A stretch of DNA of 64,000 nucleotides, taken from positions 1-64,000 of the forward strand of contig NZ_JADBGR010000102.1 in NCBI RefSeq assembly GCF_014892515.1, read 5' to 3'. A program made the translations under genes and the position numbers. Below the pieces are notes generated by a model, which had not been told where the DNA came from, searched no databases, and saw only the letters and a program-made list of their open reading frames with translations. The number at the start of each line of letters is the position of its first letter. Positions within the stretch are counted from its first letter, which is position 1. This stretch comes from Myceligenerans pegani (lineage in GTDB: Bacteria; Actinomycetota; Actinomycetes; Actinomycetales; Cellulomonadaceae). Positions 1 to 64,000 of the stretch are shown piece by piece.

Positions 1-19
1 CCCGCCACGCCAGGGACAC

Positions 20-1693
20 CTACGCGCCGAACGTCCAGGACTGCTCGGCGCCACCGCCGCAGGTGCGGATCTCGAGCTTCTGACCGTCCTGCAGCGCGCC
101 GCCGATCACTGCCAGGCACTTACCGGACTGCGGGTTCACCAGGTGCCGTGCCGCGGCGTCGTAGGTCCATTCCTGCGCGCCGGTACCGTTGCAGGTCCAC
201 AGCTGGACCGCCGTCCCGTCGGCCGTCCCGCCGCCCGAGACGTCCAGACACTTGCCGAGCGCGGAGATCGTGGCCCCGGAGCGGGTCCAGGTCTGGGCGT
301 CGTTGCCGCTGCAGTGCACGATCTGGATCGGGTTGCCGTCCCGCGGATCGGCCCACGGTACGTCCATGCACATGTCGTTGGCGGCGAGGACCGTTCCGGT
401 GCCCTGCGGGAGAGGCGAGTCGGGCGGGGTGTCGTCGTCATCGTCGTCGCCGCCGTTTGCGCCCCCGCCAATGGGGGTTGCCGCTCCGGCGAAGGGATCG
501 AGCTGCATGAAGGCCTCGGTCGGGTTGCCGTCGTGGACCAGGGATTCCTGGTTCTCGACGTCGTCGAACGCGAAGGCGTACGCCTTGCCGTCGGCCATCT
601 GCTCGTGGATGTACTTCGCGTAGTAGTTCGTCCGGCTCTCCTGGTAGAACGTGTCCGACGACGGACCCGGGTGGACGTCTCCGAGCAGCAGGGTGGAACG
701 GTGGAAGCCGGCGCACAACGTACGGGCGATGGCGCCGACGTCGTCGTTCGGCGCGAACAGGTCACCGGCGCAGCCGAAGATCGACTCGGCCGACGGCTTG
801 TCGAAGCTCGCCACGAACCCGCCGCCACCGTCCGTGAACGTCATCGTGTCGCCCGAGACGGTGCCGTAGAACTTGGTGTCCGGCGCGAAGCCGTAGGGGA
901 CCACCGTCATCGTCCGTGACCGATAGCGCTCCCATACGTCGTCGACGTACGAGGTGATCACGTCGGGAGAGATCTGACCGGTGCCGATCCCGTGCCCCGG
1001 CGAGAGCACCCGCAGCACGGAGCCGTTGGGCGCCGTCTGCTTCAGCCCGTTCCAGCCGGGGGTGGAGTCGAGGGCTGACACGACGTTGGAGAAGCCGTCC
1101 GGCTCCAGCATTCCGGTGTGCAGGATGTCGCCGCTCGAGGTCCGTAGGCCCGTCTGGTAGGGCGCGGAGAAGAAGTCGACCTGGGTGCTGTTGATCCACA
1201 GGCCGTCGTCGTTCAGCGTGTACTCGGTCCAGCTGAACATGATGTCCCGGTTGGGGTCGTTCGGGTTCTGCACGGCGGGCTGTACCAGGCGCCCGTCCAG
1301 CACGATCTGGAACGTCATCTTGGTGCCGTAGCTGAAGTAGACGCGGCCGGAGAGCTTCGGCATCTGGATCGTCGTGGACGCGCCCCGGGCGGGGCCGGGA
1401 ATCGAGGCGTCCGGCGCCGGCTCGGGAACGGCGCCCGCATCGGGCCACGGGTGGAACGTGCCGGACGCATCCGCATAGCCCATCTCACCGTTGCGCTCGC
1501 CGAGCACGTAGAGGAAGACCTGATCGCCGCGGTCCGAGTTGTTGGTGATGGTCAGAGGGATGGTGTCCGGGACGGCGGCGGCAGTCTCGGCCTGGGGCCC
1601 GGCCTCGGGGACACCATGCGCGGCGGTTGCCCAGGGAACGAGCAGACACGCGACCGCGGCGAGGGTTCCGATCAATTTCCGGGACGATGACAT
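20..1693 (-). CDS. Secreted GH64-type beta-1,3-glucanase with C-terminal ricin-type lectin domain
   Basis: The 557-aa product has a signal peptide (about residues 1-27, hydrophobic core ending near an AHG cleavage site). A catalytic region follows (about 40-410), starting with IPLTITNNSDRGDQVFLYV, typical of the thaumatin-like fold of glycoside hydrolase family 64, which cleaves beta-1,3-glucan. A poly-Asp/Pro linker (about 410-430) leads to a beta-trefoil lectin/CBM13 domain with three QxW-type repeats (QTWT, QEWT, QSWT). The family is laminaripentaose-producing and acts outside the cell on fungal or plant glucans; the lectin domain probably tethers it to polysaccharide. The start follows a GGAGG-like site (ACCGGAGGTTCAG before ATG). 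It is monocistronic, with the IS element inserted upstream of its promoter region. Family assignment is from sequence pattern only. Confidence 0.85.
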   Translation of the reverse strand: MSSSRKLIGTLAAVACLLVPWATAAHGVPEAGPQAETAAAVPDTIPLTITNNSDRGDQVFLYVLGERNGEMGYADASGTFHPWPDAGAVPEPAPDASIPGPARGASTTIQMPKLSGRVYFSYGTKMTFQIVLDGRLVQPAVQNPNDPNRDIMFSWTEYTLNDDGLWINSTQVDFFSAPYQTGLRTSSGDILHTGMLEPDGFSNVVSALDSTPGWNGLKQTAPNGSVLRVLSPGHGIGTGQISPDVITSYVDDVWERYRSRTMTVVPYGFAPDTKFYGTVSGDTMTFTDGGGGFVASFDKPSAESIFGCAGDLFAPNDDVGAIARTLCAGFHRSTLLLGDVHPGPSSDTFYQESRTNYYAKYIHEQMADGKAYAFAFDDVENQESLVHDGNPTEAFMQLDPFAGAATPIGGGANGGDDDDDDTPPDSPLPQGTGTVLAANDMCMDVPWADPRDGNPIQIVHCSGNDAQTWTRSGATISALGKCLDVSGGGTADGTAVQLWTCNGTGAQEWTYDAAARHLVNPQSGKCLAVIGGALQDGQKLEIRTCGGGAEQSWTFGA

Positions 1694-1775
1694 CTGAACC
1701 TCCGGTTCGTCGGCAAGTGGGGCTCCATCGCCCCGCGTGCAGAGACGCCCTTACCCGGCACGCCGTCCCACGGTA

Positions 1776-1788
1776 AGTAAGCCTTACT
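1776..1788. promoter_or_regulatory. Palindrome AGTAAG-C-CTTACT upstream of the glucanase gene
   Basis: This perfect 6+1+6 palindrome lies 83 bp upstream of the glucanase start codon. Its centre (GTAAGCCTTAC) resembles the core of DtxR/IdeR iron boxes (GTTAGSCTAAC) but differs at two symmetrical positions. It may instead be the operator of a sugar regulator. The function is a guess; the palindrome itself is read directly. Confidence 0.3.
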
Positions 1789-1906
1789 GACTTGTCACCC
1801 GTCCAGAACGAGAATAGGCCCAGGAGCCTACTGGTAATCTCGTACCCTGCGGCCCCGGCCACGAGGATCCGCACGCCCACGCCCGACACGCCACGGGGGG
1901 CAAGGC

Positions 1907-1942
1907 GCGAAGCCGGGTTAGCGGCAAGATTGTGTGTCTGCT
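1907..1942 (+). repeat. Left end of the IS: 8-bp target duplication plus 28-bp inverted repeat
   Basis: The target duplication GCGAAGCC is at 1907-1914 and the left inverted repeat at 1915-1942 (begins GGGTTAGCGGCA, ends GTGTGTCTGCT). It matches the right repeat at 25 of 28 positions; the three mismatches lie in a 5-nt central stretch. Confidence 0.9.
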
Positions 1943-3209
1943 GAGGCGGTCTCGACGCTGGTCGGAGGCGGGTTTCCGGGGTCTGTTATGCCCTGGTGGG
2001 CATGGCGGAGCAGGGTGGTGGACATGGCCGACGGTGTGAGGTATGCGGCGGCTGGCTCAAGCGCAACGGCCGTACGAGCAGCGGGAAGATACGGTGGCGG
2101 TGCACGTCGTGTGGCTCTTCCAGCAGCAGGAGCAGGCCGGATGTGACCCGCCGGGCGCAGGCCGAGACGTTCGTGGCGTGGCTGACCGGCCCAGCGTCCC
2201 AGCGGGAGGTGGGCGGCGGGAGTGGGCGCACGTTCCGTGACCGGCACGCCTGGTGCTGGCGGATCGAGCCGGCCATCGCGGTCACCGGTGAGGTGTTTGA
2301 CGAGGTTCAGCTCGACGGGATCTATCTCGCCGGCGGCTGGTGCGCCCTGATCCCGATCACCCGAGGCACCGTTGTCGGGCTGCAGTGGTGCGACACGGAG
2401 AAGAAGGCCGCCTGGATGGCGTTGCTGGAACGTCTGCCCGCGCCGCGAGCCGTGGTCGTCGACGGCGGCAGCGGCCTTGCCAGCGCGCTGGCGGCTACCT
2501 GGCCGGACACGGCGGTGCAGCGGTGCCTGGTCCACGTCCAGCGGAACGTGCGCGGCTACCTGACCCGCCATCCGCGCACCGACGCGGGGCGCACTCTGCG
2601 GGCCCTGTCGCTGCAGCTGACCAAGATCACCACCCGCGACCAGGCCACCATCTGGCTGACCGCCCTGAACGCCTGGCACCAGGTCAACAGCGACCTCATC
2701 AAACAGCGCACCTACGCCACCCAGCCCGGCGCGATACGTCCGCAGTGGGCCAGGGCCGGGCAGCGATGGTGGTACACCCACGACCGCATCCGCCGCGCCT
2801 ACCGGCTCATGGCCCGCCTTGCACGCCAGGACGCCCTGTTCACCTACCTCGAACCCCGATTCGAGGGCCTCGACATCTCCTCAACCACCAACCAGATCGA
2901 GGGCGGCATCAACTCCGTACTACGTGACCTGCTCAAACGCCACCGTGGCATGACACCCGAGCATCAGAAACGGGCCGTGGAGTGGTGGTGCTACCTGCAC
3001 TCCGAGAACCCCACCCAACCTGCAGACCTGGCCCGGCCCGAACACTGGAACCCCCAGCCAAGCCCGCCAGTCATCAACGACAAACCCATCGACCCGGCCG
3101 GCTACGACACCACCGCCACGGCCGAAGAAGGACTCTGGGCCCGCAAGGGCTGGGCCGGACGACCATGAGCGACACGCCCGAAGCAGACACACATTTCTGC
3201 CGCTAACCC
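1915..3209 (+). mobile_element. IS256-superfamily (IS1249-type) insertion sequence, complete
   Basis: The element is 1295 bp long, bounded by 28-bp imperfect inverted repeats (1915-1942 and 3182-3209) and flanked by a perfect 8-bp direct repeat GCGAAGCC (1907-1914, 3210-3217). It carries one intact transposase gene. An 8-bp target duplication fits IS256-family elements. The intact reading frame and perfect duplication suggest a recent, possibly still active insertion. It sits between the glucanase gene and tRNA-Ile and disrupts no visible gene. Confidence 0.92.
1996..3168 (+). CDS. IS1249-like transposase (DDE type)
   Basis: The 390-aa product has an N-terminal zinc ribbon (C14-x2-C17 and C36-x2-C39) for DNA binding, as in IS1249 and relatives. 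A DDE catalytic core follows, with likely acidic residues D107 (in FDEVQLDG), D156 (in VVVDGGSG) and E302 (in TTNQIEGG), spaced as in the IS256/MULE superfamily. The GTG at 1996 and the ATG at 2002 are both possible starts; the zinc ribbon is kept by either. The gene fills almost the whole element and has no frameshift or stop. It would catalyse cut-and-paste or copy-out transposition of the element. Confidence 0.9.
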   Translation: MGMAEQGGGHGRRCEVCGGWLKRNGRTSSGKIRWRCTSCGSSSSRSRPDVTRRAQAETFVAWLTGPASQREVGGGSGRTFRDRHAWCWRIEPAIAVTGEVFDEVQLDGIYLAGGWCALIPITRGTVVGLQWCDTEKKAAWMALLERLPAPRAVVVDGGSGLASALAATWPDTAVQRCLVHVQRNVRGYLTRHPRTDAGRTLRALSLQLTKITTRDQATIWLTALNAWHQVNSDLIKQRTYATQPGAIRPQWARAGQRWWYTHDRIRRAYRLMARLARQDALFTYLEPRFEGLDISSTTNQIEGGINSVLRDLLKRHRGMTPEHQKRAVEWWCYLHSENPTQPADLARPEHWNPQPSPPVINDKPIDPAGYDTTATAEEGLWARKGWAGRP

Positions 3210-3217
3210 GCGAAGCC
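3182..3217 (+). repeat. Right end of the IS: 28-bp inverted repeat plus 8-bp target duplication
   Basis: The right inverted repeat (3182-3209, ends CTGCCGCTAACCC) is the reverse complement of the left end with three mismatches. It is followed directly by GCGAAGCC (3210-3217), identical to the octamer left of the element. Confidence 0.9.
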
Positions 3218-3230
3218 CCACACCGGGGGT

Positions 3231-3272
3231 CCGGGGGCGTGCCCCCGGGGCGGGGCATGGGGGCTCCGCCCC
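3231..3272. repeat. Overlapping GC-rich palindromes beside the IS
   Basis: CCGGGGGC-GT-GCCCCCGG (3231-3248) is a perfect hairpin. A second potential stem, GGGGCGG (3247-3253) with CCGCCCC (3266-3272), overlaps it. Such G/C-run palindromes are common between genes in high-GC actinobacteria. They lie outside the target duplication, so they predate the IS, and could stop transcription coming out of the transposase gene. Confidence 0.5.
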
Positions 3273-3289
3273 CACAGAAAACAAACGAG

Positions 3290-3320
3290 ACGGCCCGGCC
3301 TACGAGTAGGCACGGGCCGT
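3290..3320 (-). terminator. Intrinsic terminator of tRNA-Ile
   Basis: ACGGCCCGGCCTAC-GA-GTAGGC-A-CGGGCCGT forms a 14-bp stem with one bulged base. Read on the minus strand it is followed by the T-rich stretch CTCGTTTGTTTTCTG. It lies 12 bp beyond the tRNA 3' end, so it is a good rho-independent terminator for that gene. Confidence 0.85.
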
Positions 3321-3331
3321 CCACCGTCAAG

Positions 3332-3405
3332 TGGGGGTACGAGGACTTGAACCTCGGACCTCATCGTTATCAGCGATGCGCTCTAACCGCCTGAGCTATA
3401 CCCCC
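3332..3405 (-). tRNA. tRNA-Ile (anticodon GAT)
   Basis: The 74-nt cloverleaf reads GGGGGTA acceptor paired with TACCCCC, a D arm GCTC...GAGC, an anticodon stem CATCG / CGATG with loop CTGATAA (anticodon GAT) and a T arm CGAGG-TTCAAGT-CCTCG, with discriminator A. CCA is not encoded. In many actinobacteria tRNA-Ile is followed by tRNA-Ala after the gyr/DUF3566 genes. No tRNA-Ala is seen here; the IS and glucanase gene occupy that place. Confidence 0.97.
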
Positions 3406-3540
3406 GAGCCGTTCCAGGAACCCCGTCCACCCGGACAGTGCTCTCTGGCAGCACCCAGACATTACCCCAGCGGGCGGCTCTGTCCCAAACCGAAATCGTG
3501 GATCCCGCCAACTTCGTGGTGTGACATGCGCCGGAGACGA

Positions 3541-3575
3541 CGGCGGCGTCCCTCGTCGAGCGAGGGACGCCGCCG
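3541..3575 (-). terminator. Terminator hairpin after the gyrA-DUF3566 genes
   Basis: CGGCGGCGTCCCTCG-tcgag-CGAGGGACGCCGCCG is a perfect 15-bp stem 12 bp past the stop codon of the DUF3566 gene. There is no T tract, as is common for high-GC terminators. Confidence 0.75.
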
Positions 3576-3586
3576 ATGCGAGGTGC

Positions 3587-4942
3587 TCAGTCGTCGGTGA
3601 GCGTCATGTGCACGCCGCCCACCAGAGCGGCCGTGATGTTGTAGAGGAAGGTCATGATCGTGGCCAGTGCGGTGAGCAGGACGACGTTGCAGATGGCGAC
3701 GAGCGTCGCGAGCGAGACCACTCGCTCGAACTCGACGTACTGCATGACGTTGAAGTTCGTCTCCTCGCCGATGGCATCGGTCACGAACGTCTGGACCTTG
3801 TCGAAGACCCCGAGGCTGTCGATCACGGACCAGAACACGACGGTCGCGACCACAGTCATGATCGCGATCGCGACCGACAGCAGGAAGGCCAGCTTCATGA
3901 CCGACCACGGGTCGATCCGCGAGATCGCCAGGCGGACCCGGCGCGGACCAGCACTCGGCCGCGGCGTCGCGCTGGGTGCGGGGCCGGGCGTGGTGTCGCC
4001 CTCCGGCCGGCCGCCCGTGCCGACCGGAACCGTCTCCTCGACGGGCACGGAGGCCGAGCCTCGCACCGCGCCGGCCGCGTAGTGCATCTCCGGGGGAGCC
4101 GGCGGAGCAGGCTGGGGCTCCGGCGGAGCCGCAGGGGCCTCCGGCATGGCGGAGGAAACCTTCTTCGCGGCGTTGCGCGCGGCGGCGAGGGCCGCCTGTG
4201 CTGCCTTGACCGCACCCTGCCGGACGGCCGCGGCCGGATCCTCCGCGCCACCGCTCCGGCCGCCGGCCTCGTTCGCCGTGGCGGCCGCCGGTTCGGCCAT
4301 CGGCGCGTCAGCCGCATTCGGGGCCGACACCCGTTGCCATGCCTCGCCGGGCAGGTTCGGCGGCAGGCTTTCGCGCGAAACCACTCGCGGCTTCGTCGTG
4401 TCCTCGATGTCCTCGCCCTCGGCCCGCCCCGGTGCGGCGGCGTTGTCGATGGCCGATCCGAGAGACGACGACGCCGTCTCGGGTGTGCCGTTCGGCCCGT
4501 CGGCGGGATCCGCCGTGTAGCGCGACGACGGCGCGCTCGCACCCGCTTCGTACGCCGAGCGCCAGAAACCGCCGGGGATCGGCTTCTCCGGTGCCTCCGG
4601 CGGCGTCGAACCCGCCGGGCTCTCGGAGGAGGTGCTCGCCACCGGGTCCTCCATCGGGGCGGCGTCCGATGCGCTCGGCTCCGCCTTCTCCGCGATTCTC
4701 TCGGTCACCGTTCCCCCTGCGGGCTCCTCGACGGCATCGCCCTCGTCCGAGACCGGCTCTGTCGCATTCGTGTCGCTCTGTGTCTTGTCGGCCGAGGCTT
4801 CGACCGACACCTGGCCGACGGTGTCACCCGACGGTTCGGAGTCCGGCGAGGCGTCCTCCCGGACATGGGTCTTCTCGAGTTCGTCGTCGATCTCCGTCGT
4901 CGCCGATCGGCTGCCCTGTCCGGTGTCGTTGCCGCTTGTCAT
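3587..4942 (-). CDS. DUF3566 membrane protein with long disordered N-terminus
   Basis: The 451-aa protein has an acidic then Ala/Pro-rich low-complexity N-terminus (about residues 1-330) and a C-terminal DUF3566 domain (about 335-451) with two membrane segments (about KLAFLLSVAIAIMTVVATVV and VVLLTALATIMTFLYNITAAL). It ends in GGVHMTLTDD, typical of the family. DUF3566 proteins follow gyrA in most actinobacteria; the Mycobacterium homologue is CwsA-adjacent and its role is not settled. The start ATG overlaps the gyrA stop (TGATG), so translation is likely coupled. The function is unknown, probably in the cell envelope. Confidence 0.85.
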   Translation of the reverse strand: MTSGNDTGQGSRSATTEIDDELEKTHVREDASPDSEPSGDTVGQVSVEASADKTQSDTNATEPVSDEGDAVEEPAGGTVTERIAEKAEPSASDAAPMEDPVASTSSESPAGSTPPEAPEKPIPGGFWRSAYEAGASAPSSRYTADPADGPNGTPETASSSLGSAIDNAAAPGRAEGEDIEDTTKPRVVSRESLPPNLPGEAWQRVSAPNAADAPMAEPAAATANEAGGRSGGAEDPAAAVRQGAVKAAQAALAAARNAAKKVSSAMPEAPAAPPEPQPAPPAPPEMHYAAGAVRGSASVPVEETVPVGTGGRPEGDTTPGPAPSATPRPSAGPRRVRLAISRIDPWSVMKLAFLLSVAIAIMTVVATVVFWSVIDSLGVFDKVQTFVTDAIGEETNFNVMQYVEFERVVSLATLVAICNVVLLTALATIMTFLYNITAALVGGVHMTLTDD

Positions 4943-7611
4943 CAGCTGTCCTCGCGTCCGGTGCTCTCTTGCTCTGGGGTGCTCGAAACCTCGTCGGGGC
5001 CAGGTACCTCTCCGTCCACGGTAACGCCGTCCACACCGTTCCCGCCGTTCGTCGGCCCCTCAGGGCCGTCCTCCGACTCGGCAACCTCCTGCTCGAGGTT
5101 GCGTTCCGCGTTGCGCGCGACGGCGATGATCCGATCGCCCCTGTCCGGTTTGGCGAAGGTTACTCCCTGCGTGTTCCTGCCGGTCAGGTTCACCTCCGCG
5201 ACCGCGGACCGGACGATCTTGCCACGTTCCATGATGACGAGGACCTCGTCATCCGCATCCGTGACCAGCGCCCCCACAAGGTCTCCGCGCGCCTCGACCA
5301 GATTCGCCACCTTGATGCCCAGGCCACCACGACCCTGGACGCGGTACTCGTCGATCCTGGTGCGCTTGGCGAAGCCGCCCTCCGTCACGACGAACAGGTC
5401 CGTCCCGGGCGTGACCACCTGAGCCGCGAGCAACTCGTCGTCGTCCCGGAACTTCATGCCCGTCACACCCGAGGTCGCTCGGCCGAGCGGCCGGATCGTG
5501 TCGTCCGAGGCATGGAACCGGATCGACTGCCCCTTGCGCGAGACGAGGATGAGGTCGTCGTCCGCGTTCACCAGACGTGCGGCCACCAGTTCGTCCGGAC
5601 GCCCCTCCTCGTCCTCCCGCAGGTTGATCGCGATGAGACCGCCGGACCGCGGCGAGTTGTACTCCTGCAGCCGCGTCTTCTTGACGATGCCCCGTCGAGT
5701 GGCCAGGACGAGGTAGTCCGCGGCGTCGTAGTCGGGGATGTCCAGGACCTGGGCGATGTGCTCCCCGGGCTGGAACGCCATGAGGTTGGCGACGTGCTGC
5801 CCCTTCGAGTCGCGGCCGCCCTCGGGAAGCTCGTAGCCCTTCGCCCGGTAGACCCGGCCCAGGTTGGTGAAGAAGAGCAGCCAGTGGTGCGTCGTCGTGA
5901 CGAAGAAGTGGTCGACGATGTCGTCCTCGCGCAACTGCGTTCCCCGCACGCCCTTGCCGCCACGCTTCTGCTGTCGGTAGTTGTCGCTGCGGGTCCGCTT
6001 GGCGTAGCCGCCGCGCGTGATCGTGACGACCATCTCCTCCTCGGGGATCAGGTCCTCGACGGACATGTCACCGAGATGCGGGAGGATCGTCGTGCGGCGC
6101 TCGTCGCCGTACCGCGCGACGATCTCGTCCATCTCCTCGCCGACGATGGCACGCTGCCGCTCGGGCTTGGCCAGGATGTCGCGGTAGTCGTTGATCAGCG
6201 CCTCGAGCTTCGCGTGCTCGTCGAGGATCTTCTGTCGTTCGAGGGCGGCAAGGCGGCGCAGCTGCATCGCCAGGATCGCGTTGGCCTGGACCTCGTCCAC
6301 GCCGAGCAGACCCATCAGGCCGCTGCGCGCCTCGTCGACGTCGGGGGAGCGGCGGATGAGCGCGATGACCTCGTCGAGCGCGTCGAGTGCCTTGAGGTAG
6401 CCCACGTAGATGTGGATCTGCTCCTCGGCCTCCTTGAGGAGGAACTCGGTGCGCCGCCGCACGACCTCGATCTGGTGCGTGACCCAGTGCCGGATGAACG
6501 CGTCCAGGCTGAGCGTCCGCGGGACGTCGTCGACCAGCGCCAGCATGTTGGCGCTGAAGTTCTCCTGCAGCTGCGTGTGCTTGTACAGGTTGTTCAGGAC
6601 GACCTTGGCGACCGCGTCGCGCTTGAGCACGATGACGAGTCGCTGGCCTGTCCGGCCCGACGTCTCGTCACGGATATCGGCGATGCCCTGGATGCGCCCT
6701 TCGTTGACCATGTCCGCGATCTTCGCGGCGAGGTTGTCGGGGTTCACCATGTACGGCAGCTCGGTGATGACCAGGCAGATCCGGTTCTGGATCTCTTCGA
6801 CGTTCACCACCGCGCGCATCGTGATCGACCCGCGGCCCGTGCGGTACGCCTCCTCGATGCCCTTCTGGCCCAGGATCTGCGCGCCGGTCGGGAAGTCGGG
6901 GCCCTTGATGCGCTGCATCAGCGCCTCGAGCAGCTCCTCGCGCGAGGCGTCCGGGTTGTCGAGGTACCACTTCGCCCCGTCGGCCACCTCGCGCAGGTTG
7001 TGCGGCGGGATGTTCGTGGCCATCCCGACGGCGATCCCGGCGGACCCGTTGACGAGCAGGTTCGGGAAGCGCGCCGGGAGGACCGTCGGCTCCTGTGTCC
7101 GACCGTCGTAGTTGTCCTGGAAGTTGACGGTGTTCTTCTCGATGTCGCGCACCATCTCGAGCGCGAGCGGCGCCATGCGGCACTCGGTGTACCGAGGGGC
7201 GGCGGCGGGATCGTTGCCGGGCGAGCCGAAGTTCCCCTGACCGGCGACCAGCGGGTACCGCAGCACCCAGTCCTGCACGAGCCGGACCAGCGTGTCGTAG
7301 ATCGCCGTGTCGCCGTGCGGGTGGTACTTACCCATCACGTCGCCCACCACGCGCGAACACTTGCTGAACGAACGATCCGGCCGGTAGCCACCGTCGTACA
7401 TCGCGTACAGCACGCGGCGGTGGACCGGCTTGAGCCCGTCCCGCACGTCCGGCAGGGCTCGTCCCACGATCACGCTCATCGCGTAGTCCAGGTAGCTGCG
7501 CTGCATCTCGAGCTGCAGGTCCACCTGTTCCACACGGCCGTGGTGCACGGCCAACGCGGCGTCGCCGACGCCGTCGGGGAGGTCCTCCACTCCGGGGGTC
7601 TCGTCCGTCAC
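4942..7611 (-). CDS. gyrA: DNA gyrase subunit A
   Basis: The 889-aa protein carries the ParC/GyrA winged-helix and tower domains followed by the six-bladed beta-pinwheel. It contains [15 protein letters not shown], with the active-site tyrosine that makes the transient DNA break, the quinolone-region segment [20 protein letters not shown], and the GyrA box QQKRGGKG near residue 546, needed to wrap DNA. The quinolone-determining positions keep an alanine-free GDTAIYD pattern with D before T, as in many actinobacteria. With GyrB it introduces negative supercoils using ATP. It lies 133 bp downstream of gyrB. The acidic tail after about residue 840 is dispensable-looking. Confidence 0.97.
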
Positions 7612-7744
7612 GTCTCTTCCTTCCCACGCCGTCCGACGGCGTGCTGTTGTCTCCCCGGCAACTCGTCATCACGCGGTGGCCGGGCCGCGCGCTCGCTCCG
7701 TCCGCCGCCGTCCCGGCGGCATCGTGCGGAACTCGCGAACTCGC

Positions 7745-10372
<2,628 letters not shown>

Positions 10373-11173
10373 GTGAAGAAGTTCCTCGCCGGCGGTGCTC
10401 TCACCGCCGTCGTACTTGGTGGGATGGTCGCCATGGCCCCCGCCGCATCTGCCCACATCCCCAACGCCAGCGCCGACTGCAGCGGCCTCTATGTCGACTT
10501 CAAGTCGTACAGGGGCGGCACGGACATCGAGGTCGTCATCGACGGCGAGATCGTCGAGTCGGCCGTGCTCCCCGGTAGCCCCCGGGACTGGGCCCACTTC
10601 GTCAAGCACTACGAGTTCGACGACGACACGGTCGCCCACACCTGGTCAGTGTCCGTCGACGCGCACGACGACGACAAGTACGACTACTCGAACGAAGGCA
10701 CTGTCGACGCCTGCGCCGAGCCGCCGGCCAAGGAGGTCGTCTCGCCGGCGACGCCCGAGGTCGTCGCCGGCTGCGCCGTGACGATCGACGACGTCGTCCT
10801 CCCCGAGAACACCGAGTCCCTGACCTACTCGAAGAACGAGGCGGGCGTCGTCGCCGCCCTCGTCTCGGACCAGTACGAGTGGATCGAGGACCTCGGCGCC
10901 TGGCTGCCGCAGGAGGACGGCACCGTGCTCTTCCCGGCCGAGCTTCTGCTCGTCGAGGAGGAGTGCGAAGAGGCTCCGGCCCCGGAGCCTTCGCCGTCGG
11001 AGCCGACCGAGGCCGCGCCGTCGGACGAGCCGTCCGAGCCGGTCGCCGAGGAGGAGCCGCCGGTCCTGGCCGCGACGGGTGCCACCGTCGGTGGCGCCGC
11101 GGCGTTCGCCCTTCTCCTGGTGGGCGGCGGCGTCGCCCTGGTCATCGCGCGCCGGCGGATGGCCAAGAACTGA
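10373..11173 (+). CDS. Secreted LAATG-anchored surface protein
   Basis: The 266-aa product has a signal peptide (KKFLAGGALTAVVLGGMVAM, cleavage after ASA-HIP). The secreted part is about 190 aa with three visible Cys and ends in an acidic Pro/Glu/Ser-rich wall-spanning stretch. A sorting signal follows: LAATG, a hydrophobic helix (AAAFALLLVGGGVALVIA) and the basic tail RRRMAKN. LAxTG motifs are used by class E sortases of actinobacteria, so the protein is likely cell-wall anchored. GTG 10373 was chosen because it starts the signal peptide and follows AAGGA; the reading frame stays open further upstream but encodes nothing membrane-like. The function of the exposed domain is not recognised. 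It stands alone between two divergent groups. Confidence 0.8.
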   Translation: MKKFLAGGALTAVVLGGMVAMAPAASAHIPNASADCSGLYVDFKSYRGGTDIEVVIDGEIVESAVLPGSPRDWAHFVKHYEFDDDTVAHTWSVSVDAHDDDKYDYSNEGTVDACAEPPAKEVVSPATPEVVAGCAVTIDDVVLPENTESLTYSKNEAGVVAALVSDQYEWIEDLGAWLPQEDGTVLFPAELLLVEEECEEAPAPEPSPSEPTEAAPSDEPSEPVAEEEPPVLAATGATVGGAAAFALLLVGGGVALVIARRRMAKN

Positions 11174-11198
11174 CGCGGTAGTCCGCGACAGCAGAGAA

Positions 11199-11234
11199 CG
11201 ATCAGGCCTCGCCCATCCGGGCGGGGCCTGATCG
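11199..11234. terminator. Strong hairpin terminator after the surface-protein gene
   Basis: CGATCAGGCCTCGCCC and GGGCGGGGCCTGATCG form a 16-bp stem (one G-T pair) 25 bp past the stop codon, followed by CTTTCCC. It lies between the convergent surface-protein and dciA genes and can serve both. Confidence 0.85.
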
Positions 11235-11384
11235 CTTTCCCGCCGCTCTCATACGGCACCACCCGCGGCGAGCAGGGCCGACCAGGTCACGATGCCGCGT
11301 CCGGTCCACGATGAGACCTCGACCGGACATCGGCAAACCGCGACCATCGGGCATCGGGGCGCGATGATCGGGCTCGGCCGAGCC

Positions 11385-12026
11385 TCAGCCGAACGTGTCT
11401 CGAGGGCCCGGCCCGCGCACCGCTCGCGGCCCCCTCCGGAATCCCGGCCCGGCGGGCCCCAGCACGGAAACCTCCTCGACGACGCCCTCACCGATCTCTT
11501 CCGCCATCCGCCGCAGCAGATCCGGTACGAGCATCCGCATCTGCGTCGCCCACGCGGTGGAGTCGGCGCGCACGACGAGCACCCGTTCCTCGAAGGTGAC
11601 CGGTGTGCAGTGCTCCGCGACGTCGTCTCCGACGACATCCCGCCATCGACCCACGACGCCGCCGACCGAGACGTCCTGCGTCCAGCCCTTCTCGCGCAGC
11701 AGCCGGCCGACGACTGCTCCGAGCAGCTGCGGGTCGCGCGCGTTCGGTCCCTGTGCCTCCTTGCGCGGCTCGGCGAGCGGGGATCTCCGTGCGGGTGACC
11801 CCGGCCGCAGCCCCTTCGCTCGTGCGGCCGCCTTGGCCCGGTTGAGTGCCGCGCGCGCGACCTCCTCGGGAGGGGTGGTCGGCACCTCGCCAGAGCTCGC
11901 CAGATCTCCTGTCTCCCCACTGTTATCCACAGCACTCTGTGGATAACTTTCGGGGCCGGGGGAGCCCTCCCGACGGGCCCCTCCGCTGCCCGTCGTTGGC
12001 TCACGCGACATGTTCTCGTCACTCAC
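11385..12026 (-). CDS. DUF721 / DciA-family replication protein
   Basis: The 213-aa product has a disordered charged N-terminus and a DUF721 domain (about 105-195: [48 protein letters not shown]). DUF721 proteins next to recF are the DciA family, the ancestral loader or operator of the DnaB helicase. The GTG start lies within the last codons of recF (8-bp overlap), indicating translational coupling and a dnaN-gnd-recF-dciA operon. The Pro/Gly/Arg tail has no known role. Confidence 0.8.
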
Positions 12027-13350
12027 GAGTGACTACTCCTGGTTCCACGTGAAACCTCGCACCGCTCAGTGATGCAGGGACGTCCTCCGGCACGGCGGCC
12101 GTGACGAGCACCTGCCGGGCGGGAAGCACGAGCTCCGCCAGTCGCTCTCGCCGACGGGTGTCGAGCTCCGCGAAGACGTCGTCGAGGATGAGCACCGGAT
12201 CGGCATCCGTGCCGTGGTCCGGGTCCCAGAACGCAGGTGCCGACGACGACGGTGCGCCGAGTTCCGCAGCCCCTCCCAACAGCCAGAACGACGCCAATCT
12301 GAGGGCCAGCGCGAACGACCACGACTCTCCGTGGCTCGCGTATCCCTTCACCGGCAGACCGCCCAGAGCAAGCAGCAGATCGTCGCGATGCGGTCCCACC
12401 AGACTCACCCCGCGATCGAGCTCCTGCTGCTGGACGGTTTCGAGCGCGGCGGTCATCCGCTCCCGGATCCGCTCCACCGAAGGCGGGCCGTCATGCACGC
12501 CGCGGGACCGTTCCGAGGCGTCCTCCTCCGAGCGGGCCATCCCCTCCGTTAACCCCGCGGATGCCATCGGCGAATCAGCCGGACGGGCCGATTCCCGGTC
12601 ACCGGAAGCGCCCTCGCCGCGAAAGTTTTCCACAGGCCCCGTGGACGACGACCGGTACTCGAGCCACGCCTCTCCCTTGCCCTCACTGACCGCCTCGTAG
12701 GCCGCTGCCACGACCGGACGGAGTGCGTCGACGAGCTGGAGCCGGAGCGAGACGATCTCCGCACCGAGTTCGACCAGGCGCCCGTCCCACACCTCGAGTG
12801 TCGCCAGCGCAGCCGGATCTGCACCGCCCGAGCGACGCACGGCCCTCGCCGACTTGAGCAGTGCCGACCGCTGCTTGAGTACCCGCTCGTAGTCCGCGAA
12901 CACCGCCGCGAGCCGAGGCACCATCAGCACGATGAGCTGGTCGAGGAACCGGCGCCGACCCTCCGGATCTCCCTTGACCAGTGCGATGTCCTCCGGGGCG
13001 AACAGCACCGTCCGCAGGATTCCGAGCACGTCCCGTGCGCGGCCCGGCTGGCCGCGGTTGATCCGGGCTCGATTGGACTTCCCCTGCGTGATCTCCAGTT
13101 CGACCGTACTGGCGCGGTCGCCCCGCACGATGCGCGTGCGGACGATCGCACGCGAGGCCCCGGCCCGGATCAGGGGCGTGTCGGCGGCGACGCGGTGCGA
13201 GCCCAGGGTCGCGACGTAGCCGATGGCCTCGACCAGGTTGGTCTTGCCCTGACCGTTGGCCCCGACGAACGCGTTGACCCCGGGCTCGAGCTCCACGTCG
13301 ACGCTCGCGTACGAGCGGAAGTCGAGGAGGCTCAGGTGGGAGACGTACAG
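12019..13350 (-). CDS. recF: DNA repair ATPase RecF, probable CTG start
   Basis: RecF is an SMC-like ATPase that helps load RecA at single-strand gaps. Walker A is in [10 protein letters not shown] and the signature/Walker B region in [18 protein letters not shown]. RecF proteins begin with a strand like [14 protein letters not shown]; the same residues ([17 protein letters not shown]) are encoded here directly after CTG 13348-13350, four bases past the gnd stop. Upstream in frame there is a TGA at 13369-13371 and no ATG, GTG or TTG. The only ordinary start is GTG 13294-13296, which would remove 18 conserved residues including the first strand. I infer a CTG start (443 aa). A low-complexity insertion rich in Ser/Arg/Glu (about 205-260) interrupts the ATPase head. 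A parS-like site lies in the 3' end. Confidence 0.85.
12041..12056. promoter_or_regulatory. parS-like site 1 (one core mismatch)
   Basis: GGTTCCACGTGAAACC differs from the parS core GTTTCACGTGAAAC at one position. It lies inside the 3' end of recF and is the outermost ParB-site candidate on this side of oriC. Confidence 0.7.
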
Positions 13351-13354
13351 CGGT

Positions 13355-14248
13355 CTACTCTGCCTTCTTCACCGCATGGCCGCCGAACTGCTGCCGCAGC
13401 GCTGCCACCGCGCGCATCGCCGGGGACGACTCCTGACGCGAGGCGAACCGCGCGAACAGTGCTGCCGAGATCACCGGCAGCGGCACGGCGTTGTCCACAC
13501 CCTCGTCGATGGTCCAGCGGCCCTCGCCCGAGTCGTCGACCCAGTCGTCGAGGCCGGCCAGACCGGGGTCCTCTTCGAGGGCCTTCACCATGAGGTCCAG
13601 CAACCACGACCGGACAACGGTGCCGCGCTGCCACGCCTTCATCGTGCCGTGCACGTCGGTCACGACGTCCTTCTTCGCCGCGAGCAGCTCGTAGCCCTCC
13701 GCGTACGCCTGCATCAGGCCGTACTCGATGCCGTTGTGCACCATCTTCGCGAAGTGGCCGGCGCCGACGGTTCCCGCGTGCACGAACCCCTCGTCACGGG
13801 GTCCCTCAGGACGCAGCGCGTCGAAGACGGGCATGACGGCCTCGACGTGGGCGACCTCGCCACCGCACATGAGGCCGTACCCGTTCTCCAGCCCCCACAC
13901 GCCGCCGGAGACGCCGCAGTCGACGTATCCGATACCGCGCTCGGCCAGCTCGGCGGCACGCTCCTGATCCTCCACGTAGTGCGAGTTGCCGCCTTCGACG
14001 ACGATGTCCCCCTCGCCCAGCAGGCCGCCCAGTTCGTCGATCACGCTGCGAGTCGGAGCGCCGGCCGGGACCATCACCCAGACGATCCGCGGCGTTGGGA
14101 GCGCGGCGACGAGATCGGCGAGAGAGGCGACGTCCGAGACCTCGGGGCGCGGATCGAAGCCGGTGACCTCGATGCCGGATCGGCGGAGGCGCTCCCGCAT
14201 GTTGTTGCCCATCTTGCCGAGACCGACCAGGCCGATGTGGCTGACCAT
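13355..14248 (-). CDS. gnd: 6-phosphogluconate dehydrogenase, decarboxylating (short NAD-type)
   Basis: This 297-aa enzyme oxidises 6-phosphogluconate to ribulose 5-phosphate and CO2 in the pentose phosphate pathway. The N-terminal Rossmann motif is [12 protein letters not shown]; the substrate region includes GGNSHYVED and [13 protein letters not shown], followed by the all-helical domain. The length fits the short (GndA/YqeC-like) class rather than the 470-aa form. ATG 14248 was chosen because GGAGG lies 6 bp before it and homologues start [13 protein letters not shown]; an in-frame ATG at 14278 would add a poorly supported 10 residues. A gnd gene between dnaN and recF is typical of many actinobacteria. 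Confidence 0.93.
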
Positions 14249-14329
14249 GTATTCCTCCAGAAAGTTCTCCACAGGCACAGTGCACAGGGCGGGCGCGAGC
14301 CATGGGCGCGCGACCGCACGACGCGCGGG

Positions 14330-15463
14330 TCAGCCCGTGAAGCGGATCGGGACGAGCAGGTAACGGTAGGTCGAGTCGTCCTCGCCGTCGAGCGAGTCCT
14401 GCCCGGTGAACTCGACCGGCTTGTTCGGGTGAGTGAACGAGAGGCGGACGAAGTCGGTGCCGAGGGCACCGAGGCCGTCCAGCAGGTACTGCGGGTTGAA
14501 CGCCACCGCGATGTCCTCGCCGTCGAGCACCGCCTCCAAGGCCTCGGACGCCTGCGCGTCGTCTCCCTGGCCGGCGTCGAGCACGACCTGGCCCTCGCTG
14601 AACGAGAGGCGGATCGGCGTGTTCCGCTCGGCCACCAGGCTGACGCGCTTGGCCGCGTCGATCAGCGGGGCCGTCGCGACGACCGCATGGATCGGCGAGC
14701 TGTCCGGGAAGAGACGCCGGACGGGCGGGTAGTCGCCGTCGACCAGCTGGGACGTGGTGTGGCGGCCGCCGGCCTCGAAGCCGACCAGGTCCACACCGTT
14801 CCCTGCGGACAACCCGACATTGACGGCACCGCCACTCGCCCCGAGGGAGCGGGCGACGTCGTTCAGCGTCCGAGCACGGATCAGGGCGACTGCCGAGAAG
14901 CCCGGCGTCGCGGGGGTCCAGGTGAGCTCGCGCAGGGCGAGGCGATAGCGGTCCGTCGCGAGCAGCGTGATCTTCTCGTCCTCGATCTCGACGCGGACGC
15001 CCGTGAGGAGCGGAAGCGTGTCGTCGCGACTGGCCGCCACGGTCACCTGCGCCACGGCGGCCGTGAGTGCCTCGCCCGGGACCGTTCCGCTCAGCTCCGG
15101 CATGGCCGGCAGCGCGGGGTACTCCTCGACGGGCATCGTCAGCAGGGTGAATCGGCTCGCCCCACAGGTGAGGACCACCTTGTTGCCCTCGAGCGTGACG
15201 TCGACGGGTTTGCTGGGCAGCGAGCGGGAGATCTCGGCGAGCAGCCTGCCGGAGACCAGGACCGTCCCGGGTTCGGCGACCTCGGCCGGCAGCTCTGAGC
15301 GGGCTGACGTCTCGTAGTCGAAACTGGCGAGGTTGAGGACACCCGACGAATCCGCCTCCATGCGGACGCCGGCGAGAACCGGTGCCGGAGGGCGCGTGGG
15401 AAGCGTGCGCGCCGTCCAGGTGACGGCGTCCGCGAGCACGTCACGCTCGACCCTGAACTTCAT
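14330..15463 (-). CDS. dnaN: DNA polymerase III beta subunit (sliding clamp)
   Basis: At 377 aa it has the usual length and three-domain repeat of the clamp. It starts MKFRVERDVLADAVTWTARTLPTRPPAPVLAG and ends YLLVPIRFTG, close to the canonical clamp C-terminus. As a dimer it encircles DNA and holds the replicative polymerase. It is the first gene after oriC on the minus strand and probably heads the dnaN-gnd-recF-dciA operon. A LexA-type box lies 119-134 bp upstream. Confidence 0.97.
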   Translation of the reverse strand: MKFRVERDVLADAVTWTARTLPTRPPAPVLAGVRMEADSSGVLNLASFDYETSARSELPAEVAEPGTVLVSGRLLAEISRSLPSKPVDVTLEGNKVVLTCGASRFTLLTMPVEEYPALPAMPELSGTVPGEALTAAVAQVTVAASRDDTLPLLTGVRVEIEDEKITLLATDRYRLALRELTWTPATPGFSAVALIRARTLNDVARSLGASGGAVNVGLSAGNGVDLVGFEAGGRHTTSQLVDGDYPPVRRLFPDSSPIHAVVATAPLIDAAKRVSLVAERNTPIRLSFSEGQVVLDAGQGDDAQASEALEAVLDGEDIAVAFNPQYLLDGLGALGTDFVRLSFTHPNKPVEFTGQDSLDGEDDSTYRYLLVPIRFTG

Positions 15464-15581
15464 GCCGTTCCATCTCCCTCACAGAGCCTCGTCCCGTACC
15501 TGCCAGAGCCTACGCGAGGTGACTGACGTTGACGACGGGGGAGGGCGCTCCGGGGAGAGGTGCTTGCTCACATACCGGTCA

Positions 15582-15597
15582 TCGTACTAATGTTCGA
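15582..15597. promoter_or_regulatory. Candidate LexA (SOS) box upstream of dnaN
   Basis: TCGTAC-TAAT-GTTCGA matches the actinobacterial/Bacillus-type SOS box TCGAAC-N4-GTTCGA with one mismatch. It lies 119 bp upstream of the dnaN start, where a promoter would be expected. Read directly; function inferred. Confidence 0.45.
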
Positions 15598-15679
15598 ACA
15601 ACGGCGATCGGGCCGCTCGGCCTGATGAAGGCGTGCTGACTTCCCCTTCTCAGAGATCTGTAGTCGTCGTAGTAGGGGT

Positions 15680-16065
15680 TGTGGATACTGGGGATAACCC
15701 TCGTTTCGCCAGGTGAGGCGCGGTTTCTGGGTGTGGACAGCTTGTGGGTACAACTGTGGGAAAACTAGGGGCACATGTGGACGGCTGTTTTTTGCCCACA
15801 GGCCATCCCCAGTTCAGACTCCGTCGCCCACAGGTTTCGGGATGTTGTCCACATGTCTTCCACAGGTTCATCCACAGGGCAGTTCCCGCACGTAGTGCTC
15901 CGAACCGCGGTTATGCACAGATCCTGTCCACAGCCCTGGGGATCAAGGATCGGGAACCGCGGGATTCCGCGGGTCTGTTTGTGTACAACCCTGTGGAGAC
16001 GATGCCTGCGGGATCGCCGAAAGTTATCCACATCAGAATCCACAGGCCTGTGGAGATGTGGACTG
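15680..16065. other. oriC: Chromosomal replication origin oriC (DnaA box cluster)
   Basis: The dnaN-dnaA gap holds two perfect DnaA boxes, TTGTCCACA (15845-15853) and TTATCCACA (16024-16032). Near matches include TGTGGATAC (15680), TGTGGACAG (15732), TGTGGACGG (15776), TTGCCCACA (15792), TCATCCACA (15868), TTATGCACA (15911), CTGTCCACA (15924), TGTGTACAA (15980), GAATCCACA (16036) and TGTGGACTG (16057). Left of about 15800 the boxes face mostly one way and right of it mostly the other. The stretch at 15784-15795 with a T run could be part of an unwinding element. The location between dnaA and dnaN and the outward orientation of genes on both sides fit the actinobacterial origin. Confidence 0.93.
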
Positions 16066-16184
16066 GGGAGCCTCCGAGCGGTGTCGACGCAGGCCAGAGC
16101 ACGTGCACGAGGTTGTGTCCGGCGTGGTGACGCGGGGACAGAGCAGGACGTATCGCCTCGTCCAGATAGGGGTGCTACGACGTC

Positions 16185-17621
16185 TCAGGACACGCGGTGC
16201 TGCTGCTTGATCCGTGCAGTGAGCTCAGTGACCTGGTTGTAGGTGGATCGACGCTCTGCCATCTGCCCGGCGATCTTCTTGTTCGCGTGCATGACCGTGG
16301 TGTGATCCCGGCCACCGAACTGCTGGCCGATCTTCGGCAGCGAGAGCTCCGTCAGCTCACGGCACAGGTACATGGCGATCTGGCGCGCGGTGACGAGCAC
16401 TCGGGAGCGCGACGTGCCGCACAGGTCCTCGATCGGCAGTCCGAAGTACGCCGCGGTCTGCGCGATGACGACCGCCGGCGTGATCTCCGCGGTGTCGTCG
16501 TCGTCGGTGATGAGGTCCTTCAGGACGATCTCCGCGAGGGTCAGGTCGACCGACTGCCGGTTGAGGTTGGCGAACGCCGTGACGCGGATCAACGCGCCCT
16601 CCAGCTCACGGATGTTCGTGGAGATGCGCGAGCCGATGTAGGAGAGGACCTCGTCCGGCACGTCGAGATGCTCGGACGCGGCCTTCTTGCGGAGGATGGC
16701 GATCCGCGTCTCGAGGTCCGGCGGCTGGACGTCGGTGATGAGGCCCCACTCGAAGCGGGAGCGCAGCCGGTCCTCGAAACCGCTGAGCTGCTTGGGCGGG
16801 ACGTCGGACGTGATGACGACCTGCTTGTTGGCGTTGTGCAGGGCGTTGAAGGTGTGGAAGAACTCCTCCATCGTCTGTTCCTTGCCCTGGAGGAACTGGA
16901 TGTCGTCGATGAGGAGCACGTCGACGTCGCGGTACCGGCGCTGGAACGACCCGGCCTTGCCCTCACCGATGCTGTTGATGAAGTCGTTGGTGAACTCCTC
17001 GGAGTTCACGTACCGCACGCGGATGTGGGGGTACAGGTTGTGGACGTAGTGCCCGATGGCATGCAGCAGGTGAGTCTTGCCCAGCCCCGAGTCCCCGTAG
17101 ATGAACAGGGGGTTGTATGCCTTCGCCGGCGCCTCGGCGACGGCGACCGCGGCGGCGTGGGCGAACCGGTTGGACGAACCGATGACGAAGGTCTCGAAGA
17201 TGTACTTCGGATTGAGGCGTGTCTGCTCGCCCGTCGGCTTCGGGGCCGGCTGAGGCGCCACCGGCATCTGCGCCTCGGCCGGCTCGGGAGCCTCGTCCGT
17301 GAGGCTGGTCGGCGCGTGCGAGATCTGCGAGGGGCCGGCCAGGGACGAGCTGCTCAGCTCGGGATCCACGGTGATGCCGAAACGTACGTCCCGCCCGAGC
17401 ACTTCCGAGACGGCCGACGACAGCTCGTCACGAACCGCGGTCTCGAGGTAGGTGCGGGTCTGCTCGTGGGGCACGGCGACGAAGACCATGTCGTGGACCA
17501 CCGCCATCGGCTTCGCCAGCCGGATGAATGCGAGCTGCCGCGGACTCATGTCAGGACGTGCCTCGAGCGTGGTCAGCACCTTTGCCCAGACATCGGCGAG
17601 GTTGTCGTCCGGGTCGGCCAC
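16185..17621 (-). CDS. dnaA: Chromosomal replication initiator DnaA
   Basis: The 478-aa initiator has domain I (about 1-90), a Pro/Glu-rich linker (90-140), the AAA+ domain with Walker A GDSGLGKTH and Walker B LLIDDIQFLQGK, and domain IV with the DnaA signature GGRDHTTVMHANKKI for DnaA-box recognition. It binds oriC as an ATP-bound filament and opens the duplex. It is transcribed towards oriC and dnaN from a promoter region carrying four DnaA boxes, which suggests autoregulation. Confidence 0.97.
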   Translation of the reverse strand: MADPDDNLADVWAKVLTTLEARPDMSPRQLAFIRLAKPMAVVHDMVFVAVPHEQTRTYLETAVRDELSSAVSEVLGRDVRFGITVDPELSSSSLAGPSQISHAPTSLTDEAPEPAEAQMPVAPQPAPKPTGEQTRLNPKYIFETFVIGSSNRFAHAAAVAVAEAPAKAYNPLFIYGDSGLGKTHLLHAIGHYVHNLYPHIRVRYVNSEEFTNDFINSIGEGKAGSFQRRYRDVDVLLIDDIQFLQGKEQTMEEFFHTFNALHNANKQVVITSDVPPKQLSGFEDRLRSRFEWGLITDVQPPDLETRIAILRKKAASEHLDVPDEVLSYIGSRISTNIRELEGALIRVTAFANLNRQSVDLTLAEIVLKDLITDDDDTAEITPAVVIAQTAAYFGLPIEDLCGTSRSRVLVTARQIAMYLCRELTELSLPKIGQQFGGRDHTTVMHANKKIAGQMAERRSTYNQVTELTARIKQQHRVS

Positions 17622-17744
17622 GGTCGTTCCTTACGGGTCGGGTCGCGCGAGGGTGCGGGACTGTCGCTGTATCTGGGACGGAGCCCGTCCGCTCGAGCTC
17701 TTCTCGTAGCGCGGGGGACTCCTGGAGTCTGCCATGATGAGGCA

Positions 17745-17786
17745 CCGTCCACACAGTTGTCCACAGGTTGTGGATACTGTGGACGG
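17745..17786. promoter_or_regulatory. Four clustered DnaA boxes upstream of dnaA
   Basis: CCGTCCACA (17745), TTGTCCACA (17757, perfect), TGTGGATAC (17769) and TGTGGACGG (17778) lie 124-165 bp upstream of the dnaA start. The first two face right and the last two left, giving an inverted arrangement. The rest of the 478-bp dnaA-rpmH gap shows no gene and must hold the promoters of both. Confidence 0.85.
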
Positions 17787-18099
17787 GGCTACGGACCGAG
17801 GGCCGCTCGGCGGCGTCGGCGAGTCGTGGGTGCCTGTCCTGTGGCCAGCGCGACACCGCGAAACGCGGGCCGCGTTTGACCGGAGGGCGCCCGAAAGCGT
17901 AACGTCAGACAGCCGTTCCAGGTACTTTCGCGCGCCCGCTGCCGGTGATCCGCCGGGTCGCGCGGCCGGGCCCGGGTCGGCAGGCCGGCCGATGTGAGTA
18001 TCGACCGGACGAACGAACCCTGCATCGGCACTCGCCCCTGCATCGACTTGTTTCGTCGAGGACAGGCTGTGCCCTTCCCGACGTCTTCAGGAGTACCTC

Positions 18100-18237
18100 G
18101 TGAGCAAGCGGACCTTCCAGCCGAACAACCGCCGTCGTGCCAAGACGCACGGTTTCCGTCTGCGCATGCGGACCCGCGCCGGGCGCGCCATTCTCGCCAA
18201 CCGGCGCGCCAAGGGCCGCGCCAAGCTTTCCGCCTGA
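18100..18237 (+). CDS. rpmH: 50S ribosomal protein L34
   Basis: This 45-aa basic protein begins [18 protein letters not shown] and ends [12 protein letters not shown], matching L34 over its whole length. The start is GTG, preceded by AGGAG at 18089-18093. It is the first gene of the rpmH-rnpA-yidD-yidC-jag run, diverging from dnaA as in most bacteria. Confidence 0.97.
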
Positions 18238-18239
18238 TC

Positions 18240-18707
18240 GTGCTGCCAGCGGCGCACCGACTGCGCCGTTCCGTCGACTTCGAACGGACGGTGCGCCGCG
18301 GCACGCGTGCAGGACGACCGACCTTGGTGGTTCACCTCCTCACCGGCACCGGTGACGGCAGCGCGGACCCGCCTCAGGTCGGTCTCGTCGTTTCCAAGGC
18401 CGTCGGTAACGCCGTGCATCGCAACAAGGTCAAGCGCCGCATCCGTGCGTCGGCCGCGCGGCATGTCGGTGAACTCCCGCGCGGTGCGCGTGTGGTGGTG
18501 CGAGCACTGCCGCCGTCGGCCACGGCGTCGTACCACGACCTCGACGAGGATCTCGGTTCATGCCTCCACCGTGCGGTGCGGAAGGCGTCGCGGGGAACCG
18601 GCGAGCGCCGGCGCCCGTTGGCTCAGGCAGGCGTCGGCAGGACCGGATCGACGGTCGATCCGGCGGCGGAACCAGCGAATTCCACGAACGGCGGAACGTC
18701 AGCATGA
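18240..18707 (+). CDS. rnpA: Ribonuclease P protein component
   Basis: The 155-aa product begins (V/M)[20 protein letters not shown] and contains the RNR motif region [19 protein letters not shown] that binds the RNase P RNA. With M1 RNA it matures tRNA 5' ends. GTG 18240 lies 2 bp after the rpmH stop, so the two are coupled. The C-terminal 40 residues are a low-complexity extension beyond the usual 115-120 aa. Confidence 0.95.
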
Positions 18708-19060
18708 CCTCCTGGACCGATGGCTTCCGGCTCGCGGCACTCCGCCCCGAGTCGTCCGGCGGCCGTCTCGGCGACATCCCCGTGATCGTGCTGGTCGGGA
18801 TGATTCGCGTGTACCAAGCCTTCATCTCGCCGATGAGTGGGCCCACGTGCAAGTACTACCCCTCGTGCTCGCGGTACGCGGTGATCGCGTTGCGCCGGCA
18901 CGGCGCCCTCCGCGGGCTGGGTCTCGCCCTCTGGCGTCTGCTGCGCTGCAACCCCTGGAGCCTGGGGGGCGTCGACGACGTCCCGCCCGCGCGTGGCGTG
19001 CGCCGTGGGGCAGGTGCCCTGGACGACGACGCCGCGCACGTCGCGCCGCACACGCACTGA
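18704..19060 (+). CDS. yidD: YidD membrane-protein insertion efficiency factor
   Basis: This 118-aa protein carries the YidD core [27 protein letters not shown] and [15 protein letters not shown]. The family is a small membrane-associated factor that helps YidC. ATG 18704 overlaps the rnpA stop (ATGA), so it was chosen over upstream in-frame starts inside rnpA. The His-rich tail has no known role. Confidence 0.93.
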
Positions 19061-19179
19061 GCAGTGCTCGTGCAGACTCGTCCGCGTGCGACAACGGCCC
19101 CCGAAGGCCTCACGCGAGCCCGCCGGGCTGCGGCCCCGGCACCCCCGACTTCCGCAACAATCAGGAGTGACTGAGACCG

Positions 19180-20352
19180 ATGGGTGACTTTTTCCTCTGG
19201 GTCTGGCTGAAGCAAGGCGTGTCCTGGATCATGGTCGGCTCCCACGAGCTGTTCATGTTCCTCGGCCTGCCCGACGGCCCAGGCATCGCATGGGTGCTCT
19301 CGATCGTGATGCTGGTGATCGTGATGCGCATCCTGCTGATCCCCCTGTTCTTCCGGCAGATCAAGGCGTCACGCGGGATGCAGCTGATGCAACCCGAACT
19401 GCAAGCAGTCCAGAAGAAGTACAAGGGCAAGACCGACCCTGCGTCGCGCGAGGCCATGACGCGCGAGACGATGGAGCTGTACCGGAAACACGGGACGAAC
19501 CCGTTCGCCTCCTGTATGCCGATCCTGCTGCAGTCGCCGATCTTCTTCGCGCTGTTCAGCGTTCTGAACGGGCTCAAGGCGATCGCCGCCGGCGACGCCG
19601 AGCCGCTGACACCGATCTCGCAGCAGGTGGCCTCGGACATCGAGCAGTCCACGCTCTTCGGGGCGCACCTTTCCGACGTCTTCATGCAGGACTCGTCGGT
19701 CACTGCGAAGATCGTGATCGCCGCGCTGATCGTCGCGATGTCCGCCACCACCTTCTTCACGCAGCGCCAGCTGACCATGAAGAACATGCCGCCGGCGGCC
19801 CTCGAGGGTCCGATGGCGCAGACCCAGAAGATCATGCTGTACATGCTGCCGGTGATCTTCATGATCTCCGGCGTGAACTTCCCGGTCGGCGTCCTGATCT
19901 ACTGGACGGTCACGAACCTGTGGTCGATGGGCCAGCAGTACTACACGATCAAGCGCATGCCCGCGCCCGGATCGCGCGCCGAGAAGGAGATGCAGGAGCG
20001 CAAGGCTCGCAAGGCCAAGGAGAGGGCACTGAAGCGTGGCGAGCCGATCCCGGAGGAGGCTGTCGAGGTGCTCGAGCCGAAGCCGCGCGGGCAGCGCGTC
20101 CAGCCCAAGCGGAAGGACCGTCGGAAGGGTGCGCCCCGGCAGCCGGTGGTGACCGCGCAGGCGGCGCCGTCGGAGAAGTCGTCCGACAATGACGGTGCAC
20201 CGGACTCCGGGACGGCCTCGACGGACGCGTCCACGTCGTCGGGAACGACGAAGGCAGTGGAGTCCAGGAACGGTACGCCCGCCGGGAACAAGGGCAAGGC
20301 GAAGACGAGGCCCGCCGGCGGCTCGCCGTCGGGCAAGCGGAAGAAGAAGTAG
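19180..20352 (+). CDS. yidC: Membrane protein insertase YidC
   Basis: The 390-aa YidC/Oxa1 insertase has about five membrane segments (residues about 5-28, 30-58, 112-135, 184-205, 222-245), the conserved groove region LLIPLFFRQIKASRGMQ and a positively charged, low-complexity C-terminal tail (300-390) that can contact the ribosome. The start has AGGAG at 19163. It inserts membrane proteins alone or with SecYEG. It works with YidD upstream; Jag follows 10 bp downstream. Confidence 0.95.
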   Translation: MGDFFLWVWLKQGVSWIMVGSHELFMFLGLPDGPGIAWVLSIVMLVIVMRILLIPLFFRQIKASRGMQLMQPELQAVQKKYKGKTDPASREAMTRETMELYRKHGTNPFASCMPILLQSPIFFALFSVLNGLKAIAAGDAEPLTPISQQVASDIEQSTLFGAHLSDVFMQDSSVTAKIVIAALIVAMSATTFFTQRQLTMKNMPPAALEGPMAQTQKIMLYMLPVIFMISGVNFPVGVLIYWTVTNLWSMGQQYYTIKRMPAPGSRAEKEMQERKARKAKERALKRGEPIPEEAVEVLEPKPRGQRVQPKRKDRRKGAPRQPVVTAQAAPSEKSSDNDGAPDSGTASTDASTSSGTTKAVESRNGTPAGNKGKAKTRPAGGSPSGKRKKK

Positions 20353-20362
20353 GAGGAGTGCG

Positions 20363-20968
20363 ATGAGCGAGTCCACAGCCGGCGCGTCGGAGACCGACGA
20401 CCGCACGGCCCGCCTCGAGGAAGAGGGCGAGATCGCGGCCGACTACCTCGAGGAACTGCTCGACATCGCCGACCTCGACGGCGACATCGACCTCGACATC
20501 CGTTTCGGCAGGGCAGCGGTCGAGGTGCTCTCCGAGGACGGCGGCGACGAGCTCGATCGGTTGGTCGGGCGCGATGGTGAGGTGCTCGACGCCCTTCAGG
20601 AGCTGACGCGGCTCGCGGTGCAGGTGAAGACCGGCGAGCGGTCCCGACTCATGCTTGACGTGGCAGGGTTCCGTGCTGCGCGGCGTGCCGAGCTGACGAA
20701 GCTCGGAGAATCGGCGGTCGCCGAGGTGCGGGCGACGGGGCAGAGGGTGGCCTTGGAGCCGCTGAACGCGTTCGAGCGAAAGGTCGTGCACGACGTCGTG
20801 GCGGCGGCTGGGCTGATCAGTGACTCCGAGGGTGAGGAGCCGCGGCGGTACGTGGTGATTCACCCTGCGGGGGGCGCGTCGTCGACCACCGATTCTGCGG
20901 ACCGCTCGAGTGGCGCGACCGATGCCCCGGTGGTCGAGGCGACTGCGGAGAAGGCCGGGGTGGAATAG
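20363..20968 (+). CDS. jag: Jag/KhpB-type KH-R3H RNA-binding protein
   Basis: This 201-aa protein has a KH-like region (about 60-105: VLSEDGGDELDRLVGRDGEV) and an R3H domain (about 110-165: RVALEPLNAFERKVVHDVV, with the R-x3-H pattern). Such proteins bind RNA and influence cell elongation and division in Gram-positives. The start follows AGGAGGAGTGCG. The Jag N-terminal membrane-linked domain is absent, as usual in actinobacteria. The acidic Ser/Thr-rich tail is variable. Confidence 0.9.
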   Translation: MSESTAGASETDDRTARLEEEGEIAADYLEELLDIADLDGDIDLDIRFGRAAVEVLSEDGGDELDRLVGRDGEVLDALQELTRLAVQVKTGERSRLMLDVAGFRAARRAELTKLGESAVAEVRATGQRVALEPLNAFERKVVHDVVAAAGLISDSEGEEPRRYVVIHPAGGASSTTDSADRSSGATDAPVVEATAEKAGVE

Positions 20969-21000
20969 GGGTTGGCCCGGGCGGACCGGGCGATCCGACG

Positions 21001-21036
21001 GCTGGGGCCGGTGCGTGTCTGCGCACCGGCCCCAGC
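21001..21036 (+). terminator. Hairpin terminator after jag
   Basis: GCTGGGGCCGGTGCG-N6-CGCACCGGCCCCAGC is a perfect 15-bp stem 32 bp past the jag stop. It probably ends the rpmH-jag transcript, so rsmG-parA-parB has its own promoter in the remaining 190 bp, where no gene is seen. Confidence 0.75.
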
Positions 21037-21225
21037 CGTATCAGGGGCGCTTCGGCCGGGGACGGGCGTCTCGGGTCCATGCGTTGGGCGCCTCGGGCGA
21101 AGTGGTGCGGCGGGATGCGGTGTGGTGGGTTCGGTGCGAGAGGTTCGGTGCGACGGGTCGACGACGGACGGCGGCCGGCTCGCGACGGGCCGGACGATCA
21201 GGACGACTGATGGAGACTGGAGACC

Positions 21226-21885
21226 GTGGAGAACATGGACGATCGGGTGCTTGACGCCGAGACGCTCGGCAGCAGCGATGCGGTGCGGGAGTACTTCGGC
21301 GAGGGGTATGAGCTCGTGCGCGAGTACGCGCGGATGCTCATGGACGAGGGGGAGTTGCGTGGGCTGATCGGTCCGCGAGAGGTGCCGCGGCTGTGGGAGC
21401 GGCACATCCTCAACTCGGCCGCGGTGGTTCCGCATCTCTCCGGAGCCCGCTCGGTTGCAGACGTGGGGTCGGGGGCCGGACTTCCGGGAGTGGTGGTCGC
21501 GATCATGCGCCCGGACGCCGAGATCTTCCTGGTGGAACCGATGGAGCGGCGCACGGCGTGGCTGACGGAGGTGGTCGAGGCGCTCGCCTTGTCCAACGTG
21601 GAAGTGAAGCGGGGGCGGGCCGAGGAGTACCACGGGGCGTTCGAGGTGGACGCCGTGACATCACGCGCCGTGGGCGCACTGTCGAAGTTGGTGCGCGTTT
21701 CGATGCCACTGTTGCACGTAGGTGGAGAGTTGGTGCTTCTGAAGGGCCGGAACGTGCGGGACGAGTTCGACGGGGCGCGGAAGGTGCTACGCAAGTTCGG
21801 AGCGGGGGAGCCGGACGTGCTACCAGGCGAGACGGTCGACGGCGTGGAGGCGACGACGGTGGTGCGAGTCCAGCGGAGGAAGTAG
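21226..21885 (+). CDS. rsmG: 16S rRNA (guanine-N7)-methyltransferase RsmG
   Basis: This 219-aa enzyme methylates N7 of a guanine near the decoding centre (G527 in E. coli numbering) using SAM. The SAM-binding motif is VADVGSGAGLPG, and the family motif RAVGALSKLVR follows. Loss of RsmG gives low-level streptomycin resistance in other bacteria. The start is GTG 21226. Two parS sites lie directly after its stop. Confidence 0.95.
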   Translation: MENMDDRVLDAETLGSSDAVREYFGEGYELVREYARMLMDEGELRGLIGPREVPRLWERHILNSAAVVPHLSGARSVADVGSGAGLPGVVVAIMRPDAEIFLVEPMERRTAWLTEVVEALALSNVEVKRGRAEEYHGAFEVDAVTSRAVGALSKLVRVSMPLLHVGGELVLLKGRNVRDEFDGARKVLRKFGAGEPDVLPGETVDGVEATTVVRVQRRK

Positions 21886-21891
21886 GCGAGC

Positions 21892-21907
21892 TGTTTCACG
21901 TGAAACC
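21892..21907. promoter_or_regulatory. parS site 2 (perfect core)
   Basis: TGTTTCACGTGAAACC contains the perfect 14-bp parS core. It lies 6 bp after the rsmG stop. Confidence 0.93.
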
Positions 21908-21928
21908 GTCCGGTGGGCTGCGGCAGAC

Positions 21929-21944
21929 CGTTTCACGTGAAACG
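21929..21944. promoter_or_regulatory. parS site 3 (perfect core)
   Basis: CGTTTCACGTGAAACG is a full 16-bp palindrome, 37 bp from site 2. Two ParB sites in the rsmG-parA gap could let ParB repress parAB. Confidence 0.93.
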
Positions 21945-24106
21945 TGCGGCGGCACGTTATCGGCCTTCGTCGGCACCGGCGTTTCAACGGCGTTGGCACG
22001 GTGCAGCTGCTTAGCGTGAGCAATGTGCTCTCACTCTGGGGATGGCTGAAGGGGCGGCTCGGCCGGCGACGTGGCAAGCGCGCCACGGGGAGGGGGCGCG
22101 CCACGGGGATCGGCGACGGGCCGGTTGCTCCGAGGGTGGGGGACGGAGCGGACTCGCGATCCGCGGACGTGGGAAGCATTGAGCATGCCGATGGCCAGGA
22201 GTTCGTGCGGGCCGGTCCGCCCTCGACGACGACAGGCGAATACTCCCACGTTGTTGTTTCACGTGAAACGGCGGACCGGTCCCGTGAGGATGGCACAAGC
22301 GACGATGCCGGCGTCGCAGCGACCGATGAGGGCGGGGCAGTTGCCGCGGACCCTGTCGCTGGTGTGATCACGAGTGTCGAGACGGGTGTCGAGCCGGAGA
22401 GATTCGCGTTCGCGGTCTCGGCGGCCGTGAAGGAAGAGCGGGGACATTCGGCCCCAGGCAATCCAGGGTCCGCGAGCCCGCCTCGGGGCAGGCTTCCCGG
22501 GTCGGCGGAGCTGGACGCCTTCTCGTCGGTGGGCCTGACAGCGGCGGTAGACGCGGACACGGGTGGGGATGCGAAGGTGGACGCGGGTGTGGGTGCAGCG
22601 GTCGAGGTGCAGGCAGGCGCGGACGGGGAGACGGTGGACGGGGAGACGGTGGACGGCGCCGTCCTGGCCGCAGTCGGCACCTCGCCGGGGACCGTGCGGC
22701 AGCACTTGCGGGAGAACTCGGAGACGAGTGGACGGTCAGCCGCGAGCAATTCAGCGCAGGAGCTGGTAGCCACGGCGCCCCGCAGTGACAAGGCCTCCGC
22801 AGCGACCGGCGCTGCTGAACGCCACCGTGCCACGGTCGATCCCGCCAACCAGGCCAACATGGCGGCCGCGCTCGAGGAGGCCGCCGGTGTGACGACCGTG
22901 CGGATCGGCACCGACGAGGGCGGCGGGAGTGGTGGTGATCCGGACCCGGGGACTTCAGGCGATGTTGTGGAAAGTTCAGGCGAGTCCGGTCACGGGGACA
23001 CGTCCACGGATTACAGTGTCAGCGTGACCGATCCGATCTTTGTGCAAGGGCTCCGGGCTCCGGGTGTTTCACGTGAAACACCCGGAGTCGGCCTGCCCTC
23101 GAATCCAGAGTCCACGGACGGCGGGTACGACGGCGACGATGAGCGCCGAGAGGCTCTGATCGCGTCGGTTCCCGCCGTCGACGAATCCACCCCCCTGGCG
23201 GCGCAGCTCGCGATGGATGCGCGGCGCCGAATCGAACTGCAAGGTCGCACCTTCCCTCGCCCTTCTCGGACACGTGTCATCACGGTGGCGAACCAGAAAG
23301 GCGGCGTCGGCAAGACGACGACCACGGTGAACCTGGCGGCCGGCTTGGCGCTGTCCGGGCTCAACGTGCTGGTGATCGACAACGACCCGCAGGGCAACGC
23401 CTCGACCGCGCTCGGCATCGAGCACCGTGCCGGCACACCCTCTGTGTACGAGATCCTTGTCGAGGACGAGTTGCTCGCCAACACCGTCCAGCAGTGCCCC
23501 GACATCGAGAACCTGTGGGGTGTGCCGGCGACGATCGACCTGTCGGGATCCGAGATCGAACTCGTCTCCCTCGTTTCACGTGAAACGAGACTGCGCAAGG
23601 CGATCGACAGGTTCCTCACGGACCGCGAGGCGGCGGGCGAGCCGCAGATGGACTACGTGCTGGTGGACTGCCCGCCGAGCCTCGGCCTGCTGACCGTCAA
23701 CGCGTTCGTCGGCGGGCGTGAGGTCTTCATTCCGATCCAGTGCGAGTACTACGCGCTCGAAGGGCTGAGCCAGCTGCTCAAGACGATCGACCTGATCCGG
23801 TCCCATCTGAACCCGGAGCTCAGGGTCTCGTCGATCCTGCTGACGATGTACGACGGCCGGACCAACCTCGCGCAGCAGGTCGCGGGGGAGGTGCGCGCGC
23901 ACTTCCCGTCGGAGACGTTCCGGACGACCATTCCCAGATCGGTGCGGATCTCGGAGGCGCCGAGCTATGGCCAGACGGTGATGACCTACGATGCGACGTC
24001 GACCGGTGCTCTCGCGTACCTTGAAGCCGCGCGTGAACTCGCCGAGCGAGGTCAGGGCGCATCAAGCCCGCGCCGACCGGCACAGATGCAGGAGGCGCGG
24101 CCCTGA
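21944..24106 (+). CDS. parA: Chromosome partitioning ATPase ParA with very long disordered N-terminus
   Basis: The conserved ParA part begins near DESTPLAAQLAMDARRRIEL, followed by RTRVITVANQKGGVGKTTT, the deviant Walker A (about residues 448-460), and DYVLVDCPPSLGLLTVNAF. It uses ATP to move ParB-parS complexes. Upstream, the frame is open for another 360 codons rich in Asp, Glu, Gly, Ala, Thr and Val. The start is uncertain: GTG 21944 (given here), GTG 22016 or GTG 23023 are possible, and the last would give a normal-sized ParA. None has a clear RBS. Three parS sites lie in the reading frame, each read as VSRET. A tetratricopeptide or other fold is not recognised in the extension. Confidence 0.85.
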   Translation: MRRHVIGLRRHRRFNGVGTVQLLSVSNVLSLWGWLKGRLGRRRGKRATGRGRATGIGDGPVAPRVGDGADSRSADVGSIEHADGQEFVRAGPPSTTTGEYSHVVVSRETADRSREDGTSDDAGVAATDEGGAVAADPVAGVITSVETGVEPERFAFAVSAAVKEERGHSAPGNPGSASPPRGRLPGSAELDAFSSVGLTAAVDADTGGDAKVDAGVGAAVEVQAGADGETVDGETVDGAVLAAVGTSPGTVRQHLRENSETSGRSAASNSAQELVATAPRSDKASAATGAAERHRATVDPANQANMAAALEEAAGVTTVRIGTDEGGGSGGDPDPGTSGDVVESSGESGHGDTSTDYSVSVTDPIFVQGLRAPGVSRETPGVGLPSNPESTDGGYDGDDERREALIASVPAVDESTPLAAQLAMDARRRIELQGRTFPRPSRTRVITVANQKGGVGKTTTTVNLAAGLALSGLNVLVIDNDPQGNASTALGIEHRAGTPSVYEILVEDELLANTVQQCPDIENLWGVPATIDLSGSEIELVSLVSRETRLRKAIDRFLTDREAAGEPQMDYVLVDCPPSLGLLTVNAFVGGREVFIPIQCEYYALEGLSQLLKTIDLIRSHLNPELRVSSILLTMYDGRTNLAQQVAGEVRAHFPSETFRTTIPRSVRISEAPSYGQTVMTYDATSTGALAYLEAARELAERGQGASSPRRPAQMQEARP
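22255..22270. promoter_or_regulatory. parS site 4 (perfect core)
   Basis: TGTTTCACGTGAAACG lies inside the extended parA frame. Confidence 0.93.
23065..23080. promoter_or_regulatory. parS site 5 (perfect 16-mer)
   Basis: TGTTTCACGTGAAACA is the consensus 16-mer. The palindrome extends further on both sides (flanks CCGGG / CCCGG), making it the best parS in the window. It lies inside parA. Confidence 0.95.
23572..23587. promoter_or_regulatory. parS site 6 (perfect core)
   Basis: CGTTTCACGTGAAACG, flanked by TCT / AGA as an extended palindrome, lies within the ATPase part of parA. Confidence 0.93.
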
Positions 24107-24176
24107 GCGGAGCGGAGTACGAGCGGCCCCTGCAGGGCGACGGCCGTAGTACGGCGGAGATGAACGAGGAGAAGCG

Positions 24177-25442
24177 ATGAGCGCGAAGAGGCGAGGGCTC
24201 GGCCGGGGCCTCGGTGCCCTGATCCCCACGGGGCCGGAAGAGGAAGAAGGCGCGCTGGGCGCGGCCGCGGCCGTTGCGACACTTCCGACGAACAGTCAGT
24301 CCACGGAGGAGCCGATGTCGGCCGCGGACGGAGCGGTGGCGGAAGTTCCGGCGGATGATGCTCCGTCGTCGAACACGTCTTCCGCCTCGTCCGGGGCGGG
24401 GGCGGCCCTGGGGGCCGGTGTGGAGACGAGGAGTCGCAGCGTCGGGCGCCACAGCACCGGAAACTGGGACTCCGCGATCGCCAGTGGGCGTCTGTCGGTG
24501 TCGGGGGATGGGAGTTCCGGTGAGACCGCGCTCGACACGACGTTCTTCGGGAACGGCGACTCGAATGTTTCACGTGGAACCGACGTTGACCTGCTCCCCG
24601 TTCCCGGTGCGCGATTCGCCGAACTGGATCCAGCCGACATCAAGCCGAACCCCCGGCAGCCGCGGACCGTCTTCGACGACGGTGAGCTCGACGAGCTCGT
24701 CGACTCCATCAAGGAGATCGGCGTGCTGCAGCCGATCGTGGTTCGTCCGGACAAGCAGGAGCCTGGCAAGTACGAGCTGATCATGGGCGAGCGGCGGTGG
24801 CGTGCCACGCAGGCCGCCGGCCTTGACGCGATCCCGGCGATCGTCCGCGATACCGACGACGGCGACATGCTCCGGGACGCACTGCTCGAGAACCTGCACC
24901 GGGCGGCGCTGAACCCGCTGGAGGAGGCCGCCGCGTACCGACAACTGCTCGACGACTTCGATTGCACGCACGAAGAGCTCGCTACGAGAATCGCCCGTAG
25001 CCGGCCGCAGATCTCGAACACGCTCCGCCTGCTCCGGCTTCCGCCGCTGGTGCAGCGACGCGTCGCCGCCGGCGTGCTCAGCGCGGGACATGCGCGGGCG
25101 CTGCTCGGACTCACCGACGGTGCGGAGATCGAGCGCCTCGCTCAGCGCATCGTCTCCGAGGGGCTCTCGGTTCGTGCGACCGAGGAACTCGTCATGATGT
25201 CCGACGGCTCCGAGAAGGTGAGCAAGGCGCGGAAGTCGCCGCGAGCAGGAGCTCGCACGGAGGCGATGGATGAACTCGCCACGCGACTCTCGGACCGCTT
25301 CGAGACTCGTGTGAAGGTCGCCCTCGGGAAGAACAAGGGCCGGATGACGATCGAGTTCTCGGACGTCAGCGACCTGAACCGCATCCTCGGGGTGCTGTCC
25401 CCGGACGACCCGGGCCTGCTGAAGGGCAACTCGTCCGACTAG
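24177..25442 (+). CDS. parB: Chromosome partitioning protein ParB (CTPase)
   Basis: The 421-aa protein begins SAKRRGLGRGLGALIP, the ParA-contacting N-terminal peptide. A disordered linker (20-135) leads to the CTP-binding domain with IKPNPRQPR, the GERRWRA box and ENLHRAALNPLEEA, an HTH for parS (about 245-300) and a C-terminal dimerisation domain. It loads at parS as a CTP-dependent clamp and organises the origin region. It is 70 bp from parA, with parS site 7 inside its own frame. Confidence 0.96.
   Translation: MSAKRRGLGRGLGALIPTGPEEEEGALGAAAAVATLPTNSQSTEEPMSAADGAVAEVPADDAPSSNTSSASSGAGAALGAGVETRSRSVGRHSTGNWDSAIASGRLSVSGDGSSGETALDTTFFGNGDSNVSRGTDVDLLPVPGARFAELDPADIKPNPRQPRTVFDDGELDELVDSIKEIGVLQPIVVRPDKQEPGKYELIMGERRWRATQAAGLDAIPAIVRDTDDGDMLRDALLENLHRAALNPLEEAAAYRQLLDDFDCTHEELATRIARSRPQISNTLRLLRLPPLVQRRVAAGVLSAGHARALLGLTDGAEIERLAQRIVSEGLSVRATEELVMMSDGSEKVSKARKSPRAGARTEAMDELATRLSDRFETRVKVALGKNKGRMTIEFSDVSDLNRILGVLSPDDPGLLKGNSSD
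24566..24581. promoter_or_regulatory. parS-like site 7 (one core mismatch)
   Basis: TGTTTCACGTGGAACC differs from the core at one position. It lies in the linker-coding part of parB. Confidence 0.75.
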
Positions 25443-25523
25443 CGACGAGTCGGCACCGCGAGCCAGCGGGAGCGGCGCCGCCACGGCGTCGTGCGATACA
25501 TGACGAGGGCGATCCCGCGGCAA

Positions 25524-25572
25524 CGAGAAGGCCCGGGCCCCGATCCGATGGATCGGAGCCCGGGCCTTCTCG
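25524..25572. terminator. Bidirectional terminator between parB and trxA
   Basis: CGAGAAGGCCCGGGC (25524-25538) pairs perfectly with GCCCGGGCCTTCTCG (25558-25572); an inner stem, CGATC with GATCG, extends it. It separates the convergent parB and trxA genes and reads as a terminator on either strand. Confidence 0.85.
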
Positions 25573-25593
25573 GGTGCGGAGACGCCGCGTCGG

Positions 25594-25941
25594 TCAGGCG
25601 ACGCCCTGGGAGCCGCTGGACGCGAGCACGCTCTCGATCTCCTCGGTGAGCGCACGCTTGGGACGCGCGCCGACGATCGACTTCACGACCTGCCCGCCCT
25701 GGTAGACGTTGAGGGTCGGGATCGAGACCACGTTGTAGGCCATTGCCGTGGCCTGGTTCTCGTCGGTGTCGAGCTTCGCGATCTTGATCTTGCCGTCGTA
25801 CTCCTCGGACAGCTCCTCCAGGATCGGTGCGACCATGCGGCACGGCCCGCACCAGGTGGCCCAGAAGTCCACGAGGACGGGGACGTCCGAATCGAGGACC
25901 TCACTCTTGAAGGTGTCGTCGGTGACCTTGACAGTGCTCAT
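25594..25941 (-). CDS. trxA: Thioredoxin
   Basis: This 115-aa protein has the classic [15 protein letters not shown] motif, active-site cysteines C31 and C34 in the trx fold, and cis-Pro in VSIPTLNVY. It reduces protein disulfides and is recharged by TrxB, encoded 44 bp upstream. The two form the usual trxB-trxA operon, probably under the SigR-type promoter ahead of trxB. Confidence 0.96.
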
Positions 25942-25985
25942 GGTCTACTCCTCAGCTGATCGGATGTTGCGGTTCGGAGGGCCGC

Positions 25986-26969
25986 TCAGACGGCCTGTGC
26001 GGTGGTTTCGGTCGGGGCGGCGACGGCGTCGTTGAGTGTGTCGATGTAGGACTGCGCGTCCAGTGCGGCCGCGCACCCCGAGCCGGCTGCGGTGATCGCC
26101 TGCCGGTAGATGTGGTCGACGGCGTCCCCGCTGGCGAAGACGCCGGGCAGGTTGGTGCGCGCCGAACGGCCCTCGGCGATGATGTATCCGTTCTCGTCCA
26201 GCTCGACCTGGCCCTTGACAAGATCGGTGCGGGGCTCGTGGCCGATCGCCACGAACAGCCCGGTGACGTCGAGCTCGCGCTGCTCACCGGTCACGGTGTC
26301 GCGCAACGTCACCGACTCGACCCGGTCCTCTCCGGTGATCCCGACGACCTCGCTGTTCCAGGCGAACTCGATCTTGGGGTCGTTCTTCGCCCGGTCGGCC
26401 ATGATCTTCGACGCGCGCAGCTCGTCGCGCCGGTGCACGACCGTGACCTTCGATGCGAAGCGAGTGAGGAACGTGGCCTCCTCCATCGCGGAGTCGCCGC
26501 CACCGACGACCACGATGTGCTGGTCGCGGAAGAAGAAGCCGTCGCACGTCGCGCACCACGAGACGCCCCTGCCGGAGAGGCGCTTCTCGTCCGGCAGGCC
26601 GAGCTCACGGTACGCCGAGCCGGTCGCGAGGATGACGGTGCGCGCACGATAGACGTCGCCGAGGCCCGTGGTCAGTACCTTGACCTCCCCGGTCAGCTCG
26701 GCCTGTTCCACGTCGTCCCAGATCACCTGGGCGCCGAAGCGCTCGGCCTGCTCCCGCATCTTGTCCATGAGGTCAGGCCCCATGATCGCCTCGGGGAATC
26801 CGGGGAAGTTCTCCACGTCCGTGGTGTTCATGAGGGCGCCGCCCGCAGTCACGGAGCCGGCGAGCACGACCGGCGCGAGGCCCGCGCGCGCGGCATAGAC
26901 GGCGGCGGTGTACCCGGCGGGGCCGGACCCGATGATCACCACATCATGGATGGTCTGCTCTTCGGTCAA
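25986..26969 (-). CDS. trxB: Thioredoxin-disulfide reductase
   Basis: This 327-aa FAD/NADPH enzyme has FAD motif [21 protein letters not shown], the redox-active WCATCDG and the NADPH motif [13 protein letters not shown]. It transfers electrons from NADPH to TrxA. TTG 26969 was chosen: homologues start just before [19 protein letters not shown] lies 6 bp upstream, and the SigR-like promoter ends about 28 bp upstream. A longer in-frame start at 27152 would lie beyond that promoter and adds residues unlike the family. Confidence 0.94.
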
Positions 26970-26997
26970 CGTCTTCTCCTCGAGTCTCGCCCGGATC

Positions 26998-27023
26998 AAC
27001 ACGGATGGGGCTTCCAGTGTTCC
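26998..27023 (-). promoter_or_regulatory. SigR/SigH-type promoter of trxB-trxA
   Basis: On the minus strand GGAAC (27019-27023), an 18-bp spacer and GTT (26998-27000) match the ECF sigma SigR/SigH consensus GGAAY-N18-GTT. It is placed about 28 bp before the proposed TTG start. In Streptomyces and Mycobacterium trxBA is a known direct target of SigR/SigH during thiol-oxidative stress. Confidence 0.7.
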
Positions 27024-27131
27024 AGCCAACGGCAGAATCCGGGCTGCTGGGTCCGTGAAGCGCGGCACACTCACTATATCGAAGTATGTCAATACAGTCG
27101 TCGAGCGCCCGGGCGGGTACCCAGCGGACGA

Positions 27132-27165
27132 CGAAGGGCTGCCCTCATTCAAGGACAGCCCTTCG
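27132..27165 (-). terminator. Terminator after the pseudokinase gene
   Basis: CGAAGGGCTG and CAGCCCTTCG form a 10-bp stem 19 bp beyond the stop codon of the pseudokinase gene. Confidence 0.7.
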
Positions 27166-27183
27166 CCTGGAGATGTGACGAGG

Positions 27184-29073
27184 TCAGCTCAGCGTGACCT
27201 CGTTCAGCTCGATCCGGTACCTGAGGTCCGGCAGGTCGGGCAGCGGGTCCGACTCCGGCAACGACGTGAACCAGATGACGAACGAGTCGGCCACGACCGG
27301 TTCGGGCAGCTCGAACGTCGTGTTCGACGAGACCGGGCCTTCGGCGACCACCTGCCCCCCGGCCGGGTCGTCCGGAGTCGTCGCGCGGATCTGGACGTTG
27401 CCGCCCTCGCTGTTCGTGGACAGTTCGATGGTCGACACGGCGGCCGCTTCCTGCAGCGTGAGGGCCACTCCGGTACCGCTCTTGAAACCACCGAAGTCGG
27501 GCGAGGCGAAGGTGCGCGTGTACCAGAACGTCGTCGGGTCGCCGTCGGACACGTACGGAGCGGTCTCGGGATAGTCGGCGTCATCGCCCTCGAGCGGCGC
27601 GTCACCGGTGCCGACGAGCGTCGAGCCGGTGATGACCGGCCGGGCTTCGGTCTCGGGTGCCTCGGACTCTTCTCCTTCGCCCGTACCCTCACCCTCGCCG
27701 CCGCCGTTACCGGCCTCACCTGCGGCGGTCTCGCCCGCGTCACCGACGGGAGACCTGGTCTCCGACGGAGCGAGGATCGCCATGACCGCCCAGATGAGCC
27801 CGGCGACCACCGCGACACCGACGACGCCGAGCACGATCGGGGTGGGGTTGACTCCGCCGCGCTTCGGTGCAGGCTGCGTCCGGAACCCCTGGTTCTGGTC
27901 GTAGTACTGCTGCTCGTAGCCCGGAGGAGTGGCATACGCTTGTGGCTGCGCCGCGTACTGAGACTCGTACGACGGCGGATACTGCTGCTGGTCGTGGCTC
28001 TGCTGCGGCGCGTACTGCTGCGGCGCGTACTGCGGAGGCTGTTGATAGCCGGTCTGCTGGGCGGTCTGCTGCTGAGGCTGGTAGCCCGGCGGGGGCGGCG
28101 GCACCGCCGAATGGGGTGGCGGGTACCCCTGGGGAGCTCCCTCGGGCGGGACGGATGACATTGCTGAGGCCTCCTCGGCTCTGGCGATCCGGCCGGTCAC
28201 CACCGGCCTCCGGACCGGCGGCGCTGGTGGCGCCGGCCGCTCGGTCGCTTCGGGTTCTTGCTGGACGAACGCGGGCAGAGATGCCAGTACCGACACCTCG
28301 CCCCACGGCTCGAGCGCCGTGACCACCTCGTCCGGAGTACTGGGGACGTCCGTCTCGACCGACGGATCGAATGCGCGGCTGAGCAGCGCGTCGAGTGCCG
28401 GGTCGACGTGGGGGACGAGCGTCGACAGTGCGACGACCGCACCGTTCTCGTCCCGCCGCGCAGGCAGCGGGATCACGGTGTCCTTCGCGATCCACTCGGC
28501 CTCGAGCTCGATGCCGGGCCAGCGGGCCGTCATCGCATAGTAGATCAGCGCGAGCGCGCCCTGCGCGTCCACGGCGGCAGGCGCCTGGTTGAGGGTCTCC
28601 CCGCTGGCGAGCCCTCCGTCGAGGCCGAGGCCGGTCACCACGACGCGGTCCCGGTCGACACGGATCGCCTCGGGCCGCAGCACGGTGTGGTGCACGCCCC
28701 GGGCGCTCGCGGCAGCGAGCGCGGACGCCACCTCGCCGGCGATCGCACGGGCCTGCTGCTCGTCGACGAGGCCCTGGGACACGACATCGGTGAGTGTCTC
28801 GCCCGGGTAGGGCTCCGTCACGACGTACGATCCGATGTCCGCGGTACCGGCATCCAGCACCCGGTTGATCCGTGGTTCCGTCACCAGGGCGGCACGGCGC
28901 GCGGAGTCCAGGGCATCGGCGGCCCATGGCCCACTCACGAGGGTCAGCCGGACCCGGCGGTCAAGGACCTGGTCGTGCGCCTCCCACGCGACGGCGGCCG
29001 CCAGGTCGGTCCGGAGCTCGGAACCCAGGCGGTAGCGGTCGACAAGAACGTCGCCAGGTCCTGGCGTGCTCAT
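27184..29073 (-). CDS. Membrane pseudokinase with C-terminal discoidin-like domain (MurJ partner)
   Basis: This 629-aa protein starts with a protein-kinase-like domain (about 8-270) that lacks catalytic residues: the HRD region reads [12 protein letters not shown] reads GLGLDG and the ATP lysine is not at its usual place. A Gln/Pro/Tyr-rich stretch (about 310-415) precedes one membrane segment ([20 protein letters not shown]) and an outer beta-sandwich (about 495-629) of the discoidin/carbohydrate-binding type. In Mycobacterium, MviN/MurJ carries a pseudokinase and a similar outer domain in one chain. Here they form a separate gene just downstream of murJ. ATG 29073 follows a GGAGG-type site; the frame extends upstream into murJ but is not conserved-looking there. 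Confidence 0.85.
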
Positions 29074-29297
29074 TCCTGCCTCCCTCGCTGTTCGGACGGG
29101 CCGTCGACGACGGCTGGATCGTTTGCCCGCCATGCTACGCGGCATAGACGACAATCCGTCGATCCGGCAACGTTCGTCCACAGCCTGTGCACGACGACGA
29201 CCGGCGGCCCTACGACCTGGGAGGCAGCGCCGGACGGGCCGGCACCCGGACGGGCCGTGCGGCGCCCGCCACCGCGGCCGCCGTCGTGCACGGCGCG

Positions 29298-30980
29298 TCA
29301 GCGGCCGAGGCGGCGGCGGAGCGGTACCAGGAGGGTGTCGAGTTCCCGCACGCGGAACAGCTTGAGCAGCGCGACGTACACGACGAGCATCGCGAGACCG
29401 CACACCGCGCTGATCCACAGGCCGCTGAGGAACGTGCCGCCCACCCCGCTCTCGAAGTCGAGTGCCTCGAAGCCGCCGAGCCATTGATACAGCCCCCAGC
29501 CGGCCCCGGCGGCCACGAGGCCGGACATGACCGCCGAGGAGTGCAGCAGCAGGACCCGGCGCCCGTCCATCCGGCCGTCGAGCATCTTGCGCAGGCCGCG
29601 CGTGCGGAGCACGCAGGTCACCCAGTTGGCGAGCGCGAACGACGCGCCGGCGGCGGTGACCCAGTGCTCGGGCGCGAGCCAGACCTGGGCGGCGATCAGG
29701 CCCAGCACCAGCGCGACCGTGGCCGGGACCGTGATCCAGAAGACGCCGCGGCCGTCCTCGTAGGCGAAGTAGACCCACTTCATGAGGACCATCGCGCCCA
29801 GCGGGACCAGTCCGAGCGACAGCGCCACCAGCACCGGTGCGATCGCCGCCGTGCCCTCGGCACCGGCCGTGGGCACGATCGTCGCCGTCAGCGGTGCCGC
29901 GAGTACCGTGAACGCCGCGGTGGCGAAGATCGTGAAGACCCCGACGGTCCGCAGGCCGAGCGAGAGGTCGGAGCGCACCTTGTCCGTCTCGCCGTTCGCC
30001 GCGGCCTTGCTGAGGCCGGTGAACAGGGCTGTCGCGATGGAGACCGTCACGAGTGAATGGGGCAGCAGGTAGATCATCAACGCCTGCGTGTAGGCGGCGT
30101 TACCGGCCGCGGCACTCGCGAGCTCGCCCGTGACCGCGTTCTCTGCCCCGGCCCCGGACGCGACACGCGTCAGGTACAGGACGCCCAGCTGTTCGAGCAC
30201 GACGGCGGCGAAGGTCCAGCCGACCACCGACCCGGCCGAGCGCAGCCCGATGCCGCGGTACCCGAGCCGGAAATGCCAGACGAATCCCGAGCGCATCAGC
30301 GGCACGAGGAGGACCAGCGCCTGCGACGCGATGCCGAGAGTGGCGGTGCCCGCGAGCAGCACCGTGCGGGGCGTGTCCCACGAATCGAGATCGTTGATGC
30401 CGCCCTCCGGGGCGCCGCCGTAGATCACCCAGAAGAGGCCGAAACCGATGATCGAGATGATGTTGTTCGCCACGGGCGCCCACATGTACGGGCCGAACTG
30501 CTCGCGCGCGTTGAGCACCTGCCCCAGCAGGGTGTACAGCCCGTAGAAGAAGAGCTGGGGGATGCACCAGAACGCGAAGATCGTGCCCAGCGCGAGCTGC
30601 TCTGCGGTCCAGCGGTCCGACGTGTAGAGCCACACGATGATCGACGACGCCCCGGTGAGGACGGCCGTCAGGGCGAGGATGCCGACTCCCGAGAGGGTGA
30701 GCAGCTTGTCCAGGCGCTCCTGCGCGTTCCTCGCCTGGAACGCCCGCACGATCTGCGGCACCAGGATGGCGTTGAGCATGCCGCCCGCGAGAATCGCGAA
30801 GAGCACGTTGGGCATCTTGTTCGCGACGTCGAACGCGTCGGCGACCAGGCCGGTGCTGCCGATGATGGCGACCATCACCATGTTCCGGACGAGCCCGCCC
30901 AGCCGGGACACTGCCGTCCCGGCAGCCATCACCAGCGAACTGCGTCCCAGCCCGCGGCTGCTGGTGGCCTGTGAGGTCAT
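29298..30980 (-). CDS. murJ: Lipid II flippase MurJ (MviN)
   Basis: This MOP-superfamily flippase has about 14 membrane segments (560 aa from this start). It begins SSLVMAAGTAVSRLGGLVRNMVM and includes DAFDVANKMPNVLFAILAGGMLNAILVPQ, typical MurJ sequence. It moves lipid-linked peptidoglycan precursor across the membrane. ATG 30980 has GGGAG upstream. An alternative ATG at 31025 overlaps the stop of the DUF6049 gene (ATGA) and would add 15 charged residues. The gene order DUF6049-murJ-pseudokinase-trxB is conserved in actinobacteria. Confidence 0.93.
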   Translation of the reverse strand: MTSQATSSRGLGRSSLVMAAGTAVSRLGGLVRNMVMVAIIGSTGLVADAFDVANKMPNVLFAILAGGMLNAILVPQIVRAFQARNAQERLDKLLTLSGVGILALTAVLTGASSIIVWLYTSDRWTAEQLALGTIFAFWCIPQLFFYGLYTLLGQVLNAREQFGPYMWAPVANNIISIIGFGLFWVIYGGAPEGGINDLDSWDTPRTVLLAGTATLGIASQALVLLVPLMRSGFVWHFRLGYRGIGLRSAGSVVGWTFAAVVLEQLGVLYLTRVASGAGAENAVTGELASAAAGNAAYTQALMIYLLPHSLVTVSIATALFTGLSKAAANGETDKVRSDLSLGLRTVGVFTIFATAAFTVLAAPLTATIVPTAGAEGTAAIAPVLVALSLGLVPLGAMVLMKWVYFAYEDGRGVFWITVPATVALVLGLIAAQVWLAPEHWVTAAGASFALANWVTCVLRTRGLRKMLDGRMDGRRVLLLHSSAVMSGLVAAGAGWGLYQWLGGFEALDFESGVGGTFLSGLWISAVCGLAMLVVYVALLKLFRVRELDTLLVPLRRRLGR

Positions 30981-31021
30981 GTGGGGTCTCTCCCGTCCGT
31001 GCCGGGGCCGCCCCCGGCGTG

Positions 31022-33334
31022 TCATTCCGTCCGCCGCGCGGCAGCTGCCGCCGTCGTCGGCCCGGCCGCGTCCGTGGACCCGGCCGTGGCTTCGATCTCA
31101 CCGGTCGCTGCCTCGACGTCCTCGACCGTGGCGCGGTTCGGGGAACGTCCGCGCCGTACGGTACGCCAGATTCCTGCCAGGAACAGCAGCCCGACCAGCC
31201 CTGCCGCGATCCAGGTGCCGACTTCCTCCCATCCCGCGCGCACCCGCACCTCGAACGAGGTGTCCGAGCCGAGCCGCACGCCGGACGGTGCGACGAGTTC
31301 GGCGGTCACCGTGACGTCGCCGGAGCCGATCGCCTCGACCGGGATCGGCAGATCCATCTCCTTGCCCGACGGGATCGTCCCGCTGACGGGGTGTTCCACC
31401 GTGAGCCGGGGGTTGTCGGGGCGCAGCCGGACCGTGACCGTCACGGCGGTGTCCAGCCCGTTGCGCACGCGAATCGGGAGGTTGCCGCGATCGGAGATCA
31501 GGTTGATCCCCTCGCGAGGGATGACAGCGACGGCGTCGAGTACGTCCTGCGTGTAGGCGATGCCCTCGTCGACCGCCACCTGCCGCTGCTCGGGGTCGGC
31601 GCGGTAGGCCACCGACAACGGGGTGACCAGGTGCCACAGCGAGTTCTGGCGGAGTTCGGCCGGGTCGTCCGCGATGGAGGAGAAGTCGATGATCCCGGTG
31701 CGGGTCTCGTCGATGCGGGCGACCTCGTGGGCGGCGAGATCCCGCTTGGCCGGCTCGTCGTACGGCAGCGGCGTGCGGGCGACCGGGGAGGCGTCAGAGG
31801 CGAGGAGCTCGTCCAGCGGAGCCGGCTCCACCCAGGCGGCGTCGTTCAGGACACCGAGTATCGCGTCCACGGCGCCGGCGTCCGGATACCAGGAGCGGTC
31901 CAGCGCGACCAGGGCGTGCGGTGGGTCGGCCGACTGCGCGACGATCGCCGACGTCTCGGCGAGCATCCGCTGCGCGGCCGCGGCACTCGTGAGCACGGGC
32001 GTGGTGGTGCGGCTGGCCTCGCCCGCGCCGGAGTCGTCCGCCTCCGTCGACTCGGCCGCCCGGAGTGCGGGGGCCAGGTCCGTCCCGTCGGTGAAAACGC
32101 GGGTCAGCGTCGCGTCGGCGACGGCGGTCCGCGCCGTGCCCTCCTTGAGGTCCACGTCCGCGCGGCTCTCCGCGACGCCCAGCGTCGTGGGCGCGAAAGT
32201 GCCGTTCGCGAGGATCACGTTCGGTCGGTCCGCGTAGGTGGCGCCCGCCACGGTGACGCGATCCGCGACTCCGCGTGCGGGCCAGGCCAGGCCTTCGCCC
32301 CACGACTTGGGGACCTTCCAGCCGTCGATCACCGGTGTGTTGAGGAAACCACGCATGCGGCCCCGTGAGACGTCGGCATGCGTGAGCGCGCCGATGTCCG
32401 GGTCCCAGGCGGGAAGCGCGAACGTGCTGGTCGCTTCGGTGGCGTCGAGGAAGTCGGAACCCCACAGCCGCAGTTGGTCGTCCTCGGCGGACACCGCGAG
32501 GCCCATCACGTTGGGGTCGACCGCCAGTGAGACGTCGCCGGTCCGCGCGACCCGGAGCATCTGGTCGAGCCGGCCCTCCTCGGCGGCCTCCTGCGCCAGC
32601 CGGAGCTGGGCGCCCTCGAGATCGGCAGGGTCGACGATTCCCGTCGTCACGGGGGCGGCGACGGTGAGTCGCATCGGGGCCTGCCCGGCGCGCGTCACGC
32701 CGTCGTCGTACATGAGGAACGTGCGCAGCACGCCCACGCGGGCCGATGCGTCGTGAATCTCGACGGACAACTCGCGCGGACCCCAGCCCTGCAACGTGTA
32801 CACGGCGGTCGGGAACGTGAGCTGGAGGCTCGTCGACTGCCCGGGGCCGAGCCTGCCGAGGTCCCGCCCGGAAGGACCGCTGGTCCCGACGCGGTCGGTG
32901 AGCGCCAGGGACTCCCACGCCGACAACATCGAGCGCTGCGTGAGCGCGGCGGCGTTGACGGCGACCCGCGCGGTCAGTCCCTCGAGGGCCTGGTCCGTGG
33001 TGTTGGTGACCCGGACGGCGATCCGCACCTCGTCACCCGGCCGGGCCACGGTGGGGGAGACGGAGTCGAGGTCGACCGTGACCGGGGCGACGACGTCGTT
33101 CGCCCGATCACGGACGACGGCGAACGTGGTGCCCCTGGTGGACGAGGCCGCCGTGGTCACCGGGGCGGAGGCAGCCGTGGTCCGCGGGGCCCCCGCGGTG
33201 GCGACAGGGCTCGCCGCGGCGGCGCCGGAGATCGCGCTCGCGGGCAGGAAGCCGCCCAGGAGCGTGAGGCACGTGGTGAGGATTCCTGCGGTGGTGCGGG
33301 CGCGACGCCGCCGGGCACCGTGATGCTGCGTCAT
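31022..33334 (-). CDS. DUF6049-family secreted membrane-anchored protein
   Basis: The 770-aa protein has an N-terminal signal peptide (basic start then TTAGILTTCLTLLGGFLPASA), a large extracellular part with Ig-like segments, and one C-terminal membrane helix (WIAAGLVGLLFLAGIWRTV). Its place between the NUDIX gene and murJ is the usual one for DUF6049 proteins of actinobacteria. The function is unknown but probably linked to cell-wall synthesis through MurJ. The start overlaps the NUDIX stop by 4 bp. Confidence 0.85.
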   Translation of the reverse strand: MTQHHGARRRRARTTAGILTTCLTLLGGFLPASAISGAAAASPVATAGAPRTTAASAPVTTAASSTRGTTFAVVRDRANDVVAPVTVDLDSVSPTVARPGDEVRIAVRVTNTTDQALEGLTARVAVNAAALTQRSMLSAWESLALTDRVGTSGPSGRDLGRLGPGQSTSLQLTFPTAVYTLQGWGPRELSVEIHDASARVGVLRTFLMYDDGVTRAGQAPMRLTVAAPVTTGIVDPADLEGAQLRLAQEAAEEGRLDQMLRVARTGDVSLAVDPNVMGLAVSAEDDQLRLWGSDFLDATEATSTFALPAWDPDIGALTHADVSRGRMRGFLNTPVIDGWKVPKSWGEGLAWPARGVADRVTVAGATYADRPNVILANGTFAPTTLGVAESRADVDLKEGTARTAVADATLTRVFTDGTDLAPALRAAESTEADDSGAGEASRTTTPVLTSAAAAQRMLAETSAIVAQSADPPHALVALDRSWYPDAGAVDAILGVLNDAAWVEPAPLDELLASDASPVARTPLPYDEPAKRDLAAHEVARIDETRTGIIDFSSIADDPAELRQNSLWHLVTPLSVAYRADPEQRQVAVDEGIAYTQDVLDAVAVIPREGINLISDRGNLPIRVRNGLDTAVTVTVRLRPDNPRLTVEHPVSGTIPSGKEMDLPIPVEAIGSGDVTVTAELVAPSGVRLGSDTSFEVRVRAGWEEVGTWIAAGLVGLLFLAGIWRTVRRGRSPNRATVEDVEAATGEIEATAGSTDAAGPTTAAAAARRTE

Positions 33335-33975
33335 GGGTGGTCTGGAGTCTCCAGGTGGGACATGCCGGATCGCAGAGCCGCGAGCAACTCGGGCGACGAC
33401 CCCAGACGCTCGGCGGCGACGGCGGCCAGTCGCTGCTCGTTCGGGTAGGAAAGCTTGCTCGGGAGGTCGTCCATGCCGACCCAGATGACGTCCTCGGCCT
33501 CACCGTCGGGATCGCCCTCCACGGTGAGCGAGCCGCCGTCGGCGCGCAGCAGGAAGTGGTGCACCACCTTGTGCACACGACGGTCCTCACCGGTGAACCA
33601 GTAGTCGATGACGCCGAGGTCGACCTGGATCGAGCCGCGGATGCCAGTCTCCTCGCGGATCTCGCGGATCGCAGCCTCCTCCGGGGTCTCGCGGCCCTCG
33701 AGGTGCCCCTTCGGGAGACACCACTCGATCCGGCCGCTGCGATTGCGGCGCAGGAGGACAGCGGCGTCGAACCCGGTGGGAGTGGCCGCGAGGCCCGGAG
33801 TCGGGCGGAGGACGAGTCCGCCGGCAGACGTCTCGTCCACGACGGGGAGGTGTGCGGTGGCGGCGGGCGCCATGACGAGACGAGAGGGATCCACCCGGAG
33901 CGGTGCCCCACCGGGGGGCGTGGGCACCTCGGGGCGACCGATGGGTCGATCGCCGGCCGGTGCTGGGGTGGACAT
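33331..33975 (-). CDS. NUDIX hydrolase
   Basis: The 214-aa product contains a complete NUDIX box between residues 90 and 111 (GHLEGRETPEEAAIREIREE then TG), which binds Mg2+ and cleaves nucleoside diphosphates linked to another group. The N-terminal 45 residues are Pro/Ala-rich. It diverges from the CCA-adding enzyme gene and is coupled to DUF6049 by a 4-bp overlap. The substrate is not predictable from sequence; some homologues beside murJ are annotated as MutT-like. Confidence 0.88.
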   Translation of the reverse strand: MSTPAPAGDRPIGRPEVPTPPGGAPLRVDPSRLVMAPAATAHLPVVDETSAGGLVLRPTPGLAATPTGFDAAVLLRRNRSGRIEWCLPKGHLEGRETPEEAAIREIREETGIRGSIQVDLGVIDYWFTGEDRRVHKVVHHFLLRADGGSLTVEGDPDGEAEDVIWVGMDDLPSKLSYPNEQRLAAVAAERLGSSPELLAALRSGMSHLETPDHP

Positions 33976-34086
33976 GCCCCAACACTACCGACTGCGCGGA
34001 CCGTTCCCGATCACACGCACCGCGGTCTTCGGCGGTCCGCCATCTCCGTGGGAGACGTCGCGGGCGCGGCGGGTCTGGGAGAATCG

Positions 34087-35550
34087 GTGCTCGTGTCAAC
34101 CCCTTCTGGTGCCAAGCCCGAGCTGGATCTCCTGCGCCGCGCACTCGGCGTGCTGACCGAGATGGCCCCGGCCGCGACCGATCTCGGAGAGGTGTTCCGC
34201 GCCGCGGGACACGAGCTCGCGCTGGTCGGTGGCCCGGTGCGGGACGCGTTCCTCGGCCGCGCGAGCAACGATCTCGACTTCGCGACGTCCGCGACGCCCG
34301 ACGAGACGCAACGCCTCCTCGCCGCCTGGGGCGACGCGCACTGGGACATCGGCAAGGAGTTCGGCACCATCGGCGCGCGCAAGGGTGATGTCGTCGTCGA
34401 GGTGACCACCTACCGGACGGACCGGTACGACCCCGAGTCGCGGAAGCCCCTCGTCGAGTTCGGCGACTCGCTCGACGGCGATCTCTCGCGACGAGACTTC
34501 ACGGTGAACGCGATGGCCGTGCGCCTACCCGAGCTCACCTTCGTGGATCCGTTCGACGGACTCACCGATCTGGCGCGCAAGGTGCTCCGCACGCCGATCG
34601 CGCCGGAACGGTCGTTCGACGACGATCCGCTGCGGATGATGCGGGCCGCGCGGTTCGCGGCCCAGCTGTCGTTTCACGTGGAACATGGGACGCTCGCGGC
34701 GCTGGTCGCGATGGCCGCGCGGATCGAGATCGTCTCGGCCGAGCGGGTGCAGGCGGAGCTGAGCAAGTTGGCGACGTCGCCGAATCCGCGCGCCGGGCTC
34801 GAAGTGCTCGTCGACACCGGACTCGCCGACCACGTGCTGCCCGAACTCCCCGCGCTGCAACTGGAGATCGACGAGCACCACCGGCACAAGGACGTCTACG
34901 AGCACTCGCTGATCGTGCTCGACCAGGCGATCGCCCAGGAGACCGGGCCGGACGGGCCCGTACCCGCGCCGGACCTGGTGCTGCGCCTGGCCGCGTTGCT
35001 GCACGACGTCGGCAAGCCGGCCACCCGCAGGTTCGAGCCGGGCGGGGGAGTGTCCTTCCATCACCACGAGGTCGTCGGCGCGAAGCTGGTCTCGAAGCGG
35101 CTGCGCGCCCTGAAGTACGAGAAGCAGGTGGTGAAGGACGTCGCGCGGCTTGTGGAACTCCATCTCAGGTTCCACGGGTACGGGGACGGGGAATGGACCG
35201 ACTCCGCCGTGCGCCGGTACGTGACCGACGCGGGTCCGCTGCTCGAGCGCCTGCACCGGCTGACCCGCGCCGACTGCACCACCCGGAACCGGCGTAAGGC
35301 ACAACGGCTGTCCGATGCCTACACCCACCTCGAGAAGCGCATCGAGGCCCTCCGAGAGCAGGAGGAGATCGACGCGATCCGGCCGGATCTCGACGGAAAC
35401 CGGATCATGGAGATCCTCGGCATCGGCCCCGGCCGCGAGGTGGGGCAGGCCTACAAGCACCTGCTGGGCCTCCGGATGGAGCACGGACCGCTGGGCGAGG
35501 CCGCCGCGACCGAGGAGCTCAAGAAGTGGTGGGCCGACCGGGAGTCCTGA
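34087..35550 (+). CDS. CCA tRNA nucleotidyltransferase / poly(A) polymerase family, with HD domain
   Basis: The 487-aa protein has the class II nucleotidyltransferase motif LVGGPVRDAFLGRASNDLDF (GG and DxD residues for metal binding), the RRDFTVNAMA motif that selects CTP/ATP, and an HD domain (LLHDVGKPATRRF). It adds or repairs the 3' CCA end of tRNAs, which fits the tRNA-Ile here lacking an encoded CCA. GTG 34087 follows GGGAG; GTG 34093 is an alternative. The frame extends further upstream but into the divergent NUDIX gene. A parS-like site lies inside. Confidence 0.92.
   Translation: MLVSTPSGAKPELDLLRRALGVLTEMAPAATDLGEVFRAAGHELALVGGPVRDAFLGRASNDLDFATSATPDETQRLLAAWGDAHWDIGKEFGTIGARKGDVVVEVTTYRTDRYDPESRKPLVEFGDSLDGDLSRRDFTVNAMAVRLPELTFVDPFDGLTDLARKVLRTPIAPERSFDDDPLRMMRAARFAAQLSFHVEHGTLAALVAMAARIEIVSAERVQAELSKLATSPNPRAGLEVLVDTGLADHVLPELPALQLEIDEHHRHKDVYEHSLIVLDQAIAQETGPDGPVPAPDLVLRLAALLHDVGKPATRRFEPGGGVSFHHHEVVGAKLVSKRLRALKYEKQVVKDVARLVELHLRFHGYGDGEWTDSAVRRYVTDAGPLLERLHRLTRADCTTRNRRKAQRLSDAYTHLEKRIEALREQEEIDAIRPDLDGNRIMEILGIGPGREVGQAYKHLLGLRMEHGPLGEAAATEELKKWWADRES
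34670..34685. promoter_or_regulatory. parS-like site 8 (one core mismatch)
   Basis: CGTTTCACGTGGAACA lies in the CCA-enzyme gene, 18.5 kb right of oriC. It is read as FHVEH in that frame. Confidence 0.7.
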
Positions 35551-35667
35551 CAGTGTTCTCCGGAGCCGCCGGGTTCGGCACCGCGGGCGTTCGTGTATCG
35601 CGTCCTGGGCCCCCGCCACCATTCCGGCGGCCCGGGATCGCGAGGCACGGGCTGTGGAACGCCCGGT

Positions 35668-36618
35668 TCAGACGTGCGTGGGGTCGAAGAGGGCACTGAC
35701 GGACTCACCGGAGTGGATCCGGCGCACGGCCTCGGCGAAGGCCGACGCCACGCTGATCACCGTGAGCTTGTCGTGGGCCATGAGCTCCGTGGACGGGACC
35801 GTGTCGGTGGTGACGATCTCGACGACGTCCGGGTCGGCCGCGATCCGGTAGAGAGCATCGCCCGCGAAGATGCCGTGCGTACACGCGATGCGCACCGAGC
35901 GGGCGCCGTGCTCCCGGAGAAGATCCATGAGGGCTGCGATCGTGGTGCCGCCGGCGACCTCGTCGTCGAGCACGATGATGTCGCGTCCGCCGACATCGCC
36001 GATCAGCGACGTGATCTCGACGCGGTTGTCGTTGAAGCGTTCCTTCGCCGCCGCCGCGACCGGGACGCCGAGCATCTTCGCGAAGGTGCTCGCCGGCTTC
36101 GCGTTGCCGAGATCGGGTGAGACGACCGTCGTCTTCGACAGGTCGTTCGACGTGAAGTGGGACGCCAGCTCACGCAGCGCGTTGAGCTGGTCCGTCGGGA
36201 CACGGAAGAAGGCGTGCACCTGCGGCGCGTGCAGCGTCATGGTGAGGATGCGCCCGGCGCCCGCCGTCTCCAGCAGGTCCGCGACGAGGCGCCCCCCGAT
36301 GGAGATGCGCGGCGCGTCCTTCTTGTCCGACCGCGCGTAGGCGAAGTGCGGCATGACCGCCGTGATGCGCTGCGCCGAGGCTCCCTTCGCGGCGTCGATC
36401 ATGAGCAGCAGCTCCATCAGGTTCTCCTGCGTCGGAGTGATGACGGGCTGCACGAGGAAGACGTCGCGCTCGCGGCAGTTCTCCATGAGCTGTGCCTGGA
36501 GGCAATCGTTGGCGAACCGGGTGATCTCCGCTGGGCTCAAGGGCACGCCGAGGTCAGCGCACATCTTCTGAGCGAAGCGCTGACCTGCGGAACCGGCGAA
36601 GACCCGAACTTCGGCCAT
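35668..36618 (-). CDS. Ribose-phosphate pyrophosphokinase-like protein (Prs paralogue)
   Basis: The 316-aa protein has the Prs fold throughout: N-terminal EVRVFAGSAGQRFAQK, the flexible-loop region HFAYARSDKKDAPR and the PRPP loop region IIVLDDEVAGGTTI. Prs makes PRPP from ribose 5-phosphate and ATP for nucleotide, His and Trp synthesis. It differs from the usual actinobacterial Prs: the loop has SDKKDAPRIS in place of QDKKHRGREPIS, and the PRPP loop is one residue shorter than DD-x4-GGT. The housekeeping prs is normally beside glmU, so this is probably a second copy. Convergent with the CCA gene. Confidence 0.85.
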   Translation of the reverse strand: MAEVRVFAGSAGQRFAQKMCADLGVPLSPAEITRFANDCLQAQLMENCRERDVFLVQPVITPTQENLMELLLMIDAAKGASAQRITAVMPHFAYARSDKKDAPRISIGGRLVADLLETAGAGRILTMTLHAPQVHAFFRVPTDQLNALRELASHFTSNDLSKTTVVSPDLGNAKPASTFAKMLGVPVAAAAKERFNDNRVEITSLIGDVGGRDIIVLDDEVAGGTTIAALMDLLREHGARSVRIACTHGIFAGDALYRIAADPDVVEIVTTDTVPSTELMAHDKLTVISVASAFAEAVRRIHSGESVSALFDPTHV

Positions 36619-36682
36619 GGACGCAGTGTAGGCGCGACCATGACCTCACGCCCAGCCTTGTCGGGACCTCGAACGAAAACGC

Positions 36683-36719
36683 GCGGCGCGGTGCCTGCTC
36701 GAGGCAGGCGCCGCGCCGC
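36683..36719. terminator. Terminator hairpin between prs-like and MFS genes
   Basis: GCGGCGCGGTGCCTGC and GCAGGCGCCGCGCCGC form a 16-bp stem (one G-T pair) with a 5-nt loop. It lies 91 bp past the MFS stop on the minus strand. Confidence 0.75.
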
Positions 36720-36810
36720 TCTGGCCCTGCCGAGCGCCGCTCCGACACACGGCGTGCGCAGTAGGGTGCGTCCGGACCGGCGTCCCGTTGCGGATGCCGG
36801 AAACCCGGGG

Positions 36811-38337
36811 TCAGTGACTCGGCCCGCCCTCGACCCTCTTGATGCGGGTGGCCAGGAAGATGGCCGTGGCCACGACGATCGCGCCGACCGTGAAGGAGAG
36901 GCGCGCGCCGCCCGTGAGTGCCGCGGCCTCGGAGGCACCGCCATCCTCCATCGCCGTCGAGCGGATCGTCATGAGCGCGACGAACAGCGCGATCCCCGCG
37001 GCCCCGGCGACCTGCTGCACCGTGTTGATCATGGCGGATCCGTGCGAGTAGAGGTGCAACTCGAGGTCACCCATCGCGGAGCTGAACAGCGGAGTGAAGG
37101 TGAAGCTCAGGCCCACCATCAGCACCAGCTGTGCCAGGACGATGAGCCACAGCGGCGTTCCCAGGTTGATGGTCGCCAACAGGATCACCGAGGCCGTAAC
37201 GCCGATGAGCCCGGGAACCATGAGGGGACGCGGGCCGACCTTGTCGTAGAGGCGGCCCACCACCGGCCCCAGGAGACCCATGGCCAGACCGCCCGGGAGG
37301 ACGACGAGCCCCGCCAAGGTCGGCGAGTAGCCCATCGCGTCCTGCAGCACGAGCGGCAGGAGGATCATCGCTCCGAACATCGCGACCATGGAGATGGCCA
37401 TGATGCCGACAGCGAGCCGGAAGTTCCCCGAGCGGAACGTCCGCAGGTCGAGCAGAGCCGTGTCGGTGCGCTGGCGGGACAGCTGGCGCCAGATGAAGGC
37501 ACCGAGCATCACCACGCCGACGACCAGCGGTACATAGGGGCTGACGACGGACGCTTCGTTCGCCGACTCCCCGAGCTGCGAGAGTCCCCACACGATGCCA
37601 CCGAACGCGAGGAGCGAAAGCAGGATCGACAGCGGGTCGATCGTCTGGGACTCCTTCTCTGCCACATCGCGGACCCACAGGATTCCGGCTGCCAGGGCGA
37701 GAGCGGCGACCGGGGTGACGACACCGAACACCGCACGCCATCCGGCAAGGTCGACGACCACACCGGACATGAGCGGACCGGTGGCGGGGGCCAGAGCAAT
37801 GACGAGCGTGATGTTTCCCATGACCTTGCCGCGGATCTGCGGCGGCACGATCGTCATGATCGTGGTCATGAGCAGGGGCATCATGATCCCGGTGCCCATC
37901 GCCTGCACGACGCGGGCGGTGACGAGTATCCCGAAGGTGGGCGCGAGCGCTCCCAGCAGGGTCCCCGCGGTGAAGATGGACATCGCGAGGATGTACGCGC
38001 TGCGGGTGCCGAGCCGGTTGATCAGATATCCCGTGGCGGGGATCACCACGGCCATGGTCAGCATGAAGGCCGTGGTGAGCCACTGGCCCGTGGTCTCGGT
38101 GATGGTCAGATCCGTCATGATCGAGGGCAGCGCGATCGTCATCGTGGTCTCGTTGAGGATCACGGTGAAGGCGGACACCATCAGCAGTGCGATGACGCGG
38201 AAGTGCGCCGGCGCGAGCTTCGTCGCGGCTCCGGTCTCCGGCGCTGGTGCGGCCACCTGGTCCGGGCGGTCCACGGCGTCCTCGCCCTCGGGTACGGCGG
38301 CGGGATTGTCGTCGATCGTATCGGTTCGTGTACTCAT
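36811..38337 (-). CDS. MFS drug exporter, DHA2 (14-TM, EmrB/QacA-like)
   Basis: This 508-aa transporter has 14 predicted membrane segments. Motif LPSIMTDLTITETTGQWLTT and motif C-like sequence fit DHA2 drug:H+ antiporters, which export varied toxic compounds. A charged N-terminus (about 40 aa) precedes the first helix. ATG 38337 follows GAGAGGGA. It stands alone, with no regulator gene beside it. Confidence 0.88.
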   Translation of the reverse strand: MSTRTDTIDDNPAAVPEGEDAVDRPDQVAAPAPETGAATKLAPAHFRVIALLMVSAFTVILNETTMTIALPSIMTDLTITETTGQWLTTAFMLTMAVVIPATGYLINRLGTRSAYILAMSIFTAGTLLGALAPTFGILVTARVVQAMGTGIMMPLLMTTIMTIVPPQIRGKVMGNITLVIALAPATGPLMSGVVVDLAGWRAVFGVVTPVAALALAAGILWVRDVAEKESQTIDPLSILLSLLAFGGIVWGLSQLGESANEASVVSPYVPLVVGVVMLGAFIWRQLSRQRTDTALLDLRTFRSGNFRLAVGIMAISMVAMFGAMILLPLVLQDAMGYSPTLAGLVVLPGGLAMGLLGPVVGRLYDKVGPRPLMVPGLIGVTASVILLATINLGTPLWLIVLAQLVLMVGLSFTFTPLFSSAMGDLELHLYSHGSAMINTVQQVAGAAGIALFVALMTIRSTAMEDGGASEAAALTGGARLSFTVGAIVVATAIFLATRIKRVEGGPSH

Positions 38338-38599
38338 GTCGGGGTCCCTCTCCGGAGCAGTGCGGGGGCCGAGACCGCGAGCACCCTTGCACACGACCTA
38401 CGTCACTACGACGCACGTTCATGGTCGGGTATTCCCTCCCACGAGCGCGACCTGTTTATGGAGACGTCTGCCACGAGCAGAACTCATCGGTCGCGCGCAA
38501 GAGGTTCCGCCGCGCCGGGACGCGGCTACGGCGACTCCGCCGCTGCGGGACACGGCACCCATGCGACCCGAGGCGTCGCGGCGCCCGCCGGCCGGAGGA
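38338..38599. other. Intergenic region between MFS and M23 peptidase genes
   Basis: No gene is supported here. The MFS promoter should lie in the first 100 bp (38338-38440). I see no clear operator and no perfect terminator for the upstream T4SS-like operon ending at 38600. Confidence 0.4.
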
Positions 38600-39922
38600 T
38601 CAGGGCGCCGCCTGGGCCGGGTCGGTGCCTTCGTCACCCGGTTCCATCGGTTCCGGTACCTGCGCGGGAGCCGCGGTCCCGAGCGTCACGCCTTGCTGTG
38701 CCATGAACGGCTCGGGATCCACGGCCTGCGCGTTCATCCGTACCTCGAAGTGGAGGTGGCAACCGGACGAGGTGCCCGCACCGGCCGGGTCGACCCGTGA
38801 GTCACCGCCCATCGACGCGATCTGCTGCCCTGCCTCGACGATGTCCCCGACGGACACGAGGTTCGTCCCCGTCAGCAGGTGCCCGTAGGTCGTGTCCAGG
38901 CCGAGCCCGTGCTCGATGCGGATGGTGTTCCCCGTGCCCCAGCCCGTCCCGCCGGAGATCACGACACGGCCCGTGGCCGCCGCGTACACCGGCGTTCCAC
39001 AGGCCGCCGCGATGTCCTGTCCCTGATGGAACCGTGACGCTCCCGCGATGCCGGTGTTCCGTGGGCCGTAGCCCGACGCCTTCGTGCCCACCGCGGGATT
39101 CGCCCACCCACCGGCGCTCACCGCGGCCCGACCGATCGCCCCGGTGAGGCACGGCGCCCCCGGTGAGGCCCCCTGGATCGACGCGGACAACGCCTCGAGA
39201 TCCTGTTCGTCCGCGCCGCTGACCAGCCGCATCACCTGCAGCGCGCGGTCCCAGTAGCTGGCGTAGTGGTACGGGTCGGCGTTCCGCTGCGCCTTGTGCG
39301 CGGCGATGGTCGGTTCCATCGCCTGCCAGCCCTCGACCGCGAGCAGCCGGTCGTAGAAGCGGCCCGACGACGCCACGGGGTCCAGTCGCTCCTCGACCGT
39401 CCCGAACCACTTCTGCTCCTGGAACATCCCGATCGACGAGGTCAGGGAGCCGTCGGGGTTCCGTACGCCGAATCGGTCGTCGCCGTAGGTCAGGTTTCGC
39501 ATGCCCGACTCGCCGAGGGCCGTCATCAGGGCGATCGCCTGTGCTTTCGCCGGCACTCCGCGCTCGGCGCCGACCTGGACGATCACCGTTCCGTTCTGCA
39601 GTTGCTCCGCGGTGAAGCCGCCGGCAGCCTGCTGGGCACCGTCTCCAGCGGCCACCACGACCGACCCCGAGACCCCGCACCCGGAGCCGCCGGTCATGGA
39701 CTGCTGCCCGCCGATCATTCCCGCGACCAGCACCACCATCCCGACCAGCGCCGCCGGCAGCGCGAGCGTCGCCACTCCCAGCACGGCGAGCACGAGCAGC
39801 GCTCGTCTCGTGTGGTCGTCCTTCTTCGGACCCCGGCCCGGCGTCGCCGCCCGCCTCGCAGCCCTGCCCAGCGCCCTCGCCGCGAGCCGGCCGCCCTGCC
39901 TCGCCAGCCGCGACCCGCTCAC
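38600..39922 (-). CDS. M23 endopeptidase with lytic-transglycosylase-like part (VirB1-like), last gene of the T4SS-like operon
   Basis: The 440-aa product has an N-terminal basic region and a membrane segment (ALLVLAVLGVATLALPAALVG), then a lysozyme-like region (about 115-235: AIALMTALGESGMRNLTYGDD) and a C-terminal M23 LytM domain (about 310-420) with RFHQGQDIA and HLHFEVRM, which carry the zinc ligands. It should open peptidoglycan so a channel can pass. GTG 39922 overlaps the stop of the preceding gene (GTGA), so it was preferred over an upstream in-frame start. Similar two-domain enzymes occur in Gram-positive conjugation systems (TcpG, VirB1-like). Confidence 0.85.
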   Translation of the reverse strand: MSGSRLARQGGRLAARALGRAARRAATPGRGPKKDDHTRRALLVLAVLGVATLALPAALVGMVVLVAGMIGGQQSMTGGSGCGVSGSVVVAAGDGAQQAAGGFTAEQLQNGTVIVQVGAERGVPAKAQAIALMTALGESGMRNLTYGDDRFGVRNPDGSLTSSIGMFQEQKWFGTVEERLDPVASSGRFYDRLLAVEGWQAMEPTIAAHKAQRNADPYHYASYWDRALQVMRLVSGADEQDLEALSASIQGASPGAPCLTGAIGRAAVSAGGWANPAVGTKASGYGPRNTGIAGASRFHQGQDIAAACGTPVYAAATGRVVISGGTGWGTGNTIRIEHGLGLDTTYGHLLTGTNLVSVGDIVEAGQQIASMGGDSRVDPAGAGTSSGCHLHFEVRMNAQAVDPEPFMAQQGVTLGTAAPAQVPEPMEPGDEGTDPAQAAP

Positions 39923-40545
39923 GACGGTGGCCTGATCTGCTCCGTGAGCCACGGCGAGCCGCCGTCCGCCCGGACGAGCATCACGGTGTAGGCGCCGACG
40001 TCCGTGGGCACGGTGACCTCCGTGAGGAGTGTCGAGGACTCGTCGACGACGGACGCGGGGCCGGTCACCTGACGCACCGGCACGTTCCGCGGGTCGACGT
40101 CCTCGTACACCACCCGTGCCTGGGGGGTGAGGAGCGGCGAGAGGCCCCGCCACCAGGCCTCGGCGGACTGATCGACGTCGGAGAACGCGGTGACGGCCGC
40201 CGTCGCCGCAGAGACCGCGGCCGTCCGGACGTCGTCGTCCCAGGTCGCCTCGACCTGTTCCGTCGGGGCCCCGTCGGCGTCGAACTCGGGCTCCTCCACT
40301 ACCTCGAGCGCCGGGTCGCCCGGATCGACGTCGCCCTCGGCGACCGCGTCCGTCGGCGGCTCAGCGGAGGGATCGGCGCCCTCCGGGGCGGTCGCCGTGT
40401 CCTGCCGGCCGTCCTGCTCGGCGACGTTCCCGGTGTTCTCGATCCCGTCGCTCCGGCCAAGGCCGTCGTCCCGCGGCCAGCCGATCCACGCCGCCACCAC
40501 GAGGACGACGGCGGTCACCACCACGATCACCACTCTGCGCATCAA
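39919..40545 (-). CDS. Single-pass membrane protein, VirB8/TcpC-like
   Basis: The 208-aa protein has one N-terminal membrane helix (VVIVVVTAVVLVVAAWIGW), an acidic linker (about 30-95) and a soluble outer domain of about 110 aa (AWWRGLSPLLTPQARVVYED). Topology and position match the small VirB8/NTF2-like proteins of Gram-positive T4SS. Homology to VirB8 is inferred from size, topology and context only. It overlaps both neighbours by 4 bp. Confidence 0.65.
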   Translation of the reverse strand: MMRRVVIVVVTAVVLVVAAWIGWPRDDGLGRSDGIENTGNVAEQDGRQDTATAPEGADPSAEPPTDAVAEGDVDPGDPALEVVEEPEFDADGAPTEQVEATWDDDVRTAAVSAATAAVTAFSDVDQSAEAWWRGLSPLLTPQARVVYEDVDPRNVPVRQVTGPASVVDESSTLLTEVTVPTDVGAYTVMLVRADGGSPWLTEQIRPPS

Positions 40546-42608
40546 CGGCCCAGATCTCTCAGGTCACGCGAGCTCGGGTACGACACGACACCGGGAGGGG
40601 CACCGCCTTGCCGTGCGCCGCGGCCGCCCAGTCGTCGTTCCAGGTCGGCGCGGCGCTGGTAGTAGTTCGACATGGCGCGCGCACCGCTGCGTACTGCGCT
40701 TCCGACCGTTCGGGCGCGTCTGACGAAGCCGAGCGCGCGTGCCCCGCCGACCGCCGCGGCGGACGAACCCCCGCTCGCCGCCGCCGCACCCATCTGCAGG
40801 CCGGTACGGGTGACGGTACGGGTCGCGTTCGCCATGCGATCCCTGAGCTTCTCGGACTCCGTACGCGGCGGGGCCTGATCCGTGCGCTTGTCGTGCGCGT
40901 TCGCGTCCGACCCCGGCTCCTGCGCTCCGACGACGGCAGGGATCTGCTCCCGGTCCTGCTCGCGCAGGGTGTTCGCGGCGTCGGACCACTCGCCCGCGGC
41001 GCGGGCGCTCGTCGTCGCGGGATCGCGGCCGTCCGTGCCGCTCGAGCCGTCGGCGGGGGCCGCCTCCTTGTCGGGTCGGTCCGCCGCCGCTCCGGCCGCT
41101 GCGCCCGCGGCCGCCGCGCCGGCTGCCGCGGTGCCGGCCCCTCCGGCACTCAGATCCATGCCGGCAGGGTTCGGGGCCGCGGGGGCGCCGCCGTCGGCAC
41201 CGGAGCCTCCCGAGTCGCCGCCGGATCCCGCCGCGTCGCTCCCGGACGAGGGTGCGGGCCCGAGGCCGATCCCGGCCCAGTCCTTGGCCTTGTTGTAGCG
41301 CTCGGTCCACTTGGCCTGGTTGGCCCACGGCATCGCCTGGGGCTCGCCCACCTGCGACGGGACACCGGCCGTGGCGAGCTTGTCGGCGAGGTTCCGCAGT
41401 CCGGCCCGGACGCTCGTGCCCATCAGGACGTAGAACACGGCGCCGGCCACGACGAGCGTGTTGAACAGGTACAGACGAACCAGGAACGGCATGCCGTCGG
41501 TCGCGTCGTAGAACCCGAGCAGCATCTGCATCCACGCGACGAGGAACATCGTCGCCATCGCCACGAGGATGCAGCCCAGCCCGATGCTCGCGAAGGTGCG
41601 GAACAGCTGGGCGCGGGTGCCGCTGGAGACCACTCCGACGGGCAGCTGCCACAGCAGCTTGATCGCCGACCAGCCCAGCAGCACGACGGCGAACAGCGTT
41701 CCGCCCACGATCACGACGCTCAGGAGCAGGAACACGAAGCCGGTGCTCAGCAGGCTCAGCGTCGAGACCACCTTCGGGGCGTCGATCTGCTGGGCCGACT
41801 CGGCATACCTGTCGTCGCAGCCACCGATGCGCTCGACGGCGTCGTCGGTGCCGACGGCGTCGGTGTACGTGCCCTCGCAACGGGTGTCGTCGATCATCGA
41901 GCCGTAGTTGATGATCTGGTGCGGCGTGCGGATGAGGGTGTCCACCAGCTGACCCTTGAGGCCGTCACGGATGGCCGCGGTGTCGCGCTCGAACGAGGCG
42001 CCCTCGGTGGCGAAGCCGGTGGCGATGTCCATGCCGGCGTCGCGCGACTGCATGATGACGCCGTTCTCGCCCCCGATGGTGCCCATCGGGTTGGCGAGGA
42101 AGCCGGTCGCCAGGGCCGCGATGACGCAACCGATGAGGAGTTCCATGAAGCCGCCCGCGTACCGCCCCCTGAGCAGCCAGAACCCGACGACGAACGCCAG
42201 GATGATCAGGGTCAGGCTCAGCAGTCCGATCTGGGCGATCATCGACTGCACGATGAGGCTCAGGCCGGCGAGCGGGGACAGCACGTAGTCCAGCCAGTCC
42301 ATGCCCAGCACCCAGTCCAGCACCCAGATCTGGACCGCGACGATGTCGCGGTACCAGGACCAGAACATCCCGGCGAGCGTCGAGAAGATCTCGGAGTCGA
42401 CGTTCATCGGATTCCACGCCGGCCCGGTGTCCCACTGCAGGACGAAGCGATCGGTGGAAACGCCGCTCGTGTCCTCGAGGTGAAGTCCGGAGATGCCCGC
42501 AGAGCCGGCGTCGTCGGCCTCCTCGGCGAAGCGGAGAGCGGAGCCGACGCCCCCGGTCCCGAGGTGGCCGGATCTGTGCACGGCGGCGTCGATGAGAGCC
42601 CCGATCAT
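40542..42608 (-). CDS. VirB6/TrbL-like polytopic membrane protein
   Basis: The 688-aa product has about seven membrane segments in the first 430 residues (for example SLTLIILAFVVGFWLLRG, LIGCVIAALATGFLA, FVFLLLSVVIVGGTLFAVVLLGW, ILVAMATMFLVAWMQMLLGF) and a long Ala/Gly-rich hydrophilic C-terminus. It resembles the TrbL/VirB6 channel proteins, which are encoded beside VirB4 in Gram-positive T4SS. ATG 42608 overlaps the stop of the VirB4-like gene by 4 bp and was preferred to a longer frame. Confidence 0.75.
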   Translation of the reverse strand: MIGALIDAAVHRSGHLGTGGVGSALRFAEEADDAGSAGISGLHLEDTSGVSTDRFVLQWDTGPAWNPMNVDSEIFSTLAGMFWSWYRDIVAVQIWVLDWVLGMDWLDYVLSPLAGLSLIVQSMIAQIGLLSLTLIILAFVVGFWLLRGRYAGGFMELLIGCVIAALATGFLANPMGTIGGENGVIMQSRDAGMDIATGFATEGASFERDTAAIRDGLKGQLVDTLIRTPHQIINYGSMIDDTRCEGTYTDAVGTDDAVERIGGCDDRYAESAQQIDAPKVVSTLSLLSTGFVFLLLSVVIVGGTLFAVVLLGWSAIKLLWQLPVGVVSSGTRAQLFRTFASIGLGCILVAMATMFLVAWMQMLLGFYDATDGMPFLVRLYLFNTLVVAGAVFYVLMGTSVRAGLRNLADKLATAGVPSQVGEPQAMPWANQAKWTERYNKAKDWAGIGLGPAPSSGSDAAGSGGDSGGSGADGGAPAAPNPAGMDLSAGGAGTAAAGAAAAGAAAGAAADRPDKEAAPADGSSGTDGRDPATTSARAAGEWSDAANTLREQDREQIPAVVGAQEPGSDANAHDKRTDQAPPRTESEKLRDRMANATRTVTRTGLQMGAAAASGGSSAAAVGGARALGFVRRARTVGSAVRSGARAMSNYYQRRADLERRLGGRGARQGGAPPGVVSYPSSRDLRDLGR

Positions 42609-45600
42609 GAGCGGACCACCGTTCCCGTCGAACTGGTGGGCGTGGTCTTGACGGTCTCCGCGCGGTTCTCGACGAGCGGCGCCATGACCTTGGCACGGCC
42701 GTAGCGCGCCTGGAAGTCGCGCACGAGGCACTCGCCCCGGCGTTCCTCGGGCACTCCGACGGCCGCGTCCATGACGGGGGCGGTGCCCTCGGTGATGAGT
42801 TTGACGAGCTGAGGATCCACGGGGGAGTCCGACGGGAGTCCGTGCAACCAGCGCAGGCCGCGGCGCGCGAGGTTCTCGTCGCGGTGGCGCAGGAGGACCC
42901 GGAACGGGATGAGCCCGCGCACGACCTCGTTCCCGAAGTCCTCCTCGGCGTCGTGGCTACCCAGGAGGAGGGCAGCCTTGTGCTTGCGTCCGTCGCGGAT
43001 GAACATGCCGATCTCCTCCGCCGCCTCCGGCGACGACATGGTCTTGGCGGCCTCGTCCGCCGCGAAGATGTCGAGCCGCGTGCGATCGGCGAAGCAGCGG
43101 TAGCGGGCGAGCGCCGCGATGAGCGCGAACGCGGCGCGGCCGAACACCTTCTCGGCCTTCAGCTCGGCGAACAGGTGTCCGTGCTCGAGGTCGGCCTTGG
43201 ACGGCAGCTGCATCTTGTGCGTGTGCAGCACGATGGCCGGAGCCGTGAGGTCGACCGGTGGCACGCCGTCGTCGAACACCGCCCTGCCGAAGTCGAGCTC
43301 GGAGAAGATGCGCATCTCGTCGGCCAGCAGCCGGGCGCCGGGGAGCTCGCACTCCGTCTCGAGGTGCCGGGCCAGCGAGCCGAGCGACGTGACCCCGTGC
43401 CGGGCCATGTAACCAGGCTGAAGCACCTTGGACAGCAAGACGTTCTGTTCCGACTTGGTCTGCACGCTGAGCAGCACGGTGAGGAACGAGCGGGTGATCC
43501 GTGGTGCCTGGGCCGACGGGAGGATTCGCAACGGGTCGAGCGAGCGTTGCGCGTCCTCGGCGATCTCCACGACCTGGGAACCGGGGATCTCCGACACGGC
43601 GATGCCCCACTCGCCCATGTCGGTGTGGTCGACCGCCATCAGGGTGGCGCCGCGGTCCACGTTGTCCATCGCCACTGACTTCATGGAGACGGAGTTGTGC
43701 GTCGGGATCATGGACTCACCCGCGAGGAACAGGTGTGACTCGGACGCCACCCGGATGCACCGGACCGGCACGGAGGCGACGCGACGGATCTCCTTGACGT
43801 AGCGGTAGGGGTCCCGCGCCGCGTCGGCCGATGCGGTTCGCTCCAGCTGGGTCTCGGCCTTGCGTCGGAGCGTGAAGACGTCATCCGTCGTCGTGAATGC
43901 CACGGTCCACTTCGGGCCGGTGTCGCGGCCGCTGAGTCGGGCACGGCCCGCACCGAGCACGGCACGATGGCCGAGCGTCAGGGCGAGTTCGAGAACATCT
44001 CGCGCGAGACGTGCGTTCGTGTCGGTGAACTCGACCGCGCCCTGTGCCGACACGGCTCCGGCGGAATCCATCAGCCCGGCGAGCAGGGATCTCCGCTGGA
44101 CCGTCCCGGCACGGAGATACACGGCGGGGATGTGCTTGTTCCGGAGGACCCCCAGCGCGCCGAGCCGCCCGGTCAGCGACGAGGCCCGGCGGCACGCCTC
44201 GCACCGGCGACCGGTGCTCGTGGTGGCCATCGTCGTGCCGCACCGGGCGCACGGAAGGGGTGCCAGCGGGGCGATGCCGGCCCGCTGGCCGACGGCGGCG
44301 CACGCCTTGCCGCAGTAGCGGCGCTGTTCGTACCGGGCGGTGTAGACGCTGCCGCAGTGAAGACAAGCGCGCTCCTCGGGCACGAACGCGTCGTCGGTCT
44401 CGTGGGGGAGCGCGACGGCGTAGTCGTGCTCGCCCTTCAGCTTCGTGACCTCGTATCCGCACATCTCGACGATCGAGAGCGCCTCGGGATCCGCCGTGGT
44501 GACGTGAGACCTCGACGAGTTGCCGTTCCCGAGCCACAGCCCGAGGTAGTAGGGGTGCACCGGCAGATCGGCCGGCGGAAGGTCCAGGGCCGCGGCAACC
44601 GGGATCGCGTGGTTGAGCTGCTTTCCTGCCACGAGCGAGTAGCGCAGTTGTTCCGTCGTCGCGACCGTCCCGTGCTCGAACCAGCCAGGGCCGCTCGGGC
44701 CGGGGGTGACGTCGGACAACTCGACGGTGGGATCACCCGCCTGCCTGCGCCTGCCGTTCAGCCTGGCCTGGCGGTCACGGGCCGTACGAGGCACTGTCGT
44801 CCAGAGGTGGTCGGCGTCGGCGACGATCGTCGAGCCGTCCGAGAACTCGACCTCGTAGCAGGTGCGGTTCTGCATCACCGGTGAGACGCCGACGACGTCG
44901 GTGGGCGTCCCGTTCTCGTCGAGCACGCGGTCGCCGGGAGCCAGCTCACCCATCGTGGTCCACCCGCTCGGCGTGGGGATCGGGGTGTCGAGGGCCAGCG
45001 CCTTGCCCGCCCCCAGCTCTCCCACGAAGCCCATCGCGAGGGCGACGTCGAGCTTGTCGGATGCGCCGCCCAGGTTGACGAAGACGGGGTTCGGCCGCGA
45101 GGCACCGTTGCTGATCTCCAGGGCGAACAACGATCCGGAGTTGTCGCCGAGGTCCGTCGTCGCGAACGGAACGGCCGCGGCGAACGAGCGTGCCGTCGTG
45201 ATCTGCGAGTACTCCCGCACGGCGCGCGGGGTCGGCATACCTGGCAGGGTCGCGTCGAAGAGGGCCGCCTGGACCGTCGGGTCGTTGCGGAGCTTGAACT
45301 GCATGGCCGCGAAGTACTTGGTGAGGTCCCGGGCATCGTCGAGCACCTGCTCCGGATCCGGGGCCGACACCGTGAACATCGTCGTGGCGTCGACCTCGAC
45401 CTCGAGCTCGTCGGCGTCCATCACCGCCTGGTACTCGCCCAGGGCGCGAGCGGTGCTGTCCAGCGACGACCCGGCGCGTTCCTCCTCGGAGCGCTGGTCG
45501 AACTGGTCGTTCAGGGTACGGACGGCGCGCCGGTTCCGGCCCGTCACCTCTTCGCGGGACCGCACCGTCATCCGGATCGCCCAGTCGCACGGCACGCTCG

Positions 45601-46444
45601 ACTCGTCCACCCGCCCGATCCACTCGCAGCCGGGGTACACGATGCCGCCGGAGGGCGTGTCGCTGACCACGAGCGTGGACTGGTACGACGCGCGGGCCGG
45701 GTTCTCCGGGTCGATCACCTTGACGTACGGGCGCTTGAGGATCTGCATCGGCGTCAGCCGTTTGCTCGCGTCGGTCTGCCCGGCGGGGTCGATCAGCGCC
45801 CCCGGCAGCACGGACGACCCGGTCAGGTGCAGCTCCGCGTCCAGCGATCCGTGCACCGGGACGTCCGTGTCGAGGCCCAGGCCGCGCTGCATCGCGTGGC
45901 CGAACATCCACGCCATCTCCGCCACCGACGCCGGGCGCGGGTCGAACGCGGACGGCATCTCCTTGCGGAGCAGCTCCGCCTGCGCCGCGCGCTCGCCGAT
46001 CGCGTGCTTCGACGGCACCGCCCGGGGCAGCATCAGTTGGTCCTTCAGCGCCGACCAGCTCGCCTGCAGCGGCTCCAGGACCGCCTTGGCGCCCGGGTTC
46101 GGCAGCGGCGCGGCGATCCAGTGGACTCTCCGGCCGATCTCGATGTGCTCCAGGAAGTCGAGGGTCGCGTTGCACTCCGCTGCCCACGCCTCGTGCTCGG
46201 CCACGTCCACGCCATCGACCATCGCCTCCACCACGGAGACCGGATCCGTCGCCGCGACCAGCCCCAGGTGCAGGGACTCGCCACGCAACGCGCGGTACAG
46301 GGCGGTGTGATGCCGCCGCGCGGCGTGTTTCTTGTCGTCGGGTTGGTAGGCGTACGGAATGGGCGACACCCGCCAGACGGCCCACACGGTCCCGGAACGG
46401 GTCCACATGAGGCCGTCGGTCAGGGCGGAGATGTGGCTGAGCAT
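42605..46444 (-). CDS. VirB4/SCO6880-like secretion ATPase carrying an intein
   Basis: The 1279-aa reading frame holds an 843-aa ATPase of the SCO6880/VirB4 type interrupted by a 436-aa intein (residues 482-917). After splicing the Walker A motif is restored as GELGAGK-S. Walker B is LDIFAADEA (about residue 1140), followed by the VirB4-type region KHKAALLLGSHDAEEDFGNE. VirB4 proteins energise pilus assembly or substrate transport at the inner face of a T4SS. The N-terminal 250 residues lack signals. The ATG overlaps the upstream gene stop. Splicing is required for activity, because the intein separates the P-loop lysine from the Ser that follows it. Confidence 0.88.
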   Translation of the reverse strand: MLSHISALTDGLMWTRSGTVWAVWRVSPIPYAYQPDDKKHAARRHHTALYRALRGESLHLGLVAATDPVSVVEAMVDGVDVAEHEAWAAECNATLDFLEHIEIGRRVHWIAAPLPNPGAKAVLEPLQASWSALKDQLMLPRAVPSKHAIGERAAQAELLRKEMPSAFDPRPASVAEMAWMFGHAMQRGLGLDTDVPVHGSLDAELHLTGSSVLPGALIDPAGQTDASKRLTPMQILKRPYVKVIDPENPARASYQSTLVVSDTPSGGIVYPGCEWIGRVDESSVPCDWAIRMTVRSREEVTGRNRRAVRTLNDQFDQRSEEERAGSSLDSTARALGEYQAVMDADELEVEVDATTMFTVSAPDPEQVLDDARDLTKYFAAMQFKLRNDPTVQAALFDATLPGMPTPRAVREYSQITTARSFAAAVPFATTDLGDNSGSLFALEISNGASRPNPVFVNLGGASDKLDVALAMGFVGELGAGKALALDTPIPTPSGWTTMGELAPGDRVLDENGTPTDVVGVSPVMQNRTCYEVEFSDGSTIVADADHLWTTVPRTARDRQARLNGRRRQAGDPTVELSDVTPGPSGPGWFEHGTVATTEQLRYSLVAGKQLNHAIPVAAALDLPPADLPVHPYYLGLWLGNGNSSRSHVTTADPEALSIVEMCGYEVTKLKGEHDYAVALPHETDDAFVPEERACLHCGSVYTARYEQRRYCGKACAAVGQRAGIAPLAPLPCARCGTTMATTSTGRRCEACRRASSLTGRLGALGVLRNKHIPAVYLRAGTVQRRSLLAGLMDSAGAVSAQGAVEFTDTNARLARDVLELALTLGHRAVLGAGRARLSGRDTGPKWTVAFTTTDDVFTLRRKAETQLERTASADAARDPYRYVKEIRRVASVPVRCIRVASESHLFLAGESMIPTHNSVSMKSVAMDNVDRGATLMAVDHTDMGEWGIAVSEIPGSQVVEIAEDAQRSLDPLRILPSAQAPRITRSFLTVLLSVQTKSEQNVLLSKVLQPGYMARHGVTSLGSLARHLETECELPGARLLADEMRIFSELDFGRAVFDDGVPPVDLTAPAIVLHTHKMQLPSKADLEHGHLFAELKAEKVFGRAAFALIAALARYRCFADRTRLDIFAADEAAKTMSSPEAAEEIGMFIRDGRKHKAALLLGSHDAEEDFGNEVVRGLIPFRVLLRHRDENLARRGLRWLHGLPSDSPVDPQLVKLITEGTAPVMDAAVGVPEERRGECLVRDFQARYGRAKVMAPLVENRAETVKTTPTSSTGTVVRS
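43694..45001 (-). mobile_element. Class 3 intein in the Walker A motif, homing endonuclease degenerate
   Basis: This 436-aa intein starts ALALDTPIPTPSGWTTMGEL and ends IPTHN before Ser. Position 1 is Ala, not a nucleophile. The class 3 signature is present: Trp67 (block B, ADADHLW), Cys415 (block F, VRC) and Thr434 (block G, PTHN). Between the splicing blocks lie two LAGLIDADG-like motifs, LGLWLGNG and LAGLMDSAG, whose catalytic Asp positions are Asn and Ala. Eight cysteines in two zinc-ribbon pairs (protein residues 694, 697, 711, 715 and 732, 735, 748, 751) lie between them. The insertion point GK/S is the same P-loop site used by many DnaB inteins. Confidence 0.92.
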
Positions 46445-47061
46445 CAGCCGTCCTTCCTGCGGAGCTTGCCTGCGAGGAGTTCACCGACGCCGGTCAGGGT
46501 TGCGGTGTCCCGGTCGTCGCCGTGCACCAGGTCGGTCGGGGTGAGGGGCGGCAGCGGCATCTCACCGGTGCCCGTGGCGACCTCGCGTCGGTCGACGTCG
46601 TCCACCGGCACCAGATCCGCGCCCGTCCAGCCGCGCGTGCGCGCCAGCCGCGCCGCGCGATCGCCGTCGGGCAGCAGCACCATGACCCGGTGGCTGATCG
46701 TGCGTGGTCGCTGGACCACGAGACGTCCGCCGGACAGGCGTCCGGGGCTCGTGGTGAGGTTGAGCGCGTCCATCACCCAGGTCGCCGGGTTGCGGCCGGT
46801 ACTGGGGATCTTGCCGGTGAGCCACACCGTGCCGACCACGATTCCCGCTGCCAGCAGCACGTTCATGAACCCGCCGAGGTGCGCCCACAACGGCGTCGTC
46901 TGCCACAGCACGAGGCCCATGAGGAAACCCGCTCCGACCTGCGTGATCGTATACGGACCGCCCCAGATCCGCCCCCCGCTCGGCATCTTCCCCACGAGCA
47001 TGGGGATGCGCCGGGCCCGGGTGTAGAACTTCGCGGTCTCCAGCTCCGGTTCGTCCACCAC
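46444..47061 (-). CDS. SCO6880-associated PrgI-like membrane protein
   Basis: The 205-aa protein has a short cytoplasmic start (FYTRARRIPMLVGKMPSG), two close membrane helices (QVGAGFLMGLVLWQT and GFMNVLLAAGIVVGTVWL) and a soluble C-terminus of about 120 aa. The size, topology and gene position directly ahead of a VirB4 ATPase match PrgI-family proteins of Gram-positive T4SS. Its stop overlaps the start of the ATPase gene by 1 bp. Confidence 0.7.
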   Translation of the reverse strand: MVDEPELETAKFYTRARRIPMLVGKMPSGGRIWGGPYTITQVGAGFLMGLVLWQTTPLWAHLGGFMNVLLAAGIVVGTVWLTGKIPSTGRNPATWVMDALNLTTSPGRLSGGRLVVQRPRTISHRVMVLLPDGDRAARLARTRGWTGADLVPVDDVDRREVATGTGEMPLPPLTPTDLVHGDDRDTATLTGVGELLAGKLRRKDG

Positions 47062-47085
47062 TGCCCCCTTCGTGCGTGCGCCGCG

Positions 47086-47403
47086 TCAGACCGTGGTGGT
47101 ACTCACGACCGCCGGCATGCTGAACTCGTCGTCCGTCAGTTCCTTGGTGACGTTGATACCACCGTTGACCAGCCAGAGGACGATGCCGCCGACGATCGCC
47201 GACATGATGATCGCGGCGATCGACATCTTGGTCTTCACCGCGGTGATGACCACCATGAGGATGACGATCACAAAGGTCACGGACTCGATGGCGACCTTGA
47301 CCTCCTCGGACTTCACGGTGATCAGATCGAGGAAGCCTCCGCCGCCGGATGTCCGGGCGGCTGTGACCAGTTCCGGGGCAGCGGTCAAGAGCTCTGTGAA
47401 CAT
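47086..47403 (-). CDS. Small two-TM protein, VirB2/TrbC pilin-like
   Basis: The 105-aa protein has a short N-terminal segment and two hydrophobic helices (about 40-58 and 63-83: VTFVIVILMVVITAV and SIAAIIMSAIVGGIVLWLV). Small two-helix proteins next to PrgI and VirB4 are often pilin-like VirB2 or channel subunits. No cleavable signal is evident. The assignment rests on size, topology and context. Confidence 0.55.
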   Translation of the reverse strand: MFTELLTAAPELVTAARTSGGGGFLDLITVKSEEVKVAIESVTFVIVILMVVITAVKTKMSIAAIIMSAIVGGIVLWLVNGGINVTKELTDDEFSMPAVVSTTTV

Positions 47404-47416
47404 GGTTCCCTCTCCT

Positions 47417-48634
47417 TTACTCGGTACCGGACTCGCCGGAGCCGGCGACCGGGGTCTCGGTGCGGACGGCCTGGTCCAGGCCGGATACCTCCCAGCGTCC
47501 GTCCCGCGCGACGAGCGTCAGGACGTACTGGGCGGTGGTCTTCTCCCCGTCGGGACGGGTCAGCTCGGCGGTGACGAGGGCGTGCGTGCCGTCGCCGTCG
47601 GGCGGGTTGTCGGAGATCTCGTGCGAACCGCCGATCGAGGTCACGGACACGGCCGTGTACGGCGGCGGCGTCACCGGCTGGATCGTCGTACCGGGCCGCA
47701 GGTAGCGGGTGATCTCGCCCTCGCCCGCCACCAGCGCCCCGAGGAACGCAGCAACGGACTCCCCGGCGTCGGACGTGGTGGCGATCGTGCGCGGGTAGTC
47801 GAGGCCCGGCGCATCGGCCGCCGCAGGCCCCGGAACCGGGGACGGCAGCGCCAGAGCGGCCACCGCGAGCGGCTCGTCCTCGTCCGCGGGGCGCTGCACG
47901 GTCACGGGCACCTGGAAGTACCGGCGCACCCACACGAGTACGGGTTCGGTGGTCTCCGACGCCTCGCCGGAGCCGTTGCCGGATCCGTCGCCGTCGGCGG
48001 AGGACTCGTCCTGTCCTGACCCGTCGTCCGCGGCCGGCACGGTCGTACCGGGCGCGGGTTCCGCGACGTCCACGCCGACCGTGATCATCCAGGTCGTTCC
48101 CGTGGGACCCGGATCGCCCGCGGCCACCGCCGCGACCGAGCTGTCCCGGATCGTGAGACCGGTGGCGGGCAGGGTTCCCACCGAAGCCTCCGTCAGCGAA
48201 GCCACCAGCGCCTGGTCGTCCCTGTCCGCCCGGAGCCACGTCTCCGTCAGTTCCACGGCGCGCTCGGCAGCGGCGGCCGACGCCGCCTGATCGGCCGAGG
48301 TCGTGCCGGACGCGACGGGGACGGGTTCGGGCCGGAGTACCGCCCACACGAGCGCGACCGGACCGGAGGCCAGTGCCAGCACGAGCAGTGCGGTCCATGC
48401 CTTCGAGGCGAGCGCCGGACCCTGGGACCACTCCACGACCTGCGGCGGCGCGGAGTCGCCGGCCGCGCGCGCCGGGTTCCCGCTCGGCGTCGGGCCGCCC
48501 ACTTGCCAGGGATTGCCCGACGGCGGCGCGCCGGCGTCCTCCGCGGCGCGCTGGGGATGCGCCGGGAGGGCCGAGGGGGACGCCGTGCGCTTCTTGTTGC
48601 TCTTGCCGCGTCGCCCGGTCAGGAGCGAACTCAT
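47417..48634 (-). CDS. TcpC-like conjugal-transfer membrane protein
   Basis: The 405-aa protein has a cytoplasmic low-complexity N-terminus (about 1-85), one membrane helix (AWTALLVLALASGPVALVWAV), and two outer domains of about 130 aa each, as in TcpC of plasmid pCW3 and other VirB8-like bitopic proteins. Repeats of GNP-W/A motifs in the N-terminus are unusual. It overlaps the small gene upstream by 4 bp. Confidence 0.7.
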   Translation of the reverse strand: MSSLLTGRRGKSNKKRTASPSALPAHPQRAAEDAGAPPSGNPWQVGGPTPSGNPARAAGDSAPPQVVEWSQGPALASKAWTALLVLALASGPVALVWAVLRPEPVPVASGTTSADQAASAAAAERAVELTETWLRADRDDQALVASLTEASVGTLPATGLTIRDSSVAAVAAGDPGPTGTTWMITVGVDVAEPAPGTTVPAADDGSGQDESSADGDGSGNGSGEASETTEPVLVWVRRYFQVPVTVQRPADEDEPLAVAALALPSPVPGPAAADAPGLDYPRTIATTSDAGESVAAFLGALVAGEGEITRYLRPGTTIQPVTPPPYTAVSVTSIGGSHEISDNPPDGDGTHALVTAELTRPDGEKTTAQYVLTLVARDGRWEVSGLDQAVRTETPVAGSGESGTE

Positions 48635-48906
48635 CGCGTGCGCACCTCGTCGGGCAGTCCGTTCGAGAGGTCGCGGGACAGCCGGGCACGAGCGGCCCGC
48701 GCGCTGCGGGTGCGGGGATTCTCCAGGGCGTCCGCGATCCTGTGCGCGGTGTCGTCGTTGCCGAGGGGATCCTGCGTGAGGGCGGCCACCAGCGCGTCGA
48801 TGACCGGCTTGACCTCTCCGCGGACGGCGTGCACCTCGGCCGTGTCACGCAGGAGCTCCATCGTCACGTCGTCGTGGTGGAGCTCGGGGGTGGGTTCTTT
48901 GCTCAT
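48631..48906 (-). CDS. Small hypothetical protein, first gene of the T4SS-like operon
   Basis: The 91-aa hydrophilic protein has a charged, helical middle (LLRDTAEVHAVRGEVKPVID). No family is recognised. ATG 48906 has GGGAGAAG upstream. It overlaps the TcpC-like gene (ATGA) and is preceded by the bipartite motif at 48964-48993, so it probably starts the operon. No membrane helix. Confidence 0.7.
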   Translation of the reverse strand: MSKEPTPELHHDDVTMELLRDTAEVHAVRGEVKPVIDALVAALTQDPLGNDDTAHRIADALENPRTRSARAARARLSRDLSNGLPDEVRTR

Positions 48907-48963
48907 CGTGCTTCTCCCAGTCACCGGTGCGGTCCGTCTTTCCTGCTGTCGGTCGTCACCCCG

Positions 48964-48993
48964 AACAAATGGGCTACCAGGGGTTCGTGTGAC
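48964..48993 (-). promoter_or_regulatory. Bipartite motif A (channel-operon copy)
   Basis: On the minus strand: GTCACACGAACC, 7-bp spacer, GCCCATTTGTT. The same two blocks with the same spacing occur at 56005-56034 ahead of the pilin gene. It is 57 bp from the start codon of the first channel gene. Likely a promoter with -35 and -10 parts, or an activator site; not matched to a known sigma consensus. Confidence 0.65.
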
Positions 48994-49019
48994 CCGGAGA
49001 TTGCCGATCAAGGAGCAAA

Positions 49020-49035
49020 TGTGACCTAGATCACA
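49020..49035. promoter_or_regulatory. Perfect CRP-type palindrome
   Basis: TGTGA-CCTAGA-TCACA fits the CRP/GlxR consensus TGTGA-N6-TCACA exactly. It lies between the channel operon and the sigma-like gene, 27 bp upstream of motif A on the minus strand and 115 bp ahead of the sigma-like start. A GlxR/CRP-type regulator is expected but not in this window. Confidence 0.75.
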
Positions 49036-49150
49036 CCAAGTGTAAATCTGCGGGCAACAGTAGCGGGCAACAGTCCTCGGCTGCACTGGGCGGCAGGCGC
49101 TGACCAGCGCTCCGGCACCGCGCCGTCCTGACGACCGAGGAGTCACGTCC

Positions 49151-50062
49151 ATGCCAGGCACGTCTTCAGCTGCCTCCGGCACGCTCATGACCGAGCTCGA
49201 TCACGACTGGGCCGACCTCGTGGCGACCCGATCCTTCGCCGATGAGATCGACCGCTTCAGCCGTCGCTTCCCGCAACTCTCCGGGCTGGCCGACGGTCGC
49301 CCCGTCCGGTTCACCTCGGACGAGGCCGACACGGTGCTGCACGCGCTCCTGGTCGAGCACGCGCGGGGAAGCTTCGCCGCCGGCCGGGCGGTGCTGCAGT
49401 GCATGCTCCCGGCGGTGCGCTCCATCGTGCGCCGGTCACGCCGCCACTACAGCGACGTGCAGGACCTGGAGCAGGAAGCGGCCGCCGCGATGTGGGACGC
49501 GATCTGCCACTACGACCTCGCTCGCGCGGACAAGGTGGCGATGCGGTTGCAGGGTCACACGCTCACCCGGGTGGTCGGGGACCAGGCGCCGTTCGCGCGC
49601 GGTACCCGGGCGAGCAGGGCGCCGCACGTCGAGGAGATCCCCACGGACGCGGCGGTGCTGCCGCATCTCGAGCGCCACGAGCCGGAGGAACAGGGGCACG
49701 CTGCGGTGTATTCGCTGGCCAGCGCGTCGCTCGGGACGACCGGCGAGGTGCTCGACGTGATCGCGTGGGGGATCGACGTCCGCGTTATCACAAGAGAAGA
49801 AGCGTCCCTCCTCGCCCGCGTCTACGCTCCAGACCCAGAGCTGCCCGAGTACGCCGAACTTGGCGCGGGGAGAGGTACATACCAGAAGCGAGTTGCCGAC
49901 GAGCTCGGCATCTCGCACGCCACACTTCGCCAGCGCGCGAGCCGAGCGGTTCGCCGACTGGCCGAAGCCGTCCGCACCGGGGGTCTGTCTGGGGGATCAC
50001 CGGACGGGCGGAAGGACGAGGGCCGTGGAACGGCATCGGGAGAACCACTGGGGGGTGCGTGA
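49151..50062 (+). CDS. Sigma-factor-like regulator (region 2 and region 4 homology)
   Basis: The 303-aa protein contains a region-2-like part (about 95-150: YSDVQDLEQEAAAAMWDAIC) and a C-terminal HTH of sigma region 4 type (KRVADELGISHATLRQRASRAVRRL). An in-between segment of about 100 aa is divergent, and region 3 is not recognised. It diverges from the channel operon and precedes the pilus genes, so it may direct transcription of one or both. GAGGAG precedes the ATG. Could be a non-classical sigma or a helix-turn-helix regulator. Confidence 0.65.
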   Translation: MPGTSSAASGTLMTELDHDWADLVATRSFADEIDRFSRRFPQLSGLADGRPVRFTSDEADTVLHALLVEHARGSFAAGRAVLQCMLPAVRSIVRRSRRHYSDVQDLEQEAAAAMWDAICHYDLARADKVAMRLQGHTLTRVVGDQAPFARGTRASRAPHVEEIPTDAAVLPHLERHEPEEQGHAAVYSLASASLGTTGEVLDVIAWGIDVRVITREEASLLARVYAPDPELPEYAELGAGRGTYQKRVADELGISHATLRQRASRAVRRLAEAVRTGGLSGGSPDGRKDEGRGTASGEPLGGA

Positions 50063-50097
50063 CTCTCGGGGGTTTCCACACCAGCCCCGTCCCTTGG

Positions 50098-50136
50098 CAT
50101 GGGGGGTCGTCCGCCTCCAGTCGGCGGCCCCCCATG
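50098..50136 (+). terminator. Terminator after the sigma-like gene
   Basis: CATGGGGGG and CCCCCCATG flank an inner stem CCGCC / GGCGG. The hairpin is 36 bp after the sigma-like stop. The remaining 280 bp to the SAF gene hold no gene and should contain the pilus-operon promoter; no copy of motif A is seen there. Confidence 0.75.
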
Positions 50137-50413
50137 TCGTGTCCGATCGGCTCCCGCCGAGTCCGATCGCTCGTCGCCCCGTTCGAGCGGCGGCGGTCAA
50201 ATCGGCGCAGAGCGGGTGAACTTCCTTCGCGCCGTGTTTGCCCAGGTCAACGCCACTGCTGAGGTTTACTCGACGTCCAGGGCTTCTCCACAGCATGTGA
50301 ACTTCCGTTGACCTTCCCTTGCCCCGAGTCATCCGGCTACCGTTCAACCTGCCGGGTTCGCCCGCGTGCATCAGGATTGCCTGCGGGAGTACATGACCGG
50401 GAGGGGACGGCAA

Positions 50414-51364
50414 GTGAGCAGTGACACGAGCGTCGGTGCGAGACGCACCGGCGCAGGCGGGGGCACGATCCCGCCCGCGACCGGCAAGGATGCGCGCGTT
50501 GTGGGCCCGAAGGCCCCTGCGCCCCCGAAACCGACCCGCGCCCGTCGCCGCCCCGCCGTCATTGCGCTGGGCCTCGCCCTGGTCGCGGTCGGCATCCTCG
50601 CGTCCGTCTCCCTGACCACCATGCTCGGGCAGACGCGCCAGGTGCTGGCCGTCACGCGCGACATCGACCGCGGGGAGCAGATCACCGCGAGCGACCTCGC
50701 CCCCGTCGACCTGCCGACCGGCCCCACCCTGCTGGAGCCGGTGGACGCGTCGGCGCTCGAGGATGTCGCCGGGCAGTTCGCCGATGTCAATCTGCTCGAA
50801 GGTTCGCTGCTCACCGCCGGCAGCTACGTGACAGAGCTGGAGCCCGCCGCAGGCAGGTCCATCGTCGGTATCGCGCTCAGCCCCCACCAGATGCCCGCGG
50901 GCACGACGCTGCACGCGGGCGACCCGGTCCGCATCATCGAGACACCGGTCAGTGGTGGCGACGCGCCCGTCGAGGAACCGTTCGCGATCCCCGCCGTCGT
51001 CGTCTCCCTCGAAAGGGCTGACGTCGGTGACCAGACCGTCGTCGACGTCGAGGTGGCGCGCAACCAGGCGGCGGCGCTCGCCGCGCGAGCCGCGACCGGA
51101 CGGGTGGCGCTCGTCCTGGACGCAGCGGCGTCCGAAGGAGAAGCCGCGCCTGGTGGAGACGCCGCGACCGGTGGCGATGCTGCGACGGGCGGGAACTCCC
51201 AGTCCGGTGGGAACTCCCAGTCCGGTGGGAACTCCCAGACCGGCGGGAACTCCCAGACCGGCGGGAACTCCCAGACCGGCGGGAACTCCCAGACCGGCGG
51301 GAACCCCGGGAACGGCGACACCGGCGCGGGGAACGGCGGAGCCTCGACCGACGGGAACGGGTGA
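50414..51364 (+). CDS. SAF-domain protein, CpaB/RcpC-like
   Basis: The 316-aa protein has a cytoplasmic start, a membrane helix (VIALGLALVAVGILASVSL) and a SAF domain (about 80-150: AVTRDIDRGEQITASDLAPVD), as in the CpaB/RcpC periplasmic protein of Tad pili. A second domain extends to about 240. The C-terminus has six perfect-in-frame repeats of GGNSQ(S/T). GTG 50414 follows GGGAGGGGAC; ATG 50393 is a second option. Confidence 0.8.
   Translation: MSSDTSVGARRTGAGGGTIPPATGKDARVVGPKAPAPPKPTRARRRPAVIALGLALVAVGILASVSLTTMLGQTRQVLAVTRDIDRGEQITASDLAPVDLPTGPTLLEPVDASALEDVAGQFADVNLLEGSLLTAGSYVTELEPAAGRSIVGIALSPHQMPAGTTLHAGDPVRIIETPVSGGDAPVEEPFAIPAVVVSLERADVGDQTVVDVEVARNQAAALAARAATGRVALVLDAAASEGEAAPGGDAATGGDAATGGNSQSGGNSQSGGNSQTGGNSQTGGNSQTGGNSQTGGNPGNGDTGAGNGGASTDGNG
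51188..51304 (+). repeat. 18-bp minisatellite, six and a half copies
   Basis: The unit (first copy ggcgggaactcccagtcc) encodes GGNSQS or GGNSQT. Six full copies at 51188-51295 and a partial one are almost identical. Variation in copy number would keep the frame and change the length of the SAF protein tail. Confidence 0.93.
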
Positions 51365-51368
51365 TCCC

Positions 51369-52208
51369 GTGGCCCTCGTCGCACTCGCGAACGCGAAGGG
51401 CTCGCCGGGCACCACCACGACAGCGCTCGTGCTCGCGATCTCCTGGCCTCGGCCGGTCCTGCTCGTCGAGGCGGATCTCGCCGGCGCGTCGATCCTCGCG
51501 GGGTACTTCCGGGGACAGCTCGCGCACGACCGCGGACTGAGCCAGCTCGCCATCGCGCACAGTCACGGGGAGCTCGAGACCGCCCTGTGGGACCAGACCC
51601 TCACGCTCGTCCAGCACAACCAGGACAAGAAGCTGCTGCCGGGCATCGTGTCCCCGCACCTGGCCCCGTCGGTGGCGAACCTCTGGGGTGCGCTCGCGAA
51701 TCAGCTCGTCGCACTGGAGCGTGGCGGGATGGACGTGATCGTGGATCTCGGACGCCTTGGGCCCACGGGCCGCGACGACCGGGAGCCGCTCCTGCGTCTC
51801 GCCGATCAGGTCGTGCTCACGACGGGCTCGCGCCTGCCCGACATCGCGGTCAGCCGCGAACTCGTCCGGTCGCGCATGTCAGTGGTCGAGGCCGCGGCCC
51901 GTGACCTGACGAACCTCGCGACCCTGACGATCGGCCCAGGGCGCCCGTACGACGCGAAGGAGATCGCCAGGACGCTCGGCCTCGGGTCCGTCGGGTCGAT
52001 CGCGTGGGACCCGGTGAACGCCGAGGTGCTGTCGGTCGGATCGCCGACGGGTCGCAAGTGGGGATCGTCGGCGCTGGTCCGCAGCGCGGGTCCCGTAATC
52101 ACGGCGATCCAGGAGCGCACCGCCACGCGACGGGAACGCTTCTCCACCAGCGCGCCCGCACGCGGCGCGTCGGCCGGCAACGGTGCGATCGGGGGGGCTG
52201 GGCGATGA
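51369..52208 (+). CDS. CpaE/MinD-like ATPase with degenerate P-loop
   Basis: The 279-aa product has a ParA/MinD fold with the N-terminal motif ALANAKGSPGTTTTALVLA. The first signature lysine is kept (AKG) but the P-loop lysine of GK(T/S) is replaced, giving GTT. CpaE-like proteins locate Tad pilus machines at cell poles. GTG 51369 begins 4 bp after the SAF stop. It overlaps tadA by 4 bp. Confidence 0.75.
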   Translation: MALVALANAKGSPGTTTTALVLAISWPRPVLLVEADLAGASILAGYFRGQLAHDRGLSQLAIAHSHGELETALWDQTLTLVQHNQDKKLLPGIVSPHLAPSVANLWGALANQLVALERGGMDVIVDLGRLGPTGRDDREPLLRLADQVVLTTGSRLPDIAVSRELVRSRMSVVEAAARDLTNLATLTIGPGRPYDAKEIARTLGLGSVGSIAWDPVNAEVLSVGSPTGRKWGSSALVRSAGPVITAIQERTATRRERFSTSAPARGASAGNGAIGGAGR

Positions 52209-54040
52209 GCAGGAAGCGCGACGATCTGGAAGGACTGCCGATCTTCGGCGGCGAAGGGCCCCGGCGGGCCCGGCAGCCGGAGGCGGAGGGGCGCCCGACG
52301 GGGTCCGCGGAACCGGCGCACGACGGCGTCCCGGCACCTCGCGGCGCATCGTCACCCGCCGCCGGTCTGAGCGGAGCGGTGGGTGCGGTCGCCGCGGGTC
52401 GTCGTCCGGCACCCCCGGCAGCTCGCCCGGCCGACGTGCAACCGGGCGACCGCCGCCTGGCTGCCGGTCCCTGGACCGGCGCCATCCCGACCACGATCCG
52501 GCCGGTCGCCCCGCCCGACGCCCGCCCGTCGGGCGGCCCGGGTGGCGTGCCGGGCGCAGCGCCTCCCGGTCCCGCCTCGCAACGCGGACCGGACGGCGGG
52601 CGGAGAGGGGAGCCGTCCGCCCCGGCGGCCGGGGACGGAGCGGATGCCTGGGTCGCGGGCGGACGCCAGGTACGGACGCTGGAGGCGTCGAACCCCGGCG
52701 GGCTGCGGGACTCCGAGTTCTGGCGTCAGGTGAACAGCCTTCGTGGGGAGGTCTCCTCGCGCCTCACCAACGCGCTGGCCGCCCGAGAGCTCGACGAGGA
52801 AGAGCGCGAGGCGCTCGGCCAGGAGCTCATCCAGCAGGTGGTCCGGGACCGCACCGACGCGATGCTCTCCGGCGGGCAGCGGCCCTGGACGGCGGAGTAC
52901 CAGGTCGAGATCACGCGCGCGCTGTTCGATGCGCTGTTCCGGCTCGGCCGCCTGCAGCCGCTGATCGACACGCCGGACGTGGAGAACATCGAGATCACGG
53001 GGACGCAGCCGGTCCTCATGCTGATGGGGGACGGCCGACGCGTCTACACCGAGCCCATCGCCGACTCGGACGGCGAGCTGATCGACTTCCTGCAGTTCCT
53101 CGCCGCGCGCGATCCGGCGAACGAGCGCTCCTTCACCCGCGCCAACCCGTTTCTCAACCTGGACCTGCCGGGCCGTGTGCGCCTGGCGGCCGTCGGCTGG
53201 GTGGTGCCGTCGCCGCGCGTGACGATCCGTCTCCAGCGCCTGCAGTCGGTGGACCTCGACGTGCTGCGGGGGACGGGCACCGTGGACGCGGTTCTGGAGC
53301 AGTTCCTCACCGCGGCAGTGCGCGCACGCAAGTCGATCGTCGTCTCGGGTCAGGGCCAGGGCAGCGGGAAGACCACGTTGCTCCGCGCGCTCTGCGCGAG
53401 CCTCTCGCCGTGGGAGTCCGTCGCGACGATCGAGACCGACTACGAGCTCTATCTGCACCTCGAGCCGGAGAAGCACCGCCGCGTCGTGGCACTCCGCACC
53501 CGTGAGGGGTCCGGCGAGATGAACACGGCGGGCCGCCGGGTCGGCGAGATCGACACGAACATCAACGTCTACGAATCGCTCCGGCACAACATCTCCCGCG
53601 TCATCGTCGGCGAGGTGAGGGGACCGGAGATCGTCTCGATGTTCCAGGCGATGCAGATGGGCAACGGCTCGCTGTCCACCGTGCACGCGGACGGCGCCCG
53701 CGACGTCGTCGAACGCCTTGTCGGTATGGCGGTGCAGGACAGCACCCTCAGCGAGACGTACGCGTACCGGCAGGTGGCGCAGTCGATCGACCTCATCGTG
53801 TTCCTCCGCGTCGACATCGATCCGGCCACGGGGCTGCGCACGCGCTACGTCTCGGAGGTCATCGAGGTGACCCGCGGCGAGGCCGGGAACCCGGTCGCGA
53901 TCACGGACGTGTTCCGCCCCGGACCGGACGGCCGCGCGGTGCCCGCGCACACGCCGTCGTTCCTCGCGGACCTGGAGGCGGTCGGGTTCGACCCGAACCT
54001 GCTCAACTTCCACGAGGGACTCTGGGGGGCGACGCCGTGA
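52205..54040 (+). CDS. Tad/Flp pilus assembly ATPase TadA (CpaF)
   Basis: This 611-aa VirB11/TadA-family secretion ATPase has a disordered N-terminus (about 1-170), the N-terminal domain with IEITGTQPVL and the ATPase domain with Walker A SGQGQGSGKTTLLRAL, Walker B region RVIVGEVRGPEI and the His box STVHADG. It powers Flp pilus extension and perhaps retraction. The start ATG overlaps the CpaE-like stop. The disordered start is longer than usual. Confidence 0.92.
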   Translation: MSRKRDDLEGLPIFGGEGPRRARQPEAEGRPTGSAEPAHDGVPAPRGASSPAAGLSGAVGAVAAGRRPAPPAARPADVQPGDRRLAAGPWTGAIPTTIRPVAPPDARPSGGPGGVPGAAPPGPASQRGPDGGRRGEPSAPAAGDGADAWVAGGRQVRTLEASNPGGLRDSEFWRQVNSLRGEVSSRLTNALAARELDEEEREALGQELIQQVVRDRTDAMLSGGQRPWTAEYQVEITRALFDALFRLGRLQPLIDTPDVENIEITGTQPVLMLMGDGRRVYTEPIADSDGELIDFLQFLAARDPANERSFTRANPFLNLDLPGRVRLAAVGWVVPSPRVTIRLQRLQSVDLDVLRGTGTVDAVLEQFLTAAVRARKSIVVSGQGQGSGKTTLLRALCASLSPWESVATIETDYELYLHLEPEKHRRVVALRTREGSGEMNTAGRRVGEIDTNINVYESLRHNISRVIVGEVRGPEIVSMFQAMQMGNGSLSTVHADGARDVVERLVGMAVQDSTLSETYAYRQVAQSIDLIVFLRVDIDPATGLRTRYVSEVIEVTRGEAGNPVAITDVFRPGPDGRAVPAHTPSFLADLEAVGFDPNLLNFHEGLWGATP

Positions 54041-54077
54041 TCGGGCATGGGGTACGGCGCGAGAAGGGAACCCGCCG

Positions 54078-54962
54078 ATGACCACCTTTCTCGCCATCGC
54101 CGCCGGTCTCGCGGTCGGGATCGGCGCGTGGCTCGTCGTCGTCGGGATGCTGAGGCGCGAGGAGACCCCGCGACCGCCGTCGTCCACCACCACGAAGCCC
54201 TTCGAGGGCCTGCTGCGCCTGCTCGGACTCGACGAGGGCGGGCCGCTGTACTCGAAGCGCCGGACGGTGCTGGTCAGCGCGGGCGCCGGGTTCGTCGTCG
54301 GGATCTTCACCGGTTGGTGGTCGCTGACCGTGATCGTGCCGGTCATGGTGGTGGGGCTGCCGGCCCTGTTCCGGACCACGACGCAGTCGAGCGAGGTCGA
54401 GAAGCTGATCGACCTGACCGCGTGGGTGCGCTCGCTGATCGGCGTGCTGAGCGGCGGCGCGGTCGGGCTGGAGCAGGGCATCGCGGCGACGCTGTCGTCG
54501 GCGGCGCCGTCCGTGCGGCCGGCGCTCGCGCGGCTGGTCGCACGACTGGAGGCGCGGCAGCCGATCAAGCCCGCGCTGTATCGCTGGGCCGATGAGATGG
54601 ACGACTACTCGTCGGACATGATCGCCTCCGCGCTCATCCTCGAATCCGCCAACCGCACCGGTGCCGTCGCCCCCGCGCTCAAACAGCTCGCGGAGTCGCT
54701 GTCGGCACAGGCGCGGGCCCGGCGGGAGATCGAGACCGAGCGCGCGACCGGCCGGGCGACGGTCCGGTGGGTGACGGTGGTGACGCTCGTCGTGCTGGGT
54801 GGCACGGCGATGACCGGATACCTCGACGGGTACGACTCCCCGGTCGGCCAGATCGTGGCCGTCACCCTGTTCGCGGCGTACTGCGCCTGCCTGCTGTGGA
54901 TGCGCCGGATCTCGATGGGGCAGCCGATCCCGCGGTTCCTGCCGCACGAGGGGGGCGCGTGA
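54078..54962 (+). CDS. Tad pilus inner-membrane protein TadB
   Basis: The 294-aa protein has a helix at the N-terminus (TTFLAIAAGLAVGIGAWLVVVG), a second pair near residue 75-105, a T2SS-F type cytoplasmic domain (about 115-225) and two C-terminal helices. It pairs with TadC to form the platform on which TadA acts. It overlaps tadC by 1 bp (TGATG). Confidence 0.88.
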   Translation: MTTFLAIAAGLAVGIGAWLVVVGMLRREETPRPPSSTTTKPFEGLLRLLGLDEGGPLYSKRRTVLVSAGAGFVVGIFTGWWSLTVIVPVMVVGLPALFRTTTQSSEVEKLIDLTAWVRSLIGVLSGGAVGLEQGIAATLSSAAPSVRPALARLVARLEARQPIKPALYRWADEMDDYSSDMIASALILESANRTGAVAPALKQLAESLSAQARARREIETERATGRATVRWVTVVTLVVLGGTAMTGYLDGYDSPVGQIVAVTLFAAYCACLLWMRRISMGQPIPRFLPHEGGA

Positions 54963-55900
54963 TGTTCCTCGGCAGCATCTGGCCGTCCGCGATCGCCGGA
55001 GCCGTGGCGGGGCTGGGCCTCTGGCTCGTCATCCGCGCGCTCGTGCCGACGCAGCCGGGCCTGCAGTCCGCCCTCGATCGCCTCAGCGGCGAGGACAAGC
55101 TCGCCTCGATCGAGGTGTCCGACGACGACGGCTCCGGGCTGAATCGCACGGAACAGGTGACCCAGCGGTTCGGTGCCTGGGCGCAGCGGCGGCTCCCGTT
55201 GCCGATGCTCATGCGGGCCGGGCCCAGTGCGGCCGATCTCGATCTCATCGGGAAGACCGCGACCGAGCACTACGGATCCAAGACCCTGGGGGCGGTGGTC
55301 GTCCTGGTGGGCGTCCCGTTCATCGGGCTCATGGCCGGGTTGCTCAACCTCGGCCTGCCCGCGGGGCTGCCGTTCGGTGCCGCTCTCGTGCTCGCGATCG
55401 GCGCGTGGTTCCTCCCGGACCTGGAAGCCCGGAGCAAGGCGCGCAAGGCCCGGCAGGAGTTCACGCGCGCGGTGTCGACCTACCTGGAACTCCTGGCGAT
55501 CGAGCGGATCTCCGGTGCCGGCGCGACGCAGGCGACGTTCGCGGCCGCTCAGGTGGCGGAGTCCTGGCCGTTCCGGCGGATCGCCGAGGCGCTCGAGCGC
55601 GGGCGCTGGGAGGGTGAGCCGCCGTGGACGGCGCTGCGGGACCTGGGGAAAGAGGTCGAGGTCGACGCGCTGGGTGAGGTGGCGTCGATCGTCGAGCTCG
55701 CCGGTACGCAGGGCTCGGCCATTCGTGACCAGCTCCAGTCCAAGGCCGCGGCGATGCGCGACGCGCAGCTCGACGTCGAGCAGCAGATCGCGCACGACGC
55801 GACGGTCCGCATGACCGTGCCGGGGACCCTGACGGTGTTCGTCTACTTCATCATGCTGATCTTCCCGATCGGCGTGACGATGTTCGAGCAGCTTCCGTGA
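54962..55900 (+). CDS. Tad pilus inner-membrane protein TadC
   Basis: This 312-aa T2SS-F-family protein has helices at about 5-25, 95-145 and 280-305 with a conserved cytoplasmic domain (EVASIVELAGTQGSAIRDQLQ). It is the usual partner of TadB. It is followed by 161 bp without a gene, holding bipartite motif A before the pilin genes. Confidence 0.88.
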   Translation: MFLGSIWPSAIAGAVAGLGLWLVIRALVPTQPGLQSALDRLSGEDKLASIEVSDDDGSGLNRTEQVTQRFGAWAQRRLPLPMLMRAGPSAADLDLIGKTATEHYGSKTLGAVVVLVGVPFIGLMAGLLNLGLPAGLPFGAALVLAIGAWFLPDLEARSKARKARQEFTRAVSTYLELLAIERISGAGATQATFAAAQVAESWPFRRIAEALERGRWEGEPPWTALRDLGKEVEVDALGEVASIVELAGTQGSAIRDQLQSKAAAMRDAQLDVEQQIAHDATVRMTVPGTLTVFVYFIMLIFPIGVTMFEQLP

Positions 55901-56004
55901 GGGCCGGATTCCCGCGGGCGTGACGCCGTCGGCGAACAGCAGGCGACAGTTCGTGGCAAGGACTTCACAGCCGCAGAATTTCGGCGAAGACTCGTGTCGC
56001 ACGT

Positions 56005-56034
56005 GTCACACGAACCGGATCTTGCCCATTTGTT
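56005..56034 (+). promoter_or_regulatory. Bipartite motif A (pilin-operon copy)
   Basis: GTCACACGAACC, 7-bp spacer, GCCCATTTGTT, same as the copy at 48964-48993 (23 of 23 block positions and equal spacing). It lies 27 bp before the pilin start codon. Overlapping it is an imperfect palindrome TGTCG-CACGTG-TCACA (55995-56010) that resembles a degenerate CRP site. Confidence 0.65.
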
Positions 56035-56061
56035 GATTCCGAGAGCACCCCAGGAGTTGCC

Positions 56062-56370
56062 ATGTCCACTGAACAGCACCAATCCGGCCGGCCGGTCCAC
56101 GCGGTCGCGGGCGTCGCCGTCCGGGCGCACCTGCGCGCGAACGGGGCCCGCGGGCTGATGGGCCGCGCCTCCGCACGGCTCGCGGAGCGCGGCTCCGAGC
56201 TGCGTACGCGCCTTGCCGCGCGGCGTCAGGGCCTTCCCGAGGACGCGGGCCTCGAGTCGATCGAGGTCGTCGTGCTGTCCGTGGTCGGTCTCGGCATCGC
56301 CGTCGGGCTCGGCCTGGCGATCCAGGGGCTCGTGGAGAGCTACATGACCGATCTAGTGCGCGGGGGATGA
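56062..56370 (+). CDS. Flp-type pilin-like small protein
   Basis: The 102-aa protein has a long basic N-terminus and one helix. AG-LESIEVVVLSVVGLGIAV fits a prepilin cleavage site G/LESIE with Glu at +5, followed by the hydrophobic assembly helix. It is longer ahead of the site (about 66 residues) than a typical Flp leader. It is directly downstream of motif A. Probably the major pilin. Confidence 0.75.
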   Translation: MSTEQHQSGRPVHAVAGVAVRAHLRANGARGLMGRASARLAERGSELRTRLAARRQGLPEDAGLESIEVVVLSVVGLGIAVGLGLAIQGLVESYMTDLVRGG

Positions 56371-56805
56371 GTGAGGCAGCGCACACGCCGAGAACCACCC
56401 TTTCGCGTGCCGGCCGGGCCGGATGCCGAGAGGGAGCGAGGCGCTGCCTCCATCCAGACGGTGATCACGTACCCCGTGGTGCTCCTGCTCATCTTCGGCA
56501 TCGTCCAGGGCGTGATCTACTTCCACGCGCAGAACGTGGCGCGCTCGGTGGCGAACGGGGCCGTCCAGGCGGCCCGGCTCGAGAACGGCACGATTGCCGA
56601 CGGGTACGCCGAGGCGGCTGCGCGACTCGACCGCGGACGGGACGTGTTCGCCTCGGTGGAGGTCTTCGTCGATCGAGACGAGGAGGTCGCGACGGCGACC
56701 GTGGAGGGGCTCGCACCGTCGCTGGTTCCGGGGTTCCGAGGGCTACGCGTGGAGCAGACCGCGACCGGTCCCGTCGAGCGCTTCACGCCGGCGGTGGGCC
56801 CATGA
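56371..56805 (+). CDS. TadE-like pseudopilin
   Basis: The 144-aa protein carries the TadE pattern RGAASIQTVITYPVVLLLI with a single helix then an extracellular domain of about 100 aa. GTG 56371 begins right after the pilin stop. Overlaps the next gene (ATGA). TadE/TadF-like pseudopilins help pilus assembly and adhesion. Confidence 0.82.
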   Translation: MRQRTRREPPFRVPAGPDAERERGAASIQTVITYPVVLLLIFGIVQGVIYFHAQNVARSVANGAVQAARLENGTIADGYAEAAARLDRGRDVFASVEVFVDRDEEVATATVEGLAPSLVPGFRGLRVEQTATGPVERFTPAVGP

Positions 56806-57332
56806 GCGGTGTCCTCCGGAGCCGCCGGGCGCAGGCCTCGCGGTCGCCTCTGCCTCGCGTTCGCGGGTCCTCGCCGCCGTTCCGGCCGTCCAGGGCCGGT
56901 TACCCGCGCGACGACACCGCGGAGCAGGGCAGCGTCGCGATCAACACGGCCGTGATCTTCCCGATGGTCCTGCTCATCGCAATGCTCCTGGTCATGGCCG
57001 GCCGGATGGTCCTGGCCCAGGGCGCGGTGCAGTCGGCGGCGAACGAGGCGGCCAGGTCGGCGTCGATCAGTCGCACGGCCGCGACGGCAGAGGTCTCCGC
57101 GTCCCAGACCGCGCACTCCACGCTCGACAACTCGGGCATCGCCTGCACCTTCACGAGGGTCGAGCCCGTGCTCGACGCCTTCCTGCTGCCCCTCGGGACC
57201 GTGGGCGAGGTGCGGGTCGACGTGGCGTGCGACGTCCCGCTCGCGGATCTCGGCCTTCCGGGAGCCCCGGGTACCTGGAGGATGCACGCGACGGGGACGT
57301 CGGTGCTGGACGCCTACCGGGGAAGGGGCTGA
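56802..57332 (+). CDS. Second TadE-like pseudopilin
   Basis: The 176-aa protein has a basic, Ser/Pro-rich N-terminus (about 45 aa), the helix INTAVIFPMVLLIAMLLVMA and an outer domain of about 100 aa with two Cys. It belongs to the TadE/TadF family by position and helix. ATG 56802 overlaps the previous stop. Confidence 0.78.
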   Translation: MSGVLRSRRAQASRSPLPRVRGSSPPFRPSRAGYPRDDTAEQGSVAINTAVIFPMVLLIAMLLVMAGRMVLAQGAVQSAANEAARSASISRTAATAEVSASQTAHSTLDNSGIACTFTRVEPVLDAFLLPLGTVGEVRVDVACDVPLADLGLPGAPGTWRMHATGTSVLDAYRGRG

Positions 57333-57333
57333 C

Positions 57334-57849
57334 GTGGGCAGTGTTCTCGGAATCCACCGGGCCCGGCCGTCGCGAGGGCTCGCACCGCGTGTCCTCGCGT
57401 CTTCCCTCCGGCGGCGCGGGGCCGATCGCCGGCGTGACGGCGCGGAGCGGGGCGAGATCAACATCCTCGTCGCCGGGCTCGTGCCCGCCCTGATCATCGC
57501 CATCGGGCTGGTGGTCGACGGCGGCGGGCGGCTCCAGGCGGCCGACCACGCCCAGTACGCGGCGGAACAGGCCGCGCGCGCCGGCGCACAGGAGCAGGAC
57601 ATCTCCGAGGCGCAGTACGGCCGCCCACCGGTGCTCGACGAGGCGGCCGCAGTCGCCGCCGCTCAGGCCCACCTTGCCGCGGCCGGCGTGTCCGGCCAGG
57701 TCGACTACGTCGAGAACGCCTCCATAGGCGTCAGCACCACCGTCACCTACCGAACGAAGTTCCTTGCCCTGATCGGCATCCGCTCACTGTCCGCGGAGGG
57801 ATCCGCGGAAGCCAGAGCCGTGCGCGGTATCACCCAGGAGGGATCCTGA
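57334..57849 (+). CDS. TadG/TadE-like pilus-associated protein
   Basis: The 171-aa protein has a basic N-terminus, a helix starting RGEINILVAGLVPALIIAIGL and a small outer domain rich in Ala/Gln. It resembles the N-terminal part of TadG and Flp-associated proteins. It overlaps the LysM gene by 1 bp (TGATG), so all pilin genes and the LysM gene form one operon. Confidence 0.72.
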   Translation: MGSVLGIHRARPSRGLAPRVLASSLRRRGADRRRDGAERGEINILVAGLVPALIIAIGLVVDGGGRLQAADHAQYAAEQAARAGAQEQDISEAQYGRPPVLDEAAAVAAAQAHLAAAGVSGQVDYVENASIGVSTTVTYRTKFLALIGIRSLSAEGSAEARAVRGITQEGS

Positions 57850-60800
57850 TGAGCACCACGACTGAACGCAAGGCAGCGGCCACACCGTCCGAGGCATCCG
57901 GCGGCGCCTCCTCCCAGGGGCCCGCGCCCGGAGCCGGTGGCCTGGCAGGCCGCGTGGTCCGCGGGGTGCTCTCCGTGGCTCTGCTGCTGGCGCTCGTGGT
58001 AGGGATTCCGATCGCCTTGTGGGCGTTCGGCGTCCCGCTGCTGGGCGGCGACCTGTCGTGGGCCAGATTCGTCTCCGTGATGTCGACTCCGGACGTCACC
58101 GGTGAGGTGGTGCTCAGCCTGGTGACGGTGGTGGGCTGGGTCGCGTGGGCCACCTTCGCGCTCGCGGTGCTGGTGGAGTTCGTGGCGGTGGTCCGCGGTG
58201 TGCGGGCACCGCGCCTGCGCGGCCTGGGGCTGCAGCAGCGGCTCGCCGCCGTGCTGGTCGGTGCGGTGGTGGCGATGGTGCTCGCCACGCCGACCACGGG
58301 CGAGGCGGTGGCCAGCTCACAGGTGGTGGACCCGGTGGACGGGCGGTCGGCGGACCCGGTCGCGAGCAGCGTCCTGGAGTCGCACCCGGGCGACGGCACG
58401 GCGGACCCCACGGCGGGTTCCACGCCTGCGAACGCCGACCGCCACGGCGGCCAGGCGGCCGGGCCGGAGGCGTCACCCGTGAAGCTCACCAAGACGAGAG
58501 CCGAGACGAAGGCCGAGAGCGCGCGGGCGTCGTCGGACGCGAACAGGAAGACCTACACGGTGCAGCCCGGCGACTCCCTCTGGCGGATCGCCCAGGAGAC
58601 GCTGGGCGACGGCACACGGTTCAAGGAGATCGCGCACCTCAACTACGGAGCGCAGCAGGACGACGGGCGGGCCCTCGACGGATCGCACTGGGTGCGGCCG
58701 GGGTGGGTGCTGACCCTGCCCGACGACGCGTCGGGGCCGTCCGTGCACCAGGCCGTCGACGCGGCGTTCGCCGAGGACCTCGCACCGGCGGGCGACGTCG
58801 CGCCGGTCTCCGAGGTCAGGCCCGCCGGGACGCGCGACGTGACGGTGCAGCGGGGCGACACCCTGTGGGGGATCGCCGAGGAGGAACTCGGCGACGGCGC
58901 GAAGTACCCCGAACTGTACGAGGCATCCCGCTCGACCACGCAGCCCGACGGTCGGCGGCTCACCGATCCGGACCTGATCTACCCGGGTTGGCAGGTCACC
59001 GTCCCGGCCGCCGACGAGGCCGAGACGTCGGCATCGGACGTCGAGCCGGCGCCCGAACCCGACACCGGGGAATCGGGTTCCGGGACGGGGGCCGGTGACG
59101 TCGCGGACGAGAGCGGCGACGCCGGCGCCGACCCCGCATCCGACGCCGACGCCGCGGGCGATGCGGCGGGGGACGACACCGCGGGCGACCCCGCCACGGA
59201 GGAGGACGGCGCGTCTGACGGCGACGCGTCCGAGGGCGCCGGACCGGTGGGTGAGCAGGTCGACGAGCCCGTGGACGAGGACGCCCTCGACGAGGGACTT
59301 CCGTCCGACGAGGTCCCCGCTGACCGGTCGGCGGATCGACCGGCGGACGAGGCAGGTGAGCAGCCCACGGCCGACGGCGCGGCCGCGGAGGAGACGACCG
59401 ATCCCGCCCCGCGCGGAGCGCAGCGCGGCGAGAAGGAGACCGTCCCCACCGCGAACGAGCAGTCGGGTTCCGGGGACGACGGCGCGTCGTCCCCGGGGTC
59501 CGAGTCCGCTCCCGAGGAGGAGGCGCCGGCGCTCGACAAGGTCGAGGATTTGGACACCGAGACCCCCGAGATCGAGGAGTCCGCTCCCGCCACGGAGGGC
59601 GCCGGCGCCCGGCAGGACGACGAGACAGCTGCGGCGGCCGTCCCACCCGGCGGCGCGGTCGACGAGGCCTCGGGCCAGGACGACGTCGGGACGCCCGGCG
59701 AAGGCCGGGACCAGCCCGACACCGCCGGAACGACGGACGCGCACGACGCTCCCGCCTACCAGGAGGTCACGCCGGACGACCTCGCCGGCGAACCGAGCCT
59801 CGACCCGGCTGCGGCAGCCGCCCCCGACATCGCCGAGTCGGCGCCCACGACGCAGGGTCCGGCCGGCGTCGCGGCTCCCGAGTCCTCGGAGGCAGCCTCC
59901 GCCGCGGCCCCGCAGCCCGAACCCGCCATCAGCGCCGCACTCGTCGACGCGAGCCTCTCGGACGAACTCCTGGAGGCCTTCGACGTCCGCACCGCCGCAG
60001 GAGTCGGCGGCCTCCTCGCCGCCGGGATCCTCACACTGCTCGCCGCCCGCCGCGATCGTGCCCGCCGCCGGCGCAGGCCCGGCGAGCGGATCGCGCTGCC
60101 TGCACCCGGCTCCCCGTCGGCCGAACTCGAGACCGACCTGCGCGCCGTCTCGGACAAGCTCGGACGCGAACAGGTCGACATCGCGCTGCGGACCCTCGCA
60201 GGCTGGCATCGTGAGCGAGGCCTCGCCCTGCCGGGGGTCCGCGTCGCGCGACTCAAGTCCGGCGAGTTCATCGAGCTGTACCTCGACCGCGCCGCCGAAC
60301 TCCCACCGCCGTGGGTCAGCACCACCGACCGCTACGTCTGGCAGCTGCCCGCCGGCGAGAACCCGGCCGTGGCCAGCGACAAGGCCACCCCCGACCTCAT
60401 GGAGTCGCCCTATCCGTCGCTCGTCACCCTCGGGCACGACGACGAGGACGCCCACCTCATGGTCGATCTCGAGAACGTCGGCTGCCTCGACATCCGCGGG
60501 AGCGACATCGCGGCGCAGGCCACTCTCGCGGCGCTCGCGGTCGAACTGGCCACATCGCTGTGGGCCGACGACCTCCAGGTCACCGTGGTCGGTGCGCTCA
60601 GCGACCTGCCCGGCGTCGTGGACACGGGCCGCATCCGCCACGTGCCGTCGGTCGCGGGGATCGTGCGGGAGTTGGAGGCGCGTGCCGCCGACGTCGATCG
60701 CACGCTCGCGCAGGTCGGCGCCGTCGACCTGTCCGACGCTCGCGGCCGCGGGCTCGCCATGGACGCCTGGACGCCGGAGATCCTCCTGGTCGGGGAGTCG

Positions 60801-62285
60801 ATGGGCACCGCCGAGCGCACCCGGCTCGAGGGCCTGGTCGAGCGGGTTCCCGGCGTCGGTATCGCGGCGGTGACGTCGAGTGCGGAGATCGGCGAGTGGA
60901 TGCTCGACCTGAGCGGCGAGCTCACGGGAGGCGACAAGTCTCGCGGCGTTCTCGTGCCCGCCTACATCGCCGTGCGCCCGCAGCAGCTCGACGCCGACAC
61001 CTACGTCCAGGCGCTCGAGCTGCTCGGCGACCCGGAGCCGGTGGCCGGCCCGGCATGGGCACGCAACCTCGCTCCGGAAGAGCCGGAGCTGGTCGAACCG
61101 GAGGCGTTGCCGGACTTCGACGAGATCGCCCGCACGGGCGCAGACGCCGACGCAGAAGTCGTTGCAGAGGATGTCGTGGAGGCTCCGGTGGCGGAGAAGA
61201 TTGCGGTCGAGGTCGGCGCGGGAGCCGGAGGGGGCGTGGACGCGCGGCCCACCTCAGGTTCGGCGGGGGCCGCGGCGGTCGACCTGGCCGGAGACCCGAC
61301 CGGCTCGGACGTCGCGCCGGTGCCGGTGACACCCGTCGGCCCCGACGGCCCGGATGCGGGCGAGGGGGCCGGCGGATGGGACGACGGCGCGAACCCCTGG
61401 GTGAAGTCCCTCGACGAGGGCGAATCCGCCGCCGACGAGAACGGCACTCTCGACACCGTGGCCACCACGACCGCCGTCGTGCACGATGACCTGGAGGTTC
61501 CGGAGGAGCCGCAGCCGGCGCGGACCCCCGTCGTGCGGGTCCTCGGCACCGTCGAACTCGCGGGATGTGCTGGGACGGACCTGCCCGCCAGCCATCAGCG
61601 ACAGGCCATGGAACTCGTCGCGTTCCTGGCGTTCAATCCCGGTGCCCGAGGGTCGGACATCTCACGGGCGCTCTGGCCCTCGCGGGAGCCCAACCTCGCG
61701 ACGCGGCGGAGTGCCGTCTCCCGGGCACGACGCTGGCTCGGCACCGACGCCTACGGCTTCGAGTACCTGCCGCGCTACTGGTCGACCGACGACGGGTCGC
61801 AGGTGGATCAGGAGAAGGCCGGCTACCGGCTACGCGGCGTGACGACGGACTGGGACCTGTTCTGCGAGTTGGTGGGCCCTGACCTGACGGCGGCGCCGCT
61901 GGACGACCTGCGCCGCGCGCTGGAACTGGTGCGCGGGGTGCCGTTCCAGGACACGCCACCGCGCAAGTACGTGTGGGCCGAGGTGCTGATGCAGGAGATG
62001 GCCGCCGGCGTGGTCGACGTGGCGCACGAGGTCTCGCGTCGCGGGCTCGCCGAGGGCGACCTGGCTGTCGCGCGCGAGGCGTCGCGTGTCGGGCGGATCG
62101 CCGACCCGGCCGATGAGCGCTCGTGGCGCAACTCGATCCGGACGGAGTACGCGAGCGGGCGGATGGACGCCGCCGGCCGCCTGATCGATCGCCTCCGCGA
62201 TCACCTGGAGCAGCTCGACATGGAGCCGGAGCCGGAGACGGAGGAGCTGATCAGCGAGATCGACGCGGCGGGCAAGGATCGCTGA
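57849..62285 (+). CDS. Giant LysM membrane protein with C-terminal BTAD regulatory domain
   Basis: The 1478-aa protein has three membrane helices near residues 38-60, 80-105 and 122-140, two LysM domains (about 234-293 and 328-385, both with PGD/RGDxLWxIA), an acidic Asp/Glu/Ala-rich linker (390-700), a further helix (TAAGVGGLLAAGILTLLAA) and a large C-terminal part ending in a winged-helix plus bacterial transcriptional activator domain (about 1224-1478: VRVLGTVELAG ... LVAFLAFNPG). LysM binds peptidoglycan; BTAD occurs in SARP-type regulators. It may join cell-wall sensing to pilus or channel gene control. Membrane topology puts LysM outside. Confidence 0.85.
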   Translation: MSTTTERKAAATPSEASGGASSQGPAPGAGGLAGRVVRGVLSVALLLALVVGIPIALWAFGVPLLGGDLSWARFVSVMSTPDVTGEVVLSLVTVVGWVAWATFALAVLVEFVAVVRGVRAPRLRGLGLQQRLAAVLVGAVVAMVLATPTTGEAVASSQVVDPVDGRSADPVASSVLESHPGDGTADPTAGSTPANADRHGGQAAGPEASPVKLTKTRAETKAESARASSDANRKTYTVQPGDSLWRIAQETLGDGTRFKEIAHLNYGAQQDDGRALDGSHWVRPGWVLTLPDDASGPSVHQAVDAAFAEDLAPAGDVAPVSEVRPAGTRDVTVQRGDTLWGIAEEELGDGAKYPELYEASRSTTQPDGRRLTDPDLIYPGWQVTVPAADEAETSASDVEPAPEPDTGESGSGTGAGDVADESGDAGADPASDADAAGDAAGDDTAGDPATEEDGASDGDASEGAGPVGEQVDEPVDEDALDEGLPSDEVPADRSADRPADEAGEQPTADGAAAEETTDPAPRGAQRGEKETVPTANEQSGSGDDGASSPGSESAPEEEAPALDKVEDLDTETPEIEESAPATEGAGARQDDETAAAAVPPGGAVDEASGQDDVGTPGEGRDQPDTAGTTDAHDAPAYQEVTPDDLAGEPSLDPAAAAAPDIAESAPTTQGPAGVAAPESSEAASAAAPQPEPAISAALVDASLSDELLEAFDVRTAAGVGGLLAAGILTLLAARRDRARRRRRPGERIALPAPGSPSAELETDLRAVSDKLGREQVDIALRTLAGWHRERGLALPGVRVARLKSGEFIELYLDRAAELPPPWVSTTDRYVWQLPAGENPAVASDKATPDLMESPYPSLVTLGHDDEDAHLMVDLENVGCLDIRGSDIAAQATLAALAVELATSLWADDLQVTVVGALSDLPGVVDTGRIRHVPSVAGIVRELEARAADVDRTLAQVGAVDLSDARGRGLAMDAWTPEILLVGESMGTAERTRLEGLVERVPGVGIAAVTSSAEIGEWMLDLSGELTGGDKSRGVLVPAYIAVRPQQLDADTYVQALELLGDPEPVAGPAWARNLAPEEPELVEPEALPDFDEIARTGADADAEVVAEDVVEAPVAEKIAVEVGAGAGGGVDARPTSGSAGAAAVDLAGDPTGSDVAPVPVTPVGPDGPDAGEGAGGWDDGANPWVKSLDEGESAADENGTLDTVATTTAVVHDDLEVPEEPQPARTPVVRVLGTVELAGCAGTDLPASHQRQAMELVAFLAFNPGARGSDISRALWPSREPNLATRRSAVSRARRWLGTDAYGFEYLPRYWSTDDGSQVDQEKAGYRLRGVTTDWDLFCELVGPDLTAAPLDDLRRALELVRGVPFQDTPPRKYVWAEVLMQEMAAGVVDVAHEVSRRGLAEGDLAVAREASRVGRIADPADERSWRNSIRTEYASGRMDAAGRLIDRLRDHLEQLDMEPEPETEELISEIDAAGKDR

Positions 62286-62303
62286 GGCTTCGTGCGGGCC
62301 GCG

Positions 62304-63557
62304 TCACGGGCCGCCGACGGAGATCTCGGTTCCGGTGAGGTGCCAGGTGTGGCCGTCGTGCACGGCGACGTAGAAGCGGTCGTACTCGGCGGGGAGCCGT
62401 GACGTGTCCAGGTCCGCGGTTCGCCGGCCGATCTCGTCCGGCTGACTCAGGTCCTCCGAGACGGAGCGGTCGGTGATCGGGTTCACGGGAATCAGTCCCG
62501 CGTGAATTCCGCCGCCGCGGACGGTGACGGTGACGACGTCGCCGCGCTTCACGTCGTCGCTGCCCACCTCGACGGTGTAGGGGAGCGGGGGCGCGTCCGC
62601 GGCGGGGAGCACCTCGAACGCCGCCCACGCGAGGGTGGTGGCGCCGGGGTCCGATCCTGTCCGGAGCTCGACCGTGTACATGCCCGGCTCCATCCACGAC
62701 GGCGCCGTGAGCCACTGGGAGTCGCTTCCGTCGAAGGCGGTGCCCTCCCAGGTCCCCTCGTCGGACCCGCCGGGCCCGAGCACCTTCCACGTGACCGTGC
62801 TGTGCTCCGGCAGGTTGTGGGCGGAGACGCGGGTGATCCGGCCCTCGTGAATCTGCGCGATGCCGTCACGAAAGTGGAGGAACGGGCCGGAGGGCGGCGC
62901 CGACACCGCCGTGCCGTCCGTGAACCAGCCGTCACCGGTGTTCAGGAAGGCGATCCAGTCGAGTCCGCCCAGATCGCTCGCGTCGAGCGGGATCGTCACG
63001 TGGCCGTCGTGGTCCGCGCGGACGGTCGTGACGTGGGAGAGACCGGAAATGCCCTCGTGCGCCAGCGCGAACTCCGCAGCCTCGCCCCTCGGCAGGCCGG
63101 ACGCGTGAACCAGGGTGGTGCCGCCGGAGCCGGGTTCCGTCGTGACCGTGACCGGCAGCGGTGGCGCCTCGGCCGCCGGGAGCACGAGGAGCGTGGTGTG
63201 GGCGACGCCGTTCGTGGTGCCGTCCGTGATCTCCAGGGTGTAGGTGCCCGGAGGCGTCGTCGTGGTGGGCGTGACCTGGCGGTACACCCTGCCGTCGTCG
63301 TCGGCGAGCCCTGCGTCGGTCGACGCGACTGCGCCGTCCGGGGCGAGAAGGCGCCACGTGACCTCGCCGTGCGGCGTGAATCCGGAACCCACGATGCCGA
63401 TGGTGCGGTTCTGGTGCACGCTGGCGGACTCGAGTTCGGTGGCTGGTGCGGCGACCGTGGGTGCGGCGGCGATGGCGGTTCCCGCTGCCGCGAGAAGGAT
63501 GCTCGCGAGAAGCGTGGGCAGGCGTCGGGCTCGGACGGGGCGGTTCGAAGTGTGCAA
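62304..63557 (-). CDS. Secreted protein with duplicated beta-domains, function unknown
   Basis: The 417-aa product has a signal peptide (LPTLLASILLAAAGTAIAAAPTVAAP) and two tandem regions of about 150 aa, each ending in a similar segment (VLPAAEAPPLPVTV and VLPAADAPPLPYTV). The segments look like Ig-like or carbohydrate-binding beta-sandwiches. The proposed start is TTG 63557, preceded by GGGAAG, because it starts just before the signal peptide. An in-frame ATG at 63632 adds about 25 residues. Convergent with the LysM gene, 18 bp apart. Confidence 0.65.
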   Translation of the reverse strand: MHTSNRPVRARRLPTLLASILLAAAGTAIAAAPTVAAPATELESASVHQNRTIGIVGSGFTPHGEVTWRLLAPDGAVASTDAGLADDDGRVYRQVTPTTTTPPGTYTLEITDGTTNGVAHTTLLVLPAAEAPPLPVTVTTEPGSGGTTLVHASGLPRGEAAEFALAHEGISGLSHVTTVRADHDGHVTIPLDASDLGGLDWIAFLNTGDGWFTDGTAVSAPPSGPFLHFRDGIAQIHEGRITRVSAHNLPEHSTVTWKVLGPGGSDEGTWEGTAFDGSDSQWLTAPSWMEPGMYTVELRTGSDPGATTLAWAAFEVLPAADAPPLPYTVEVGSDDVKRGDVVTVTVRGGGIHAGLIPVNPITDRSVSEDLSQPDEIGRRTADLDTSRLPAEYDRFYVAVHDGHTWHLTGTEISVGGP

Positions 63558-64000
63558 GATTCGCTTCCCATCTGTGCGTGGCCGCTGCCGGGTGCGGCCG
63601 ATCGGGGGGAGCGTGCGACACGACTCAAGCACGACGAGTGGCGGACGGCATCCCGGGCAGGAGGGCTGGCGACGGGAGTACCGGGCCGCTCCCCCGTGGG
63701 GAGGCAGGGTTCGGGACGCGCCCTGCCGTCGGATCGCGGTGGCGTCGCGTGAAAGACACCATGGCGCCGCCCCGCAACGCCGGAGCGGCGCTCCAGCCGG
63801 GCGGGCGTGCCGGGACGGAGCGCCGGGCTCTTGGCGGTAGCCGCGTCGGCGAGCAGAAACGGCGTGCGCGTTGCGCCGGGTGGGCGCGGCGGGTCAGGGG
63901 ACGCGTCATGGGTCAGGCAAGTCGAACTGGTGGCCGCCCGGGACGCGGCGATCGACGAGGCACTCGGTCAGTCGCCTGCGCGGCTCGTGTTCGATGGCAT
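63558..64000. other. Right end of the window without a clear gene
   Basis: No complete gene is supported. A plus-strand frame open to the window edge from about 63930 (reads MAARDAAIDEALGQSPARLV if GTG is a start) looks protein-like but cannot be judged without the sequence beyond 64000. No terminator or repeat is obvious. Confidence 0.3.

Follow-up and report, generated by a model that had tools for sequence, protein, structure and literature searches.

Conjugation by the pCW3-type Tcp system is a feature of Clostridium perfringens, and we know of no Tad pilus in that system. Four published reports come closest to the locus studied here and are cited from extracts of their texts. The linear plasmids p15.1.R1 and p09-9 of Cutibacterium acnes carry a tad locus with FtsK, VirB4 and TcpC, and the authors left open the link between the pili and the putative conjugation apparatus (PMC5696575). 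A type IV pilus aids the conjugative IncI2 plasmid TP114 (PMC9045228). Gram-positive T4SS classes have been described as having no major pilin, and Patescibacteria possess chromosomal T4SSs of the monoderm type, mostly without a relaxase and in some cases near dnaA (PMC12102498). Finally, transformation of Micrococcus luteus depends on a Tad/Flp pilus and requires an FtsK-family gene (PMC8467076).

We analyzed a window of 64,000 nucleotides from a Myceligenerans-like genome. A Gram-positive-type T4SS operon of eight genes (38,600-48,906, minus strand) and, head to head with it, a sigma-70-like gene followed by a Tad pilus set (49,187-62,285) form a composite locus about 20 kb from dnaA (Table 1). 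DnaA, DnaN, GyrA, GyrB, ParA and ParB are all encoded in the same window, in agreement with the near-oriC placement proposed in a preliminary description of this DNA. The T4SS core that it had listed (M23 peptidase, VirB8/TcpC-like, VirB6-like, VirB4-like, PrgI-position and two-TM genes) and its Tad set (CpaB, CpaE, TadA, TadB, TadC, a pilin candidate, three TadE/G-like proteins and the LysM-BTAD protein) were recovered with little change in coordinates. The sigma-70-like gene between the two halves and an intein in VirB4 had both been overlooked.

Table 1. Features of the composite locus, with positions in the window.
Feature	Position	Strand	Evidence and remarks
Two-domain cell-wall hydrolase	38600..39793	-	TM, muramidase-like domain and M23 endopeptidase; PF01551 1e-25
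p204, one-TM protein	39919..40533	-	Homologues in 13 chromosomal loci and in G036, G172, G171, G215, G102
VirB6-like multi-TM protein	40542..42608	-	NF046089 5e-5, under cut-off; 5 TM segments by hydropathy
VirB4-like ATPase	42605..46444	-	AAA_10 (PF12846) 5e-29; 843-residue exteins plus intein
Intein in VirB4	43694..45001	-	436 residues; LAGLIDADG-like stretch; splits Walker A motif (GELGAGK^S)
p205, PrgI-position protein	46444..47061	-	Directly upstream of VirB4; TM; homologues in plasmid-type loci
Two-TM protein	47086..47403	-	TcpD model NF040685 E=0.025, noise level
VirB8/TcpC-like protein	47417..48634	-	PF12642 6e-5, under curated cut-off
p91, small conserved protein	48631..48906	-	First gene of T4SS operon; homologues in 14 chromosomal loci and G102, G171, G215
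CRP/GlxR-type palindrome TGTGACCTAGATCACA	49020..49035	+	Sole match in window at <=1 mismatch
Direct repeat GGGCAACAGT-N3-GGGCAACAGT	49052..49074	+	Begins 32 bp after palindrome start
Sigma-70-like (ECF-like) regulator	49187..50062	+	Between the halves; TIGR02937 2e-7, under cut-off
CpaB/RcpC-like	50414..51364	+	SAF PF08666 2e-5
CpaE/TadZ-like	51369..52208	+	Position and homology across loci; no meaningful Pfam match
TadA/CpaF ATPase	52436..54040	+	PF00437 5e-26; TIGR03819 7e-43, under cut-off
TadB	54078..54962	+	T2SSF 1.5e-7
TadC	54962..55900	+	T2SSF 0.0015, under cut-off
Flp-like pilin candidate	56062..56370	+	Size, TM and position; no Pfam match
Three TadE/TadG-like minor pilins	56407..57849	+	TadE 8e-9 and 1e-7; third by position/homology
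LysM + BTAD protein	57849..62285	+	1,478 residues; PF01476 4e-13, PF03704 2e-8

Compared by description, the C. acnes plasmids and this unit both combine Tad, VirB4 and TcpC-like genes on one element, but the former are plasmid-borne and encode FtsK, whereas the unit in the window is chromosomal and has no FtsK. With this precedent in print (PMC5696575, extracts), and with both ATPases recurring on many plasmids, the preliminary description went too far in calling the machine undescribed. In the open-licence literature that we searched, as far as its text was available, there was no prior report of a chromosomal T4SS-Tad composite. TP114 likewise joins a type IV filament to a transfer system on one element, but it is enterobacterial, its pilus is of type IVb rather than Tad, and its conjugation works. 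The T4SSs of Patescibacteria resemble the unit in being monoderm-type, chromosomal, mostly devoid of a relaxase and sometimes near dnaA, but they belong to another phylum, and PMC12102498 nowhere uses the word Tad. The M. luteus pilus is also an actinobacterial Tad pilus and handles DNA, but an FtsK-family gene is needed and the extracts of PMC8467076 mention no T4SS of its own. Relative to the pCW3-type Tcp system, the VirB8-like and VirB4-like proteins of the window weakly match TcpC and TcpF, respectively; the FtsK-type ATPase of that system is also found in plasmid relatives of the unit, but a TcpA-like ATPase is missing from the unit itself.

VirB6, VirB8/TcpC and a wall hydrolase, the components expected of a Gram-positive T4SS channel, are all present, the VirB6 and VirB8 matches lying under curated cut-offs. 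A 14-row profile of the VirB8/TcpC-like protein retrieved a single PDB match, 3ub1 (E=0.004), which we take to be the structure of TcpC. The VirB4-like protein matched the TcpF model at 1e-8, under cut-off, and a PDB search with its profile gave no chain at E 0.01. Both the H-x3-D and the HxH motifs were found in the M23 domain of the hydrolase, and its N-terminal part matched two PDB entries, 8b2h at 5e-8 and 8b2e, a muramidase, at 2e-6; its start is uncertain, as the gene calls of relatives reach further upstream. Such a muramidase-M23 hydrolase would open the wall for the channel. The p204 protein of the window had no Pfam match and only noise in the PDB, and the maps of six f38 genomes presented neither an M23 nor a p204 match. 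In the other half, TadA, TadB, TadC, CpaB, CpaE and pilins are found in one cluster, CpaE and the pilin being assigned by position and homology. The only PF01478 match of the genome, a prepilin peptidase (A24), is on contig C5, outside the Tad cluster. Homologues of the LysM-BTAD protein adjoin plasmid Tad genes.

The Walker A motif of VirB4 reads GELGxGKS in relatives, whereas in the window genome the intein splits it; elsewhere, this intein was found in G223 only. Its structural matches are DnaB inteins (6riy/6rix, 1e-32; 6bs8, 1e-30), which are presumably class 3. Position 1 is Ala rather than Cys, and with the DnaB homology the features of class 3 are present. The roughly 200 codons after the intein are less Myceligenerans-like in DNA than the codons before it, which is no more than suggestive of co-conversion.

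By the terms of the preliminary description, its view would fail if the two operons were consistently separate in related genomes. They are found together: the full T4SS-sigma-Tad set is present in 13 of the 15 named loci from Myceligenerans, Promicromonospora and Antribacter (searched with 10-kb flanks), and the other two are interrupted by gaps or contig ends. The same MFS/prs neighbours were found in 13 relatives. Across Actinobacteria, 40 of the 57 VirB4-positive genomes have a TadA on the same contig and no more than 30 kb away from this VirB4, and the linkage is found in several families. No TadA match at E 1e-60 was found in 10 of these 57 genomes, so this T4SS does not depend on this Tad pilus everywhere. 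The trees of VirB4, sigma and TadA recover the same main groups, with seven chromosomal sequences forming one clade in each; these trees are midpoint-rooted and differ from one another in their deep branching, and the sigma tree omits matches under 60 bits (pLMA7 and G550), and no sigma match was obtained for either pAL1 or pFiD188. A chance neighbourhood was rejected on the basis of the conserved layout, the VirB4-TadA linkage and the matching tree groups. The conserved linkage and matching groups indicate that the Tad pilus and the T4SS have been inherited as a unit, which would include the sigma-like regulator and the CRP-type operator.

It is also conceivable that an ordinary Tad locus lies beside a decaying T4SS remnant and that the two do no joint work. 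One member of the genus Promicromonospora (G224) has no more of the T4SS than its back half, as expected from decay, but its front T4SS genes and this TadA have been lost alike. In addition, the N-terminal part of VirB4 is 82-96% identical across the three genera, omega is 0.045-0.14, and the T4SS-Tad linkage extends to several families. Omega ranges from 0.03 to 0.18 for VirB4, TadA, TadB, TadC, CpaE, VirB6, VirB8, M23 and sigma, values which indicate purifying selection on most genes of the locus and led us to reject a dead remnant. We consider such a remnant beside an ordinary Tad locus very improbable.

The preliminary description had also proposed an unusual promoter motif that would occur in each of the two halves. 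The CRP-type palindrome was found in 18/18 aligned T4SS-sigma gaps and at least one copy of GGGCAACAG in 16/18, but neither was present in any of the 18 sigma-CpaB gaps. We rejected the common motif on this count, which was obtained with these two motifs rather than by systematic motif discovery. The CRP-type operator is not universal: at up to two mismatches, the T4SS-sigma gap had no site in pXCEL01, pCPRO01, pFiD188, pAL1, pLMA7, the six f38 genomes or G484, in contrast to the window, and the gap of G250 presents a site with two mismatches. Among 12 sigma-like sequences, Pfam region 2 was recognized in six and region 4 (PF04545) in three, the window protein being under cut-off. Its only PDB matches were CnrH and RpoE (E 0.03 and 0.08), and its structure model has a mean pLDDT of 52.9.

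The T4SS-Tad unit is also found, together with an FtsK/TcpA-like coupling ATPase, on the plasmids pXCEL01 (NC_013531), pLMA7 (NZ_KJ599675) and pCPRO01 (NZ_CP052758). These three and pAL1 (NC_009453) share the T4SS core gene order of the window, a divergent gene where the window has sigma (without a BLAST match to the sigma set in pAL1) and Tad genes on the same plasmid, but all four have the FtsK/TcpA-like ATPase that is missing from the window unit. ParA is encoded near the Tad genes of pXCEL01, pAL1 and pLMA7. In G171, G215 and G102, ParA lies between sigma and CpaB, and an FtsK-like gene is found past the M23 gene (next to it in G171 and G215, third in G102). Overall, the coupling ATPase was full length in 5/5 plasmid-type carriers of the family, and no TcpA-like match was found in any of its 19 chromosomal carriers. 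Among 33 genomes whose VirB4s are more distant, 18 likewise had no match to this profile at E 1e-20, including the Tad-bearing G484. This led us to reject the absence as a clade-specific trait and suggests that a diverged or different coupling protein may escape the profile; the absence is claimed relative to the nearest relatives and f38 only.

Whole-genome searches with TrwC, PF02534 and PF12696 yielded no match on contig C89, which shares its start with the window. For the types covered by these profiles, the relaxase and coupling protein reported as absent were found neither at the locus nor further along the contig. No integrase was recognized among the C89 genes submitted to Pfam, a subset reaching base 95,390, in which a DDE transposase is encoded at about 93.8-95.4 kb. 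On the genes covered, the locus is not in a recognizable ICE, as previously proposed, and an ICE appears unlikely. Elsewhere in the genome, TrwC relaxases are encoded on contigs C65, C11 and C44, and in pieces on C75, and the T4SS could serve these relaxase-bearing elements in trans. PF02534 and PF12696, however, have no match in the whole genome, PF10412 has a single match of 48 positions, and the unit has no TcpA-like ATPase. Conjugation in trans seems unlikely. VirD4/TrwB-type matches are found elsewhere in some chromosomal carriers. With the operons linked in relatives and no VirD4-type or TrwC match on C89, the earlier view of a composite chromosomal unit with self-conjugation unlikely is upheld.

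Helicobacter pylori takes up DNA with a T4SS. DNA uptake is the use that we tentatively favour for the chromosomal unit: the Tad pilus would bind and pull DNA, and the T4SS, without a coupling ATPase, would carry it through the wall to ComEC. The missing coupling-ATPase match in 19/19 carriers and the presence of ComEC in 10/10 carriers searched are consistent with uptake, but ComEC is widespread and hence a weak argument. In M. luteus, transformation needs the Tad genes along with an FtsK-family gene in their neighbourhood (PMC8467076, extracts), but no counterpart of the latter was seen at the window locus. Next comes protein export or cell-cell contact, a possibility that we regard as only slightly less likely, in which a relaxase-less T4SS would send proteins out while the pilus attaches. 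The muramidase-M23 hydrolase and the LysM protein fit such a role; no linked effector candidate was recognized, however, and the majority of protein-secreting T4SSs come with a coupling protein (PMC12102498, extracts).

Taken together, the locus is probably a transfer module of plasmid origin that became domesticated in the chromosome and is no longer self-conjugative. The unit would have moved from plasmid to chromosome and arrived near oriC in an ancestor shared by Myceligenerans, Promicromonospora and Antribacter, and the near-oriC copy would be without both the FtsK/TcpA-like ATPase that would feed DNA into the channel and the ParA pair of its nearest plasmid-type relatives. Since it has no motor thought to feed DNA, the chromosomal copy probably has another job now: pilus and channel may act together, and the machine may move something other than its own DNA. 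A broader proposal, which we put forward as speculative, is a distinct actinobacterial pilus-assisted T4SS in which the Tad pilus would be the contact organelle of the conjugation channel, the two being kept together in several families, on chromosomes as well as on plasmids. In Promicromonosporaceae, this system would have become fixed in the chromosome and placed under the control of a CRP-type regulator, working without the DNA-coupling ATPase and possibly reversed for DNA import. The Tad-T4SS linkage bears on whether actinobacterial plasmid Tad pili belong to the transfer machinery, a point left open in the available text of PMC5696575. With the chromosomal copy, pilus and channel could be deleted singly in soil bacteria, free of interference from plasmid transfer.

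Gene calls made with a codon model, with domains assigned by Pfam and NCBIfam, confirm both the T4SS-like and the Tad operon that the preliminary description had joined into one composite locus. A sigma-70-like gene between the two operons had been overlooked; its TIGR02937 match (2e-7) falls under the cut-off, and the sole PDB matches of a 12-row sigma profile were the ECF sigmas CnrH (0.03) and RpoE (0.08). The position of the DnaA-ParB gene group places the locus ~20 kb from dnaA on contig C89, which counts 95,390 bases in a 5.87-Mb genome and of which the window covers the first 64,000. The closest named relatives, judged by the N part of VirB4, are Myceligenerans salitolerans (96%) and M. 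indicum (95%).

Features of the locus and its surroundings in Myceligenerans pegani (contig C89 unless stated)
Feature	Position	Strand	Content
DnaA-ParB gene group	4.9-25.4 kb		DnaA, DnaN, GyrA, GyrB, ParA, ParB
T4SS-like (left) operon	38,600-48,906	-	p91 (small protein), VirB8/TcpC-like, two-TM protein, PrgI-position protein (p205), VirB4-like, VirB6-like, p204 (one-TM protein), muramidase-M23 hydrolase
VirB4 insert	43694-45001		436 residues, interrupting Walker A precisely at GK^S
Sigma-70-like gene and Tad (right) operon	49,187-62,285	+	sigma; CpaB, CpaE, TadA, TadB, TadC, pilin, three TadE/G-like, LysM-BTAD protein
CpaB C-terminal end	about 51190-51310		repeated Gly-Asn-Ser-Gln-(Ser/Thr)-Gly units
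DISARM-like defence island (L117), outside the window	about 79.0-92.4 kb		DrmA model 2e-236, DrmB model 2e-74, UvrD-like helicase, Vsr-like gene, cytosine methylase gene
TrwC matches, other contig of the window genome	G000:C75:36635-37698		divided between two reading frames

Scanning genome contigs yielded 15 loci (2 Myceligenerans, 11 Promicromonospora, 2 Antribacter), which share species with the genomes bearing G handles, so that the two sets are not independent. The proposed gene order recurred: all T4SS genes, sigma, CpaB, CpaE, TadA, TadB, TadC and the pilin are placed alike in 13/15 loci, in all of which the MFS and prs genes adjoin the T4SS end. The flanks read (10 kb) end short of the LysM gene. 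Locus L016 lacks the middle genes and presents runs of N, and L017 is a 9.8-kb contig extending to CpaE only.

VirB4 of this kind was detected in 24 of 221 family genomes (E 1e-10) and in 34 of 394 genomes sampled across the class (E 1e-40, window genome counted). We searched all 57 VirB4-bearing genomes for TadA at E 1e-60 and measured distances by hand. TadA was found on the VirB4 contig, at most 30 kb away, in 40 of them: 22/24 of the family, 14/14 of f38 (an actinobacterial family outside the window's own), and genomes G484, G550, G445 and G312. Linked TadA is missing in the other 17; the contig stops near the locus in G216 and G250, G224 keeps a remnant, TadA lies on other contigs in G248, G311, G460 and G277, and ten of the 57 genomes gave no match at this threshold. 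The unit is also chromosomal in f38, since four of its genomes consist of one contig each. Maps of six f38 loci and G484 present T4SS, sigma and CpaB-CpaE laid out as in the window, apart from G484's sigma gene, which is in the opposite orientation; M23 and p204 had no match in the six f38 maps. Five other loci were mapped. T4SS, sigma and FtsK run up to the contig end in G250, and G550 presents a sigma match with TadA 16 kb distant. G593, G271 and G345 possess T4SS genes, but neither sigma nor Tad was matched within the 20 kb read. Finally, G224, of the genus Promicromonospora, retains a remnant (L063, G224:C2) with a 3' piece of virB4, virB6, p204, M23 and MFS in the 20 kb read; the locus Tad set was not found there, and its sole TadA match is weaker and on another contig.

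The VirB4, sigma and TadA trees (25, 19 and 19 rows), rooted at the midpoint and with long branches flagged, agree on the main groups. The seven chromosomal rows make up a single clade in every tree (support 100/100, 94/100 and 100/99, respectively). G171, G102 and G215 are closest to it, G036 and G172 form a pair, f38 is one clade, and the deeper branch order varies among the trees. Nei-Gojobori dN/dS across three Myceligenerans-type genomes was 0.03-0.12 for TadA, TadB, TadC, CpaE, sigma, VirB6 and M23, 0.045-0.049 and 0.14 for the N and C parts of VirB4, 0.17-0.18 for VirB8, 0.08-0.15 for p205 and 0.08-0.27 for the two-TM protein. Values are higher for p204 (0.24-0.34) and for the fast-evolving CpaB (0.33-0.42); the flanking prs and MFS genes gave 0.04-0.05 and 0.17.

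The VirB4 insert matches DnaB inteins (6riy, 1e-32), and we take this DnaB-type intein to be of class 3. Of the 24 VirB4-bearing family genomes, the window genome and G223 alone show a split match, at the same place; the other relatives' VirB4 frames inspected have an uninterrupted Walker A. The intein is polymorphic among the relatives inspected, and VirB4 can function only if the predicted intein splices out.

A single copy of the palindrome TGTGA-N6-TCACA is present in the window, located between T4SS and sigma; this predicted site is similar to the GlxR consensus TGTGANNTANNTCACA quoted in an excerpt of PMC4254451. Perfect copies occupy 18/18 aligned T4SS-sigma gaps (15 chromosomal, plus G171, G215 and G102), and L017 also carries one. 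In 6/6 f38 loci, the interval from sigma to CpaB contains the sole site in 20 kb with no more than one mismatch, the background being 8 such sites in 312,748 bp, these loci's own included. Counter to this, none of the T4SS-sigma gaps of the six f38 loci, G484 and five named plasmids contained a site, and that of G250 had only one with two mismatches.

Related genes are found on plasmids. Length and match position identify contigs G036:C2 and G172:C2 as plasmids pXCEL01 (NC_013531) and pCPRO01 (NZ_CP052758). Besides ParA, pXCEL01 bears a Tad set, LysM-BTAD, sigma, an eight-gene T4SS and an FtsK/SpoIIIE protein; pLMA7 and pAL1 both carry Tad genes, T4SS and FtsK. In pFiD188, T4SS and FtsK are present, and the 42 kb read show no annotated Tad genes. 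In PLSDB, two VirB4 queries retrieved 419 and 459 records, and TadA at E 1e-40 retrieved 175. Twenty records are common to the matches listed (40 + 30 for VirB4, 50 for TadA); compared by hand, their VirB4-TadA spacing is at most 27 kb in 15 and 33-136 kb in five Rhodococcus plasmids. Contigs G171:C4, G215:C20 and G102:C26, which we infer to be plasmids, present ParA between sigma and CpaB and an FtsK-like gene beyond M23 (next in two, third in G102). A prepilin peptidase is on the T4SS contig in three plasmid-type carriers (G036:C2:14935, G172:C2:136537, G171:C4:8987).

Using a coupling-ATPase profile (A2) of seven plasmid sequences, we found a full-length protein in 5/5 plasmid-type family carriers (E 4e-246 or better), four of which supplied profile rows and so match by construction, G172 being the one that did not. 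None of the 19 chromosomal family carriers presented it at full length, merely short FtsK-like gene matches (E 4e-9 or worse). A diverged coupling ATPase is present in 14/14 f38 genomes, on VirB4's contig in 11, and G250 has one at full length. The remaining 18 of 33 class genomes also gave no match at E 1e-20, which indicates that the absence sets the clade apart from its nearest relatives, not from all such T4SSs. VirD4-type PF02534 had no match in the window genome, the one genome searched; PF12696 matched in 6/14 genomes, the window genome not among them, and PF10412 in 11/24, with a window-genome match spanning 48 positions. TrwC relaxase matches were found in 12/14 genomes; in the window genome none of them is on C89, which agrees, for this relaxase family, with the preliminary description. 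In Antribacter G005, TrwC is on the locus's own contig, about 63 kb away.

Excerpts of earlier reports describe C. acnes plasmids with Tad, VirB4, TcpC and FtsK whose functional link was left open (PMC5696575), the transferable pTZC1 with a T4SS operon (PMC10100872), and a conserved VirB4-like gene close to the origin in Frankia (PMC2266912). Our literature searches found no earlier report of a chromosomal T4SS-Tad composite without the coupling ATPase; within those searches, Tad plus T4SS on plasmids is known and the chromosomal composite is new. An excerpt on Micrococcus luteus states that Tad pili serve transformation (PMC8467076), and a reference title in PMC6668835 points to T4SS parts used for DNA uptake in H. 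pylori. ComEC was found in 10/10 carriers searched, and the window genome has a single prepilin peptidase, on contig C5. Alongside protein export, a role of the locus in DNA uptake may be considered; the lack of a coupling-ATPase match, VirB4 and TadA ATPases under selection, the wall hydrolase, ComEC and a prepilin peptidase elsewhere in the genome would together be compatible with it.
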